Assembly (NCBI GenBank): GCA_022453515.1
Contig: JAJNNY010000044.1
Span: 248,001-312,000 of the forward strand
Length of the DNA stretch: 64,000 nucleotides
From: Astrocystis sublimbata
Lineage: Eukaryota; Ascomycota; Sordariomycetes; Xylariales; Xylariaceae
Direction: 5' to 3'
A program made the translations under genes and the position numbers. This document shows positions 1 through 64,000 of this stretch, piece after piece (within the stretch, counting starts at the first letter, position 1; the number at the start of each line of letters is the position of its first letter). The notes below the pieces were generated by a model, which saw only the letters and a program-made list of their open reading frames with translations, did not search any database and was not told where the DNA came from.

Positions 1-1380
1 GGCAAGGGCTCTTATAAAGGGCTTAGAATCAATCTATTTAACTAATAACTCTCTAAGGGTCTCCAGGTCCGTAGTTACCTCCCTTCCCTTATTAGTAAAA
101 TTTATAGCCTATCTCTGCCCAACGGGTCTTCATATAATTCTATTTTTTAGCTATAGGTATCGTTATTATCAGGTCTCTTTACAAAAAAGTCCAGCGCGCA
201 TAACTAATAACATCCAATAACCTAAACCCTATTAGCTTATCACACTCAATAGTTCCCTCGGTTTTAATCCCAGGTTCATCTAAGCGCGAATAGCAAAAAG
301 GGGAGGGGTAAATCTAAATAACAGTATACCGAACATAAAATAAAAAAACTAAATATATTAACAGTCTTAGGATATCTTCTAGTCGTTCCTAGTTCTGCCC
401 CGTCATAACATTTCAAACGCCGCTTTGGTCTAAGGAGAAATTTCCGATAGAATTAGCCACTAGAGGTGCCGTGTCTATATTGGGCCACAAGAATCGATAA
501 TATAAGCTATAGACGTTGTCCTAATTAACATCATACTCTCCCTATATCTAACCACTCGTTTATAGTTCCTTAGCTATTAATCTAAATATTTCATACATCT
601 ATTATATTAGTTACTACTAAGATTTCTATCTCTAATTAGTAATAGGAGCCCCTAAAAGCCTCCTTAACGATCGCCCGCTATTATTCATTACCTATAAATC
701 AAAAACCTCTAACATACTGCCTATACTTCTCAAGTAATATATAGCAAGATTATTACAGTTTAGTAGTGCTATTAAGAATTTATAGGGAACTAGGATATAA
801 ATATGTTCTTTCTTATAATACTAACATAGAGAAACCCCCCCCCCCCCCCAACTGTCATCACTTTATAACAAGCGTTGTATAACCGAATAGCATTGTTTTC
901 GTACGGCATCACAACATACGAAGTTCACACTCGATCCCTACGTTCATAGCTAGTCGTTTATCACTTGTGCCCCTCTAATACGGTAATATATAAGGAGATT
1001 TATTAGCATATCAGCATTATACTCGACTTTTTACTGCTTTGTGGGAAAGTGGAAAGACCTTCGTAATTAAAAAATAGTATCTATATCTCTAATTAGTATT
1101 TCTTAGAGTATTTTATATTTAGGAATCTTATAGTTTTGTTAGTTAATTATACTATTTAAAAAAGTATCACACTCGGTCTTTTAAAAAAACATTCGTTTGC
1201 TATTTATAAGTATAAGTACATAAAGCAAATTTAACCTTACTATATCGTGTTTATACCTTAAAAAAAGCACAAACTCCTCTTAAAACCGTATATAAAGTCT
1301 CCTTTACACCTCTATATAATCTTAGACTTTACTATTTAAGCCTCTACAAACTATCCTCGAATTCTTATGCTTCTACACTC
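1..1380. other. AT-rich eroded DNA, no gene recognised
   Basis: Strongly AT-rich sequence with stop codons in all frames, typical of RIP-degraded repeats. I see no recognisable protein remnant here. It includes a run of 15 C at 835-849 following AAA. Confidence 0.6.
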
Positions 1381-2921
1381 TTAATATAAACGTCTTTTCT
1401 ATAATCACAACACTCTTTCGAAAGTTTCATCGGCGCCTTACCAAACAAGCTATCATTAAAGGCATACAGCAGGCTATCATTATTTCTGGTTTTACCTATA
1501 TTAGCAAATCGACCCTAGCCCAAAATTTAACCCTCAAAAGTTATTCGGTCATAGACCTCGACTCTTCGAAGTTCTCACATCTGGCTAACAAACAAAAAAG
1601 TCCCAATTTCAAACGATATTACCGAGATACTATCCTACAAGCTACCAATAGCAAAACGATTATCTTAATTTCTACTCACAGCAAAATACGGAACAAACTC
1701 CAGAGTCTTAGGGTTCACTTCTCATTAGTTATACCTCGCCAACACTTAAAAAATAAATAGCTGTAACGTTTAGAAAACAAAAGCTCTAGCAACCTAGTCC
1801 CTAACTTCAATAAACAATAGGATACATTTATTACCAGCTATACAAGCCAACAAAGCTGCGACATCGTACTCCTCGGCCACGGAGAATACCTATCGGACAT
1901 CGTACCCAGAATCATCAACCGCTCCCACCCGGTATAGAGTTCTTCTGCTAAAGGGGTCAGGGGTTACTAAAACAGTTAGTAGCTCAACAATAGGGATAAA
2001 TAGGGATATTAAACCTTATATTTATCAAAGAACAACAACATAAATTACCTAAGTAAATAGTCTTTCCTTTACGCCTACTATCCCAAGTTACGCCGGCTCT
2101 CTATAGCCACCTCAAATATATTATCCACTCTCGTTTAGACACTATTACTCTATATTATAACCAATACTAGCCAGGTCCTAAACGACTACAAATAGCCCCA
2201 GTTTATCAACAAGCTCGAACGGAAGCACCGGAAAATATCTGCCATTAAACAAACATACAGACTACGTTAGTATTATAACGTGCCCTGCTCGTCCATTGCG
2301 TGTAAAAACGCCTATATCGACTAGGTTCTTAGTATTAAAAGCCACATTTTTAGGGGACATACATAGCTTAATCTTGTACCAACCATTACCTTCTATAATA
2401 GTAAAATTATCCGAGCCCTTAAGCAATATCTAATATTTGTGCTACCGGAATATATTCATTATTAACTTCTCTTTTTTAAAAGGCTTCAAAGTGCCCAGAT
2501 CGAAATCTACACCAAATAAGGATGGCATCCAGTCTACAAACAACCACACACTCGGTATCGTGTCTCCAAGACCATCTTGCCACCATTTCAAAGGGTTAGA
2601 AATGCGTCAACATAGAAGCCCAACCTCGTGTCCTACTAAATGCACTAACAGGTGTTTTACAGTAGTCCATAAAACATTATTAAATAATCCCAAGTCTCGC
2701 TGTGGGTTAAGCCATCTAGCCTTCTCTAACGAATTAAGCTCGAACTTAACTACCGCAGCTATAATAGCTACTTCGGTAGCGGAGAGTTGTTCGAATAGCA
2801 GGTATCAGAAATCAATAATATATTCAACAAGGTAGCACAAATCGATTTTATAGTCCATAGTCAACGAACCGGGGTAGGCAAATTAGGGAAGCTTGTATAC
2901 AAAGGAACTATAACTACATAA
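1381..2921 (+). pseudogene. RIP-eroded P-loop NTPase/kinase-like ORF
   Basis: One reading frame (codons start at positions divisible by 3) runs from before 1440 to a TAA at 2919-2921 without a visible frameshift. Almost all interruptions are TAA or TAG. Near 1485-1515 it reads IISGFTYISKSTLAQN, a Walker A-like loop in which the usual Gly before Lys is Ser, as expected from GGC to AGC. It is followed by VIDLDSSKFSHL, RYYRDTILQA and IILISTH, an order I associate with small P-loop kinases found in phages and fungi. The C-terminal 250 codons are unrecognised. This is a dead copy; the family call rests on motif order only. Confidence 0.45.
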
Positions 2922-3362
2922 TATATATATCTATATTTATATTTTAGCCGCGCTATATATAGTAATATAACATATTAATTTAATAATTATAATAATAATA
3001 CGTATACTTATTACTAACTTTTTTTTTCTTTTACGGCGGTTAACTATACTTAAGCGCGGAAGCCTGTATTAGCTTCCTCGCTTATCTGTGCTAAAAGGAT
3101 TTAGGGGCTCGACTTTCCCCATGTGGGTCTTTTTACATGATTCGGCGGGGCGGGGGAAAACGTGCCTCACCTCTCTCACATACTTGCTTACTTCTGACGT
3201 ACGGGTGGGTGTAACCCCAGTTGGACTGGCTTATCGCCTAAATACCGACCCATGTTTACGCGACGCGTTTTCTCTTGCTTATTTTCTATTTTCTCAGCCT
3301 CCCTAATCAACTATATTTACCGAACATATTACTACCACTACCGATTTAATTCTACTGTTATT
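2922..3362. other. Intergenic, no gene recognised
   Basis: A short AT-rich stretch followed by a more GC-balanced piece (3040-3300) with a 72-codon open frame that resembles nothing I know. It directly precedes the FunK1 start. Confidence 0.4.
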
Positions 3363-4628
3363 ATGGTTCCAAACTAGGTAGCGGCTATTAAAGCCCATCC
3401 CCTCGGCGCACCTCTCGAAACGGCGCGCGCATCACTCGGCGAAATCGCCAGACGACCCAATAACCTCGATACAGTCAGCCACGAAGATAAACACAACTAC
3501 AACCCCCCCGGAAACTTTCCTTATTCTAACGAGCCTCCAGCCCTTCGCAACCCAGAGTTTTCCCTTCTTTTCTCACTAGAAAGCCACCCAGCCTCCCGCC
3601 TTCTACCTTCTCCCACAGGCCATAGTAACCTCAGCAGCGATATCCTAAAGCTTATTTCTACGATCGCTTCTATATTATCCATCCCGAACAGATCAAACCT
3701 AACTTACATACCGTTCTCACCCGCAAATCCAACATCGATATCTAGGAACAAGTCTACAATACCGTTACCGAATCTACCCCTCCCCGAAAAGCCATCTCTT
3801 CTATCCTACAGGCGCCATAGCGCCTCACCACAAGCAGTATTACGAGTTCTTCCGAGAAACGCAACCAGATAAACAAATTACTTAGTAATAAACTTAGCGT
3901 TATATACATCGACATTCCGAATTTCTACGATACTTTTTAGGGCGGCATCCCACAGCTCGAGACAATATCCGAAAACATCTTCCAAAAGTACGCTCAAAGG
4001 CCACAGCCACTCTTTCGACAAAACTAAACCGGATAGCCACAAAACGCCAAGCAAAACAGCGTTCTCGCCTGGCTCGCCGACGTTACCAAACACTTCCTAC
4101 AACTAGCGCAGCCGTACAGATCCACAGTACGGAAGCCATTGGCACAGCCCGACACGCCACTAGATAACTCGGTTACGAATCGCAAGCTAAATATTAGCTT
4201 TATAAACGACCCAAAGGCCAACAAAGCCGCAAAGTACCATTAGTCGCATATCCTAATACCTAGCGAGCTAAAAAGCAACCCGAACAACGATACAGCATCC
4301 AAAGCCCACCTCGATATCGCAAGATACGTAAAAAAGGTCTTTACTTCTCAACCGACCCGCCGCTTCGTTTTAGCCTTTACTTTGTGCGGAGATTAGATAC
4401 GGCTTTAAAAATTCGATCGGCTCGGAAGCATTACATCGGAAAAATTCAACATCAACAAGAACGGACAGCGTTTCGTATCGACAGTTCTCGGCTTTCTTTG
4501 GACGGACAACGAGGCCCTTAGTTTCGATCCCACGATCATTTAATCGGATCACCAACAGTATACCGAGATACGACGGGACACGAAAACAGAACGTTTAATT
4601 CTAGACGGAATCATCAGACCGGCGCACG
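3363..4628 (+). pseudogene. FunK1-type fungal kinase, N-terminal half
   Basis: The frame opens at ATG 3363 with a FunK1-like N-terminus (AAIKAHPLGAPLETARASLG; later FSLLFSLESHPASRLLPSPT). It shifts frame near 3675 and continues in one frame to 4627 with TAA/TAG interruptions. Diagnostic FunK1 blocks are NIDI*EQVYNTVTE, IYIDIPNFYDTF, RRFVLAFTLCG, FDRLGSIASEKFNINKNG and FVSTVLGFLW. The gene stops abruptly at 4625-4628, where LINE endonuclease sequence begins. The missing kinase half lies on the minus strand from 47930 downward, and joining the two at CACG keeps the frame. FunK1 proteins are a large fungal kinase-like family of poorly known role, often found in repeats. Stop codons and the frameshift make this copy dead. 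Confidence 0.85.
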
Positions 4629-4691
4629 ACGCACCAGCAGCGCTTTTTTCCCACCAGGGACCTACTATAGATCACAATTAATAGCATCCTA

Positions 4692-5375
4692 TATATCAAT
4701 TTCTACCGCGCGCCGGATACCACGCCCGTTTTTGACTATATAACTTCCCTAGTCCCTAGAGGCAAGCTAGTAATTAGGGGCGATATTAATAGCACAGTTT
4801 CGGCCTACGAGCCAGAAGCTCGTAACCGCGCCGGAGGGCAAGTCCTCGCCGACTGGAGCGGCGAAAGTGGTATGGCTTTCATAGGGGTACCCGGGCAAGC
4901 TACACACCGAAGAGGGCATGTAATAGATATGGTCTTTTCTAACATACCCTATGTGGATACGGTAGTTGATCACACAATCGCCTCTGGCTCGGACCATTTC
5001 CCCCTACTCACGTGGGTGCCACTGGACACCCGCAGCGCACCGCAGGAGCGATTCCGAGTCAAGATACTGCCAGGAGACGAGGAGCGCTTCCAGACCACCC
5101 TGGCTACCAGCATGGCGAGTATAACTCCACTTACAAATAGCAGCACAGCCAGGGACACAGAAGCTTTTGCAGATCGTTTAGCTACCGCATATACAGCGGC
5201 GCTTAATATTGCCGGGACACAAGTCAGAGAAGGCACCAGCCCTTCCAAGTGGTGGACAGATGAGTATAAGCAGGCCGCCAAGGACTACCGAGAGGCGGAG
5301 GCAGAGGGTTTCCGGCTTGGGCGGATCGAGCCAGGTTATTCTACAGAGCACCGGCACTTCCTGGCAACAGTGTAG
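4692..5375 (+). pseudogene. LINE ORF2 endonuclease (EEP) C-terminal half and linker
   Basis: Open for about 220 codons with motifs of exonuclease-endonuclease-phosphatase LINE nucleases: NFYRAPDTTPVFDYI, GDIN (the GDFN metal-binding motif), then TIASGSDHFPLLTW with the SDH catalytic triplet. The N-terminal half of the same nuclease (IDVVHIQEPWT) is on the minus strand near 48090. The frame is open into the linker before RT and stops at 5373-5375 (TAG), probably from CAG. Confidence 0.8.
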
Positions 5376-6640
5376 AAGGCCAAAAGGGACTATTAGCGCA
5401 GGATTATCAGCGCCGCCAACACAGATACCGCAATATACAAGGTAGTAGCGTGGCATAAAAGGGCACCGGGCCTGCAGTCCCTGCCGCTTATCCACGAAGG
5501 TCGAGTAGTAGAAGACGAGCTGGGCAAAGCAGAGCTCCTTCGACAGGCGATTCTGACCCGCTTTAACAGTAGGGACGACCTAGTTGGCGATCCGCTTGAG
5601 GGGTGGCGCAGCGACGAGGCCACCCTCCCCTGGAACACAGATACTACCCTCGAGGAGGTAGAAGCACACACAATTAGCGTTTCCAGCACCTCCCCTGGAC
5701 CTGATGGAATTACAGTAGACTTGCTCCGCCTAGGCTGGGAAGCCAGTAAGAGCCATATACTGGCGCTCTTTCAGCGCTGCCTCCAGCTCGGGTATCTCCC
5801 GCAGCGATAGCGGCATGCGGAAGTAGCAATAATTCCTAAAGTGGGAAAAAAGGACATGTCATCTGTGCGCTCCTTTCCTGCCTGGGCAAAGGGTTTGAAA
5901 GGCTCGTAGCCAAACGGATTGCCTGGATAACGCTCCAGCGTGGCGTTCTGAGCCCGCAACATAGAGGGGCTCTGCCAAAACGCTCCACCATGGACCTGGC
6001 TTGCGCGCTCCTCCACGACGCAGAAATAGCCCTCAGTAAAGGATATACAGTCACCCTGCTCACAATAGATGTCCAGGGCGCCTTCGATGCGCTGCTAAAG
6101 CGGAGACTTCTCTACAGGATACGCTAGCAGGGCTGGTCGCTCCCCCTCCTACGCTCGATCGACTCCTTCCTGTACGATAGGGCAGTAAGGGTGCGCCTCG
6201 GGAGATCTACTACGCCGGACTATACAATGGCATATAGCACGCCGTAAGGGTCCCCCCTTTCCCCAGTGCTATATATACTATACCTCGCAGAACTCCTTAA
6301 GCTGGACACAGAGAGGCGCTTTAGATATACTAATAATATTAGCTTCTATAAAGTCTCGAAATCGGCTAAAGAAAAAACCGAGCTTTTAAAAAGCGATATT
6401 ACTTAAATAATAGCTTAGGGAAACGAAAACAAAATATATTTCGCCCCAGAGAAATGCGAGATGATCCATATTACGCGCGGCTCAACAACAGCCAATCCAT
6501 CGCTAGAGATTCCTAGACGGCTCCGAGTAGAGCCGGTACCCCTTCCAACACAAAGCGCAGAGGTCCCTGCCCTACGCTGGCTAGGGGTCCGGTTTAACCG
6601 CAAGCTCACCTTTAAGCGGCATGTCAACGAGCGCACGATG
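5376..6640 (+). pseudogene. LINE reverse transcriptase domain, eroded
   Basis: RT remnants continue in mostly one frame after the TAG at 5373-5375: the linker ending in LPWNTDTTLEEVEAHTI, finger motif SPGPDGITVDLLRL, then QRCLQLGYLP, AIIPKVGKKD, TVTLLTIDVQGAFDALLKRR, SPVLYILYLAELL and RFRYTNNIS. The Asp-Asp of the polymerase active site is Asn-Asn. There are several TAG codons, so no functional RT is encoded. Confidence 0.75.
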
Positions 6641-7250
6641 CCCCTGTCTCGGCACAAAATGTGTATCTCGGCTTCCAAAAGATCATGGAGAGACACAAAA
6701 ACGTGCATATTAAGTGGTGTCCAGGGCACTGCGGCGTCAAAGGGAACGAGAGGGCAGATAAGCTCGCTAAGAGTGGAACTGATATGGCCCCCGACCGGGA
6801 CTTACAGCCCACAGTATATGGACTACGTGCAGAGGCGCGCAAGACCTTGAACAAGGCACGAGAGGCTCTCTGGGGACAATGGACTGAGGACCTCTCGGCA
6901 CGCTACCGCCGCTGGAAGCTCGAGTACAAAATATCGTGTCCACTAGAGCTCCGGGTGCTCACCCGGCAGGAACTACACTAATGGCTAGCCGTGCGGACTG
7001 GGCACAGCAACTTTGTATGGTACCACCGCCGTTTTCACCACGAGGACGCGAAGCTTGAATGCCCCTGCGACTTTGCCGCTGCACCGGAGCACTTTGTACG
7101 CTGCCGCCGGGCATGGCGGCATTTTCGGAGAGGCCGGAGCGGCCTTGGAGGCGGTCCACCTCGCTGACAAGCTGGCGGGAGTACCTTGAGAAGCTAATGA
7201 CACGCTCAGAGGCGTTCAGAGCATTTGTTCGCCTAACGGGGGTGTATGGG
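6641..7250 (+). pseudogene. LINE RNase H domain and zinc-motif C-terminus
   Basis: The frame at 6661-6981 carries HIKWCPGHCGVKGNERADKLAK, the RNase H C-terminal motif of Tad-clade LINEs. After a TAA at 6979-6981 the same protein continues (LAVRTGHSNFVWYHRRF) into CPCDFAAAPEHFVRC, the cysteine-rich C-terminal motif of these elements. The first half of RNase H is missing or has shifted frame around 6640. Confidence 0.75.
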
Positions 7251-7689
7251 GATCTGCGCAACCCCTACGCAAGCGCGGGATAGGCGGCAGGATAACGGGT
7301 TGGGCACACGCCATACGCACCTAGGAGTTTTTGGAGTTGGCGCAGGGTTTGGCTTATCTGTTTTGTTTTCTCTCTTTTTATTCCCTTTACTTGCCCGTAG
7401 TATCTCCGGGCACGGCACGGCAAACAGTACTCTACACCCTCGGGGTGGCGATCAAGGCCTACGGCCAGCTTTCTTTGCTTGATTTCAACATGTATTAGCA
7501 CATAGGCGCGCCCTTCAACCGGAGGAAGGGACCCTCTACGAGAATACCACGGCGCCTGTTGGCTAGATTTGTCTGATGTGGGAGCTGCTCTTACAGCTAG
7601 ACACGCCCCTATGCTCTATGGGAGGCTTCGGAAAGGAACCTCGACTGATTATTACCCCATTTCATGGGCCTTTCCCAGTCGTTAAATAG

Positions 7690-7710
7690 AATAATAATAA
7701 TAATAATAAT
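7690..7710 (+). repeat. (AAT)7 LINE 3' tail
   Basis: Seven AAT units directly after the LINE 3' UTR. Tad-type LINEs often end in short simple repeats rather than poly(A). Confidence 0.8.
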
Positions 7711-9551
7711 ACTCCTCAATGCTACCCTAGATAGAAATTTCATCATTGCTATTGAACATTACAATCTGTGTAGCTCAAAGTCCATAACACGCAAAAGAAC
7801 AGATCTCCTGTACCCCAAGCTCTCTAATGCTCCGAATCACCAGGGCTCTGCCATTCTCATAGTTTGCGTGTCCTAAGGACTTTCAGACATGATTAGTAAT
7901 GTCATCTTATTGAGAAAGAACGCTCTGTATATGCTGGAGGTAGGTACGTACCAGTTGGTGAAAGTTCAGACTGCTGCAAGCATCTCAGTCTTCAGGGTAG
8001 TTATGTTTTATTGGCCGTTTCGATAGGTTTCTTCTCGTGCTGCGCTTTGGTCTGTGTGCTGCTCAAGGCGGCTTGACCTTGGGCAGTCGGCTTATTATTT
8101 CCCGCTGCATCAGTTTGTGGGTACATCTTTTGCCAGACCAACGGAGGTGTGTTATCCATGACGAAAGAGAATCACAATGCTTGTTGTAGATGATAAAGAA
8201 GAAGCTGTGGATTATGACGAGACATACTTCGCACAGGTATGATGGAGCATGGATATTCACTACTTATATTTACTATCATCCATGTCCATAACTATATCTA
8301 CAGAGGCAGTGGTCCCGAGAAATCCTACATCTTTTACTCGTGAAGTATACTATGATGCGGCCAGCTCTACGAAACACTTGCTCTTCTCGACCACTATAGC
8401 TGCAACTCCATAGATGGTTGTCACGAAAGGGTATGTGGAGGGTGTGGAGGTCTGTAATGGTACTGGTGGACTGTAGAGTTATCTGCATGCCGTTGGCTAT
8501 AATCAAAGAAGTATCACATCGCTTGCAATGCGAGCTTGTACTTTTGGACAGAATTATCTTGGATATAGCCAAATTATCATCATACCAGAAGAAATCCCGA
8601 CCTGCAGACCCTAGACATCGATAGGCCGATGATCACCCCACGCTACACTATATGCATAGTCGCACTACATTCCTTCTATGCCTGATGCGTCTAGGCTAGC
8701 GAGATAGGGTGCTCGAAGAACCCGTCGAGCCAGGTCTTCGAGACCCCCAGCTTAACCATACGCTCGGAGAAAGTCCCTCATTCATCCATCACTTACCCAA
8801 ATCGCCGGAGTCCAAAAACCCCCGTGTTGCGCTGGTTTTCTTCGAGCCTGTATTATGCAGCCTAGGATGATGGGAGGATGCGGGTATCTCAGGTTTAGCA
8901 TAAAGAAGACCTTACCTTCTCTAAAACGCACATGAGAAGACCAAATAAGAGAAGTGAGACGGCTGTGCGGATGGCTTTCCGCGATACCTTCAGTACCTTG
9001 ACCCACCGCCTTAAGGGTGCAGCTAGGTAGCAAGCCCCAGAAGTAGACTGCATATTTCCTAGTAATAATCTGGGTTTACCTGCAGTGTTAGGCGAACATG
9101 CGATCGCCAGTGCCCCTGAATAGGGTAGCCAAGCGTGCCGAAAGTGCCTTCTTCCGTTACGCTGTTTCTCTGATTCAGTGGAGCTTCAGATAAACGGTAG
9201 GTCACCAAATTGGTCATAATGTAGTCATCTGGGACTGGGGACTTTTGAGAACGGCGGTGTCCCGCGGAACAATCCCACTATCATAGGTCTCTCCGAGTTC
9301 TCTGGCCTCTAGCGTTGATGTGGTGAGGAGCCTCTGCCCAATTTGGAATTGAACACAAAGAGTTCAATTTGTTTGAGGTTTAGCGTACACACCCTGGCCG
9401 CTTTCCTCTCTTGGCACTATGTTAAGGTCGGGACTAGACTACCGAATAGTCACGTGAATTGGCGAACTATCAAGCCACCTTAGGATCTTGTTCCTCTCGA
9501 CTACTAAATAATACACTATTAGTGAACTGTAATCGGAACGATAGCGGCTTT
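7711..9551. other. GC-balanced DNA without recognisable gene
   Basis: Base composition is normal, unlike the AT-rich flanks, yet no open frame longer than about 100 codons looks like a real protein. It could be intergenic DNA or a decayed gene with introns that I cannot reconstruct. Confidence 0.4.
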
Positions 9552-11327
9552 ATATCGAAAGCATTTTATCCTTATTGAATCCGATCCCGTAGTTTTTAGT
9601 AAGTTGATGTATCTACTCGGCGCGCTAGAATCGCTACTTTTCGAGGATGTTTTTTCCCTTAATGAGCCGCTTTTTTTACTACGCCTAGTATTTGCCTTAA
9701 TTCTTGTTTTCCCTACTACCGAATACTATAAGAATCTCAAGGCTGCCGAGGAGTCTACGAGAGAAGTATACACGTTTTATAGAGCGGATAAAGATATAAT
9801 GTAGTTTAGGCAGACTATTAATAACGCGTGTGGGCTATATGGCATTCTATATGCGCTTAGTAATAGTAGCGCACGAGACCTGCTTGGTAAGTTGCTGCTT
9901 TGCTATTATGATAGGCTGCTGATTAGCTACTGATTGGCAAAATAGACCCCTTTTGTCCTATTGCTAACCTGATTGAACGTTGCTCTTACTTGCTATTAAG
10001 TGAGCGTGCGCTATTGCTTAAACAATCGAAAGAACTTAAAGTTGCGTATATAGAAGTGGTATAATAGGGCAGCTTAGCCCTACCTATAAGCGTTAAAAAC
10101 AATATTAATTTTTATTATATTTGTTTTATAAAATTATATAAAACTAGTTATCTATATATATTAGATAGAGATTAATAGGGCCTAATAAATATAGGGTTTG
10201 TTTTTAGCCCTAAGGAAAATATATTTACCTAAGGCAGGCTGGATTTAGTCTGTTAATATATTAAATATAGGAATAGAAGTTTTAATTTTTTTTTTATAAT
10301 ACTATAAAAGAAATAAACAGTTATTACTAGCTAAAGAAGCAATAAAATCCGGTATTACTTTATTTTTTTACGCTAGTATATATATAGATTTGTTTTATAT
10401 AGTTCTGGCTCCCTAATTAATCCTTTAACCAGTTTGTTTAACTAATTACTATAATCGGCTAACCGAGGTAAGGGAGTTTTAAAAAGCGGCTATATATAAT
10501 AGTATCTAGCTTTTATAGTCGGAGGCATTTATATCAGCGCCGGCGTATATAAGTATATTAATAATATTAAGAAATTTAGAACTCTTATCAATTAGGTTAG
10601 TAAGCGCGAGGTATAGTAAAGTTAATTAACCTATAAGTATCTAAACTTATTAATTTATATTAGCCCTAAATTTGATTAATATTATAGTAATATTAGTTTA
10701 AGCGTATATTATAGCCTAATATAATATAGTCCTACCAAGCGTATTATAGGCTTTAATTAACTCTAGGGCTAATCTTAGCTAGTAGTTTAAAAAGTTATTT
10801 ATATTTAGGAAGTTATAGTTAATATAAAGTAATATTTTATAAAATAATATTAACCTTTATAATACTTAGTACTTTTTTTAAAAGTCCAAGCTTGGTTTAA
10901 AAATCTCTTAGATAGAGTTTAGCGAAAGCGCTAAATAATTCGCGCTATATCCTATCGCTAATTCTATTAAAACTATATTAAGTATTATATTAATAAAAAT
11001 ACTATATTATAGTTAGTTAATAATGTTTTAAAAAGTCTATAATATATATATTTCCTAAACTTATCTATTTATTTTAGTTCTATGCTAATATTTATTAGTA
11101 TTTTATATATCGCTAAAGCGGACTATATCCCTAGATATTACTAATAGTAATAAATACTATACTAAGAATAAATTAGTATTTTTTTAGGCCTTTATATTAA
11201 AAAATAAAGGATAATCTTATATAAAGCAAGCTAATCCTATAAGGATCTATAATATCAACCGATATTTCACATAATTGCTAGTATTCTCTTATTCCAGCAA
11301 TATTACTATTTTAAACAAGAGCGAAGA
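9552..11327 (+). pseudogene. RIP-eroded ubiquitin C-terminal hydrolase with C-terminal extension
   Basis: The first 330 bases follow peptidase family C12 closely: KHFILIESDPVVFSKLMYLL, LVFPTTEYYKNLKAAEES, then FRQTINNACGLYGIL with the catalytic Cys kept. One frameshift occurs near 9930. The second half reads LKQSKELKVAYIEVV, NNINFYYICFIKLYK and YLYILDRD. The catalytic His of the usual FHYVCFV motif is Tyr, a C-to-T change; the Asp region is kept. UCH homology ends near 10300, but the same frame continues about 340 codons to TAG at 11325-11327 with only TAA/TAG interruptions. The extension (GGIYISAGVYKYI, RIIGFN*L, AKADYIPRYY) is unrecognised. The enzyme would cleave ubiquitin from short adducts; this copy cannot. 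Confidence 0.75.
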
Positions 11328-11699
11328 TAGGTGATTTGTAAGGAATAATAATGGGCGTACGGTAAAACAGGTTCTTAGACTGACGGTGGATCTGTGTGAT
11401 ACTGCGTACAAGGTCATGGCGTGCTACTCTGAAAGTCTGGTTAATGGGGGCAGGTCGCTATTGGCTTCTCAGTTCTTCACGTAACCTTGATTCTGACGGC
11501 CCTTGTTTCCTGCCTTTGGTGTTTCGCTAAATACCCGGCGAGAGTTTTTTATCTGGCGCGCGATATATGTATAACTTCTACGTACGATACGCTTGTATCC
11601 AATTCTGGGCGTTATACTTATAAAACAGATCTGTTTCTAAGGCTAAGCAAACTATTATAAAACTTAAAGGCTAGATTAGCTAAGAGTGATTATTTAAGT
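11328..11699. other. Short GC-balanced interval
   Basis: Between the eroded UCH frame and the left flank of the Fot-like element. I see no gene. Part may be the distal end of the split F-box/ankyrin gene. Confidence 0.35.
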
Positions 11700-11874
11700 G
11701 GCACGCCTTACCTACAATTACTAATTACCTATATAAGAAATGGGATAGCTAGTGGTAAAAAAGCATACTGTTCTTCCCTAGGTGTACAGTCGGGCAATTT
11801 GCCCCGAAACTGTTTAAAATATCTTTCGTCCGACGAGAGCTAGACCCAGGCACTTAGAGAAGCACCACCTGATA
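11700..11874 (-). pseudogene. Distal part of the F-box/ankyrin gene, left of the transposon
   Basis: If the transposon at 11875-13812 is removed together with one TA, the minus-strand ankyrin frame passes from GYTPLIY into QVVLL followed by TAA (CAA in the ancestor). It then continues through an ankyrin-like stretch containing TKDILNSFGAN. That makes this the interrupted end of the gene at 13813-14452. The segment is AT-shifted and has further stops. The assignment is an inference from frame continuity. Confidence 0.5.
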
Positions 11875-13812
11875 AGCAGGACCCCTGCATCACGACCACC
11901 CCCCATTACGACCAGGCCCTTGGCAACACCACACCCACACCTTCCTAAGCTATTTAAACCACTAATACGCTGTTTGAAAGCCGTTTTCTGGTGTTTTTAT
12001 TAGTTTCTAGCGTTTATAACCTCTATAACCTTTTTTGTTTCTGTATCCTCGCGTTCTGGGATGTTTTTATTGGCGGCTTCGTTTGCATATACAATTCTTC
12101 GGCGCAATTCGCGTTTTGCCTTTCGTACGTGCGTTATACGAGTAAACAACTTGTAAGGCGCTATTTTAACCGCCTTACGCTTGCTTTTATTGTTTTTTTT
12201 AATTTTGGCTTCTAGAATTGCGACTTTTGCCTCTAAAAACGCGATGGTTTGAGCCTTCTGATCTAAAGCCTTACTAGCCTTTGCAGAAAACAGCCTTTGC
12301 GATGGATTATTAAATAAAGGGTAAGTTGCTGCTAGCTTTTTTGTATTAGCTTGCAGTTATTGGCTTCCAGAGGGTGTTTCTATAATGATTTTAGAGGTTA
12401 TTGTTAAGAAATTAGGTATAGCGGGTCGTTCTTCTGCTGTAAGCGTTAGTACTACTGTTTTTACAATACCCTTCTTTTCGAGCATCACGTATTTCGAGGA
12501 TAGCGGCACCTAACGATCCTTTGGACATATCCCAGCTGTTGCCCAGGCCTTTTTTATGGTTCTTGGCTTTAGAGTGTCTTCACGAGCCACTTTATACGCT
12601 ATCACCATGTCTTTTTTGGAAGGCTTTAAGCCAAGGCGCCCTATAGGTGTCTCCCGAAGCTCGTTTTTCAACTTTTTCTTTAATAATCCGAAGACTCCTA
12701 CATCCAACGGCTATAGTACGTAACTATAATAGGGTTTATAAAACAATAGCCATATCTTATTTGAAAGGCAAATCCAAAGGAACTCGTTATTTATATAAGA
12801 TTTATAGCTATTATATACTAAAACACACCATATTTTACTAAAACAAACGCGAATATAAAGAATAAACAGGTCTTTTAGCTACTTTAATACAATAATATTA
12901 CTAGTCTACCTATTAGGAAAATAATCAAATCGCCAATTTTTAAACAGACCGCGATTTTTATCTGGAAACTACTAACTTTAAACTTAAACGCCCTTCTAGA
13001 TTAGCAACGGCAGTAAAGTTTTACCAGTGGCGCTAATATACTTAAAGGCAGTGATCTATTCGCCTTTTTTAATAGCTCTCTTAAAAGTCTAGCGTATAAA
13101 AGTATTAGTAATCACAAAATAATTACTACTAATGCCTTAAGCCATACTTATCTCGTTAGTATTAAAAAAACGTTCTAAAGGAATATTTGCTATTTCTAAG
13201 GCCTTAAGGCGATCGAAAAAAATATTAATATTAACCGCTATTACGCTGTTAATACGCGTATAATCGATAGATTTAAATCTAACAAACTTAACTGCTTTGT
13301 TTCAAGCTAAAAACCGGGCATACTACCTTTTATTAAGGTTTCTATCTATACTAAAAGCTTTTAATATATATTTAATTATAAGTTTAAAAGTAATATATAA
13401 TAGTATAAAGCCTAGCCTAGCCTGCCCTATAGCCCAGTCTGCTAACTAATATTTATTATAAGCAGACAATACTTAAAGGTTAGCGTAAGCTTCTTTTCGA
13501 GTGGGGATACTGCGAAGCCGATAGCGTAGGTACGATCTATTAATATCCTAGTTACGTGCTGCCTTCGCAACTAGAGTTCTAAGCTAAGCTGCACGAAAGG
13601 CAGCCGCCGCGCGGTATTAATCAGAAAACAAAGGTATAACGATAAGGAGCAGTTAATTCTAAAGAGAATAAGCGTAAAAGATTATCGTAAGACCTAGATA
13701 CGGTCGCGTTATTAAGCATTGTTTAATTAGAGTGGCTGGGAGTAATAGCGCGTTTGCGGGGGTCCCTGGGCCTGGTCGTGATGGGGGGTGGTCGTGATGC
13801 AGGGGTCCTGCT
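11875..13812 (-). mobile_element. Fot/pogo-like DNA transposon inserted at TA
   Basis: 45-bp terminal inverted repeats at 11875-11919 and 13768-13812 differ at one position (T versus C), and each is flanked by TA (11873-11874 and 13813-13814), the target duplication of Tc1/mariner-pogo elements. The length of 1938 bp fits Fot1-type elements. A minus-strand transposase relic contains YVL*PLDVGVFGLLKKKL and IKKAWATAGICP, the C-terminal end of DDE_1 transposases. Other parts are RIP-eroded. The element sits in the F-box/ankyrin gene. Confidence 0.88.
12300..12740 (-). pseudogene. Fot/pogo transposase, C-terminal part
   Basis: The minus frame from about 12740 reads PLDVGVFGLLKKKLKNELRE, then KPSKKDMVIAYKVARE and TIKKAWATAGICPKDR, ending at TAG at 12510-12512; it continues beyond in the same frame with VMLEKKGIVKTVVLTLTAEE. 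PLDVGVFG is the hallmark after the third acidic residue of pogo-type DDE transposases. Upstream catalytic domains are not recoverable because of AT drift. Confidence 0.7.
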
Positions 13813-14452
13813 TATAGATCAAGGGCGTATACCCATAGGCATCCTCGGCATTCGGGTTCATTCCTTTCGCCTCTATAAGGTATGTTATTATTTCCAAGAG
13901 ATCTGCAGCTGCTGAAACGTGAAGAGCCATGTAATTATTGTTATGTAGAGAAGCCCCTTCATTGATTAGGAACATTGCCGTCAGACTTTGTTTATTGATT
14001 AGAGCCAACAATAACGGCGTCCAGCCTCGGATGGTCCGTATATCGATGGATACTCCATTTTGGAGCAAGAGCGCAACACTGTCTCGGAGGCCATTCAGAG
14101 CAGCTATGTACAATGGTGAAAGCTGGTGGTGAAGTGTTATTGATTCCCAACCTGTGGGTATAGCCCAATGCTCCGGGCGCAGAAATGTGTGTGAGATCTC
14201 GGTATCGAATGTCCCTTGGAGGTCCGCACCCGCATTGATAGCTGATTGTAATGCCTTAACAGAGGCATCTTGGCGTACATATTGACAGATTCTGGGCAGA
14301 GCTGAGGATCGGTCGTATTTGACATTATGCTCATAGAGAGGTTGGATGTATTGTGATTTCAGATACAGGGAACAACGGCAGACAGCCGCGAGGTCTGCAG
14401 GTTTGCATGAGGCCGCAATCCGCCAGTGGAGCTCTGTAGGTAATCTAAGCAT
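13813..14452 (-). pseudogene. F-box/ankyrin-repeat protein gene, disrupted by transposon
   Basis: The frame starts at ATG 14452 with an F-box-like segment (MLRLPTELHWRIAASCKPAD, residues 1-45) and then ankyrin repeats (LSPLYIAALNGLRDSVALLL, WTPLLLALINKQSLTAMFLI, YMALHVSAAADLLEIITYLI, YGYTPLI). F-box/ankyrin proteins are usually substrate adaptors of SCF ubiquitin ligases. The open frame runs on to 13727, but its last 29 codons are the transposon terminal repeat, so the native protein is interrupted after GYTPLIY. The remainder lies at 11700-11874. No stop occurs before the insertion, so the transposon may have been the first inactivating event. Confidence 0.75.
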
Positions 14453-15517
14453 GATTCATACTTCAGAAGAGCATAAGGAGAAAGAAGAGGTTGAGAGGAC
14501 TGGGCGCCTTTTTATTTCGCTGATGACTGGACTAGCCGACCGCTTCACGAAGCTAGGCGAAGGCGTAATTACCTAATCTAGGAATATGCCAGGACAATTT
14601 GAGCTTACCTGCTCGAGATAAAAGCGGGCAGAGCAATAACGAAAAACCTATTGAGAGGGCTTCTGTAAAAAGTGACAAGAACAAAGCCGATGGCTGGAAA
14701 TGGGATCAATTCTCTCTCGGGGCTTGGATCAAACGATTAACAACATGATAGCGGAACATGAGTCGAAGGCATATAACCTGATGATTGGAATTGAATTGTG
14801 TGAGACTAGGCCAATTGAACATGTCTGGAGTGATCTAGTCGCTCAAGTGAAGAGATTGTATCTTTGAAACAAGTACCTCTACGTTACGGGCTACACTAAA
14901 CTTGTGAGTGCTCTCATGAAATCTCAAGCTTCCTCCCTCAGCTTTCGCGATTTGGTAACCAAGCCAAACGATGCTTTCTGCTCTGATATATTTAGCTGGG
15001 ATAGTAGATTCTGGAGCTATGATATCCATCAAGTTCGCACATGTTCGGAAAGATGGAAGTTGCTGACGAGCAAAAGAAAGGCCTTGTGAAGCAATATATA
15101 AGACGGTTGGTCTACACTGACGGATCCAGGGGAGTCATGAGAACCCCTCATATGCAGGTGTAACCAACAGAAGAAAGCCAGCAGCAACCTGGGCCTTGGC
15201 CTTGATGCCTAAAGGTCCGAGGGGCTCCGAAGCCGCCCTCAAGGACTATTCGAGAGGGTTATAAATAGAGGGCATTCGTCCTGCCTGATCACAATCAGAA
15301 GGAAGGACATGGACCCTTTAGAGCCCTAGAGAATTATTAGCTGAATATGAAGCAATTCCAAGTCCTAGAAATCCAGCCCTTGTCACAAGGACCGCCAGCA
15401 CTAACAACTGCTGATGTTGCTAGATGTCAGCTCATGATTGCGAAGACATGAATATAAGGCAGGACATTGTCGTCAGCGTGGCGGTGAAGTACAAAATCGG
15501 TCATTTTCGTAGCAAGT
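14453..15517. other. No gene recognised
   Basis: GC-balanced. A minus-strand frame at 14835-15032 (65 codons) could be an exon remnant, but I cannot connect it to anything. Much of the sequence reads as non-coding in all frames. Confidence 0.4.
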
Positions 15518-16174
15518 TCAAAGTTTTTGCTCGTTCCTTCGATCTCTGGTCATCTGCCAATGGGCCAAGATAGCGCATAAGAGCGCAGCATTGGATGATG
15601 GACATTGACATCCCTTCACTTTCCACTTTTTCCCCAAGAGGTTCAAATACGCATCTAGATCATCGACGAACTGATGGATACTTGTGAAATGCTCGTCCAT
15701 GCCGATGTCCGATCCTTCTCCTTAGGAAGCATCTCCGTATAAGTCTGGACCTGCATCAACTGGGTTCGCCACACACTATGACATATAATAGTAGTGCCAT
15801 TGCTCGATAATACTACTATCAAATGATAGTTTGCCAAGGCGATGCCAGTGTTTTCCTTGCGTAGGAACCATGTTTATCAACTCATTGCAAATTCCTTTGC
15901 TAGCTGATACCCAACCTTGGCTGTTCAACAAACACCCTGCTTTCTCAAACATATTGGCAAGTGTTTCTCCCGCGCTTTCAGCATTCCATCCTTTATCGTA
16001 TGGGATGTGGACAATTTTGCGAGCGTCGCGAATAAAAGTTTCGATATAGGGTCGAGAATGAGGCAGTCCCTGTCCAAGATGCACCAATGGCCTTTCCATT
16101 CCGAAAATCCACATTTGTGATGGGAAGTTCATGTCCACAGTCGATTGTTTGCGGCGCTCCGTTTTTGTGAGCAA
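15518..16174 (-). pseudogene. Unrecognised ORF with two in-frame stops
   Basis: The frame 16174 to 15518 is open for 218 codons except for TAG at 15776-15778 and TAA at 15722-15724; each is one C-to-T step from CAG or CAA. It reads protein-like, for example ESAGETLANMFEKAGCLLNS and FVDDLDAYLNLLGKKW. I recognise no family. GC content is normal, so only light RIP or ordinary decay is needed. Alternatively the two stops lie inside an unrecognised intron. Confidence 0.4.
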
Positions 16175-17081
16175 TCGCCAAGTATCGAAGATAGAGTTCG
16201 AGAAGTTCCAGGCTTGAAACTCGGTGATCGCATATGCAGTCTATACGCCTCGGTGATTACTAGCTACAAGCCGCGAGTCAAAATATCTCCGAGTACTGAG
16301 TTCAGTGTGCTGATGTCCCAATGACAAATAGCCAAGGTCTCCCTTTCTCCTGAGCTTCTCTTTCGTGTTCGTAGTGGATCATCTGTGGTCACTCTTTCTT
16401 TTGCAATGTAATCGAATAGTCACAAACAGAACGCAGCTAACAGGTTACACGCTACAAAAATCAATGATCCACTGCCCGCTGCAAAGTCTTGTATCATTAC
16501 CTGCAAGACCAAGGATACCTGCAGTATTCCCGAGAGACGACGAGGCGTTACAGGCCGGCGCACGCAACGAATGTCTGCTCAAGAGAGACAGCCACACAGC
16601 GCTATCCGGAGATTCCGCGGGAGCTAGACTCCTGGCTACGCAGGATGGGCCAGTTTGAACAGGGATCCTTCCAACTCGACCCTCGACCCCAGCTATGGGC
16701 TGGTCGTGGTGATTCCCTAGAAACTGTCTATCAAATTAGTTTAATATTCATTTGGTAATTCCGGGTCCCCTCCCACGGGTGCAGAATGTCTTGAGCACCC
16801 AGTAGATGTAAAATAGGTGGGAAAGGCGGTCAACAAAGGTTACACCCACCCGCCCTTGTGCATTAGCTCCTGGAGATGTATCATCGGTCCATACAGGCAT
16901 GATAGATGATGAACACAAGAGGTCCGGTGCAGCCATTCAGAGGGCAGGGCCCGGATTGCTAGGGCCGCACATCACGTACGCCAAGTTGGACTCATGGATT
17001 GCTCAAAGGAGTATTGGATGAATCAATCAGAAAAAGCTACAATGAGATCTAACTCTGTTTCGGAACATCTACTCAGCTCTA
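16175..17081. other. No gene recognised
   Basis: Overlapping plus-strand frames of 89-97 codons lie at 16365-16758, none with a recognisable domain. The rest appears intergenic. Confidence 0.4.
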
Positions 17082-17899
17082 CTACTTGTGGTTCTTGAAG
17101 CATCCCCCTTCTATTGCCCGGGTAAAGTCATCTGGCTCTGACATGAGAACAGGCACTGATTGTTCAATCTTGTCCAACCAATTCAATACATCTCGACGAG
17201 CAACTTCGTTCAAACCACAACCATGATCCCCTTCTTTCGCTATATGAAGAGTAACTGGTCGCCCCTTTTCCTTATATCTTCTTGCCAGAACTATCGAGCC
17301 TTTGCATGAAACTTTGCTGTCTTCGAGTGGGTGAAAGATATGTAATGGCGGGGATGATGGCGGAACGTGATTCTCCACGGACATAGCCTTGATCTGATCC
17401 TTTGTTGGCTCTTTGCCCAGTAGGTTGTTCCGACTCGTATGGTGACAAAGGTCGTCTTCCATCGACGTGATAGGATAAACCCCTACTATGGCCTTCACGT
17501 TCAGGTGCTGGACTGATGCGAGATAGGCTGGGTGGAACCCAGCTGAAAAGGCGAGGACGATCAGTGATTTTCCTTCGAAATTATTGAGGTACGCCAGGAG
17601 ATCTCTCTTCGCTCGGTCGCCGACTGGGTAACCGTCCGTTTTGATGGTCGTGTAATTCTTGACCAGAATGGTGTCGTATCCATTTTGGGTAAGCCATTTG
17701 ACATTAATATTGCCGTCATATTGCAAGCCAATATACTCATATGCTCCTCCAGGAACAAGCAGTACGGGACAGGGACGTTTTGGTTGCGCAACGGCAACGA
17801 AGTACTCAAAATCCACGCTGGTGGTATGCGTTAGTAATTCAACCGGCTAATACGTGGAAATCGTGTTAGAACGTACCTCGCATCTGGACTATGCTCCAT
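17082..17899 (-). CDS. Alpha/beta-hydrolase (esterase/lipase-like), two exons
   Basis: Exon 1 is 17899-17877 (ATG at 17899). An intron of 59 nt at 17876-17818 has donor GTACGT, branch TTACTAAC and acceptor CCAG. Exon 2 is 17817-17082. The phases match and give 252 residues. The protein shows the alpha/beta-hydrolase fold order: oxyanion-hole segment VPGGAYEYIG, nucleophile elbow LAFSAGFHPAY (Ser in a G/A-x-S-x-G box), acid loop FHPLEDSKVS and catalytic His in EGDHGCGL. The layout and size are closest to small BD-FAE/Aes-type esterases. The first Gly of the elbow is Ala, which is tolerated in some relatives. There is no signal peptide, so it is probably cytosolic. It appears intact. The substrate is unknown. 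Confidence 0.82.
17818..17876 (-). other. Intron of the alpha/beta-hydrolase gene
   Basis: 59-nt intron with consensus donor GTACGT, branch point TTACTAAC 11 nt before the acceptor and acceptor CAG. Removing it joins AG to C, giving Ser, in frame. Confidence 0.8.
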
Positions 17900-19679
17900 T
17901 GTGTAAGAGAAAGAGCCAGGACTGGATAATGTTCAAAGGACAAGATCAAGGAGAAACAGAATCGTCTGTATATGGCTGCTGATGCTCGGATCCTGAATGC
18001 CTAATGTCGGTGGCTGAGGGACCTTCCTGTCAGGCCATGCTGATTCTACAAGAACCCGACTTTCATGACTTGAGAACCCCCTGAGACCGAAGATCTGCGT
18101 GAATGCTTTTCTCGTAGCCACTAGTTGTCTGGCTTTAGTTTTGGATGAAGGTTGCTTTTCCCTGATCCCGTGAAGAACACAATAAGATTGTAAGGAGTCA
18201 AAAAGAGGAAGCAATTCGCGCTATCCTGACTCCCCTCGTATCATTGGCTGACAAAATGAATTGGTTCCGGTTGATAGCCAATAATCCTTTTGCGGTTACA
18301 CTTACTCATCCTTCAGGCTCCTCTGTCCAAGCGAGTCTCGACGCTTGCGGCTTAGATCCGCTTCAAGCCGCAGCTTGCTGTCAGTTTGCACAATCACTGT
18401 TTCAGCCCTGATTTGTGTTCAATGAATCATGCAGCACCATTTCTTCTGTTGATGTTAGACCGAGAAGTACCTGCCGGAAGACCCGGGCCCCGGGCTTACG
18501 CACCGCGTCTTAGGGTCTTATTTGTGTAGAGTCTACCAAAAAAAAAAGGATAGTGCGGTTAGTATTACATGCTTCTCTGCACACGCCCTGTTCCAAAATG
18601 AATCGTGTTGTATGCCTTGGTAGTGAGCCACTCAACACTTGGTGAACCATCATTATGTGCACTGAATTTTGCGAGATTGTTCCCTATCATGAGACATAGG
18701 ATCATGTGGTGACAGGTAGGCATGGCTACGCGTGGCTGCATAGCTGATTAAAGCAGTCAGCTGGCGAGGGTATGAGGTTTTGTACCGGGTCCACACTTGC
18801 CATACTATCGGCTTCACACTTGGGTCTATATCGCAGGGTTAGCTCACGGGAATGGGCGGATTGTTGTGTGTTGTCAATGTATAAGCTGATCTTGGCTCAG
18901 CTCCGTTGGTCTTCAAGGCGTATTGAACAATAGCTGGCTGCTTGAATGGACCATAGGCTTGTGATAATACTCAACATCAAAGGCGCCTAGGCCGTCCATC
19001 CCACATGTACGAATCTGATCGACCAATAAGGGATGGCAGCATTTCACATAACCCCGGTTACCTACAGCAATTGGAACTACTTCCCTCAGTTAAGTGGCTC
19101 GCGGCTGCAGAATTTGTTGGCCCTGGTGGTGATGGGCATGGGTGGTGTGGCAAAGCCAAGGAAATCTGCATCCACAGGAATACATAAGCTTTCCTATTTG
19201 GAATCCCGCCTCGATAGTTGCTGGCTTTGAAAACAATCTACAAAGCATATAATTGATTATTTTCCCCCTCATACAAGGTTATTGGGTATTTGTTCAACAT
19301 TTATTGCTTAGTTCAACATATAACGTTTGCAACCATCTACCATAAGTCTTTATCCGATGTATAAACAAGCCGAGTCAAAATCACATCGGGACCCTGAATG
19401 GAAAGTAACAGAATGTGTACGTGCGACAATCCTATGACGCTGAAGTCAACTAACAATAGGAATCAGTGTCATTGCAGTTACCATAACCGCTACCCCACTC
19501 AGCTGTGCACGAAAACAACCTATCTTGGCTGGTATCCAATATGCCACCACGAACTCTGCGAGAAATGTCCGAAACTCGACATAGCCAGGATGTCACTGGG
19601 AATGCTCGATGGAAAAGGCCGATGGAAAAAGCCACGAAAAGATGTCAACACCTAAAGACCGTGAACCTTTGGAATTGAA
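17900..19679. other. No gene recognised
   Basis: GC-balanced interval. Minus-strand frame 17933-18214 and plus-strand frames near 19005-19230 and 19398-19655 (the last with many Cys) are too short and featureless to call. Confidence 0.4.
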
Positions 19680-20264
19680 TCAACCAATTCCGATGATTGG
19701 GGCGGGATGACTGGTCTGGATTGGAGAGAAGTAGTGTTTCTTCAAGGGTAGAGTCTGTACCAGGCCTCCATCGATCTCGAACGAGATGAACAGAGAAGAT
19801 AGACACGAATAGACGAGGATTTTCAGTTGGTTGCCGGTGCTGGGGCGAGCCCCGGGGGTGCTCTGGCTATCGAAGCATTGTACAATGGTGGTCGAGATAT
19901 CGCCGGAAAGTCCGATGGCACAAGAACCGTAGATTCGATATTTCATCGCGCCGCCAGAAGTTCCGTCGAAGGATTGCGCAATGATGTGAAAGATGAAGAT
20001 ACAGAAGAACAGACTGATGGTGTCTTCCCGGGATGGCCAAGAACGCCAGAAGACGACCCCAGCCACTCCAACCACTCCGTCTAACACTAAACACCGTACC
20101 ACGAGCAAGAAGATCCGGGCGAGAGTATTGCTTCGTTTGGGGACGCGAACCGACGGCGGGGAGCGGAGTGGGATTGTCGATATAGCAACGAAGTGAAGAA
20201 GGAGAAACGAAGGGTAGGCATAACGTAATGCAACAAGAAGCTTCGAAAGAGTGCTTGCTTGCAT
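19680..20264 (-). CDS. Putative integral membrane protein, 194 aa
   Basis: Single open frame from ATG 20264. Hydrophobic segments suited to membrane helices lie near residues 13-31 (YPSFLLLHFVAIS), 50-72 (IFLLVVRCLVLDGVVGVAGV), 82-97 (TISLFFCIFIFHIIAQ) and a weaker C-terminal one (ILVYSCLSSLFISF). Short basic loops separate them. I recognise no family. It could be a complete small membrane protein or one exon of a larger one; the next gene upstream on the same strand is also a membrane protein. Nothing indicates its transport or signalling role. Confidence 0.45.
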   Translation of the reverse strand: MQASTLSKLLVALRYAYPSFLLLHFVAISTIPLRSPPSVRVPKRSNTLARIFLLVVRCLVLDGVVGVAGVVFWRSWPSREDTISLFFCIFIFHIIAQSFDGTSGGAMKYRIYGSCAIGLSGDISTTIVQCFDSQSTPGARPSTGNQLKILVYSCLSSLFISFEIDGGLVQTLPLKKHYFSPIQTSHPAPIIGIG

Positions 20265-20608
20265 TGTCGAACGGTGTCTCGTAGTAGCGGTTGGGAATTG
20301 ACAACTTCTATAGAGAGTTGAGAAAAGTAGTATAAAAAGCAGAGGTAAAGAAAGCAGAGGTAAAGACAGCAGGTCTACAGACCTCTTAACCCATTCAAAC
20401 GCTAGAAAGTCGCGGCAACCGGAAAGCCACGCACCCTATTATGGAAGCAATGCCAGGTGCATAAACCGATCACACCATAACCATGTACATGGCTTATATT
20501 ACGAGGATTACATTCATTGCTTATCAGAGACACCCATTCACCCCTGGTCATATACGTAGATAGTATGCTCGCACGTTCCGTACATGTCCCCGACACCCGG
20601 TGGATCGA
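20265..20608. other. Intergenic between two minus-strand membrane-protein genes
   Basis: Contains a short direct repeat (GCAGAGGTAAAGA at about 20339 and 20355). No gene seen. Confidence 0.4.
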
Positions 20609-20950
20609 CTACCGCTGTGTGAGCCACATCAGACCCAAGGCAACCACCCCTACCAGGAGTGCCCAGGTGACGACCTCTACGTCAGGAGAAGGTTAGTTTG
20701 CGTTTGCACCGAACCAAACCGAGGTAAACGTACTAGCGAATGTTCCATACTTCCAGAGTCGCTCGCAGAGGCAAAGTGCCTTGTAGATAGTAATCATTGC
20801 CAAAGCGGGGAGAACGCCTGTGATAGCAGGGGATCCGAAAACGAGTAGCCAAAGGAAGGGTATTGCAAGCGAATTCGCGGCCAGGCAAATGTGGTGAACC
20901 AAGGAGATGAGATGATGAGGAATTTGATCTTTCAGGGGCCCAGAAGGCAT
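20609..20950 (-). CDS. Small membrane protein with one intron, 94 aa
   Basis: Exon 1 is 20950-20734 (ATG in CATCATGCC). An intron of 57 nt at 20733-20677 has donor GTACGT, branch CAAACTAAC and acceptor TAG. Exon 2 is 20676-20609 ending in TAG. The two exons total 95 codons in frame. Three hydrophobic stretches are visible: SLAIPFLWLLVFGSPAITGV, LPALAMITIYKALCL and VTWALLVGVVALGLMWL. The last is encoded mostly by exon 2, so reading without splicing loses a helix. No family recognised. Confidence 0.6.
20677..20733 (-). other. Intron in the 94-aa membrane protein gene
   Basis: 57 nt with consensus fungal donor GTACGT, branch CTAAC and acceptor GACGTAG. Confidence 0.7.
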
Positions 20951-20968
20951 GATGGGAAGTAAGCAGCC

Positions 20969-20994
20969 TTTCCAAGTCCTCAAGGACTTGGAAA
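20969..20994. repeat. 11-bp perfect hairpin upstream of the small membrane gene
   Basis: TTTCCAAGTCC, four-base loop TCAA, then the exact complement. It ends 18 nt upstream of the ATG at 20950, so it would lie in the 5' UTR or core promoter. Confidence 0.6.
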
Positions 20995-21406
20995 TCAGGA
21001 ACGAGGGGGCGCGCTGGTAGCTCTAAGGTCGCTCAACCTGCGCTGCGATTCGGCAATCCCTTGCCGCAAGGTGTCCAGTTCAAGTTCGAGTTCGTGGATT
21101 CGTTGCTGAAGTTGGTTTAATTGATCACGGGATTGACTCTTTTGTTTGTTGAGCTCCTCTTGGACTCTATACGATCAGCAATATACCTCAGGTTGCGTGA
21201 CTGTGAAAGCAACCATACTGGCGTATTCTATTCTGAGTGGCTTTCGCTGATTCTCTGTCAGCTATTTCCTTTTGTTTCTCTAGATCAGTTGGGACGTCAG
21301 GTTGACCTATTGTTAATAAAATCATCCCATGCTCCATGAAAGCTCGCGATGGTGGTAGGTTGCTTGCTTTGGTATTTGCAGAAAGTGGCGGCGCAGTGGA
21401 CTAAAA

Positions 21407-21501
21407 TCCACCTACCCACCTAGTTCATACTCTGAGCAGATACCTCACCTAAGTAATAGGCGAGAGATCTGCTCAGAGTATGAACTAGGTGGGTAGGTGG
21501 A
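21407..21501. repeat. Foldback: 35-bp perfect inverted repeat with 25-bp spacer
   Basis: Left arm 21407-21441 and right arm 21467-21501 are exact reverse complements. The 95-bp unit could be a MITE-like foldback or a snapback from replication. I see no convincing target duplication. Confidence 0.85.
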
Positions 21502-21951
21502 CAAGGGTCAAGTTCGCGTACAGACGTGTCATGAATATAATAGAATACGGACGAGAAGATCGGGCCACGCAGCCTTTTGTCGAAGAGAAACAGCAGTAAG
21601 AAAAGGAAATTGAGATTAGCAATAGAAGATGCTACAGGATTAAATAGATGGAGAAAGTGCACAAGTTGGTGCAGGCTAGATAAGCTCTTGAGCGATGGGC
21701 CTTCAACACACAAGAAACCCTCCATCATTATACAACAGTCCCCTCTACCTAAGATCCGAAAAATGCTGGGTCTCAGTCTGCAGGCCGATAGGTTAAAAGG
21801 GGATAGATGACAAAGATGAAGCTTCGTCAGTCTCATTGAGCCCGCAAAACAAAACAATCGTACAAAAACACAGCCTTCTACATGTTGTCGCGGAAAGTAG
21901 ACGCTTGGGAAACATCCAGGCTATGGACTTTAGTACCACTCACGTCTATGA

Positions 21952-22562
21952 TTACATGATTGTGCAGCAGCCATTGGCACCTCCGGGAGATTGTAATCCG
22001 ACCCATTCTTTGACCAATTCCTCGAAAACACGTAGAACACCTTGGTAGTCCGTTGCCGACATGTCAACAAACAGGCAGCCAAGTCTCTCTGCGAGCTCAG
22101 CTCCGTCTTTGGGGGTTACAGTTCTGTCGGCCATCTTGTCGCTCTTGTTGCCCACAATCACAACCGGTGGCATTGTTTCAGTTGAGTCCAAAGTCCCCCG
22201 GGCCTGCAACTCATGGGTCCGTCGGCACAGATATTGAACCCTGTCGAAAGATTTCCGCGACGTAACGTCGAACACTACAATTGTGCAACGCGTTTTTTGG
22301 ATTCTGACATCTCTCAGCTTACCTTTATCCTCCAGGTCTAGACTGCCAGCTAATTCAAGAATCTCTAGTGGATAGGATTGATTATCGATAGAAATTCGCG
22401 TTCGAGTGATTAATCCATTACCAGTTGGGTTGTACTATCCAAATAACAGATTGTTAAATAATGTAAATAGATGAATAGAACAGAAGAACATACTTCTTTG
22501 ATGAATTCTTTATGGCACAGTTGGTGAATCAGCGTACTTTTCCCAACACCGCTATCCCCGAA
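21952..22562 (-). pseudogene. Ras-like small GTPase, 3' part, split by transposon
   Basis: Exon segment 22562-22494 begins inside the P-loop (FGDSGVGKSTLIHQL). An intron of 59 nt at 22493-22435 (GTATGT to GGATAG) follows, then exon 22434-21952. Motifs: G1 GDSGVGKST; switch I YNPTGNGLITRT; G3 region LEILELAGSLD instead of LDILDTAGQEE; G4 GNKSDK; G5 SAT; C-terminal CAAX box CTIM for prenylation. The first 17 codons lie at 24458-24408, and the Fot-like element 22565-24407 sits between with TA on each side. The excised gene would encode 200 residues, normal for Ras. The coding parts have no stops, so the insertion is the only visible lesion. The G3 divergence suggests a Ras-family member with altered GTP hydrolysis. 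Confidence 0.88.
22435..22493 (-). other. Intron in the Ras-like gene
   Basis: 59 nt, donor GTATGT, branch-like TTTAACA, acceptor GGATAG. Removal joins GAA to TAC in phase 0. Confidence 0.75.
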
Positions 22563-22564
22563 TA

Positions 22565-24407
22565 ACGTCGGTCCCCTACTTTCCGGCCACCCATTTTAGC
22601 CCACACCGCCTTTTGCATCTCTCACTTTACACAACCACCATGTACGCAATTCTTTCTCAAAGCCTATTATACTTTGCATAGCCTAAAAGGACCTATTAAT
22701 AGCTCGATATACCGAAAAAGATATTGATTCTATAATAGCTACAATCAGAACGGGTCGCAGCATTCGCAAAGCCACTCTTAAATAGGGTGTCCCTCGAGCT
22801 ACCCTTCAAAAACGTATTAGCGGTCGTTCAGCTAGAAAAAAAAGCTTTAACTACCTTTAAAAGGTCAACCCTACTACTAAAAAAAGACTAGCCTAATGGG
22901 TACTCCTTTAATCCGACCTAAGGCTTCCTTTAAGCCACGCAGAGCTACGGGAATTTGCTAGCCGCATACTATAGGCCTAAAGGCTCGACGTATTACTCGA
23001 AAAACATTAGGTTTCCCGTTTTTTAGCCAGAAACCCATCGATTTAAGTCTATAAAAGCAAGTCTATCGATTCTTGGCGTTTAAATAGAGTAATAACTAAT
23101 ATTATTCGAAAATAGTTCTAACGCCTAGTAATCCCGGCCGTTAAAGCTATTAAACCAAAAAATAGGCATAATATAAACGAGATCGGTATAATAAAAAGGA
23201 TAGGTAAGAATGGCTTGGTCCTTGGGAGGGCCTAGAAAGCCGTTCTTTAGCGAAAAACACCTGGAGGGAGGACCTAGTTATTTATTATCGAATGCATTTT
23301 TGCTATTAGGACTTTTTTGCCTCCTTTAGTAATTTTTAAAAGCAGTTTATTATAATAATAGTAGTATCCTTTAGATCTTAAGCCTTTTAAAAGCTAGAAA
23401 TGGGATTACCAGAAAAAAGGATAGACAGACGACTCTATTGGGCTAGAATAGGTCCGGAAGGTCTTTATCCCGTTAACCCGACCTAAAAACCCTTCCGAAA
23501 CCAGGCTTCTAATTTTTAACGGCTATAGAAACTATATAACGGTCGATTTTATATAAAAGTACTATTAGAATTATGTCTAACTGCTATTTTTGCCTTTTTA
23601 TGCTTCGTATGTCCTTTAGCCCCTTAATATTGCGGTATTTTCCCCTCTAAAAACGGCCTATCGTAAATACCTTAGGTATGCTACCTATTTATACGATTCT
23701 TCTGTTACTGGTAAGCGAAATTTCTTTAAATACTATCGTAGAGCTTGTTTAGATACGTTTATATTATTAAATATCTCATCTAGTTAAAAAACTATTGGAT
23801 TATGGCCGGTTTTAGTGAAATATCTATTATTAAGCTTTTTACTTTTAAAAAAGCCTTTTTAAAAAGCATAGACGGTTCTAAAAGGTATTTTAGCCAACGG
23901 CTAGGTTAATAATCTATTAGAATCAATAGATCCAAAGGCTTCAGAAGTTATATAGTTTACTCTTTAGTACTCCTAAGACTTTCGTTAATAATTAGATATA
24001 TATATTACTATTACAAAAGGCTCTACTACCTAACAACTATTGTTTTTAAAAATTAAAAAGGCATTTATTAAAAAAAACACTTAGTTAGCTTTTGTATACC
24101 GCGAGAATAAAGCCTAAAAAACTAAATTTAAAGCTATAATTCCTCGGAAACGGAAAAAGATAGAATTAAGCCCTTAGTCTAAGTTTACTAGTATTAATAA
24201 TATCCGGCGGGCATAAATTACCGCCGGCGATATTAAGGATAGTTCTAGTGAATCTAGCGAGTCTGGTTTACTTAGTAAAGCCGAAGATTATATTATAGTT
24301 AGTACAGATAACTCCGAAAGTAATGATGAAGATGGTGCGTGATGGCGGTGGTATTTAGTGTTAGGTGGCCGGAAAGCAGGGGTGGCCGGAAAGTAGGGGA
24401 CCGACGT
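22565..24407 (+). mobile_element. Fot/pogo-like DNA transposon inserted in the Ras gene
   Basis: The ends ACGTCGGTCCCCTACTTTCC (left, 22565) and its exact complement (right, ending 24407) form a TIR of at least 28 bp, with TA on both sides (22563-22564, 24408-24409). Next to the right end the TIR sequence GGTGGCCGGAAAG is partly repeated in tandem (24364 and 24382). Length is 1843 bp. The plus-strand interior holds an eroded pogo-type transposase: QLEKKALTTFKRSTLLLKKD, QSYGNLLAAYYRPKG and HNINETGI (the first-Asp region). RIP-type TAA/TAG codons make it defective. Confidence 0.9.
22640..24335 (+). pseudogene. Eroded pogo-type transposase
   Basis: From about 22640 the frames recall the HTH-plus-DDE layout of Fot/pogo transposases: an N-terminal block with LEKKALTTFKRSTLLLKK, then SYGNLLAAYYRPKG, then RHNINETGI and NGLVLGRA. 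At least one frameshift and dozens of TAA/TAG codons are present. The C-terminal part is only weakly recognisable. Confidence 0.6.
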
Positions 24408-24458
24408 TACCGTGATTTGGAGGATAGACGGCTCGAACCACATGAGTGACGTGGCCAT
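24408..24458 (-). pseudogene. Ras-like GTPase, first 17 codons, separated by the transposon
   Basis: ATG at 24458 opens MATSLMWFEPSILQITV. The final GTA contains the TA target. Skipping the transposon and one TA continues directly into FGDSGVGKST at 22562, completing beta-1 and the P-loop. Confidence 0.85.
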
Positions 24459-25028
24459 GTTGAGGAATTCGGGTATATGTATGAGCAGGGGACGGCAGTA
24501 TGTGCTGAGTTAAGCGATAAAAGGGGTACCAGGAGTGAGAGGAAGCCGAAAGGAGTGAAGAGGCGAGGCTGCTGGGAACAATGTCGCAGTCGACCAAAAG
24601 AAGGAGCTACACGCAGACTGTGACAAAAGGGCAAACATGCCGTGAAATTTATATTTATAGCCAAGGGACTCGCTAATCGTCGTCACTCCGCGACTAGGCA
24701 AGGGGGAAATCAGAAGTAATCGCATCCAAGATCTAGGTCCATGTCGGATCGCCGTATGGGTGTGTAAGTGGCCTGAAATAGGCCTTGGGAGCGGAGCCAG
24801 TCGTGGGTCTGGTGACAATAGTGGCTCAATGGCTGTGACAAATAGATCAGCTATGGCCGAGGGTGATGTCTTCATGTCACGATGTGTTGGTATACGTTAT
24901 CATATATCTACCTACAAGCTGCTTCCGCATTAGGGGGGCCTCCATGGAGGCCCCCCTAATGCGGAAATACAAGAATGACAGATCGTCTGAAGTAATCTAT
25001 TATTTTCTACTCTTCATAATTCACCACT
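24459..25028. other. Promoter region between the Ras gene and the next ORF
   Basis: Divergent intergenic region: the Ras gene reads left from 24458 and the next ORF reads right from 25029. It carries the 44-bp palindrome. Minus-strand frames here look like chance frames. Confidence 0.5.
24923..24966. repeat. Perfect 44-bp palindrome without spacer
   Basis: The sequence from TTCCGCATTAGGGGGGCC to the mirror end equals its own reverse complement over 44 bp, centred between 24944 and 24945 (CCATGG core). It lies 62 bp upstream of the ATG at 25029. In RNA it would form a very stable hairpin; in DNA it is a cruciform candidate or a very large dyad binding site. Confidence 0.9.
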
Positions 25029-26372
25029 ATGTCACCGCAAGGACGTCGCTTCCCCTTTGACGGCACGGAAAGTGCATACGTCACGTTTCTAGAGGCGAGA
25101 GTAGAGTCCCTCGAAAATGAGGTAGCGTCCTTACAGCGCCAAGAATCATCATGGCTCAGTTCTCAGCAAGCCATGGTTCAACCTAAACCCATCGTTTTCA
25201 TCCCCCAACACCCCCAGCAAACACGAGAACAACGCTCAGCTCAGCCAACGTTGCATCGAGAGAAGCATAACTTTTCTATCCGCCTGGACAGACATATTTC
25301 CAAGTTCCTCGCTCCGATCACGGTGCTCAATGCCCAATCACAACACGAGAGACGAGTCTCGCTTTACACGGCAGAACAGGCTATCAAGACCTTTCGCATC
25401 CTCACACGCATGTCAGCCTCTGATGACTCTACGATAATAGCGCCACGCTCCTTCATGGGCTCCCGTGCGAGAGACATCCTCGACGACTACCGTATATTCG
25501 CGAGTCACCTTCAGCATGGTGCGGAACAATACACCCGCCTGTCCAAGTTTGCATCGATGCTATTCCTAGGCATCTGCTGCGTGAGCAGAGAGACTCATGT
25601 CGGAGTGGATCACGTCGATGACAGCATCAGGGCGTATTTTGCAAAACCAGAATACTCGGCCAGTTATTGTAAACGACTAAGATCGGCGGCCAAATGGTGC
25701 GCCCAACTTATGGAGAAGCTCGAGGCCTCTGTAGGATGCCGCGGCCCCGAGCTTTTGTTGCTTTGTGGGTAAGCCATATTGCCTTTAAGCGGAGAAACGA
25801 TTGCTAATTCTGTAGATGGCCCAGATGTCGCCTCCTATCAAAAATTGTCCGAGTCGCCCACCTGTGTCAACGAAATCGTGCGGCAGATAACAAAGAAAAC
25901 GGAGTTCCTCCACCCCACACAAGAATCATCTGTCTCCTTCTTCATGACATTTATGCTTGCTTTCATAGGCCTGGAGTGCGTTTCAAACCCCACTCGTTTG
26001 CGTCTTGTGGATAGCTGACCTGACAGTCTTGAATACGTCAACAAAGCCCTGGGCACAGTTTTATCAGCGAATGACTACAACTCGAAAGTCAAGATGGTCG
26101 AACGCGTAACGGGACCCAGCAACGACTGGCAACAGAGCACTCTAACATCAGATATCAGTTGCGCGCCTGATAGGCTAGCCATGCTGATCCAGGCCGCACA
26201 GTCGAGTGGTCATAATGAGCACGTGTCTTGGCGCAACACAGAGGCCGGTGATGGTTTATTCTCTACCCTAAGAAGAAGCGACATGGAATGGACGACATTG
26301 GTTAATTGGGAGGGACACACCACCAGAGTTGATGCCTCCCTTGCTGAGAACTCTGCCACGGAGGCACTATGA
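25029..26372 (+). pseudogene. Unrecognised 447-codon ORF with two nonsense codons
   Basis: One frame spans 25029-26372, interrupted only by TAA at 25770-25772 and TGA at 26016-26018. These are one C-to-T step from CAA and CGA. Start context CACTATGTCACCG is reasonable. Residues 17-42 (YVTFLEARVESLENEVASLQ) look like a short coiled coil of the kind following fungal Zn2Cys6 DNA-binding domains, but no such domain precedes it. Helical segments follow (RSFMGSRARDILDDYRIFAS) and one hydrophobic stretch (VSFFMTFMLAFIGLE). No family recognised. An alternative is a gene with introns at the two stops, but a GTAAGC donor at 25769 gives a poorer downstream frame. The 3' end overlaps the converging gene by 6 nt. 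Confidence 0.5.
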
Positions 26373-26931
26373 AGCCGCTACACTGCCCTCCCCAGTTTTG
26401 TTGTTCTCTTGCTGCGCTTGGGAGAAGTAAACCCATAGAAATGCAATCTCTCCTTCTATTACCCGTACACACATGTCCGGTATGAGTATGTATAGTTTCT
26501 TCTGCCACTTGTGAATCATGGCTCTCTCCCCTTCTCGGTGAAATGCGACTTTGGGTGGATCGTCCATGTTGATTTCGCCGATAGGCACCACAAGTGTAAT
26601 TTCGGACGGGTACATGCCACCCGAACGGAGCAGAAAGGCGGTTGTCTTATATTCCAGTGAGGCTACAGTCATCTCCTGTATCTTCGACTTCTTTTTTTAA
26701 TTAGTAAAGCGGCTTGGTTATAAAGAAAAGACATACCACTTCTGACTTGGCGAACCTGACTAATTCATGCCATTCGTCGTGGTATCGGAGGCGGTAAAAC
26801 TCGATCTCGACAGGTGTTCCATCGGGCCGTCTTCTTTCAATCCTCTCCATCGAGGCTTCATCGAGAATGGGTTGAGGCGCATATGCCATGCGCTGCTCCA
26901 GCTCATCAGAGGGGTCGACAATATGAGCCAT
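26367..26931 (-). CDS. Unrecognised two-exon protein, 172 aa
   Basis: Exon 1 is 26931-26737 (ATG in the context ATCATGGCTC, starting MAHIVDPSDE). An intron of 46 nt at 26736-26691 has donor GTATGT, branch TTACTAAT and acceptor AAG. Exon 2 is 26690-26367. The total of 173 codons is in frame. The N-terminal half is acidic/polar (ASMERIERRRPDGTPVEIEF, YRLRYHDEWHELVRFAKSEV). The second half has beta-rich stretches (GGMYPSEITLVVPIGEINMD, LYILIPDMCVRVIEGE). No domain recognised and no signal peptide. Codon use and intron structure suggest a genuine gene. It converges with the ORF at 25029-26372. Confidence 0.6.
26691..26736 (-). other. Intron in the 172-aa gene
   Basis: 46 nt, donor GTATGT, branch TTTACTAAT, acceptor AAAG. 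A second in-frame acceptor lies 3 nt downstream, so the product could differ by one residue. Confidence 0.65.
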
Positions 26932-27821
26932 GATGCACCTGGCGTGGATAGTCGGGAACAGTCAAGATAAAGTAAAATTATCAACCTGACGGAGAGGCAT
27001 TGAATTGTCAGCTGGTCACATGTACGAGACCTTAGATGGGGAAGGAAGTACAGCAAATCCTGCTGCCCCACTCAAGGCGGGTTGTGCGGGTAGGGTGAGC
27101 TTTGCGGGGTGGGATATCACTGCACCAATGAGATGGTAGAGAGAATGGAACATCTGCCTTGAGTTATACATATTCGAAAACTAAACAAAGCATAAAAGTC
27201 TCAGCATAGCCAGTCAAAAGATATCTCCACATTTGTATTCACCCAAATTTCTACATACGAACGAGAGTTTGGATAATTTCGAGCTGGCAATAGAAGTTCT
27301 GTTCCGGTTTGGGGAGTTCATAAACATCTAATACATGTAGGACTGGCCAACATGTAACAAATCTGCCATACGTCATCTGAGAGGTATTGGCAGTACGTCG
27401 GGGGTTCTTGATTTGCAGGTAACAATAGGATAATCAACAGGTATTCGTTAAGAAGGCTTGCAGGGGCTCCCACCACTACACAGGCATTGAAGTCTGGATA
27501 TAATCAATGAGTGAATCTGATGTTGAAGTTGATAGCTGAGGAACTATAAACGAGTGATTTGATACAAGAGAGATGATAGAGAGTGTATGAAAATAGGGAA
27601 TGTAGGAAGAGAGAAGTGGTGGCCTGAATCACCACGAGTTGGTGAGTTATCGCGTGACCTAAGAAATGGAAAACCAGTCGAGAAGGACATGAGAACGATG
27701 GGACCCTGGGATCATCGTATTGGGCCGATCCAACATCTTTTCACACCACAACTATACGATACATGTTTTCCATGCACCATAACCTTGATCTAGACCTAAT
27801 GATCTTCGTCAAGTCCCAAGC
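26932..27821. other. Intergenic, no gene recognised
   Basis: Purine-rich in the second half (GATAGAGAGTGTATG type). Plus-strand frame 27587-27793 is not convincing. Confidence 0.4.
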
Positions 27822-28043
27822 CTAGTCCAATGTTCCGCTAGCCCCATCATCCCCTGTCATCATAGACTCATCGACTTGTATCGTGTTATAATGCCAAGAC
27901 AGAGCGTCTGTATTATCCTCTGGCTGTTGACCTTGGTTGTCTTCTTCCACATGGTCTTTAGTCGTATCTGAGGGCTTTGATTGGGCTTCTTCCTCGACAT
28001 GGTTCTTAGTTGTCTCGCCATTGTTTTGCTTTTTGTCCGACAT
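27822..28043 (-). CDS. Small hydrophilic acidic protein, 73 aa
   Basis: ATG at 28043 in the favourable context GACACAATGTCGG. The protein is polar with an internal near-repeat (ETTKNHVEEEAQSKPS and DTTKDHVEEDNQGQQP), probably disordered. It could be a complete small protein or a last exon. No family recognised. Confidence 0.4.
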   Translation of the reverse strand: MSDKKQNNGETTKNHVEEEAQSKPSDTTKDHVEEDNQGQQPEDNTDALSWHYNTIQVDESMMTGDDGASGTLD

Positions 28044-28559
28044 TGTGTCTAAAATTTCAAAGCTCAGTTAGCATATGTCAAAGCAACTGTGCGTTCAACA
28101 AGGCTTGCCATCTAACTGAAGATGTGCTCACAGTGACTTGGCTTGAAGGTTCAATGGTATAGAAGATGCTTGATACACCTGAAGTGTAAGATGCGGGACA
28201 ACGTGGTAAAAAAGGGTGAGAATCTAGACAGTAATAAGTAGAGTATGGAAAAGCTACTTGAAGAGCAACTCTATTTGGGTTGCCGTTAGATACGAGGACA
28301 AGGAAATACTTATAGTTTTCAGCAACCACGAGATATGTTAGTTATCTGCCTAATCCTCTTTAGACAAGACTGGGTGTTTCTTCATTTTCATTTCTCTCAC
28401 AAACCAACAACAATATAAACACATATCAACGATGGCCGACAGACATTTTGGCTAACTTGTTAATGCACGTTGCCAAGTTTGGACAGTTGTGTTCCGTTCA
28501 TATGAGATGCATGCCTATCCAGAAGTACGTATTAGCGAGACTATCCCAGGAGGATCGTG
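28044..28559. other. Intergenic, no gene recognised
   Basis: Nothing identifiable. An 83-codon minus-strand frame at 28078-28329 has no distinguishing feature. Confidence 0.4.
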
Positions 28560-29050
28560 ATCGAGTCTGGATAACTTGCATCTATTTCGTCACTCATGCA
28601 TAGACAGCCTTGGAGAGAGACATGTCACCGTGAATCTCAGTAACCCTGTACAGCCCCATGTCTACTTAGGAGATGGAAGTAACAGTAATCGTTCGGAAGT
28701 GTGACCTGGCCGACTATGTGGGCGAGACCAGTTGGTCGGCTTGCATACAGTTTCTATTTACAAGTCCATCAATAATCATAATTATCCAACTTGTAGTTTT
28801 CTAGCAATCCCACCAGATCGAGGTGGCCAGGTTCGACTACATACCTGTATTGAGGTTAACTTCTTGCTCCCATCTCAGCAGCCGGTTCAGCAGGATCCAG
28901 CACCCAGATAGGTTGATGAGCCGTGCCCCTTGAAGATGTATATCAAAACGAGAATAGCGTAGTAATGAAATGACTCCGATAGTAAACGTTCTATAAGGGA
29001 ATGCATGACTGTTGTGGAGCTGCCTTGTAGCTGTGATAAGCGTTCGTTCT
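28560..29050 (-). repeat. Inverted repeat pair, copy 1 (partner 40640-41215)
   Basis: The minus strand here matches the plus strand at 40640-41215 over roughly 0.5 kb with many substitutions and small indels. Landmarks: CATTCCCTTATAGAAC and ATTTCATTACTACGC; GCATACAGTTTCTATTT; CTGGCCGACTATGT. The translated core GSSTTVMHSLIERLLSESFH on the minus strand matches GSFTTVMYSLIEHLLSESFH in the partner. Differences such as H/Y and R/H are C-to-T changes in the partner, so that copy is more RIP-eroded. Confidence 0.75.
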
Positions 29051-30427
29051 GCGATCTCATATGCATCGCCCTTGTACGTTGGCCTAGATGAGGGGCACCG
29101 GAGAGACAAGGACAGTCGCAAAAGACGGTCCATCTGCCAGACGAATGGTATGGTAAAAGTCTGGGTAACATAAAGGGCCAAAAAGACACTCTAGGAGAGG
29201 AGGGTTTGATGGTGAGGCTGACCTTGCGGGTCTCTGTTAGTGCGGCTATACACACTGGGTTAGTGGGTTGCACATAGCCTATCATCTACGTGTAACAATG
29301 TGTCGTTCATTCGAGGTACTAGACTTAAGCCATTGACCCCATACTGTGGCATCGAATGACTGCTAGGGCGACCTTTCAATTTACTTAAGGCATCCGTTTC
29401 GGTCCTGGTAAGCTTGGTGCTATCTGTTGCTATGTATTAACGTGTCAACGGCATACAAATGGTATCGTAATGTTACAAGGGGACATGTTCATCAGCTAGC
29501 CTAACCTATCTAGGCCCACAAATAAAGTCATCGCTCAATGGTGCATAACACTGCACGTCTGGCTTTCGAACATCCCGCATTCTAGAACTGGTTGAGCTTA
29601 AAGAAGGTCAAGCCTGGTCAGTATTCGGGTGCTATTAGTCCCGTAACGCCAAGTGACATCGATAACAATGCTCTTAGGGCCATCCAGTCAACTGGCCAAT
29701 TAGAAGGAAGCATTCTCAAGTTTCCTTTCGGTCCCACTCGAAAATGACCTTGTTCCCAAGTTTCCTTTCGTGAGGGGGTTGTCCAAGTCCAAATGTCCTT
29801 TCTCAACCTCAAACTTCCTTTTGCCAAGAGGCTAGCTGAATACGCGCCCTCCCTAGCTTTTCGCCTTCGTCCGTTGGCCCCTCATACCTTCCACCAATCG
29901 CTTTCTGGACCTGTACAAGTGCCATAACCAATGGGTCATTAGAAACCAGTCTCCCCTTGCATTTCGGCCATGCCTACCTAACACTGGCCTTGGTGCCTAA
30001 CTCTTGCTTTCCGCGTTGTTCGGATGGGCCAAACTTTCCCCCCTCTGCCCTTTCCCAACAGGCTCGACATTGCGATGCGAAATTAATGCCCAAACTGTGC
30101 CTAATTTCCACCGGTCAATATGCCTCACCTCTACAAAGACTGCCTCTTCAACGAACAAGACCCTCCCCAATACACACTCCTCCTAACAACCAAAACACCC
30201 CAAATTTCTACGCAACCCGCTATTATACGGACAGATACGATATTAAATACTCTAAATAACGGTAGATAAGTATTTTTACGAATCAGCCCTTAATAGTGCG
30301 CTTATCTTTGTATCTTTGCTGTGCCGTGGAGCGTTGTTTAACAAAGCCCTAGTCATTTGATCGGGAAGCCCTCACCAAAACCAACGATTTTTTCGAAAGT
30401 GCGACTAGAGGCGCTACAGTTGTTGGG
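29051..30427. other. No gene recognised
   Basis: Mixed GC-balanced DNA containing near-identical short repeats (CCCAAGTTTCCTTTCG-like at 29755, CTCAAGTTTCCTTTCG at 29713). No convincing coding frame. Confidence 0.4.
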
Positions 30428-31675
30428 TCAGGACAAATGATATACTAGAAGCAATATACTATCAAAGTTTTCAAGTCTGGGGATAAAAGGGCACCTACGG
30501 AAACGATTAGGAAATACGATAGCTAAACACTTATAAAAAAGGGTACCAATCTTTTGCTTAAAAAGGGTCAAATAAAAGAAATATAAAGAGTTTTGGTTTT
30601 AATTATAAAGCTTCTTCTTAAAATTGAATATATACCACTTTTCTAAAAACAGAGTTATTTTAGTACTATCCCTTTCTTGATTCAATATTGTTATTAAAAC
30701 GCTATCTGTTTGATCGCATACTTTTTTCTCCTTACGCTAGTATATAAAAACAGATAAAAAACCAATATCCACTTTAGCGCTAAATACAGTCGAGATTATG
30801 TCTTGTTTATAAACCCGCAGTTTAATTAACAGGTCGGGTTCAATCTTACTACTACCTAGATAATAAACATATCTTACGCAATCTTTAACCTCTATCTCCA
30901 TATCAAATAATTTTTTAGTATATGCCGCTACCTTCTCTTTCGAAATTCCTATTTCTATTTAACATCTAAAATAGTCCCGAATTTTTCCTTTTTACAAAAA
31001 CATAGATATATTTATAACCAATGTATAAGAGTATCATATGTTTAGTATTCTTTGAATCGAATCCATAAATTCAAAAAGGAACAAGGTTTTAGACGCCTTA
31101 AAAGAAGCATCAATATGCACGCCGTCTTAATGCATTACATTTCCAGATATGTATTCTGGGGCGTAGGGCTCCAGATCGGTATAATTTGTGCTTGAGAGGT
31201 ATGCCCTCGTTATCGGGGTACAAGGAGCTCGATTAAGAGTCGTGCCTACGTGGTGTTAGATACGACAGTAAGCCATTTGGATAAAGTACATACAATATCG
31301 CTTGGGACACTTCCTTAAATCGTTTCCACCATCATTTTCCATCGATTATATAACGTCACTTACTATTACCAAAGCAAGCTGCTTTACAAATGCCTACTAG
31401 TATTCAATAGGCTAGTTATTAAAGTCATCTAATAAACGCGTCAATCTAGCTTTGCCAGCGAATCCATGGTCCAATCCTGTCGCCTTTATCGCAGCATAAT
31501 ATGTACGCCAAACTAATTCGTTCTTATTTAGTATAATTCTCTGTATCGAGTTAACGTCGGCATGTTTTACTTGTTACAAAGCCTCGTCTACCCTATATAA
31601 ACCACGCGTTAATTTTTGAAACTACTAGACCACCAATTGGACTATGTCATTAGGGGTTTGTGAGCCGACCTCCAT
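30428..31675 (-). pseudogene. Unrecognised 415-codon frame, RIP-eroded
   Basis: From ATG 31675 (MEVGSQTPNDIVQLVV) one minus-strand frame continues without indel to TGA at 30428-30430. It is interrupted by about 15 TAA/TAG and one TGA, all explainable by C-to-T in CAA, CAG or CGA. Readable blocks: RIILNKNELVWRTYYAAIKA, TGLDHGFAGKARLTRLLDDF, RKCPKRYCMYFIQMAYCRI, LEPYAPEYISGNVMH, DGVHIDASFKASKTLFLFEF and KVDIGFLSVFIY. I recognise no family. Preservation of frame over 1.25 kb shows that it died by point mutation, not by deletion, and must once have been a full-length protein near 415 residues. Confidence 0.65.
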
Positions 31676-32809
31676 TTAGCGGTCACGGTGCTACGTGTGA
31701 ATAGAAGTTTGGAAGGGAAATTTTGAAGGGAAGTTTAGAGATTATGGTTAGGCTAAATAATATGCCAAACTAGCAAATCCTGTATCGTTGTGCTCCATCT
31801 GACAGGCTTACTCTTATATCCGCCAGCATATAGTGAAGGAGGATCGTCTGCAGGCAACCGGAAGTGGAATCCGGTGGCGCTCGCGTCGATGCTACTTGGC
31901 TTGCGTGGCTCTGGAGAAGGTGGCCCGACGTAGATGAGATGGGGATGGAATATGGAGCAGTTTCAGGGGATGCAGCCCCACCCACGTGAACTTGCGGGAA
32001 AGCAGGTGGAATAATAAGCACGTTGTCTACTGCGCGGGAGTATGGATGGTGCCTAGTTCCTGACAACTGGCAAGCATGTCTATAGTATTATCGTAATTCG
32101 TGATAGTTGATACAAGATCAGATGAGATGAGATGGTGAGAGGTGAGAACAGGTCGTAGCAATATATTATGTATATGCGATTAGTAATGGCGCACAAAATC
32201 TGCGGTGTGATACTTTCATCCCCGGCATCCAGTTGGCCCGCGTCTGCATTTGAACCTACTGGGACGCGATCAACCTAATACTCTTATCACAAGTTCGTGG
32301 GAGAGATTGCTGTCTCCCCACCTTCACTTGTCGTTGCCGATAGAATGGCCGGCATGTCTATTCTGGTTGGAAATGCTTATTGCTGAAACCTATCAATCTA
32401 ACGAAGCCCGATCGTCACTCTCTTTTCTGGACAACCTATAATAACGGCCATTACGTTTCCCCACTACTCAACATTGCATATGGTCGCTTCGACGTAGTTC
32501 TCGGCTACGAAGATCTATCATATATTGGAGACCTCATGGAGCGTATTAATTCTTTCGGGCAAGCTAAAGAGTGTTGAAATCCAAAGTATTGGACAATGCT
32601 CTTAAGGGCCAGCTCTACAAATTAGGATTGAGAAGACCCTGACCTCTATACCCTCGCTACTTACTGAAGACCATGGACACCACCTCGACTCCCAAGCAAT
32701 GAAATCAGGTATCTCATAAGCATGATCGTGTGGCGGACCACCCATGATCAATAAGTGATGAGAGGATCACTATGGGTGATTAGGTGATAGAAAACACTTG
32801 CTACAAAAA
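31676..32809. other. No gene recognised
   Basis: GC-balanced. A plus-strand frame at 32380-32577 ends in FDVVLGYEDLSYIGDLMERI and could be a terminal exon, but no start or splice context is evident. Confidence 0.4.
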
Positions 32810-33015
32810 AACAGGCTTGTCCTTCCACCCTCCTTGCCCAAACCGTAACAGCCTATCAAGCTCAGTTGATCCATCTGCCTTTATGCCTCCCTCATCCATA
32901 TCTCGAAGCAACTTATCTATATATTTGCTTGCCCCGAAAGGCGAAGAATGTGTGCAATGGCGCGGTGGACTGCAAGAAGCCGAGGCGACGGTGGATCAAG
33001 GGCTCTAGACCCGAA
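32810..33015 (-). pseudogene. Fragment of a fungal HNH-type protein, C-terminus
   Basis: The minus strand reads LDPPSPRLLAVHRAIAHILR and, after a 1-nt frameshift near 32925, IDKLLRDMDEGGIKADGSTE to a TAG. The same region of the HNH-like gene at 45731-46981 reads EPPAPRLLAIHYTIARILHL and IDIIYRDIEEHGVRADRSTP, so this is a roughly 200-bp orphan fragment of that family. The nuclease domain itself is absent. Confidence 0.7.
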
Positions 33016-34098
33016 GAATTGGCAGCCACTGCTAAGATGATGAGAAAGACAGGCTTGGTAAGAGCTGTGCTTATTCTTGTTCTCTGGCTCTCCGACCTCG
33101 AGCATTTAATAGTTTCCGCATCTCAGAAATGCTGCACGCTATTATTACTGTTGCCGCAAATGGACCATGTCTGATTCTAGCCTGTACCTTTTGCAGGAAG
33201 TGTGTGTCTTCCATATCTGCCGAAGAGGCTGGTCCTCGTCTCCTTGGGGGTGGTCTCGCCAGTGGAGCGGCATTCAGTCGCGCCGTTCAAAGTAGCCGTG
33301 ATACAGACGGCTGCCTCGCGCGAGGGCAGAATGACAGCTACGCCTATCTCCGAGGAGAAGTGCGGCGGCCGTGGCGAGAGAACATCTTCCTTGAGAACGA
33401 GCTTCGCGAGCAGCATGCCAACTATAGCCTGCTTGCTGGCGATATGCTTCGTATTTGCGACGAGACGCATCGATTACTAGAAGAACGTGACCACAAACAA
33501 AGCACAGAAAGCGATAAACACGCTTGGTGTACACTTCTGTCTCGACTCGGTTATTGGTAGGTGGATCGCGACAGGGCGGTTCAGCTATGCTATACGAAAT
33601 CGGACACTCAGCTGGGAAAGCAGCGCGATTATGGCAGACGGTTCATTTCCCGCATACACTAGGCATATATTTGCGCATAGACCAAAGGCAGGGCACTCGC
33701 CAGTGGTTGAAGGCCAGATGCCAGGGGAGAGGTGCTGTTAGTGCCACCTACCTACTTAGGTACTAAGCCCTGGGCGTACCTTCCATAGACTGTTGGCCAA
33801 TCACAGTAGCTGCTGCGACAGCTTACTATACGTACCTACTCAGACCAGCAAGTGCGCAGCTATCTCTCCATACCTCCTCCATCCCACATACCTGCCACCT
33901 TCCCTCCTTCACTCTATCTCGTGTTTCAAGTATCCACCTTCGTCACGACCTCGGTCGCGACATTCACCTTTGCGCGGCATCGACCTTCGTCTCGTTTCGG
34001 TCGGCTACTTCTTACCTCGTCGGTTGTGTCTGCCCATCGTCCCTATCTGCCTATCCGTCATTCGTCTTACCATCCGCCTAGACATATACTCGCCAGCC
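33016..34098. other. Possible gene remnants, unassigned
   Basis: The plus-strand frame 33290-33560 contains a helical, charged stretch (FLENELREQHANYSLLAGDM, then LRICDETHRLLEERDHKQ) that looks protein-like and ends at TAG 33558-33560. Start, exon structure and family are unknown. The rest shows nothing. Confidence 0.3.
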
Positions 34099-34578
34099 AT
34101 GGCCTCCCATATGCTCGTCTACAATGCTACGGTGGCAGCCGAAGACATGGTCACTATGACGGCCGGGCTTCTGTGCCTGAATTGTGGTGACATATTGGTC
34201 GAGAGCGATGGATCAGTCGTCTTGATCCCTTGTCTCTATGCTGATCACATCTAGAAGATGGTTCAGCAGGAGTGTATGCGTGCAAAGAATATCATCCAGT
34301 TTGTACCTCTTGAGACCGTATTGTTTAGCTACTTGGAGACCATACCAAAGTATGGTCTATTATGTTTCTTGGCTTTATTTAAATTTGGACTATCAAGATC
34401 TCTAGAGATGGAACAACTGGCTTCCGAGTTCGGCATATTATCCCCGCCCAAGTTCGACATCTACCAAACCGAACCCCAACCTCAGGCCGCACAGAGTCCT
34501 CACGAGTGCGGAAGTCTTCTGAAAATGGAAATCATCGCCCACGAGGGGGGTACTGCACCAGCTAGCCTGGTACGTTAA
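34099..34578 (+). pseudogene. Unrecognised ORF with an in-frame TAG
   Basis: ATG 34099 opens MASHMLVYNATVAAEDMVTM, passes a CLNCGDIL motif and reaches TAG at 34252-34254, then stays open in the same frame to TAA at 34576-34578 (SPHECGSLLKMEIIAHEGG). TAG is one step from CAG. An alternative is an intron near 34350 (GTATGG to ATCAAG). No family recognised. Downstream frames to about 35130 may hold further exons. Confidence 0.3.
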
Positions 34579-35709
34579 GGAAAGGGATGCCGGTACCTTC
34601 GCTGGCATCTACCAGGCCGCCGGGGGCGACATGGTGACTTTTCGCCAGTTTGCGACGCGCGACCCATCCGCATCTGGCTCTATATCACCGACGAAGGGTG
34701 GTTCGGACGACGCTGACAACACAGAATTGGGCGGCATGCTCGCACCGGCTAGCATTCAGTGCCTACGACTATCGATCGCAAGGCGCTCCGACATTATTAC
34801 AGGATGGGCTGCATCGAGAACATGAGGAATGAGAGGCCCAATTTGGATAAGCAGGATAACTACGTCCGGGACAGACACGCCATTTGGTACGAGGCATGAC
34901 CTTTCTCGTCGGCCGAGTTGCGAACTAACCAACGGGCGCACACAGGATGCAGACACTGTCCCATGTTCCTGTGGTCAGCCCCGCCACTCGTATGAAGCAC
35001 CCCCTGTCAGATATAAGCGATGCCTTACAGCAGAGTGTTTGGGCAGGGTTCTCAGGCGCTGCCAGCATAAGCTCTATAAACATTGTTTGATCGTAGCAGA
35101 GTATAAACCCTTGGTTAGACTTACTAGCTCGTGGTGATCATGATAAATTGAGCCGTATATGCTTCACATCGTCTATCAATACCAACCACGTCTCTGAATC
35201 TGATGACATCTGACTTCCCCGATAAAATAGATCCTATCAAGCACTTTCGATCACATCGTCTAGAACATGACAAGACCAGAGTTTTCATTATCTTCATGAT
35301 TTTTTGCCGAACTTACTTGCGTTCTCCACCTATTCTGGTCCGCTTTGGACTATTTGCTCTTGGTTACCAGGTCAATGGTGATGGCCCCTCCCAGGCCTGC
35401 TTGTTTTTACCTCTGCTATAGGCTGGTCGATGCGGTTGGCCTTGGGCTCGCAGAGGGGCAGTAGAGACAGTAGAGTTAACAGAGCGATACTGGTTAGCTT
35501 CGCTAGCTTATTGGTGGGGTAGGCGGCCGGCCTGCAGCTTAGCGCGTCGACAGGCGGCGTTGCCTAGACGAACGCGCGGGGCAGACCACCTGCTCCACTT
35601 TTCTGCAATTACCTCACCAACCCTTTCCCCTACATCCACATTCGCATCTGCATTCTCCAAACACGCGCTCCGTTCGCTACCCTCAATCAATTCTCTGCGA
35701 CGAGTCAGC
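34579..35709. other. Unassigned, possible further exons then intergenic
   Basis: Three overlapping short frames between 34600 and 35140 look partly coding (MVTFRQFATRDPSASGSISP; RMGCIENMRNERPNLDK) but cannot be joined reliably. From 35150 on it appears intergenic and serves as upstream region of the SANT-like gene. Confidence 0.35.
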
Positions 35710-36086
35710 ATGGCGTCCGACAAGATCACCGCAAAGGACATGATGGCGGTCACCAAAGTCTAGGAATGCTTTGAGACGAAGCCGATTATACGTCGACCAC
35801 ATTACCCTCTGACTGCCTCCGGCACTGTTTACTGATGCGATCGTGTTAGGTCGATTGGAACAAACTTGCTGCCCGAGCTGGCTTCGAAGACGGCGTTACG
35901 GCCAAAGCCCACTACGAGCCACTTTTTAATCGCAACTACGGCCGCAGCGGCGATGCCCCTAGAAAGCGACCGAGCCTGCACGACAATGAACCCAAGACTC
36001 TAGATACTGAAGACGGAAACAAGCAGTACGCCCACAAGAGCTTCGTGTCCCGCGACCCATACGACCTGGAAGATGGGGAGATTTGA
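35710..36086 (+). pseudogene. Small SANT/Myb-like protein gene with two G-to-A lesions
   Basis: Exon 1 is 35710-35787 (MASDKITAKDMMAVTKV, stop, ECFETKPI) and exon 2 is 35850-36086 (VDWNKLAARAGFEDGVTAKA to FVSRDPYDLEDGEI). The layout matches short fungal SANT/Myb-like proteins in which a helix, an intron and then VDWNKLA-x-AGF follow. Codon 18 is TAG where TGG (Trp) fits the family. The intron donor reads ATACGT where GTACGT is expected. Both are G-to-A. Acceptor GTTAG and branch TTTACTGAT are intact. Phase is kept and the ancestral product would have 104 residues. The rest of the frame is open, so inactivation looks recent. Confidence 0.6.
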
Positions 36087-37681
36087 ATGGAAGGGAAACA
36101 GACTTCGGATAAATGCCGAAGATAGACGTGCATACTCTACTTCTGGTATGGCAGATATACTGTGGTGATTGTAGACTATCATGGCTGTTACAGCACAAGT
36201 CGATAGAAAACATATCCCGGAGTCATGGTCTCTTAGCAACGCAAACAAATAAGACTTCTCCAATTTAAGCGTTGGCCGGTTGCGATCTACAGAGCTTCCG
36301 CCTGGTCAGTTGGCGTTTTGCCATAGTCGGCTTCTCCACACTAGCTCGTCATTTACGTGTTTTGAACACTGCGAATTGTCTGCAAGAGTTCTATGGATTT
36401 TTTGGCCACTGTTCCCACGCAATACGCGAAGACCCTTGCCATTCAACATAGCCCATGGCCTATGTTTGCCCAAAGTGATTGGGGAACACACCCTCTGCTT
36501 AGATATGAAAGGATCGCACATCCACCATCCTCCCCAACTAGTACCTCCCATATCAACAGTTATCTGGCGTATAACGGGTTCTTGTCTTATCGCAACTAAC
36601 CGCGATCCTATGGAACAGAAAGGGATTCTATCAATCCTTGTTCAGCATGAGTCGAATTGATTCGACTGGAACCTCGGGTTTATAGGGGTGAGAGTGGGGT
36701 AGGGCTAGTGAAAACGGTGAAATCACGGAGGTTTTTAAACGGGTAACAACTCAATAGTCCAATGCTTTACAGTATTTGTCGAAATTCCGATCATCCAGCT
36801 TCGCAAGTACCCTCATCGTATCTAATATAAAACATCTCTCCTGCCCTAAAGTGATCGGAATGGCAAGCAACATCGTAGTTATCACATGTGATCAAGCCCA
36901 CTCAACCATCGAAAGATATAATTGAACATCCTATCTCTACTAAAACAGTTAACATGCCTTGTTCAGACCTATCTACCCAAAGGGGCCATGCTTACTTGTG
37001 CCAGATCGTCCTCAACTTAACCACAGCTGGGACATTTGACGAGTTTTCCATCTGGGCCGGTCAATACATGACCACTGCATGTTGTGCACTCTTTGCCAGC
37101 CATTTTATCTGTGTCGGAAGTAGAGATGAAAAGCTTGATATCTCAAATGACGGTTCTGAATAAGATTTGTTTAGTTGTCGAAGGAGTTGAGGACACTATA
37201 TCCATGCCTAGCTTCGGGGGAAAACCTGGGTTTTATGCACTCGCTTAGACAATATTAGGCTGAGGCAAGATATTTGGCAATTGCCACAGATGCCCGTTGG
37301 GCTCGGCCTTGTCAGCCAATCATAATTTCGATCGCGGGACCACCATGTGAAATACAGAAACCGCGTGATGGAGTAGACAGAGTGGAGACCGGACCATAGC
37401 ATGTGACAGGGATCGCAGATTGAAGGAACGTCTTGCTGGTTTTGTCAAATATAAGGTGTATGAGGTTATCCGTATTAGGGCTTAAACGAGGGCCAGATGT
37501 AGGACCCATTCAGTGAGACCAGGTCCCCCATACTATTCTAGTGAGAACGCGTCTCCGTCACGACACAACAGTTACAACAATAAACCACTAATTACCATCT
37601 GCTGCAAGGCATTACTTATATCTGACAGATTTACTATCCTCTCCCCATGTAAACACTGGTTTAAGGTGTATCATCAACAAC
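36087..37681. other. No gene recognised
   Basis: GC-balanced. Frames at 36280-36660 and 36888-37163 (the latter with MPCSDLSTQRGHAYLCQIVL) lack recognisable domains. The 37600-37680 stretch is probably the promoter of the next gene. Confidence 0.35.
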
Positions 37682-38972
37682 ATGCTTACTGAACTTAACA
37701 ATTTACCTCGGTGTAATTGTGGCGCTGTGTTCTTAACGGATGAAGACCTCAGATGTTATACCTAAGAGAACGAGAAATGTATAAGTTTCCTTAAGGAACT
37801 TATACGTTTTGCCTTTACGCAGCTTAAGCAGTTCTAAAACTATTTACGAACCCAGGACATCGATGATATTGCTGATGATAAACCCTGCCGAAAGCATAAA
37901 GACACAGAAGGACGATTCCACTGTCCTAGATGGGGCTGTGACTTCAAGGCTATGAAGCCGAATCACCTGCTAAAACATTATGGACGATGTAGGCCAAGCA
38001 TTCTTTTAATTATGCGTCGAGGTTTTTGGGATACTAACTTGAGTCGCAGACATACCTCTCTATAACGAACCACCATGTGTACGCTGTGGTAAACCGGCTG
38101 CAACAATCGGCCAATTTCTTGACCATGCCAAACTACACGTGAGTGATAGCGGCGAGAGTGTAGCAAAGAACGAGTACCTACCCAAGAGATGTGCGGAGTT
38201 ACGCGAAATTCGTGATGGACAACTAGCACTTGAGGCGGCCAAGATTAACCCACCCTCTAAGCCTGCGAATAGGAGAAAGCGAAAGCGGGCAGAAAACCCA
38301 GTCAGAAGTACAAGCACGACCGCAATCAGCCGCGATCCGCTCTCACCTCAGCCAGGATCATGCACGCCATCACATCAAAATGCCGCATCTTCACTTGATG
38401 CAACCGCGCTACATCATGGCTCCCAGATACTTCGACTATTCCCTCTATCCACCGAGCTGGATCCCCAGGCAAATCAAACCCCCGAATCCACCAACGGTGC
38501 AGCCGTGCTACAGTTTGAAAAATCCACCTACGAATTCCAGCCGACCCCCAAAGACACACACTCCGGGTTGCCGGCAGGATATGTTGAATCAGGTAATCAT
38601 GTCACGCAGCCCTATATTGATTTTCATATGACGACCCAACATAGAAATCCGCTCTCGCCCTTGGAGTCTAGTCGGGCAATAGCCCAGGACACTAGGTCAG
38701 AGGAAAACATATCTCAGCCAAACGCTGGCGTCAATGCTCAGCACATCAATACGCTTTCGCGGCTGGAGATTGGTCCATTTACAAATCAAGGCGCTGGATG
38801 TGACAACAATACGGCTATAGAGATGATGGTACACCCAATGCACCCGTTGCCGGTCCAGCAACAACAGGCCACACGATATGCAAACATGGACATGAATAGC
38901 TTCGTGGGACCGGGAACGGTATATACGGACTTCAGTCCTGTTGTTGGCACATTGAATTTTGCTACGCAATAA
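37682..38972 (+). pseudogene. C2H2-type zinc-finger protein gene with two nonsense codons
   Basis: Exon 1 is 37682-37988. An intron of 61 nt at 37989-38049 has donor GTAGGC, branch ATACTAAC and acceptor CGCAG. Exon 2 is 38050-38972. Finger-like motifs are CPRWGCDFKAMKPNHLLKH, completed in exon 1, and CVRCGKPAATIGQFLDHAKL right after the splice, so the intron separates two C2H2 units. A CNCGAVF pair lies near the N-terminus. The C-terminal 270 residues are polar and rich in Pro, Gln, Ser and Thr with a basic NRRKRKR patch (possible nuclear signal). TAA at 37763-37765 and 37835-37837 interrupt exon 1, each one step from CAA. It was probably a DNA-binding protein; the long intact exon 2 suggests recent inactivation. 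Confidence 0.6.
37989..38049 (+). other. Intron in the zinc-finger gene
   Basis: 61 nt; GTAGGC donor, textbook branch TACTAAC, acceptor CAG. Splicing joins T to AC giving Tyr and restores the second finger. Confidence 0.75.
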
Positions 38973-40045
38973 GCGAAAAGGCGAGGAACTAAATTGTGTT
39001 TTTTTCTCCTTATACAGAATGCTCTTTTGCTTCAAATTGAAAGTTTGCTCCAACCTCATTACTCTGCAGATCTTGGACCTCAATTTCTAGCTTGCGGGAC
39101 TATTTATTTAAGATCATTGGCGGTGGAGGAATTAGATTGTCGGGGAAGAACACATTGAAAAGTACGTCATTCTTGGTAAGGGTAAAAGCGATACGGGCGT
39201 CGACAAGAACTCTATCAAGTATTAGCTTATATAATAGAACGTAGAAGCCAACGTATAAGGCGCTATTTTTAAACACGAGTCTCCTACGATCGCAATTCGC
39301 ATTAACGAGTGAGGACTCCGCGTATTCGAGCAAAGGTTCCACAGGCTGGTTTTCTTCGTTGCTTTTTAGGATAGGCAGACGATGGTTTTGAGAACCGATC
39401 CAGTACTCTACCACGGAGCCTTTGCTGCATAGATGAACCGCAGGGATGAAGAAAGTCCCTGGACCACCGCGCGAAAAGCTGTAAATGCGCGTCGGTTTCT
39501 CGCTGTAAATCAAGCTGTGCCCAAGGGTAACCCTTTTATAGAACTCTCTCCAGATACGACGAATACGCTGGGAAGACTTAGAGAAACACCTATCGGATAC
39601 TGTGTGCTAAACTTACCGGATTTAGTACGATGACCTTAAGGAAGTCGATGCCATATGGCGTTACAAATCGCCTTCCTCTATCTTCCAGATCTTTAAAGCG
39701 TTCCCCCGCCACCGGATCTTCTAAGTCATAACAGCCATCTCTCTCCAGACATTTTTTAATATTCATTATGCACGACGCGGTTGAAGCGACACGCAATAGT
39801 GTTTGTCGCGAAATCAAGACGTGTCAGTACGTGACGTAGATCATGTTTGCCAACCCCTCCCCCGCAGGACCGGTTAGAACTTTTCTCGGAATAAATCTCC
39901 GACCCTGCTCCGAGAGTATAATTTTCCATACCCGTTTTCGTTACTACCGTTTCTAAAACCATTTCGGTCTTCTACGCTAAGAGTTGGCATTGCTTACATA
40001 ATGAAGCAGAAAGGCAGCACTAAAATCCGGATAGGCTAGAAGTGA
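38973..40045 (-). other. Decayed minus-strand ORFs, unassigned
   Basis: Minus-strand frames at 39962-39756, 39817-39590 and 39513-39100 are each protein-like (GKHDLRHVLTRLDF; KKCLERDGCYDLEDPVAGER; GGPGTFFIPAVHLCSKGS) and overlap in the same direction, suggesting one gene of about 250 codons broken by frameshifts. No family recognised. Confidence 0.35.
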
Positions 40046-40900
40046 ATGGCTAGTACGGTCCATGTGATATACAATCCCTGCACAGAAGCTCAAAAGTACC
40101 CTTTTAGCGCGGCCAAGCCTTGCTTTAGGGAAAGATTCTGTACCCTAGAACTCCTACAGAACATGGGCAGAATTCTCTCTCCCATATGTGCATTTCTGGA
40201 TCGTAATCAGGGAACGGAGATTATACCTTCTTAGGTATACAAAAGCCCATTTGAACCGCCCCGTTTTCTGGATCTGTTTTGCAGGCAAACAATAGATAGG
40301 GACACACGTTCTTTCATGAGCCCATTCCTAGCGAAGATATATGAAGTTAATGATTTGGTTTTTTAGGCAAATACCCCTGTTAAATTGGAAAAGATGCATT
40401 CCTTTTTCTGCGCGCGTATTCGATCGCTCGTATACACCCTTTCTATGAAGTGGTGAAGGGCGCAAATTTTCTTCCATATTAACACATACTTGGACGATCT
40501 TACTAATGTAACCGATGATACAAGAGAACTACAAGTAAGGTGCTTATCAATTTCTAATCTCAGCGGTTTGGTCAGCGAGGCTTGGTGCAACCTAGGCTTG
40601 TTGCCTTTACGATGATCTGTGAAGATTACTTTTGTTTATGTTTAATCTTTGAAAGGCAGTTTCACAACAGTTATGTATTCCCTTATAGAACATTTACTAT
40701 CGGAGTCATTTCATTACTACGCTATTAGTACATCTTTAAGGAGTACGGCTCATCAACCTATTTGGGTGCTTGATTCTACTAAACCGGCTGCTGAAATGGG
40801 AGCAATAAGTAAACCTCGTAACAGGCATTTAGTCACACCTGGCCACCTCGATCTGGTAGGATTGCTGGAAAACTATAAGTCGGGTAATTATGATCGTTAA
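40046..40900 (+). pseudogene. Unrecognised RIP-eroded frame ending in the inverted repeat
   Basis: One plus-strand frame runs from 40046 through to 40898, interrupted by TAG, TAG, TGA, TGA and TAA, all single-step from sense codons. Blocks: AQKYPFSAAKPCFRERFCTL, KSPFEPPRFLDLFCRQTIDR, NTPVKLEKMHSFFCARIRSL and RAQIFFHINTYLDDLTNVTD. The end overlaps the repeat shared with 28560-29050. No known family comes to mind. Because a second copy of the end exists, the gene probably belonged to a repeated family. Confidence 0.5.
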
Positions 40901-41215
40901 TAGACTTTCCGTTTCTACCTATCACGGCTATTCCAGTTCTTAATGCGGGAGACAAACAGCACCTGAAGCGACTTGCGCTCCGTTTGAAATATAAATAGAA
41001 ACTGTATGCAAGCCAACCAACTAGTATGCATGGTCTCGCTTACATAGTCGGCCAGGTCACACTTCCGAACGATTACTATTGTTTCCAACTCCTGAGTAGA
41101 TATGGGGTTGTATAGGGTCACTACATTCACGGTAATATGTTAATCTCCAAGGCTGTCTATGCATGCGTAATGAAGCAGATGCAAGTTATCTAGACTCGAT
41201 CACGATCCATCTAGG
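40640..41215 (+). repeat. Inverted repeat pair, copy 2 (partner 28560-29050)
   Basis: Diverged reverse-orientation copy of 28560-29050, about 11.6 kb away. It is enriched in T and A relative to the partner, consistent with heavier RIP. Confidence 0.75.
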
Positions 41216-41929
41216 CCGGTCCCCCTGGAGTTGTAGAGGATGTTGTGAGAGCATACTCTACATATAACAGAACTTATCTCTCGATAGCAGTAAGTAGTAG
41301 CGCGCCTTCCAAAGATTAATCAGTCCATAGGAACGCGGAAAAGTAGCGCTTCTGCTAGCTAACCCCCAAGCTATATAACCGGTACAAAAAGCGGGGTACT
41401 AAACACGAGGCAATAAATAGCAGACTTAGCGTAGACATAGCGCTTTAGTTATACTATACGCCTACCTAAAGTACTAGCCTAATATTATAGCTAGTAGAAT
41501 CGGATATTTTTAACTAATCTTACTAGCGGGCTATAACTTCAGGGAAAAAGCTAATAAGAAACCTAAGTCTAATCAGATCTAATTTTAAAGTCTATTTAAA
41601 GATTAAGTATACTAATTCGATAGCAGCCTTTATATACGCCCTAGCACCATTTTACAAAAACTATGGTTGAGAAAAGAACCTTTAAAGGCTTAACGTTACT
41701 AGGCAAACGTTATACAATAGTTATAACCCGCTTTAGAGCTATTATATTCGTAATCACTTACTTTAGCTCTACTTTAGTATCGATATACAGAATCTTCGAA
41801 GTAGTAACGCCATGTCTAGCACTACGATTACACTTTTTATACGAGCTATTGGGTAGAATATACACTTTACCATAGGACAGGAATAGGATCCTAGTACCTT
41901 TACCGGCATTTACTAAGCTGCAAGGAAAG
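41216..41929. other. AT-rich DNA, no gene recognised
   Basis: AT-rich with one 70-codon plus-strand frame (41663-41875) of no recognisable character. Confidence 0.4.
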
Positions 41930-43160
41930 ACTTAGTAACCTTTCGCCACATTTACAACGAGCTGCGGCTCTGCTTCGAATTCCCAAACGATACAGTACGT
42001 AGTAAAGGTAGCGAAAGCAACGATATAAATAACAACGATCCGTGGGCCAGCATTACCTTTACATTAGTTAACCATCCCGATTTACCGAGCTCGTCACCGC
42101 TCTACCTGTCCTTTATAACAAGAGACCTACTAGATCAACCCGTACTAAAGATAGTACTATTTAGTCCCAAGGAATAGAATATCGTTAAATACCATAGTAT
42201 CTACCATAAGAATTGCCATCTATTTCCTAATTTACCCCTATATACTCATCTTTAAAGTCGGTTAGTTTATATTGCGTCCGTTTAGCTCCCGGTTTGTATT
42301 ACTAACCTACTTTCTTTAGCCAGATACACTCGAGACCTTCCTAACCCCGTCCACCGTCGCGATCCTTAATACTTAACGCCGAATAAAACGCCTTCTGATC
42401 CAAAGCTTATACTTATACCATTCCAGCGAAAAATAAAAGCCCGCTCCGAGTCCCCCTAAAACGATCCGTATCCGGCTCTATTTCGCTAAAAAAAGGTAGT
42501 TCAAACAACGCTAGCAACAACGAATTGGATAGTATACTTGCGCCAACTAGTATGGATATCGATATCACTGAAACTAAAAAGGTTATAAATAAATTCAGGT
42601 CCCCATACCTAAACAGAGCAATTTGCTATACTATCTCAGGTAATTACGAGCCATAGTACCCAGGTCCGCCTATCGGCCCTAGCGTCTAGGCCTGCCATAT
42701 TATTCCTTAATACCATTACCATCTTTACCCCATTATCGGCAGCTAATATAATAATGAAAATAAGCCTAGGGAGAAAAGTTTGCGCAGGCTTCAAAAAGCC
42801 TGGCAAAACACTTAGAGCCCCAGGAACGGCATCCTTTTAATAAAGCACCCCCACGAGGTTTTCGATGTACAGCTCATTTCTATCCATCCCCGCACGTTCC
42901 GTATCCGGGTATTTGTACTATATAACGCCCTAACCAGGTTCGATAGGCGGAAAGCATTAATACCCCCAACCATCGATCATAAAGCCCTCTAATATTATTA
43001 CGAGATATACTACATCGAGAATATAGCAGTAGAAAAGCCGAGTTTAGATATTACCTCGCTTAATATAAGCAAAATAGCTATATCTGCGATAAGTACGCCT
43101 TTTAATACGAGATACGACCTCCCCGCGATACCGAGCTCGAGCAGTATACAAACAAAGATC
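41930..43160 (+). pseudogene. RIP-eroded HNH-endonuclease-like protein
   Basis: The first part (NELRLCFEFPNDTV, ASITFTLVNHPDLPSSSPLY) and, after a frameshift near 42490, a second frame read as a fungal HNH-type protein: NRAICYTISGNYEP, ACHIIP then YHYHLYPI, SPRNGILLIKHPHEVFDVQL, SIHPRTFRIRVFVLYNALTR and PTIDHKAL. The three HNH elements (His in ACHIIP, Asn in RNGILL, His in HPHEVFD) are all present. TAG/TAA codons interrupt it, for example between V and ACHIIP. This is a different subfamily from the relic at 45731-46981. Confidence 0.65.
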
Positions 43161-44079
43161 GTTATTAATAAAATAAGCGACCTATCTTAGAGATAGCGGT
43201 CGACCCCGTCTAAACAAAATTAAACCACAGATATTTCAGGACAGGATAACCTCGTAAAAAAATTCGGAACGGTACTATACAATACGAAAAAAGATTCAAA
43301 TACTGTCGAGTAAAGGATTGCCAGCTTAGTAATAAAATCTCTTCATAGCATCGTTAGATTCAGGAGGATATAATAAAGGGCTATATCACAGCTTAAAACA
43401 ACCGCGAGTTTTTAATAGATATAAATTAGGAACTACAAAAGTTTAAAACACACTAACTCACAAATCGAGGTTACTGAATTATATTAAAGTACAGAATTAA
43501 CTATCAAATTTATTAAAAAAAAGTAATCGAGCCACCTCGCATAAGTAGATAATATTAAGTTATATTATATAAATATAGAGCTATCTAAAACGATTTCTAA
43601 GTAACAGACCTAGTTCTACTAATTAGATTTTACTTTAGACTTATATACCGATAATAAAATTAAAACAGTCTAGCATAAAATTAATAATAAGTTAGCTACA
43701 TTTTAGTAAAATACCTAAACATTAAAGCATAAGCTTCCTTAAGTACGCTTATATTATTTTTAACGAAATACCTAGAGACCTCGCCTTTTTTATAATAAGT
43801 CTTACGCCCCTGTTTTTCAGTAATCACAAACCTAACGTACCGCTCTTAATCTAAAAAGAATCTCCGCCTACTAGCAAAAAATACATCTGCTTCCACACCC
43901 AGCTATATATCTTATTAGCGTACTAATGCCAGGGATATTAAATCTTTATACCTAGAAATATAATATAGCCATTCCATTTATACAACTAACGATATCGTAT
44001 TCCTCTAAAACGTATTAAGCCTACAGATCACAAAAAATATATTATATATTACGTTTAGCTATATGCTTAGCTATACCAT
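43161..44079. other. AT-rich DNA, possibly the distal helicase tail
   Basis: Very AT-rich; scattered minus-strand fragments may continue the RecQ relic, but I cannot support a boundary. Confidence 0.35.
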
Positions 44080-44932
44080 AGTATTCGAACCCTTTCCCAC
44101 GAAATAGTACCTCCTTTCCCATAAGGAAATTAACACATTAACTCGAGGTGAGTCTGCTATACAGCTTCACGAGCGTAAACAATGCCATAGTACATTTAGT
44201 ATAGTCTACGGTTTCTTTAGCAACATCTGCTCTACAGTTATCACACGCGGCGCCACAACTACTTTAAAAGAATGATTCTCTAAAATAGCGAAAAAGTTCA
44301 ACACAGCGACAATCAATATCGTTATTATAAAAGCTAATAATTTTTTCTAATAGCGCTCCTTGTCTTTTTTTAGCTATCAACTACTATCACTCTTATCGAT
44401 CATCTTATGAAGCGTAATAACGTCGCTATAGCTAAAAAAATAGGTAGCAATCCAAGGGCTTGCCGTCCCGGCCCGTTTCCTAATAATAGCCTTTAAAGCT
44501 CTATAGTAAGGATTAATAGATTATAAAACGCATGTCTACTTTGTTGATACCCATACTAAATATAACCGTAGCAACCACAACCTTGATCTTGCTCTCTTGC
44601 CACCCTTTTTGTATCCCAGCCTTTTTATTAGCGGTAACTAATGTAAGATAGTATAAGCTACAATACTACAGTCTTTTCGAAAGCTTTCCGTAATACTTTC
44701 TACGGACCTGCGAGCGAGGGTATATACGATACCGATCTATCCACCGTAAGTTGTTTTTAATAAAACCAGCAATCGTATCCATATTACTCTTGTCCTTTTT
44801 ATACACGGCATATCGCAGATTTAGGCGATTAAAGCTCTGGACAAAGAGTTGACACGCGTCTATATACAGGCTGCTTTTCACGTCGACGATAATATTGCGT
44901 GTTACAGTAGCAGTAAGAGCTATCACTAGAAC
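44080..44932 (-). pseudogene. RecQ-like helicase fragment
   Basis: The minus frame begins with ALTATVTRNIIVDVKSSL, then LFVQSFNRLNLRYAVYKK (RecQ linker between helicase domains), KGWQESKIKVVVATVIFSMG and INKVDMRFII (motif V), SYSDVITLHKMIDK, and after a frameshift CRCVELFRYF and CDNCRADV, the zinc-binding subdomain. The order is that of RecQ family helicases, including the telomere-linked helicases of fungi. The N-terminal ATPase motifs are missing; the fragment starts abruptly at 44932 next to the C/A homopolymer. Stops and a frameshift make it dead. Confidence 0.75.
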
Positions 44933-45033
44933 TTACACACTACCATCCACTCACGCAAGTCTCTTTAAGTCTAGTCATTCGAATCCAACCAAGGGTACAC
45001 ACGAGCGTGTCTCCGACCTTGGTGTACTTGCCC

Positions 45034-45064
<31 letters not shown>

Positions 45065-45730
45065 AAAAACACAAAGACAAAAAAAAGAACTACATAACAC
45101 CAATTCTTCCACATATCACCCACCACCCACCCGTATCAGCTCGAGTAAGTATCATCGACTATCGTCAGGTTATATTACACCGCTAAGTAATAATACCGCC
45201 CAAACGCGAATTTCCGACGATTTGAACGAACCGATACACATAATTCCAACTATCGAAAAAGGAGGTCGGAAACAATAAGTGCTTTCCAGGCAAATCTTTT
45301 TTACGAATTACGATGTTTTATTTTGGGCTCTCTTTTTAGCTTTCATTAGCCTACTAAAAAAATAGGCTGGTTTTTTTGGGTATTGCCTTCTAGTTAAAAC
45401 GCGTAATAGTATTATTAGTACTAAGACTTTAGAGAACACCCCCCCACCCCGTACTATATCGCCAATCTTATTCGCCACGGGGCAACGCACTTCGCTAAAG
45501 GTTGCCTAGCTTTAGTTGTTCGTTGGAAGTATAACTAAGCTAGCTAGGCGGGAGACCACAACGTATACTCCCTTTCTAATATATATATATATATATTTGC
45601 GCGGTTACAATCGCGGTCGCGGTCGCTATCGCTATCGCTATTGTTAATATTGTTAATTGCTTTTGTCCTTTATCTAGTACGAGCCTACTTACTACCTACT
45701 TTATACGCTTTTCGTGCTTACTCGAAGCAA
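44933..45730. other. Low-complexity and simple repeats, no gene
   Basis: Holds the C24-A15 tract (45031-45069), an (AT)n stretch near 45580-45597, and a hexamer run of TCGCGG/TCGCTA units at 45611-45641. The 127-codon frame across the C tract encodes polyproline-polylysine and is an artefact of the homopolymers. Confidence 0.7.
45031..45069 (+). repeat. Homopolymer junction C24-A15
   Basis: 24 consecutive C followed by 15 A. The true length is likely variable. A similar C13-A9 junction lies at 58425-58446 on the other strand. Confidence 0.85.
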
Positions 45731-46981
45731 AATGGCAGCGCCCCTCTACCGCTACTAGTTATTACTTGAAGGTATCCTTAACTTTTCCTTACCCCTACCA
45801 CCCCTAGGGACGGAGCTACGCAACTATACCAGCCGTAAATTCCGCGACATCTGTTAGCACTTTAACATAGGCCTGCCTATCGACAACTATAGCCGTCCTC
45901 GTCTTATTTTTTATACCTATAAGTATTCGCTCTCAAAGAAATCTAGAGATTACTTCCTACGCTTTTTTTTCAGAGCCATCGATCTCCCGATCGATAGGCA
46001 CAAACCTATTAGCTTCGGCCATATCCGCGCAAAGTTTTTTAACTTTACTGAATACCTCTTCGATAACTTCTTTCTGCTTAGTAACGTTTTGCTACAGTTT
46101 GGGCTACTATACCAATCGATTGCTAACATCTCACAGTGAAAGCTTCCACGAAGAAGACTCCGTAGCTTTTTCTAGCCTTATATTCTGTAGCCCAAAAATC
46201 GCAAAGTTACAGCGGGCGAGAATATATCGGAACTAGACCCCAACTATCAATTCTTCGGAGGGACTGTTTTATCTGTGACCGTTATCGCTATGTAATATCG
46301 CGAAAATTTGATTTCTCCGAAGCGATCAAACAGTCTCGGGCTCCAAGCGGCCCTCGAGATAATGAAGGCAGCCTGATAGCGAACGATCCAATTGAGCCGG
46401 CTCCGCTAGAAGTCGCCCATATCTTACTATACTCTCTCACAAGAACGAACGAAAAGGGCGAACTAGTACATATAGTCCACTTATGCCGTCTCCTAAACTA
46501 AATGCCCGTCTAGGATACTTCTAAACAATCTGCGCTTACAATACTTGATATGTTCGATATTAGTATTGCCGAATGGATTCGCGGCCCTAAAATTAACCGG
46601 CTACGTAATACCCTCACTCTTACTCGTAACTTTCATCAATATTTTAGTAATTTTCAGGTTTATTTCGAACCTGTTATTAATAGAGACCATGTCTATACGG
46701 TCAGAACACATGTTTCTAAGGACTTTTTCTTCCGGCCAGCACTTCCCATAACCCGCGAGCTCTATCTCACTCCCGAGCGAACAATCGAGCCTCCCGCGCC
46801 TCGGCTACTAGCGATCCATTATACTATTGCACGTATCCTGCACCTATCGGGCGCCAGCAAATATATCGATATAATATATCGTGACATAGAGGAACACGGG
46901 GTGCGGGCGGATAGGTCCACCCCGCTAGGTCGCTTCATATCTCTCGCCATTAGCGAACAAAGCGCTTCTATTTGTACCTAG
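45731..46981 (+). pseudogene. Fungal HNH_2-type protein, eroded
   Basis: The N-terminal part from ATG 45732 shows YTYKYSLSKKSRDYFLRFFF. The nuclease core from 46240 reads RRDCFICDRYRYVISRKFD and LEVAHILLYSLTRTN; the C-terminal half reads NTLTLTRNFHQYFSNFQVYF, PPAPRLLAIHYTIARILHLS and DIEEHGVRADRSTPLGR. This order (short N-domain, CxxC-type HNH entry, LEVAHIL-YSL, Asn-x4-His) matches the fungal HNH_2-containing proteins. Interruptions are TAG/TAA plus one frameshift near 46250. The last 143 codons are open. It converges with the FunK1 C-half. Confidence 0.72.
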
Positions 46982-47019
46982 AAAGCCAAACAGTAGGTGA
47001 TTGCAGCGCACCTACAAGG

Positions 47020-47930
47020 TTGGAAGTATTTGAAAAACATAGATACGTTCCAATTATGTTTTTATTATTATCTCTAGTTAAGCTAATATACTCCGATCTA
47101 ACCGAATACAGCTTCCTAGCCCAGCCCCTTGTAATGGATACATATCTAGAATAGCACCCAAAAGGACTCGAGGTCATCCATGAACGTATAATCTTCGCTC
47201 ATAAGAACACCGATCGCCATAAAGGCCCTCGTACCGGTAATTCCCTTTGCCCCTGATGCCTCTACTCGATCAACCTCGATTGCGAGGTCTAGATCAATCA
47301 AAAACAAAGATAAACTCGAATCCTCGTTACCCTCATTTATTATAAAATTGTTAATCGAGATATCTCTATAAAAAAGGCTAGCCTTAAGAAAAGACTCGTG
47401 TCCTCTAATACATCCCTCCATCGCGGCGAATAAGGCAGCTCGGGAACTTGCCTTATAGATAGGTTCCCCATAGTCGCAGATAACGAGGCGTCGGTATATT
47501 CGATTGTGAAGGGGTTCGTTATCATGCTTTGTTGGAGATACAGAACCCGAACAAGACCGCTTACCAGGTGGGAGAAGGGCACCAGTCTGGCTGGATGATC
47601 GCTTCGAGCCCGTAGAGCTATTACGCGATATAGTTTCTACGGCCAAGGTCTGCGGCCTACGTGCACGGCCAGCTCGGTAGTTGCTTGCTCTTGTAATATC
47701 CAGCCTTCTCTAAACATTGCTTTAAACATTATTATCTTTCGTTTGTATACGCACTGTCTTGTGATAATAGTGTCACGCTACGTTGGTAACACCTCGATGT
47801 ATCGCTTTTCGTAATAGCTCGTATTCCTTATTACGTTCCGGAAACTGCCACGAGTCCTTGATAACAAACGGCCTCGACTTGTCTCCTTCCAGGTAAGCTT
47901 TCCAGTAGATGGTCGCACGGCCTACTATGC
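47020..47930 (-). pseudogene. FunK1-type kinase, C-terminal half
   Basis: Minus strand from 47930: GIVGRATIYWKAYLEGDKSR, VIKDSWQFPERNKEYELLRK (N-lobe Lys and following), then after stops an open stretch 47646-47146 with ALFAAMEGCIRGHESFLKAS, YRDISINNFIINE (catalytic loop, His of HRD changed to Tyr by C-to-T), FLIDLDLAIE (DFG-like) and GTRAFMAIGVL. It ends in DLESFWVLF followed by TAG where TGG fits. It begins exactly at the 47931-47934 CACG junction with the LINE. The N-terminal half is at 3363-4628 (+), and the two join in frame. Confidence 0.88.
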
Positions 47931-48233
47931 CGTGACCCTTGCCCCTTTTCGTATATAGCAGAGAACTCTCGGCCGTGTGCTGAGCTCCTCGCCCCAGGAG
48001 TCAACTGGGGAATAGAGATCGTAGAACGTATTATTTTACGTAATGGTTCCCTTGAGTGTCCATGGTTCCTGTATATGAACGACGTCTATTTTGCGCTCTG
48101 CGCACTCTGACAGGATGGCTGTATGTGGGCCCGGGGAGCGATGCACATTATGCCATACCTCGTGTAGCCCGGTTATTTTCTGCTGCCCTGCGCGCCGGCA
48201 GGGCCTACGATGAGCGCCTTGGAAGCGAGTCAT
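47931..48233 (-). pseudogene. LINE ORF2 start: endonuclease N-terminal half
   Basis: ATG 48233 opens ORF2. VHRSPGPHTAILSECAERK and VVHIQEPWT supply the Asn/Glu-containing first half of the EEP nuclease. TAA at 48036-48038 follows GTIT (CAA or similar before). The frame then reads NNTFYDLYSPVDSW and RPRVLCYIRKGARVT up to the junction. The second half of the nuclease resumes at 4629 on the plus strand. Confidence 0.8.
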
Positions 48234-50092
48234 TATTCAAGGTTGGAGAAGTAGGCCGCTTCATTATACCCTTTGCTCGGACGAGCCTTGGGGCGTTGAG
48301 GGCGCACATTGGCAGCCATTTCCTTAGCAGTAGTAGTGCAGTCCATCTTATAGTCGAGCGGGATGTCAGTGTCGTGAGCTTCATGTGAGTCGGGCGCGGC
48401 GCGCTTGCCGGTTGCTCTAGGGGCAGGGGGTTGCGGCTCCAGAGCTACAACTATGGAAGCATCGGCCTCCTCCATGAGTTGGTCCTCCGCGGATTCCCTT
48501 TCCCGCGGCTGCGAGCCTGAAGAGGCGTCAGCCGTACCGCCGAGGTGGTCAGCACGCGGTAAGGCAGCTCCAGCAGCACTCGCAGAGTCCTCCTGCTCGT
48601 CAGGAGTTCGGTTCATCTCTTTATACTGTGCTATACCTTGGCGCCGCACCTTCTGTAGTTAGGACTTGGTAAGCTGAATAATCCGTCCATGTTCCCTTCT
48701 AGGCTTGACAGGGCACCCCTCGTGGCCTGCAGGGTGCGGAGCATTGCAGTTGGCGCAGCGTTCTAGCCTCTCACAGCGCCCTGCATTGGGGTCATGTTTA
48801 TCCATCCTATCGCTGTAGCGTTGGCAGCGGTGGACTTTAGTGCAGCGGGAGACCGCGCAATATCCCTGGCATCCTGGATTGTGATGTTCAATGCTCTGCT
48901 TTTTCCGGATAAAACGGGATCGGCCTCCAGCATTAAAAAGCTTAAAACTGGGTACTGGCTCGGCAAAGGATACTATCCAAGTGCCCTCCAGGGCGCCTGG
49001 GGTGTGATGTCGCGACCGGCGGAAGTCAACTGGCGTATGGCCGGTCTGTGCTGCTACCTCGTCTTTGATTAGACTCTCTATCGGTACTACCCCTTTCCTT
49101 GTATAATCTGGGAAGCTGGCTGGTAGGTCTGGTACAACATAGTTATACCAGGTCGATGGTGTCTCGACATCTTCGAGCTGTAGGGCTTCGAGTACTCGGC
49201 TTTTTGCATTGAGGATTCGGTCTCGAACCTCTGGTGATGCACATCTCAAAGCCCAGCCAGTCCTGGTAACAGTGCAGTCCGGGATATCTTTAAATTCCAA
49301 GCCCTCTGGTCGGAGCGTTGCCACAAGCCTCTATTGTATCATATACGGTTCCCTGCCGTCTACTGCCATCCGCCTCTCTGGCGAGGCCCTAAGTAGAAGC
49401 CTTCTGTCATCGAACTTACCAGGGGCCGCCTTGCTAGTACCAACTCGGGGCTGTACTGTCCGGGAAATTGGGGCTCCACCATTGAGAGATGAGGTGGAGT
49501 ACCCTTTGCTGAGGGTCCTGGATACAGGGGTTGCTACCTTCTGCGCCCAGGTGACTGAAGGCACGCTATTCGAGCTCCTCGAGCGCTGGGAGGTTGCCGC
49601 GGAATCAGAGCGGGAGTTAGGGCTCGCGGAGTTGCTGGTCTGTTCACCCATACGGGCGGCATGGTCACGCACAAGGAAGTGCAGCACGGAATCAACAAGG
49701 CGCCTGGCCTCTGCTTCGTGGTCCTGTTTGCCAAAAGACCCATAGCTGGCAGCAAACTCGTCTAAGCGGCTCGCGAGGTCCTGCAGCACGTTGTGAGAGA
49801 CGCGCCTGCTCTTTTCTGTGGCCTCTAGGTGAGTCTTTATTGCTGTAAAGGCGCTGCCGTGAGCGCCAATGCCCGAGCTTGGGCGAGATCCCTCAGAGTC
49901 CCTTCCTGGCATTCGGATGGCTGGGGGGAGCGTAGCGACGTTTTTGTGTCGCTTGTGACTCTGTAGATTGGAGGGAGATGTCGGATCAGGCGGGCGAGTG
50001 TGCTGAACCTCGTCAAGGGCCATAGGCCGCTGTTCTGGTGTGCTGGAAACGCCCATCATGGAGCTCAGCAGACGGGTCTGCCAAACTATCAC
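48233..50092 (-). pseudogene. LINE ORF1 (gag-like, zinc knuckle), two stops
   Basis: About 620 codons in one frame. The N-terminal third is hydrophilic and Ser/Pro-rich (MGVSSTPEQRPMALDEV; EKSRRVSHNVLQDLASRLDE). The middle has a WALRCASPEVRDRILNAKSR block typical of Tad ORF1 proteins. Cys/His knuckles lie at 48700-48860. TAG at 49331 and TAA at 48659 interrupt it, both single-step from CAG and CAA. The protein would bind element RNA. Confidence 0.8.
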
Positions 50093-50275
50093 GAGATAAT
50101 TTCCTTGGTGTTGAGGTGGATGAGCCGCAAATTGGACCCGCTGTTAAGGATTTAGGTCTAATCGCCGCTGTGGCACTAACAGTATCTTGCGCACGGATGA
50201 TAAATACAAGGGAAGGTGCTAGGGAGCCAGTAGGTGCCTCGAGTCAAAGAATACTGAAAGTGTAAATAAAAACAA
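50093..50275. other. LINE 5' boundary region
   Basis: Contains the unresolved 5' end of the LINE and its flank. I could not define a target-site duplication. Confidence 0.4.
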
Positions 50276-50512
50276 GTGCTAACAGATTTGTATAACAGTC
50301 GAGAATTAAGATCGGAAGGGATCGATACGCAAGTAATGTCGTTAAGTGATCAAGCAGCAAGGCTAGGAAAAAGTTATCAACAGACTGGCAAGGTAGAAGA
50401 TCTAAATAAAGCCATTCGAATGATGGACCAGGTAATAGAGATAGCTGGAGTGTATATTCAGCCTGGCATGTTGAGTAACTTCGGGGCATTTCTCGGCAGA
50501 TGCGGGATTTGA
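50276..50512 (+). pseudogene. TPR-protein fragment
   Basis: The frame reads QAARLGKSYQQTGKVEDLNK followed by AIRMMDQVIEIAG and LSNFGAFLGRC, about one and a half TPR units like those preceding CHAT domains or in fungal NLR-like proteins. The codon at 50276 is CTG-like, so there is no real start. It stops at TGA 50510-50512. The fragment is isolated, with no partner domain. Confidence 0.5.
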
Positions 50513-51090
50513 ACTTGTGCCGTTTTCTATCATTGTCTCAATGACCCTCAATTCCTCACACCTGTCGGGACATGATGCGAAGGTATTGCCTACAATCAAC
50601 ACAATTGTGCAGGACTTGAATATTACCTCGAATCAATATGTCAACCTCATCTTCAATACCCTGACAGAAATAGGCGCAATCCTATTTGTCCACAATAACA
50701 CGAACTCCGCGGTCACATTCGACGAGCTCACTACAGCTGGCAGTATCATGCTCATGGATAACATCAACACAACTCTGTCGTGGTTTCCCACCGTCACAAG
50801 AGCCGACGAGATACATCTTCGCGAGTACATCGACCCGCAAGTGAGACCCAAGAGATTCTCTCACCGATGACTAGGTTAATAACAACAGTTACACAGTTCA
50901 GTTGGACTAGACATATTCCCGACCCTTCAAGTAGTCCGCGGAACAGTAATCATTGAAGCTTGGCATGACGACTTTGACTGTTCAAAGTAGGTCCAGTACC
51001 AAGATGAACACATCATCCACAACCTCATCTGTAATGGAACAAACAACATCATGATTGAATGGTTAAGGTTCTATAATGCCCCAAGATTTG
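50513..51090 (+). pseudogene. Ecm33/Sps2-like cell-wall protein fragment
   Basis: Frame 50517-50870 reads LNSSHLSGHDAKVLPTINTI, GAILFVHNNTNSAVTFDELT and GSIMLMDNINTTLSWFPTVT: alternating beta strands of the receptor-L-like repeats in GPI-anchored Ecm33/Sps2 proteins. After a TGA the frame in 50900-51050 contains LDIFPTLQVVRG and DDFDCSK, the pattern near the end of that family. Signal peptide and GPI signal are missing. It directly abuts the TPR fragment, so two unrelated gene pieces are fused here. Confidence 0.45.
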
Positions 51091-51491
51091 TCGGATAGGG
51101 TGTTCCGGCGATATTGCTGTCAGTCACACCGGAACGTTTGTCATCGCCTCCTACGACGCGAAAGCTCCTCGAACCTTAAATCGTCACAAGACAAAACGGT
51201 ACCAGAAATCAACGGCAGCGGAGTTGATTTGATGTGATATGGAAACTGTTGAAATGTGACAAGGTTATGGGGACAGCATGGCACAGTATTGTATTGTCTT
51301 GTCTAAGGAACTCTCCCACCTCACCAGTTGTGGGTGGGAAGACTACTTATTATATATTCGGTCGAGACAACCTAGTGTGGCTTGAACATTAGCCCCGGAT
51401 ATCTCCGTGTGGCGTTCTTATCTCAACAGAAACACTCTCTGATATCAGCAGAGGTTGACTGTCTTTAAGGGGCTAATTTAAGGATGTAATC
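51091..51491. other. 3' flank of the aminotransferase gene
   Basis: No gene recognised. It is the downstream untranslated and terminator region of the gene ending at 51492. Confidence 0.4.
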
Positions 51492-53264
51492 CTAGTTGTT
51501 GGTCTCAAACCCCTCCAAGCACCCCAGAAGCCTCTGTAGACCTACGTACAGAGCTGACTTTTCGACTGCAAAGCAGATTCGAAACCAACCCAGCTCTTCT
51601 GTGCAGAAGCTACTACCCGTGGAGATTCCCACACCGCGTTCTAGACAACGCTTGAAAAGCTCCATTTCGCGCTGTCGATACGACTCTAGGTCCGAAAGCG
51701 GTGACCTCGAATCGGACAGATTCGATACAGCTTCTTGCTTGCCACTGACCTTCAAATACCGTCTGAGGTCAATCCACAGGAAAGTACCGGCATTACTGCG
51801 TTAGTTCAGCTTAATTCGGACGCAAAGCGTGCAGTGGGATGCCGTGAACTTACGCGTTGTGGTAATACGGAATATTGTGATCTTCTAGGAGTTTCCGTGC
51901 GATCGCACAATGCTCCCCCAGGAGGTGTGTATTCTTCGCAATGAATGCTGATAGGAACTGATCATCCTCGAGCATTTCCGCCCATGCGTTCTGCGTAAGA
52001 TAGGGTACCCATTCGAATACGCTACACGTGGTTAGCTACCTGCAGCAGGCCGCGCGTCACGGATCATGGGAAAATGTGAATCTTGCCTAATGGTAGTGAC
52101 TACGGTAAGCAGGCCATCATTTCTAGAGACTAAGACTCCAATACGAAGTCCACTTGCACAGAAGTCTTTGCCTATGCCGTACGCGACATGGACTAGGTGG
52201 CGAGCGATGCAATCGCCCAGGTCTAGCGACACGACAGATGTAAAAGGCATCGCACGAGATGCGCGTGGGTTCTCATAGACCGACTTGGCAAAGATCTCAT
52301 CGCTAATCAAATGGAGATTGTTCGTGCCGCAAAAACGGGCGATTTCTCTCAGCGTTTCGGCAGGCTGGTACCTTATGTTAGCGTGAATCAAGCAATACCG
52401 GGTGTGTTTCTCACATAGCACCGGCCCAGTGGATTGTGAGGACTATTGATATCTTGTAGTTAGAAGATTTCGTATAAGATGCAGGGCTTAGACAGGACAG
52501 TTCCCTACTTGGAGATCAGGACAGCCCGAGGCTTGACGCCGTCCGAAGCAGCTCTCTGTAGTGCACTCTCGAGCGCTTTTTTGTTCATCGTAGGATTGAA
52601 GACGTCGTCGAGGTTCTGATATCCCTCGACAGATTGGAAAGCTGCCGGTATGAGCACACCTCTGGATCGTTCTTGGACCGCGGGCTTGAAGCCAGTGTAG
52701 TACGGCATGGGGACGATGATCCCTTCATCCTCGTCGCAGATAGACCAACACAAGGCATCAAGCACGGATATCACCCCCGGAAGGACTACAACATCTGTAT
52801 CTCTCACAGGATCATGTGACCTAAATTCCGAGTTGAAGAAGGAGGCGAGGGCTTTTCTCAGACACGGTGAGCCCCGTGGACCAACTCCATACCCTAGATG
52901 GCCATTGGTGCTGGCAGCTACCTAGTGTCACGATTAGGATCGGGACGTCAAGGGTTGGTCTAGGAGTGTGCTCACACTTTTCTTTATGTATGCACCAATC
53001 TCGTGTTGCAGGAGAGAATTCTCAGCCACCCCAAGGAAAACTCTGCCTATTTTTAGAAGGCAGATTTCCACCTGGATCATCAATATCGAAGGTGAATTAT
53101 GCTACTTACAGGCCGTCGGGATTTTCGGGAGTCCAAACGTTAGTCTGCATAGCTGCCACCTTGTCCCAGGGATGGCCTCGCACAGCATTTTGAGCAGATC
53201 TTTGCGAAAGCCCATATTTCCGAATCATTTCCTTAGATTCCGATTTTAATGTAGTGGTGTCCAT
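51492..53264 (-). CDS. ACC-synthase-like PLP-dependent aminotransferase, seven exons
   Basis: Exons: 53264-53110, 53042-52976, 52921-52509, 52442-52415, 52364-52104, 52035-51854, 51795-51492. They total 1410 nt, exactly 470 codons with no internal stop. Fold-type I motifs in order: VFLGVAENSLLQHEIG, YGVGPRGSPCLRKALASF, VVVLPGVISVLDALCWSICD, ISNPHNPLGRCY (residues 210-221), LHLISDEIFAKSVY (PLP Asp), HVAYGIGKDF with Schiff-base Lys near 287, GLRIGV, and C-terminal LGWFRICFAV with the carboxylate-binding Arg. The last motif is typical of the ACC synthase branch. The family includes ACC synthases, aminotransferases and gamma-substitution enzymes. Beside an aryl-pyruvate-type NRPS-like gene, transamination of an aromatic amino acid is the likely job (inference). 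Most splice sites are consensus; the intron 52103-52036 is least certain. Confidence 0.85.
52415..52442 (-). other. 28-nt microexon carrying the NPHNPLGRCY motif
   Basis: Bounded by a 66-nt intron (52508-52443, GTAGGG to CAATAG, branch TTCTAAC) and a 50-nt intron (52414-52365, GTGAGA to ACCAG, branch GCTAAC). It is required to restore the PLP-binding Asn-Pro motif and the frame. Confidence 0.75.
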
Positions 53265-54465
53265 GTCTTCGGGGTATATGATGATCAGGGCTGAAATACT
53301 GTGGGCGATGCAAGGATCAATATGCTCATACTGGACGCGATTCCCCAAAAGTCAGCTTCATGTCTATTTGTAATCAATGTGTTAGAAGACAGAGCAGGAA
53401 AGATTAATGCTTGAGGTTTAATACTAAAAGTTTCAATACGTTATTGGACCCTTGAGCGGAAAGCGTATCAATGGCGGTGGGGAGATTGAAAGGTAATTAC
53501 TATGTCGAAGCTCTGTTGGGGCTTTGAGGCGGAATGCCTTCCCTTCCCCTCCCTCCTGGAGACATGAGGCCTACTTATAAATAATAAGTAACTGGGTCCT
53601 CGAAGAGAGCCCCTGGATGCTTATCTAACGACGGCAATCCGGATTCCACCTCCAAAGTGCCTGCACAGACCTGCACATCTATCTTTGGGTTGGGATCCCA
53701 CGCGCGATAGAAGCAATCTCTCCTCCTCGGTCCCCCAACTATGGGCCTGATACCTCATATCAATTTCCTTTCACGATGTGATGAGACATGGGAAGCAGGG
53801 GTTTTAAACAGTCGTGTGAACGAATCACCCATCCGACCTCCTCGTTCTCGTTCTCTAGGTAGCTCAGAGACGCCTCCAACGGGGCGTACAGCGACTTTTT
53901 TATTGGCTGTAGCATAGGAATACCTCATTTGACTACATAAGCCAGTGGCGCAAAAGTAAGATGAATGCAGCGATTTGTAACATATTCATGTCAATCGCGG
54001 GGCTTAGATTTTAATGCGCGTGCAGACGCAACAGAATGGGTCAAATAAATATAGATATTTTAATCACGAATGTGACTGACTGAGGATGAAGAGAAGCCAG
54101 GAGTGACAGGACCCCGCGGCGCGTGCTAAAGCTACTGATGCCGCAGTTACCAGTCACTAATCTGCCAGGTGTGGAACACCTGCAACAGATTTGGCTGTTC
54201 CTTACTTACAATACCTAACTTATTCGAAATTTTCCTCACTGAAAGAAGTCTCTAAACTGGAATTATATACTTCTATATAGGTACATTGAAGTCAAGAGAT
54301 CGTTACAAAAAGACAGACACATCAAAATCTCGAAGCCAAGATATCTCCACTCCTCTCACCTCTTAGGTATTTTACCAGATGTTTGCTCTGGAAAAAACAA
54401 AGCCAGCATACCTAATGCCTCATCATACACATTGGCGCAGTAGGTTTGGCAACTCAACCGTTTGT
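53265..54465. other. Intergenic spacer of the biosynthetic pair
   Basis: 1.2 kb between the NRPS-like stop codon and the aminotransferase start. No coding sequence recognised. Must contain the terminator of the NRPS-like gene and the promoter of the aminotransferase gene. Confidence 0.5.
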
Positions 54466-57447
54466 TCATAATCCCCTGTCCTTCAAAGCCTTGATCAGCA
54501 TCGACGCGAAGCTTTTGACGTACTGCGGCCCGATCATAGTGTAGTGTGCTCCCTGAACGCTGTGGAGCCTTGGTGGCTCACGCACGAAGTCGGCCCACCT
54601 GCTTATATGCTCACGGAGCCACTCCTCACGAGAGTTCGAAACCGCCTTGAGTGGTACGGCATGGAATACATCAATGCTGCCCACCTTCCCAGATGGGTCG
54701 TAGTCCATCGCCATGCTTTGCAGGCTGTACACAACATCAACCCAGCGCGTCAAAGCCTTTCGGTCTAGTCCCAGCTCCTTCAGGCGCGGGGTATCGGCTA
54801 TCTCCAGGACGTGCTGCATCGCGGCTGCACGTGTGAGTCCATACAAGGTCATGTTAGCTACCAAGGAATCAGAGACCTCCTCCGCCAAGAGGTCGAGGAA
54901 ATGGGCCAGGTTGAGGAGGCATGTACTCCAATCCAGCTGACGAATCCGAATCTTGATATGGGGTGGCAAATTAAAGGAACCGAGGAAGCCGACTGCTTCG
55001 CCGTCGCCTTCTAACCGCTTTGCTATCTCGAATGCTAACATGGCACCGTAGCTGTAGCCCGCAAGAGCATAAGGCCCGTGCGGCTGACGCCTCCGAATGG
55101 CGGATGCGTAAATATCGACCGTCTCTTCGATGCTGCTGAGAAACTGCTGCCCGGGCTCGAAACCAGCTGCTCGCAAGGCGAACACAGGTCTATCATCGCC
55201 GGCAAGTTGTTGCGCTAGTCGGACGAAGATGAGAACTTCGCCAACGCCCGGGTGCACTAGCCATAGAGGCGTTTTGGTCCCCTCTGGACGGAGGACTATC
55301 ACAGGGTTGTATGACTGCACCGGGGTGTCCTCGAGGTCAAGGGATTCAGGCCGGTGGACGTGGGCTTCGATGCTAGCGGCCAATGAGCGAACAGACAGGT
55401 TCTTCATTATGTTCACGACAGGAAAGTCTGTCCCAAGCCGCCTGTCTAGGCGATATTTAAGCTTCATGACGTGCATCGAGGTGAATCCGATGTCGAAAAC
55501 ACAAGTGTCAGCATGGATGTCCAGCATCTCTGCATTCGTGTCTAGGATCTCTGCGACATCTTCAATCAGCTGGATCTCGGCTTGCGTCGCCCAATTCATG
55601 TTAGATTGACGCCTGCTCTCCGCGACGCGTCGCATCGCATCCTCATTGAACTCTTGATTGGTAAATAGGTTCGCCGCTTTGACCCGCGATATCTTTCCTA
55701 GGGTGGAGATAGAGAGCTTTGCCAACGACTCCTCTAGAAGTGGAAAGACGAACGGGCACGTCCCCGTCTTGAGTAGGCACGCCCGCGTCGCCAGGCGTGC
55801 AACTATCGCAGCTGTCTCATCGCCTACCGGAAACGTATTGGGGATGTATGCGACCGTGACCTGCTCAGTGTAGGCGGTCTTGGAAGCGAATACAACTAAT
55901 CGTGAGACTTGATCGCCGAGGGCTTGTTCAATGGCATCTTGGATTTCCCCAGTCGCGATTTTGATGCCGTTGATATTGATGACATCCTTGGACCGGCCAA
56001 CAAGGATGAGGTTCCCGTTTTCATCGATGTACCCGCGGTCTCCGGTTCGGAACCAACGGTCGGTGGTGAATGCCTCGTCTGTAGCATTCTGGTTGCGATA
56101 ATACCCCCCAAAGACGACTGGACCCCGCACCTCGAGGTCACCGGCCTCGCCGGGCTCAGCCACACCGGTAACGCTTTCGGGGGAAGTGATTCGCATTTCC
56201 GCACCGTTGATGCATTTCCCCAGAGAGGCTATGTCATTTCCCTGAGTGATATCATAACTGGGACATTGTCCATTGTATATCGATCCAGCACACGTTTCTG
56301 TCATCCCGAAGCCTACAATGAGGACTTCGGTGCGGACACCAAGTCTTTGGAACAAGGCGGATACTGCTAGGCAAGTTTTGACGTCGTTTGCCTCACCGCC
56401 GGATACGATACCAAGCAAGTTAGATAGGTCCCACTCCCGATCCGCCACTTCTGACACGTCGATCGTCGAGACGAGTCGCGCGAGGAAGAAATTGGGCGCG
56501 AACGTACGAGAAACGCGGTGCCGACTGAGGAGGTCCAGAAAGATACGAGGCGATGGTACGATGTCAACCGCACTAGCATGGACCTGGCCGACGCCGAGCC
56601 ACAGCGCGAGCATATGGATCTCGATCATACCAGCAACATGATCGAGACCAATCCAATTGAGAAACGGCTGATCTGGTGGGTTCGAGCGGAGAGCGGCCTT
56701 GCCAGCAACAGCGGCTAAGACTTGGCTGTGCGTGAACTTGACAGCTTTCGCGTTTCCAGTACTGCCCGACGTCAAGAGGAGCATCATGGGCTGGTCCTTT
56801 CTCCTTTCGCTGGCTCCTTTGGTGTTCGAATGAGCGGCATCGAGATCCCTTTTGTGAGCTCCATTCAACATTCCGTTGATGGTTTCCGGGGTGTATTGTG
56901 TTTGGTCGCTCACGCGACCTACACTATTGGCCCCCCAGCCATTGGACTGAGGTGTCTCGTCACGGGGCAGACCATCTCGTGCCTCTTCAGCTAAACTTTC
57001 GACAGCCGTCAGGTGGAAATAGTGGCCGTTGCCAAAAAGAGGCAACAGTCTAGATCTGGTAAAGCAAAGAGGGGCTTGCAGCAGAGCAGACAGGGCCTTG
57101 ATGTGTTGAGATCGGTCTTCTTCTGCATTGCTGAACGGTGTTGAAATGACGGGCACGCCATCAGCAAGAAGCACGGACCAGAACCATAATATGGTATCCC
57201 AGTGATCATCGAAATGCAACAGCAGTGGCTTTCTGACTTGGAACTCGTCGAGTGACCGAACGATGGAGCTATTGCGCTTCGCCTGATGATACAAGTCGGC
57301 ATACGTGACCTGGATGGCATGGCTCGTGTTGCCTAGGAGGTAAAAGAGCATGAGTTGCTGACATGACGACTCTGCTCGACGTCTGAGAACATCTTGAAGA
57401 GTGGCACATGAAGCTACGGATGTAGAGTCGTTGCCCTTCATCTTCAA
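54466..57447 (-). CDS. NRPS-like synthetase A-T-TE, aryl-pyruvate (quinone/furanone) type
   Basis: Intact single-exon frame of 993 residues. Adenylation domain about 15-600: core A3 LLTSGSTGNAKAVKF (224-238), FLNWIGLDHVAGMIEIH (262-278), SGGEAN, A5 GFGMTETCAGSIYN (379-392), A7 WFRTGD (465-470), A8 GRSKDVININGIK, A10 Lys 585 (STLGKISR). Thiolation domain about 625-695 with carrier Ser 657 (FDIGFTSMHVMKLK). Thioesterase about 715-993 with GYSYG nucleophile Ser 799 and His 968 (QGAHYTMIG). Length and order match the family of atromentin, didemethylasterriquinone D and microperfuranone synthetases, which activate aryl-pyruvates and dimerise them without a condensation domain. A polar insert (about 156-218) precedes A3. 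The aminotransferase lies 1.2 kb downstream on the same strand. The substrate is not readable with certainty. Confidence 0.92.
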   Translation of the reverse strand: MKMKGNDSTSVASCATLQDVLRRRAESSCQQLMLFYLLGNTSHAIQVTYADLYHQAKRNSSIVRSLDEFQVRKPLLLHFDDHWDTILWFWSVLLADGVPVISTPFSNAEEDRSQHIKALSALLQAPLCFTRSRLLPLFGNGHYFHLTAVESLAEEARDGLPRDETPQSNGWGANSVGRVSDQTQYTPETINGMLNGAHKRDLDAAHSNTKGASERRKDQPMMLLLTSGSTGNAKAVKFTHSQVLAAVAGKAALRSNPPDQPFLNWIGLDHVAGMIEIHMLALWLGVGQVHASAVDIVPSPRIFLDLLSRHRVSRTFAPNFFLARLVSTIDVSEVADREWDLSNLLGIVSGGEANDVKTCLAVSALFQRLGVRTEVLIVGFGMTETCAGSIYNGQCPSYDITQGNDIASLGKCINGAEMRITSPESVTGVAEPGEAGDLEVRGPVVFGGYYRNQNATDEAFTTDRWFRTGDRGYIDENGNLILVGRSKDVININGIKIATGEIQDAIEQALGDQVSRLVVFASKTAYTEQVTVAYIPNTFPVGDETAAIVARLATRACLLKTGTCPFVFPLLEESLAKLSISTLGKISRVKAANLFTNQEFNEDAMRRVAESRRQSNMNWATQAEIQLIEDVAEILDTNAEMLDIHADTCVFDIGFTSMHVMKLKYRLDRRLGTDFPVVNIMKNLSVRSLAASIEAHVHRPESLDLEDTPVQSYNPVIVLRPEGTKTPLWLVHPGVGEVLIFVRLAQQLAGDDRPVFALRAAGFEPGQQFLSSIEETVDIYASAIRRRQPHGPYALAGYSYGAMLAFEIAKRLEGDGEAVGFLGSFNLPPHIKIRIRQLDWSTCLLNLAHFLDLLAEEVSDSLVANMTLYGLTRAAAMQHVLEIADTPRLKELGLDRKALTRWVDVVYSLQSMAMDYDPSGKVGSIDVFHAVPLKAVSNSREEWLREHISRWADFVREPPRLHSVQGAHYTMIGPQYVKSFASMLIKALKDRGL

Positions 57448-59200
57448 GGTATACTACTAGTGGTCTGCGGAAAGGGGGTCAAAGGGCTGCACGTCGATGT
57501 TAAGATAGGGAACGACAACAATTGACATATCGACAGTTGTTATTGAGGCTCTGTTGAACAACACGATATTGAACTGAGAGGCGTTGAGTCGCAACGTTCC
57601 CTTCATAATGTACCGCACGATCGCCAAGCATACTGTTCTGCCTATCCAAAAGAGACAAAAGCGATGTGTGGCGATCTCTATTAATCAGCCATTATGCACA
57701 TGATGGATTACTCCGAAAGGATGTGGGAACCAACACCACATACAGTGCATATTGGGTGTATGGCTATCAAACAGCTCGAGATTCGTAATGGATCCCTTCC
57801 CTCGCCTTGCGATAAGTGTCAATCTGTCGCGGAGTAGCCTATAGAACGCTGTCTCGTACTATGCGGATAACGGCGTCGTTTTTTCCGTGACATAATCCTA
57901 CATACAGTAAGATGATATAAGTCCTCTAATGATGTGGCGGGTATGACTGACTAGATTGGTCGTGGTTGACACCGTTTTCATGTGATACCTAGGTCACGGA
58001 CACCGCGAGCTGGCCACGGTATGGAATAGTTCTAGGTAGATGCATACAGCGACTACACAATCTAGACTCTTACTTCTCAAGCGTTTTATGTTATCACCCT
58101 GTGTTCATCACTTCTGGGACTTTGCTTCCCGAGGCATTCTGTTTGCTCCCCTCTGACTAAACTGGCCGTCGGAACACTTGGTGTTCTTGGTTGAAGAGCT
58201 ATCTACCTAGTCTTCAGCGTGGCCCTCGGGGCAGGGGTCTACTACCTGTGTCGCAGTCAACCATGTCTACCTACATTTCGCCTTACGCCACGTCAGCTCA
58301 CCTTTCCTTTCCCTCGATCATCCTTTGGGATCGATACGCCGTAGGATCAAAAGACCCCGAAGGACCTGTGGGATTGATAACCCTTCCCGGGCCATCCCTT
58401 CCTGGGGCTGACTTGCTTTTTTTCTTTTTTTTTGGGGGGGGGGGGGTGGGAGGAAACTGGGTGTGGACTCTGTGGAGGTACCCATGAGCAACGGTTGCAT
58501 TGATGATGCTCTCATTGGCAGACATACGTATGCAACTGATCAGATGCGATCGTGGTCTGCCTATTGGCTTCTATATCACCCAGATGGATGATGGGTCCAA
58601 ATCGCGCCAAGTCACCCAAAAGGTCAAATAATGGTTCCCAACTATTTTGGACTGTGATCCTCATGCATCCCGCCTTCTTGCTCGACAAGGATGTTTCTGT
58701 GTTAGTACCCAGCCCTCACCGTTGCAATCCCCGACTGTTGCGGCTCCGTCCGGCGTGGAGCCGCAATCGCCGCCCATATCTGCGGTACTACCTGGGTATG
58801 CGTTGGAGATTTGCCCGCAGATGAGCGACGCACTGTCCCTTCCCGTGTTCCCCGCAAACCATCGCTTAACAGCCCGGAATTATTGCATGAATTATCTGCA
58901 CCGGGCTGGATTGAAAAGTCCTAACATGAGATTGAGGTACCTAGATTCGATGTACCGTGTTGACCATGCAACTACTTTTAAATGAATATGCTTACATCTC
59001 TTCCATGAGCCCTGAGCCTCGAGGAAGAAGCAGCAGTCGAATATTGAACCTAGGGCGAGTGAAGGTAAAATGCTGCTTTGACATCAGATAGCTGACCTGG
59101 AGGCTCCAAGTCCTAGCGTACCTTAGCGGTAGGCTCTCGTGAACCACAGTCATGAAGACTCGCCATCTACATCACGGCGCGTGGATAACGTTATTCCGAA
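57448..59200. other. Upstream region of the NRPS-like gene, no gene recognised
   Basis: GC-balanced. Frames at 58191-58487 and 58552-58985 lack recognisable domains. It contains the NRPS-like promoter at its left end and a T9-G13 tract at 58425-58446. Confidence 0.45.
58425..58446 (-). repeat. Homopolymer junction (C13-A9 on minus strand)
   Basis: Nine T followed by thirteen G on the plus strand. On the minus strand it is C13 then A9, the same order as at 45031-45069. Confidence 0.8.
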
Positions 59201-59765
59201 TCTAATCTTTTTATTTAAAATAGCCTATCCCGTTGTTTTTTATATAAAAAACTATTCGCTAATCGGAATATCTTAATACAGTATTTAAACGCCTTTTATA
59301 CTAATAAAACAACCTTTAGCCAGTTATTTTTATACCCCGAGTGTTAGTCTATAGGACTAGAAGAGATATCGATTAGTAGTGCTCGTTAATAAAGCAACCA
59401 TATCGAAAGGGTATATAGAAAAGCGCATACGCCTAATTGGAGTTTTAAATAGAACCCTTTAGTAAAGCTTTACTATCTCTGCCCTTCTGAGCTCGCTATT
59501 AAAGCTGGGCTATTCAGTCACTTAAACCGCCACGTTTGAAATAGATCTTCCTTATAGCCTATCATTTGCCGGATCTGCCTTGATATTTTCTTTAATAATG
59601 CCTGGGCTTAGCTATAGCACTTAAAAGCTCACTACTTGCATTTTATATAGATATGCCCCTTATGCGGTCACATATGCTCTATGTCGAGCGGGTTAACGAG
59701 GCATTTTATTTTAAATCATACCTAAGACTTTTAACGTTCTTTCTAGTGCTTTATTTACAAATATA
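59201..59765. other. AT-rich flank of the Tan1-like element
   Basis: AT-rich, stops in all frames, no recognisable gene. Confidence 0.45.
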
Positions 59766-60119
59766 ATAATACTAACATATTACATAAGTGAGTTAGTCAC
59801 CTAATTAACTCGGTTACTTTTTCTAACCTTCCTATACCTTAATATTTAATCGCGTTTTTTTTAATAATTAAATATGTAATCTATTCCCTAAGAAGCTTGT
59901 ATTAATCTCGCGATTACTGCGATTTAAAAAAACCCGCGCTTTTTTATTCGAAAGGCTGCTAAGCACTACCAAGTTCCCTTTTCGATACTTCGCAACCAAT
60001 ACTCAAATAAAATACGCCCACGAATAGAAGTCCGTCCTCCTAAGCAAAAACTTACGGAAATCGAAAAGTAAGTTATTTTCGATAGGATAATAGACCTGGA
60101 TTCGCGAGCGTTTCCCCCC

Positions 60120-61228
60120 GGCTTCGAAATGTGGAAGAAATAGCTAATATCCTCCTACGCGAACGCGACGCGACCCCGGTCGGCAAGAACTGGGCTTCGA
60201 ACTTCGTACGCCGCCGCCCTGAACTAAAGACGCGCTTTAATCGTAAAATCGATTACTAGAGGACCTTCTACGAAGATCCTAATATATATCGCAAGTGGTT
60301 TCGGACGGTGGCGAACATAATTACCGCGTATAGTATCCACAAGGACGATATCTATAACTTCGACGAGACGGGGTTTATAATGGGTATAATACTGTTGGGT
60401 ATGGTTATAACTAGTACTAAACAACGCGAAAGGCCTTGCTAAGCATAGTAAGGCGATCGAGAATAGTTTATAGCTATTCAAGCTATTAGTGCAAATAGTT
60501 TTATTATACCTGCTTATATTATCTTAGCGGGGAAAACCCACCTAGTATTATGGATTTATAATAACCCTTTACCTCCTAATTAGCGAATTATAGTTATAGA
60601 TAATAATTAAACAACTAATAAAAAGGGTTTAAAATAGGCAGAGCATTTTAATTTATATCCTAAAAATCGAACAAAGGGTATAAAACGCCTCCTTATTTTA
60701 TATAGTTACAAAAGCCACTATTCGATAGAATTCAACAAATATCTTAAGTCTATTAGCGTAATTCTATTCTATATGCCTGCCTATTCGTCCTATAAGCTCT
60801 AGCCTTTAGATGTTTCCTGCTTTTCCGTTTTAAAAAAAGCGTATAGCGAGTTTATTAAGGAACTAATACGCCGCTATCAAACCCACGTTACAAAGGAGGA
60901 TTTTTTATGCGGTTTCTACGTTGCGTACTAGAAGGCTTTTCAGCCCGAAATTATACAGTCAGGTTTTAGAGCCGCTAGACTTGTCCCTTTCGATCCTGAA
61001 AGTGTAATTTCGGCGTTGGATATTAGTCACGTTGCTAGAACGCCGTCGCTAGAGCCCGAATTACCTACCACCCCTTGGGTTTCCAAAACGCCTACCACTA
61101 TTAAAGAAGCTGCTTCCCAGTCTGTTTATATTAAAAACAGAATCTCGAGATATCTAAATAGCTCCCCAATATTAATTATGTTGAAAAGTTCGAAGTTTCT
61201 CGAGGTTATAGGGCATTCGCCACTATAA
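60120..61228 (+). pseudogene. Tan1/Fot-type transposase, eroded
   Basis: Blocks in order: GKNWASNFVRRRPELKTRFN and KIDYQRTFYEDP (CENP-B-type HTH end), DDIYNFDETGFIMG (first catalytic Asp), after a frameshift IPAYIILAGKTHLVLWIY, IVIDNN (second Asp changed), PLDVSCFSVLKKAYS, then GFRAARLVPFDPESVISALD and TPSLEPELPTTPWVSKTP, the C-terminal signature of the Tan1 family. Several TAA/TAG codons. The last 70 codons are open. Confidence 0.75.
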
Positions 61229-61702
61229 ATAAGGGGTTATAGGGAAGTAATAGCTAAGGCTGAGCACCTGATAAGGGCTATAGTGGAGTGTAGTTATAGG
61301 TGATGTATTGACTACTGTTGAGACTCTTAAGGAGAGGAAAGGAAAAATTATTTCCAAGTGGGGGGGAAGCCCCCTATATGTATACAATTCACCCCCCTAC
61401 ACCCTTCAGGGCCCCTGGAAGCCTTACAGGCCTTCAGAGCCCTGTATTCCACGATTTCTAGGGCCGTATTGCGTGCTATTGGCCCACCGTGGTGAAATAC
61501 GGTGAAATATGGTGTAAAAATGGTGCAATATAGCGTATTTGCACTTCAACAAACCTTAATTCAGTGTTTCTAGTGGTTTCCACGCCCCTGTAAACCTTAA
61601 AAACACCACTATATGCGTCATTAACTCCTTAAAATGAGGGGTAACGGCGTTTTTAAGCCTAAAAACGCCGTTTTCACGAGGAGAGACCCCTGTAAACCCC
61701 TT

Positions 61703-61727
61703 ACTACGGGGGGCTACCCCCCGTAGT
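61703..61727. repeat. 11-bp perfect palindrome with CTA loop
   Basis: ACTACGGGGGG, loop CTA, then CCCCCCGTAGT. It lies inside the 3' non-coding part of the Tan1-like element. Confidence 0.8.
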
Positions 61728-62689
61728 TCCTTGCTCCGTGCATAATCACGGGCGTCATGGGTACCCTGATGGGTTTTTTACAGGCCGCGCGGCCCGTAAT
61801 TCACTGAAATACAGAAGGCTAACCCCTGTAAATGAGGGGGTTCTGCATATTCTAGTACGTCATGACGGTATTTCGCTATTTCCAGGGCCCGATAGGGACC
61901 TTACGACCCCTATAAGGTCCTTATAGTGAATATTCAGCTTTTATAGGTGCATACTGCCCTAATAACTGAATAATATGCTATTATAGAGGTTAAAACACCT
62001 TATAAATACATATTATACCTATGAAATAGATATTTATGTATTTATTAGGGCTATAGGCAGTTAGCGGGGTAATAACCCCTTTAACTATATATATAGCCCA
62101 CTATATTATAGGTGGTAAATTTTGCCATTTTCTAGCAAAATTTTAACAAATTATTAAAGCCTGCATTTAATTATTAAAGGCTATATATAAGTTAATAGAC
62201 AAGGTAGCTATTTTAAAGAAAGATATAGCTAAGCTTTAAAAAACCATTTATATATTTTCTAAACGCTGGAGAACTCAAAAAAAAGGTTTATAATATAAAG
62301 GATCACTTACTGTAGCCGAAAACAATGATCTCTGGGCCAAGAAAGAAGGTGATAGTAAGGTAGTCGAAAAAAAAGGCGAAGGTAGTCGTCTTGCAAAAAG
62401 GGCTCGGGGCGGTCCCCGGCGTTGTGGCATATACAGCAACACCGGGCATAATGCGCGCATATATGAAATAGATATAGATAGTAATACCGAAGCGGATTCC
62501 GATTAATTTTAATTGATTTTAATTTATTATAGTTAATTTATTTTAATTATACGTGATTATATCAGAAAAAGTGACCGAGTTAATTAGGTAACCAACTTAT
62601 TTATATGATATGTTAGTACTATTTATATTATTAACAGCTTCTCGTCCTAGTATATATATCTAATATTAATTTATAGTAAATAGGCTTAT

Positions 62690-63760
62690 CTAAGCTAAAG
62701 TAATAGCAACCGGTACCTATTAATATGCCCGGAAAAAAATAATAAAGAAGATACTATATTAAACCAGCCGTTAGCCAACTAAATTTAAAATTATAAGATA
62801 TTTAACCGATATTATATTTATAAATACAAGTAATAGTAACGTTTTTTAATTATATCTAGTATACCTAGGAGCCCGTTTTTATATCCCGGGTTAACTGCAG
62901 CTATAAGTAAATCAATAGACTCCTTTATAACTAAAACCTTATATAAACTAAATAATAATACTTTTAAGCGGAGTTTTTAATTTAATTATAATTAATCTAA
63001 AAGATCGTAATTTTTAATAAACTTATTTTATATTAATCGTATAGAATCAGGGGGTACACTTATGCTAATAGAACTAATTAATCCAGCTCTTTATAATAAC
63101 CGAGATTTAACGTACTTAATAAAAAACGTTCATAAGTCTATAAACAATCCGGGCTTTAATTTCTAATAACCCGATTTTATAAATATTAATAAATATTACG
63201 TAGTTAATTATATATTCAAGCGTTAAAACAAGAACCTTTTTTTCTTATAATAATTAGAAAACGGGAGCTATTAATAGGTTTAATAGAAGGATATTAACGC
63301 TAACTTGGTTTAGAGTTTTAAAAAGAATTATATAAGAATTCTTTTCGGAGTGGATAAGGTATTAGTTACTTAGAAGCGATATAGAAAGATCAAGTACTAT
63401 ATTTATTAGTATAGCTATCTAGTAGAAAAGGATATATAGGTTTTAGAAAAATAGTTAAACCTAGAGCTAATAAAGAAACATAAACTAACAAAAACTATAA
63501 TAAAAAAGCAAAAAAGATATTAAGCAAGTATTACAGATTAATTATATAAAAGGCTAGTTAGGTAGGCTAAGCAGAGCTACGGGCTAAATAGTATAAAGAG
63601 ATCTAAGGATTTCTATATATAAAACGATATTTAGTTATATAAACCGAGATTATGTAATACTCTCGAAAGGTTTACCTATAAAGGACGAGCGAACAGTATA
63701 GGAAATGCTCCTCTATATTATCATAGTTGTCTAGACGAGACAAGCGAGCAAGGTAAATAA
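62690..63760 (+). pseudogene. Unrecognised RIP-eroded frame of about 350 codons
   Basis: From about 62725 one plus-strand frame continues to about 63755 without indel and with only TAA/TAG stops. Blocks: NNKEDTILNQPLAN, RSPFLYPGLTAAISKSIDSF, INRIESGGTLMLIELINPAL, YNNRDLTYLIKNVHKSINNP, ILFGVDKVLVT and KPRLCNTLERFTYKGRANS. No family recognised. It must be the remains of a full protein-coding gene or transposon ORF. Confidence 0.5.
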
Positions 63761-64000
63761 TAGATAATAGATAAAAGAAAAACTTGTTACGAAGGAACAC
63801 GCATTATAAGGACGACCACTACCACTCTAGATTGTTTTCTTTTCTCGTTGTCTCTCTCTTGCTGCTTACGTAAGAAGGATCACGTGATGGCTCACTGGAT
63901 CACAGTAATCCAGACTCACCAGATCGCGGTAATCCAACATCACTACTCTTGTTTCTTATATTTCCTATGTCTTTATAATGATCATATTTTCTCCTGTATC
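63761..64000. other. Window end, no gene recognised
   Basis: Contains a short imperfect tandem repeat around 63898-63945 (GATCACAGTAATCCAGACTC and GATCGCGGTAATCCAACATC). Confidence 0.4.

Follow-up and report, generated by a model that had tools for sequence, protein, structure and literature searches.

The window analysed here, a stretch of 64,000 nucleotides of Astrocystis sublimbata DNA (C129:248001-312000, from an assembly of 42.6 Mb in 189 contigs), is best read as carrying one balanced inversion of positions 4629 to 47930 by end joining, a reading to which we assign a probability of about 93%. Two reciprocal junctions connect one set of four ends in opposite orientation: at junction A the N-terminal half of a FunK1 kinase gene gives way to a LINE 3' half, and at junction B the LINE 5' half turns into the FunK1 C-terminal half. 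The halves of both genes, two unrelated ones, are simultaneously complementary, which is more than chance would be expected to provide. A single inversion accounts for both junctions with zero net length change in either gene, and flipping the segment back rebuilds both ancestral loci without loss, FunK1 being ungapped in 116 of 120 comparisons and the LINE ungapped against an uninterrupted copy on contig C114. The segment and its junctions are as follows.

4629-47930, no strand: inverted segment of 43,302 bp, defined by both junctions
4625-4628, plus strand: junction A, CACG; the same junction is found in contig C79
47931-47934, minus strand: junction B, CACG, read directly from the sequence

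A first-pass annotation had placed the change from FunK1 to LINE at 4625-4628 on the plus strand and the change from LINE to FunK1 at 47934-47931 on the minus strand. Profile and contig matches confirmed the former, and the latter was confirmed by the match to FunK1 profile positions 151-387, which starts at 47937. The accompanying argument that one inversion of 4629-47930 restores both loci, and that independent insertions do not, is supported by the complementary halves and ungapped joins. It was further stated that most genes of the window are reversed relative to the ancestor; this holds with the flanks as reference but not as an absolute statement, although we infer that it was the internal segment, rather than the flanks, that moved.

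The FunK1 halves

3896-4628, plus strand: decayed N-terminal half of FunK1 (Pkinase_fungal, PF17667), running for 244 codons to the junction; the part matching the Pfam profile is 4190-4621
47119-47931, minus strand: decayed C-terminal half of FunK1, which continues for 271 codons after the junction, located by Pfam profile search

A search of the genome with PF17667 matched profile positions 3-150 to window positions 4190-4621 (plus strand) and profile positions 151-387 to 47937-47140 (minus strand). Once translated, the N-terminal half matched profile positions 3-148 at 133.9 bits and the C-terminal half 154-387 at 226.4 bits; the two joined gave a single match (4-387) of 377.2 bits, above the sum of the halves, and all three scores lie over the PF17667 cut-off of 24.1. 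The in-frame joins proposed earlier, RPAH to GIVGRATIYWK in FunK1 and CYIRKGARV to RFFPTRDLL in the LINE, were in the correct reading frames. The joined protein was then compared with all of the best 120 of 1,564 homologues. The junction is spanned by every one of these 120; 116 are ungapped over the 10 residues to either side of it, and the mean identity there is 10.5 of 20. Among the same 120, the closest relatives come from Ustulina, Xylaria, Nemania and Hypoxylon. An intact open frame of the window has its closest named relatives in Hypoxylon crocopeplum (80%) and, at 84%, in a record bearing the name Lasiodiplodia mahajangana.

The LINE halves

4629-7691, plus strand: LINE 3' half, with most of the endonuclease, part of the RT and the C-terminal part of RNase H, from contig and domain matches
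7692-7711, plus strand: LINE 3' tail, (TAA)n, from the sequence
47935-50218, minus strand: LINE 5' half, with the ORF1 region and the start of the endonuclease, from contig and protein matches; the LINE 5' end lies at 50218
7712-7730, plus strand: degraded candidate for the 3' copy of the LINE's target-site duplication, suggestive only
50219-50236, minus strand: candidate for the 5' copy of the LINE's target-site duplication, adjoining the LINE start, suggestive only

The window copy contains stops and is a dead element. Its endonuclease (PF14529) scores 34.9 bits against a cut-off of 27.4 and the C-terminal part of its RNase H (PF00075) 36 bits against 25.8, while a 95-residue RT fragment (PF00078) reaches 22.7 bits, below the cut-off of 29.6. 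About 870 bp that the copies on C46 and C114 contain are missing inside the 3' half, at 6633/6637. A Pfam search of the ORF1 region returned no match; by eye, the region shows a cysteine-rich pattern.

Searched separately, the two halves fall side by side on C114: the 5' half matches C114:10138-9587, ending at window position 47933, and the 3' half matches C114:9578-7570, starting at 4635, with 8 bases between the two matches. Under lenient scoring, the joined LINE aligns with this uninterrupted copy over 4,329 columns at 70% identity with 107 gap positions, and the printed stretch of the alignment across the junction is gap-free. Default scoring likewise gave one C114 match, from positions 1803 to 4366 of the join, that crosses the junction at 2370. 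At the protein level, 31 LINE homologues were listed, and with the 251-residue endonuclease part as query 26 had a match, 17 of which span the junction; 15 of these 17 are ungapped there. Comparison of both reconstructed joins with homologues had been suggested with the first-pass annotation, and it bore out the reconstruction in FunK1 (116 of the 120 listed) as well as in the LINE.

We also considered that two LINEs had inserted independently into two FunK1 copies, or that one 5'-truncated and one 3'-truncated insertion had occurred. 5'-truncated LINE insertions are generally common, and the genome does contain several LINE fragments. However, insertion into a FunK1 copy does not explain why the halves of both genes are complementary, the FunK1 C-terminal half had no match after the LINE tail in 7712-13000, and the FunK1 edge at junction A does not resemble the flank behind the tail (score 2.5, equalled or exceeded by 10,372 of 19,982 random pairs). 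Given a flank with neither a match to the C-terminal half in 7712-13000 nor a likeness to the FunK1 edge, we rejected this explanation and give it next to no credence. Twin priming of a LINE was dropped as well; twin priming leaves inverted LINE parts adjoining each other, so that the parts would sit side by side, and it would not split FunK1 reciprocally.

The outer ends of the LINE halves may carry a further trace of their former unity. On C114, the uninterrupted copy has a (TAA)n end and lies between the two copies of a clear 11-13 bp direct duplication. In the window, an alignment of the 20 bases that precede the LINE start (minus strand, from 50219) with the 20 that follow the tail (from 7712) shows CCCTAG as an exact match and needs small gaps. 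In a first run, 30 of 20,000 random pairs matched or exceeded the score of this alignment, and under the kindest of five scorings 35 of 19,982 did so. Harsher scorings weakened the match (104 of 19,971, 320 of 19,976 and 236 of 19,980 random pairs as high), and with gaps forbidden it disappeared (9,535 of 19,987). The alignment is therefore suggestive of a worn target-site duplication that may link LINE ends now 42.5 kb apart and inverted.

Support for the junctions in the assembly

Junction A is present in a second contig. Contig C79 (18,093 bp) is 99.98% identical to window positions 2973-18806 and folds back at an AT-rich spot, and the exact junction A occurs in both of its arms. In a pattern search allowing up to 3 mismatches, junction A was found in two contigs, C129 and C79, and junction B in C129 only. 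The same kind of search across the 42.6-Mb assembly, again with up to 3 mismatches, found neither of the two pre-inversion joins, while the present junctions, serving as the control, were recovered at every expected place. A coexisting uninverted version within the assembly was rejected on these grounds.

These observations bear on whether one or both junctions could be chimeric joins made during assembly. Fold-back palindromes were seen in the examined pieces of C12 (99.0%), C42 (98.7%) and C170 (99.9%), and we read them as a feature of sequencing or assembly; together with the fold-back of C79 they indicate that chimeric reads or joins may exist in this data set, and junction B has no second contig. 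On the other hand, C79 carries junction A base for base, making misassembly at that junction unlikely, and a chimeric join alone would not create, 43 kb away, a reciprocal counterpart by which both genes are completed at matching codons. The breakpoints are not linked by a long repeat, and the pre-inversion joins are absent although the search that failed to find them detects the present junctions. Overall, misassembly is a highly improbable source of the two junctions.

The presence of the fusion on two contigs, C129 and C79, might instead point to a dispersed chimeric repeat that contains FunK1 joined to LINE, the finding that had been named in the first pass as fatal to the inversion. However, the 99.98% identity of C79 extends over 15.8 kb, 14 kb of it past the junction, and C79 is hence read as the same locus. 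At junction A, of at least 22 matches listed, only C129 and C79 (twice, by its fold-back) cross, and at junction B, of at least 6 matches listed, only C129 does. As no other LINE or FunK1 match among those listed crosses either junction, the repeat was rejected, and its probability is negligible.

Base composition around the breakpoints

1-4628, no strand: left part of a RIP-like block; change point most likely at 4413 (4407-4835)
41601-47930, no strand: right part of a RIP-like block; change point most likely at 47500 (47385-47530)

The outer side of junction A and the inner side of junction B share a RIP-like composition, with TpA/ApT of 1.31 and (CpA+TpG)/(ApC+GpT) of 0.74 in 1-4628 and corresponding values of 1.32 and 0.71 in 41601-47930. 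The same two indices are 0.95 and 1.30 in the LINE 5' half, and in the LINE outer neighbours 0.94 and 1.16 (7712-9600) and 0.78 and 1.10 (50219-52000). In the LINE 3' half TpA/ApT is raised (1.24) and it is only by the second index (1.12) that this half is free of RIP signal. The FunK1 halves carry a weaker signal than the blocks around them (1.07 and 0.78; 1.06 and 0.88). Change points were located with a two-class search whose classes were trained on hand-chosen stretches of the window; by this search the RIP-like composition ends within 0.5 kb of both junctions, and the change points fall within FunK1, roughly 0.2 kb from junction A and 0.43 kb from junction B, rather than at the junctions themselves.

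In the restored order, the two RIP-like parts become one continuous block and the LINE joins unmarked DNA. We propose that 1-4628 and 41601-47930 were contiguous before the inversion, and this union of the marked parts suggests that RIP preceded it. Two observations count against this order of events. The window contains further RIP-like blocks, for example 9601-13600, and the left and right parts, as now placed, agree in the sign of their RIP strand polarity, except for -0.07 in bin 47201-48000, so that most signs would become opposite once the order is restored. Polarity, which also flips within other blocks of the window, was examined as a means to date the inversion and gave no date.

Microhomology at the junctions and the mechanism of rejoining

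The first-pass annotation had described a 4-bp CACG microhomology. CACG does stand at both junctions, but the match shared by the two ancestral sites is possibly 3 bp. The residue that follows the junction His in FunK1 is Gly in the window, while in the 31 relatives at least 64% identical it is Ser in 28, Asp in 1 and a gap in 2; among all 120 listed homologues it is Cys in 75, Ser in 29, Gly in 13, Asp in 1 and a gap in 2. Because 28 of 31 close relatives have Ser, the G of CACG at junction B may derive from the LINE, in which case the true microhomology would be CAC, although the difference could also be due to a point change that FunK1 acquired later. Under a simple equal-base model, the chance probability of an overlap of at least 4 bp is 0.016.

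Comparison of 4 kb around each breakpoint gave a best match of E 0.57 in any orientation and E 2.0 in inverted orientation. The breakpoints are thus without long homology, which makes recombination between long inverted repeats unlikely, and that mechanism was rejected. End joining leaves 0-4 bp of microhomology with little or no loss, and the junctions here show 3-4 bp and zero net length change. The earlier suggestion that the lack of long homology points to end joining is in line with these results, the mechanism being inferred from that lack.

Two breaks followed by end joining fit the junction sequences best. The ancestral chromosome would have carried a FunK1 pseudogene within a RIP-like mutated block and, about 43 kb away, a LINE in DNA without a RIP-like signature. 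Two double-strand breaks, one in FunK1 and one in the LINE, would have released the segment that is now 4629-47930, and the segment would then have been religated in opposite orientation by end joining over the 3-4 bp CAC(G) match. The rejoining would have left the net length of both genes unaltered, with one base possibly exchanged. Replication-based template switching could have produced the same inversion, and a microhomology of 3-4 bp is compatible with it as well; this would change the mechanism but not the inversion. Template switching often leaves duplications, deletions or inserted fragments, however, and neither gene changed in length, and we regard this route as improbable.

A second FunK1 locus apparently split by an inversion

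The genome has 13 PF17667 matches, from which five strong FunK1 loci were counted, on C179, C51, C129, C88 and C113, the last truncated and scoring 124 bits. The two C79 matches were assigned to the C129 locus, and four that score under 30 bits, two of which exceed the curated cut-off, were excluded. The FunK1 on C88, 87-89% identical to that on C51, has its halves on opposite strands (L034: 7445-5809, minus; 4583-5601, plus) with an AGCT overlap, and it reads as split by an inversion of about 1.2 kb, smaller than that in the window, with a 4-bp overlap. A search for a match spanning the other side of the C88 inversion found none, and the AGCT overlap is therefore indistinguishable from a filled-in stagger.

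Two of the five strong loci, in the window and on C88, are thus inversion-split with the same 4 bp at both of their junctions (CACG and AGCT). One might envisage, in place of random breakage, a recurrent activity whose staggered cuts of 4 bases break and flip DNA at such dead genes, but we consider this very unlikely.

Discussion

Inversions are thought to be a main route by which gene order is shuffled in filamentous fungi. With breakpoints in repeats or between genes, the chemistry of the junctions would be hard to read. Here two genes serve as rulers, so that one genome is enough to read, almost to the base, a balanced inversion in which homology-driven recombination took no part. Should the pattern at C88 prove general, split pseudogenes could offer a catalogue of inversion chemistry that needs no sister strain. 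The class of event is itself ordinary and known; the record of it is unusually good.

Among the titles and abstract openings listed in literature searches, none described the inversion of this window, and no paper was found on inversions and chromosomal rearrangement in Xylariales. We searched the window for tRNA genes and found none. Among inversions known from filamentous fungi, such as those underlying mesosynteny, a recent example is Sphaerulina musiva, in which inversions and their breakpoints were mapped among isolates (PMC12778737). Like these, the window inversion lies within one fungal chromosome; theirs were derived from the comparison of isolates, whereas that of the window comes from one genome and two split genes and is placed to within a base or so.

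The short sequence found at both junctions recalls the staggered-break inversions of Drosophila, in which a staggered cut is expected to leave such a sequence behind (PMC7584159). The Drosophila duplications are explained as filled-in overhangs of a site, whereas in the window neither gene became longer, so that the 3-4 bp appear to be common to both of the ancestral sites. According to a review, two yeast studies of Ku-independent joining give 8-20 bp, and a further study gives 3-16 bp accompanied by deletions (PMC9779921); at the junctions of the window no deletion is seen. The same review attributes up to 4 bp of microhomology to canonical non-homologous end joining (PMC9779921), and the window junction, with its microhomology of up to 4 bp, fits this description.

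Rearrangement of repeats and contig structure

The LINE copy in the window, which is divided by the inversion, was found to be missing ~870 bp internally at window 6633-6637, and its remaining RNase H matches the profile at positions 92-139 only. With the copy on contig C51 as reference, another FunK1 gene, at C88:679583-680808 (piece L034:4583-5808), was also seen to be divided by a small inversion, and its two halves share an overlap of 4 bp, AGCT.

Fold-back palindromes, with an arm identity of 98.7-99.9%, were present on four contigs of the assembly and are probably artefacts of reads or assembly.

Fold-back palindromes
C79:1-4543 (L027)
C12:43800-45700 (L046)
C42:1-10000 (L044)
C170:103001-113000 (L045)

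The contig that carries the window, C129, ends in an AT-rich terminus at 314001-314817 (end of piece L031), with ~21% GC across the final 817 bases.

Other open frames

Three further open frames lie within the inverted segment, and an intact NRPS-like frame is also present in the window.

Open frames in the window
13727-14455, minus strand, ankyrin-repeat, within the inverted segment
17082-17846, minus strand, BD-FAE/S9-like hydrolase, within the inverted segment
21955-22434, minus strand, Ras-like, within the inverted segment
54466-57453, minus strand, NRPS-like, intact, with AMP-binding, PP-binding and thioesterase domains

The closest named relatives of the NRPS-like frame are found in a record named Lasiodiplodia mahajangana (84% identity) and in Hypoxylon crocopeplum (80%).
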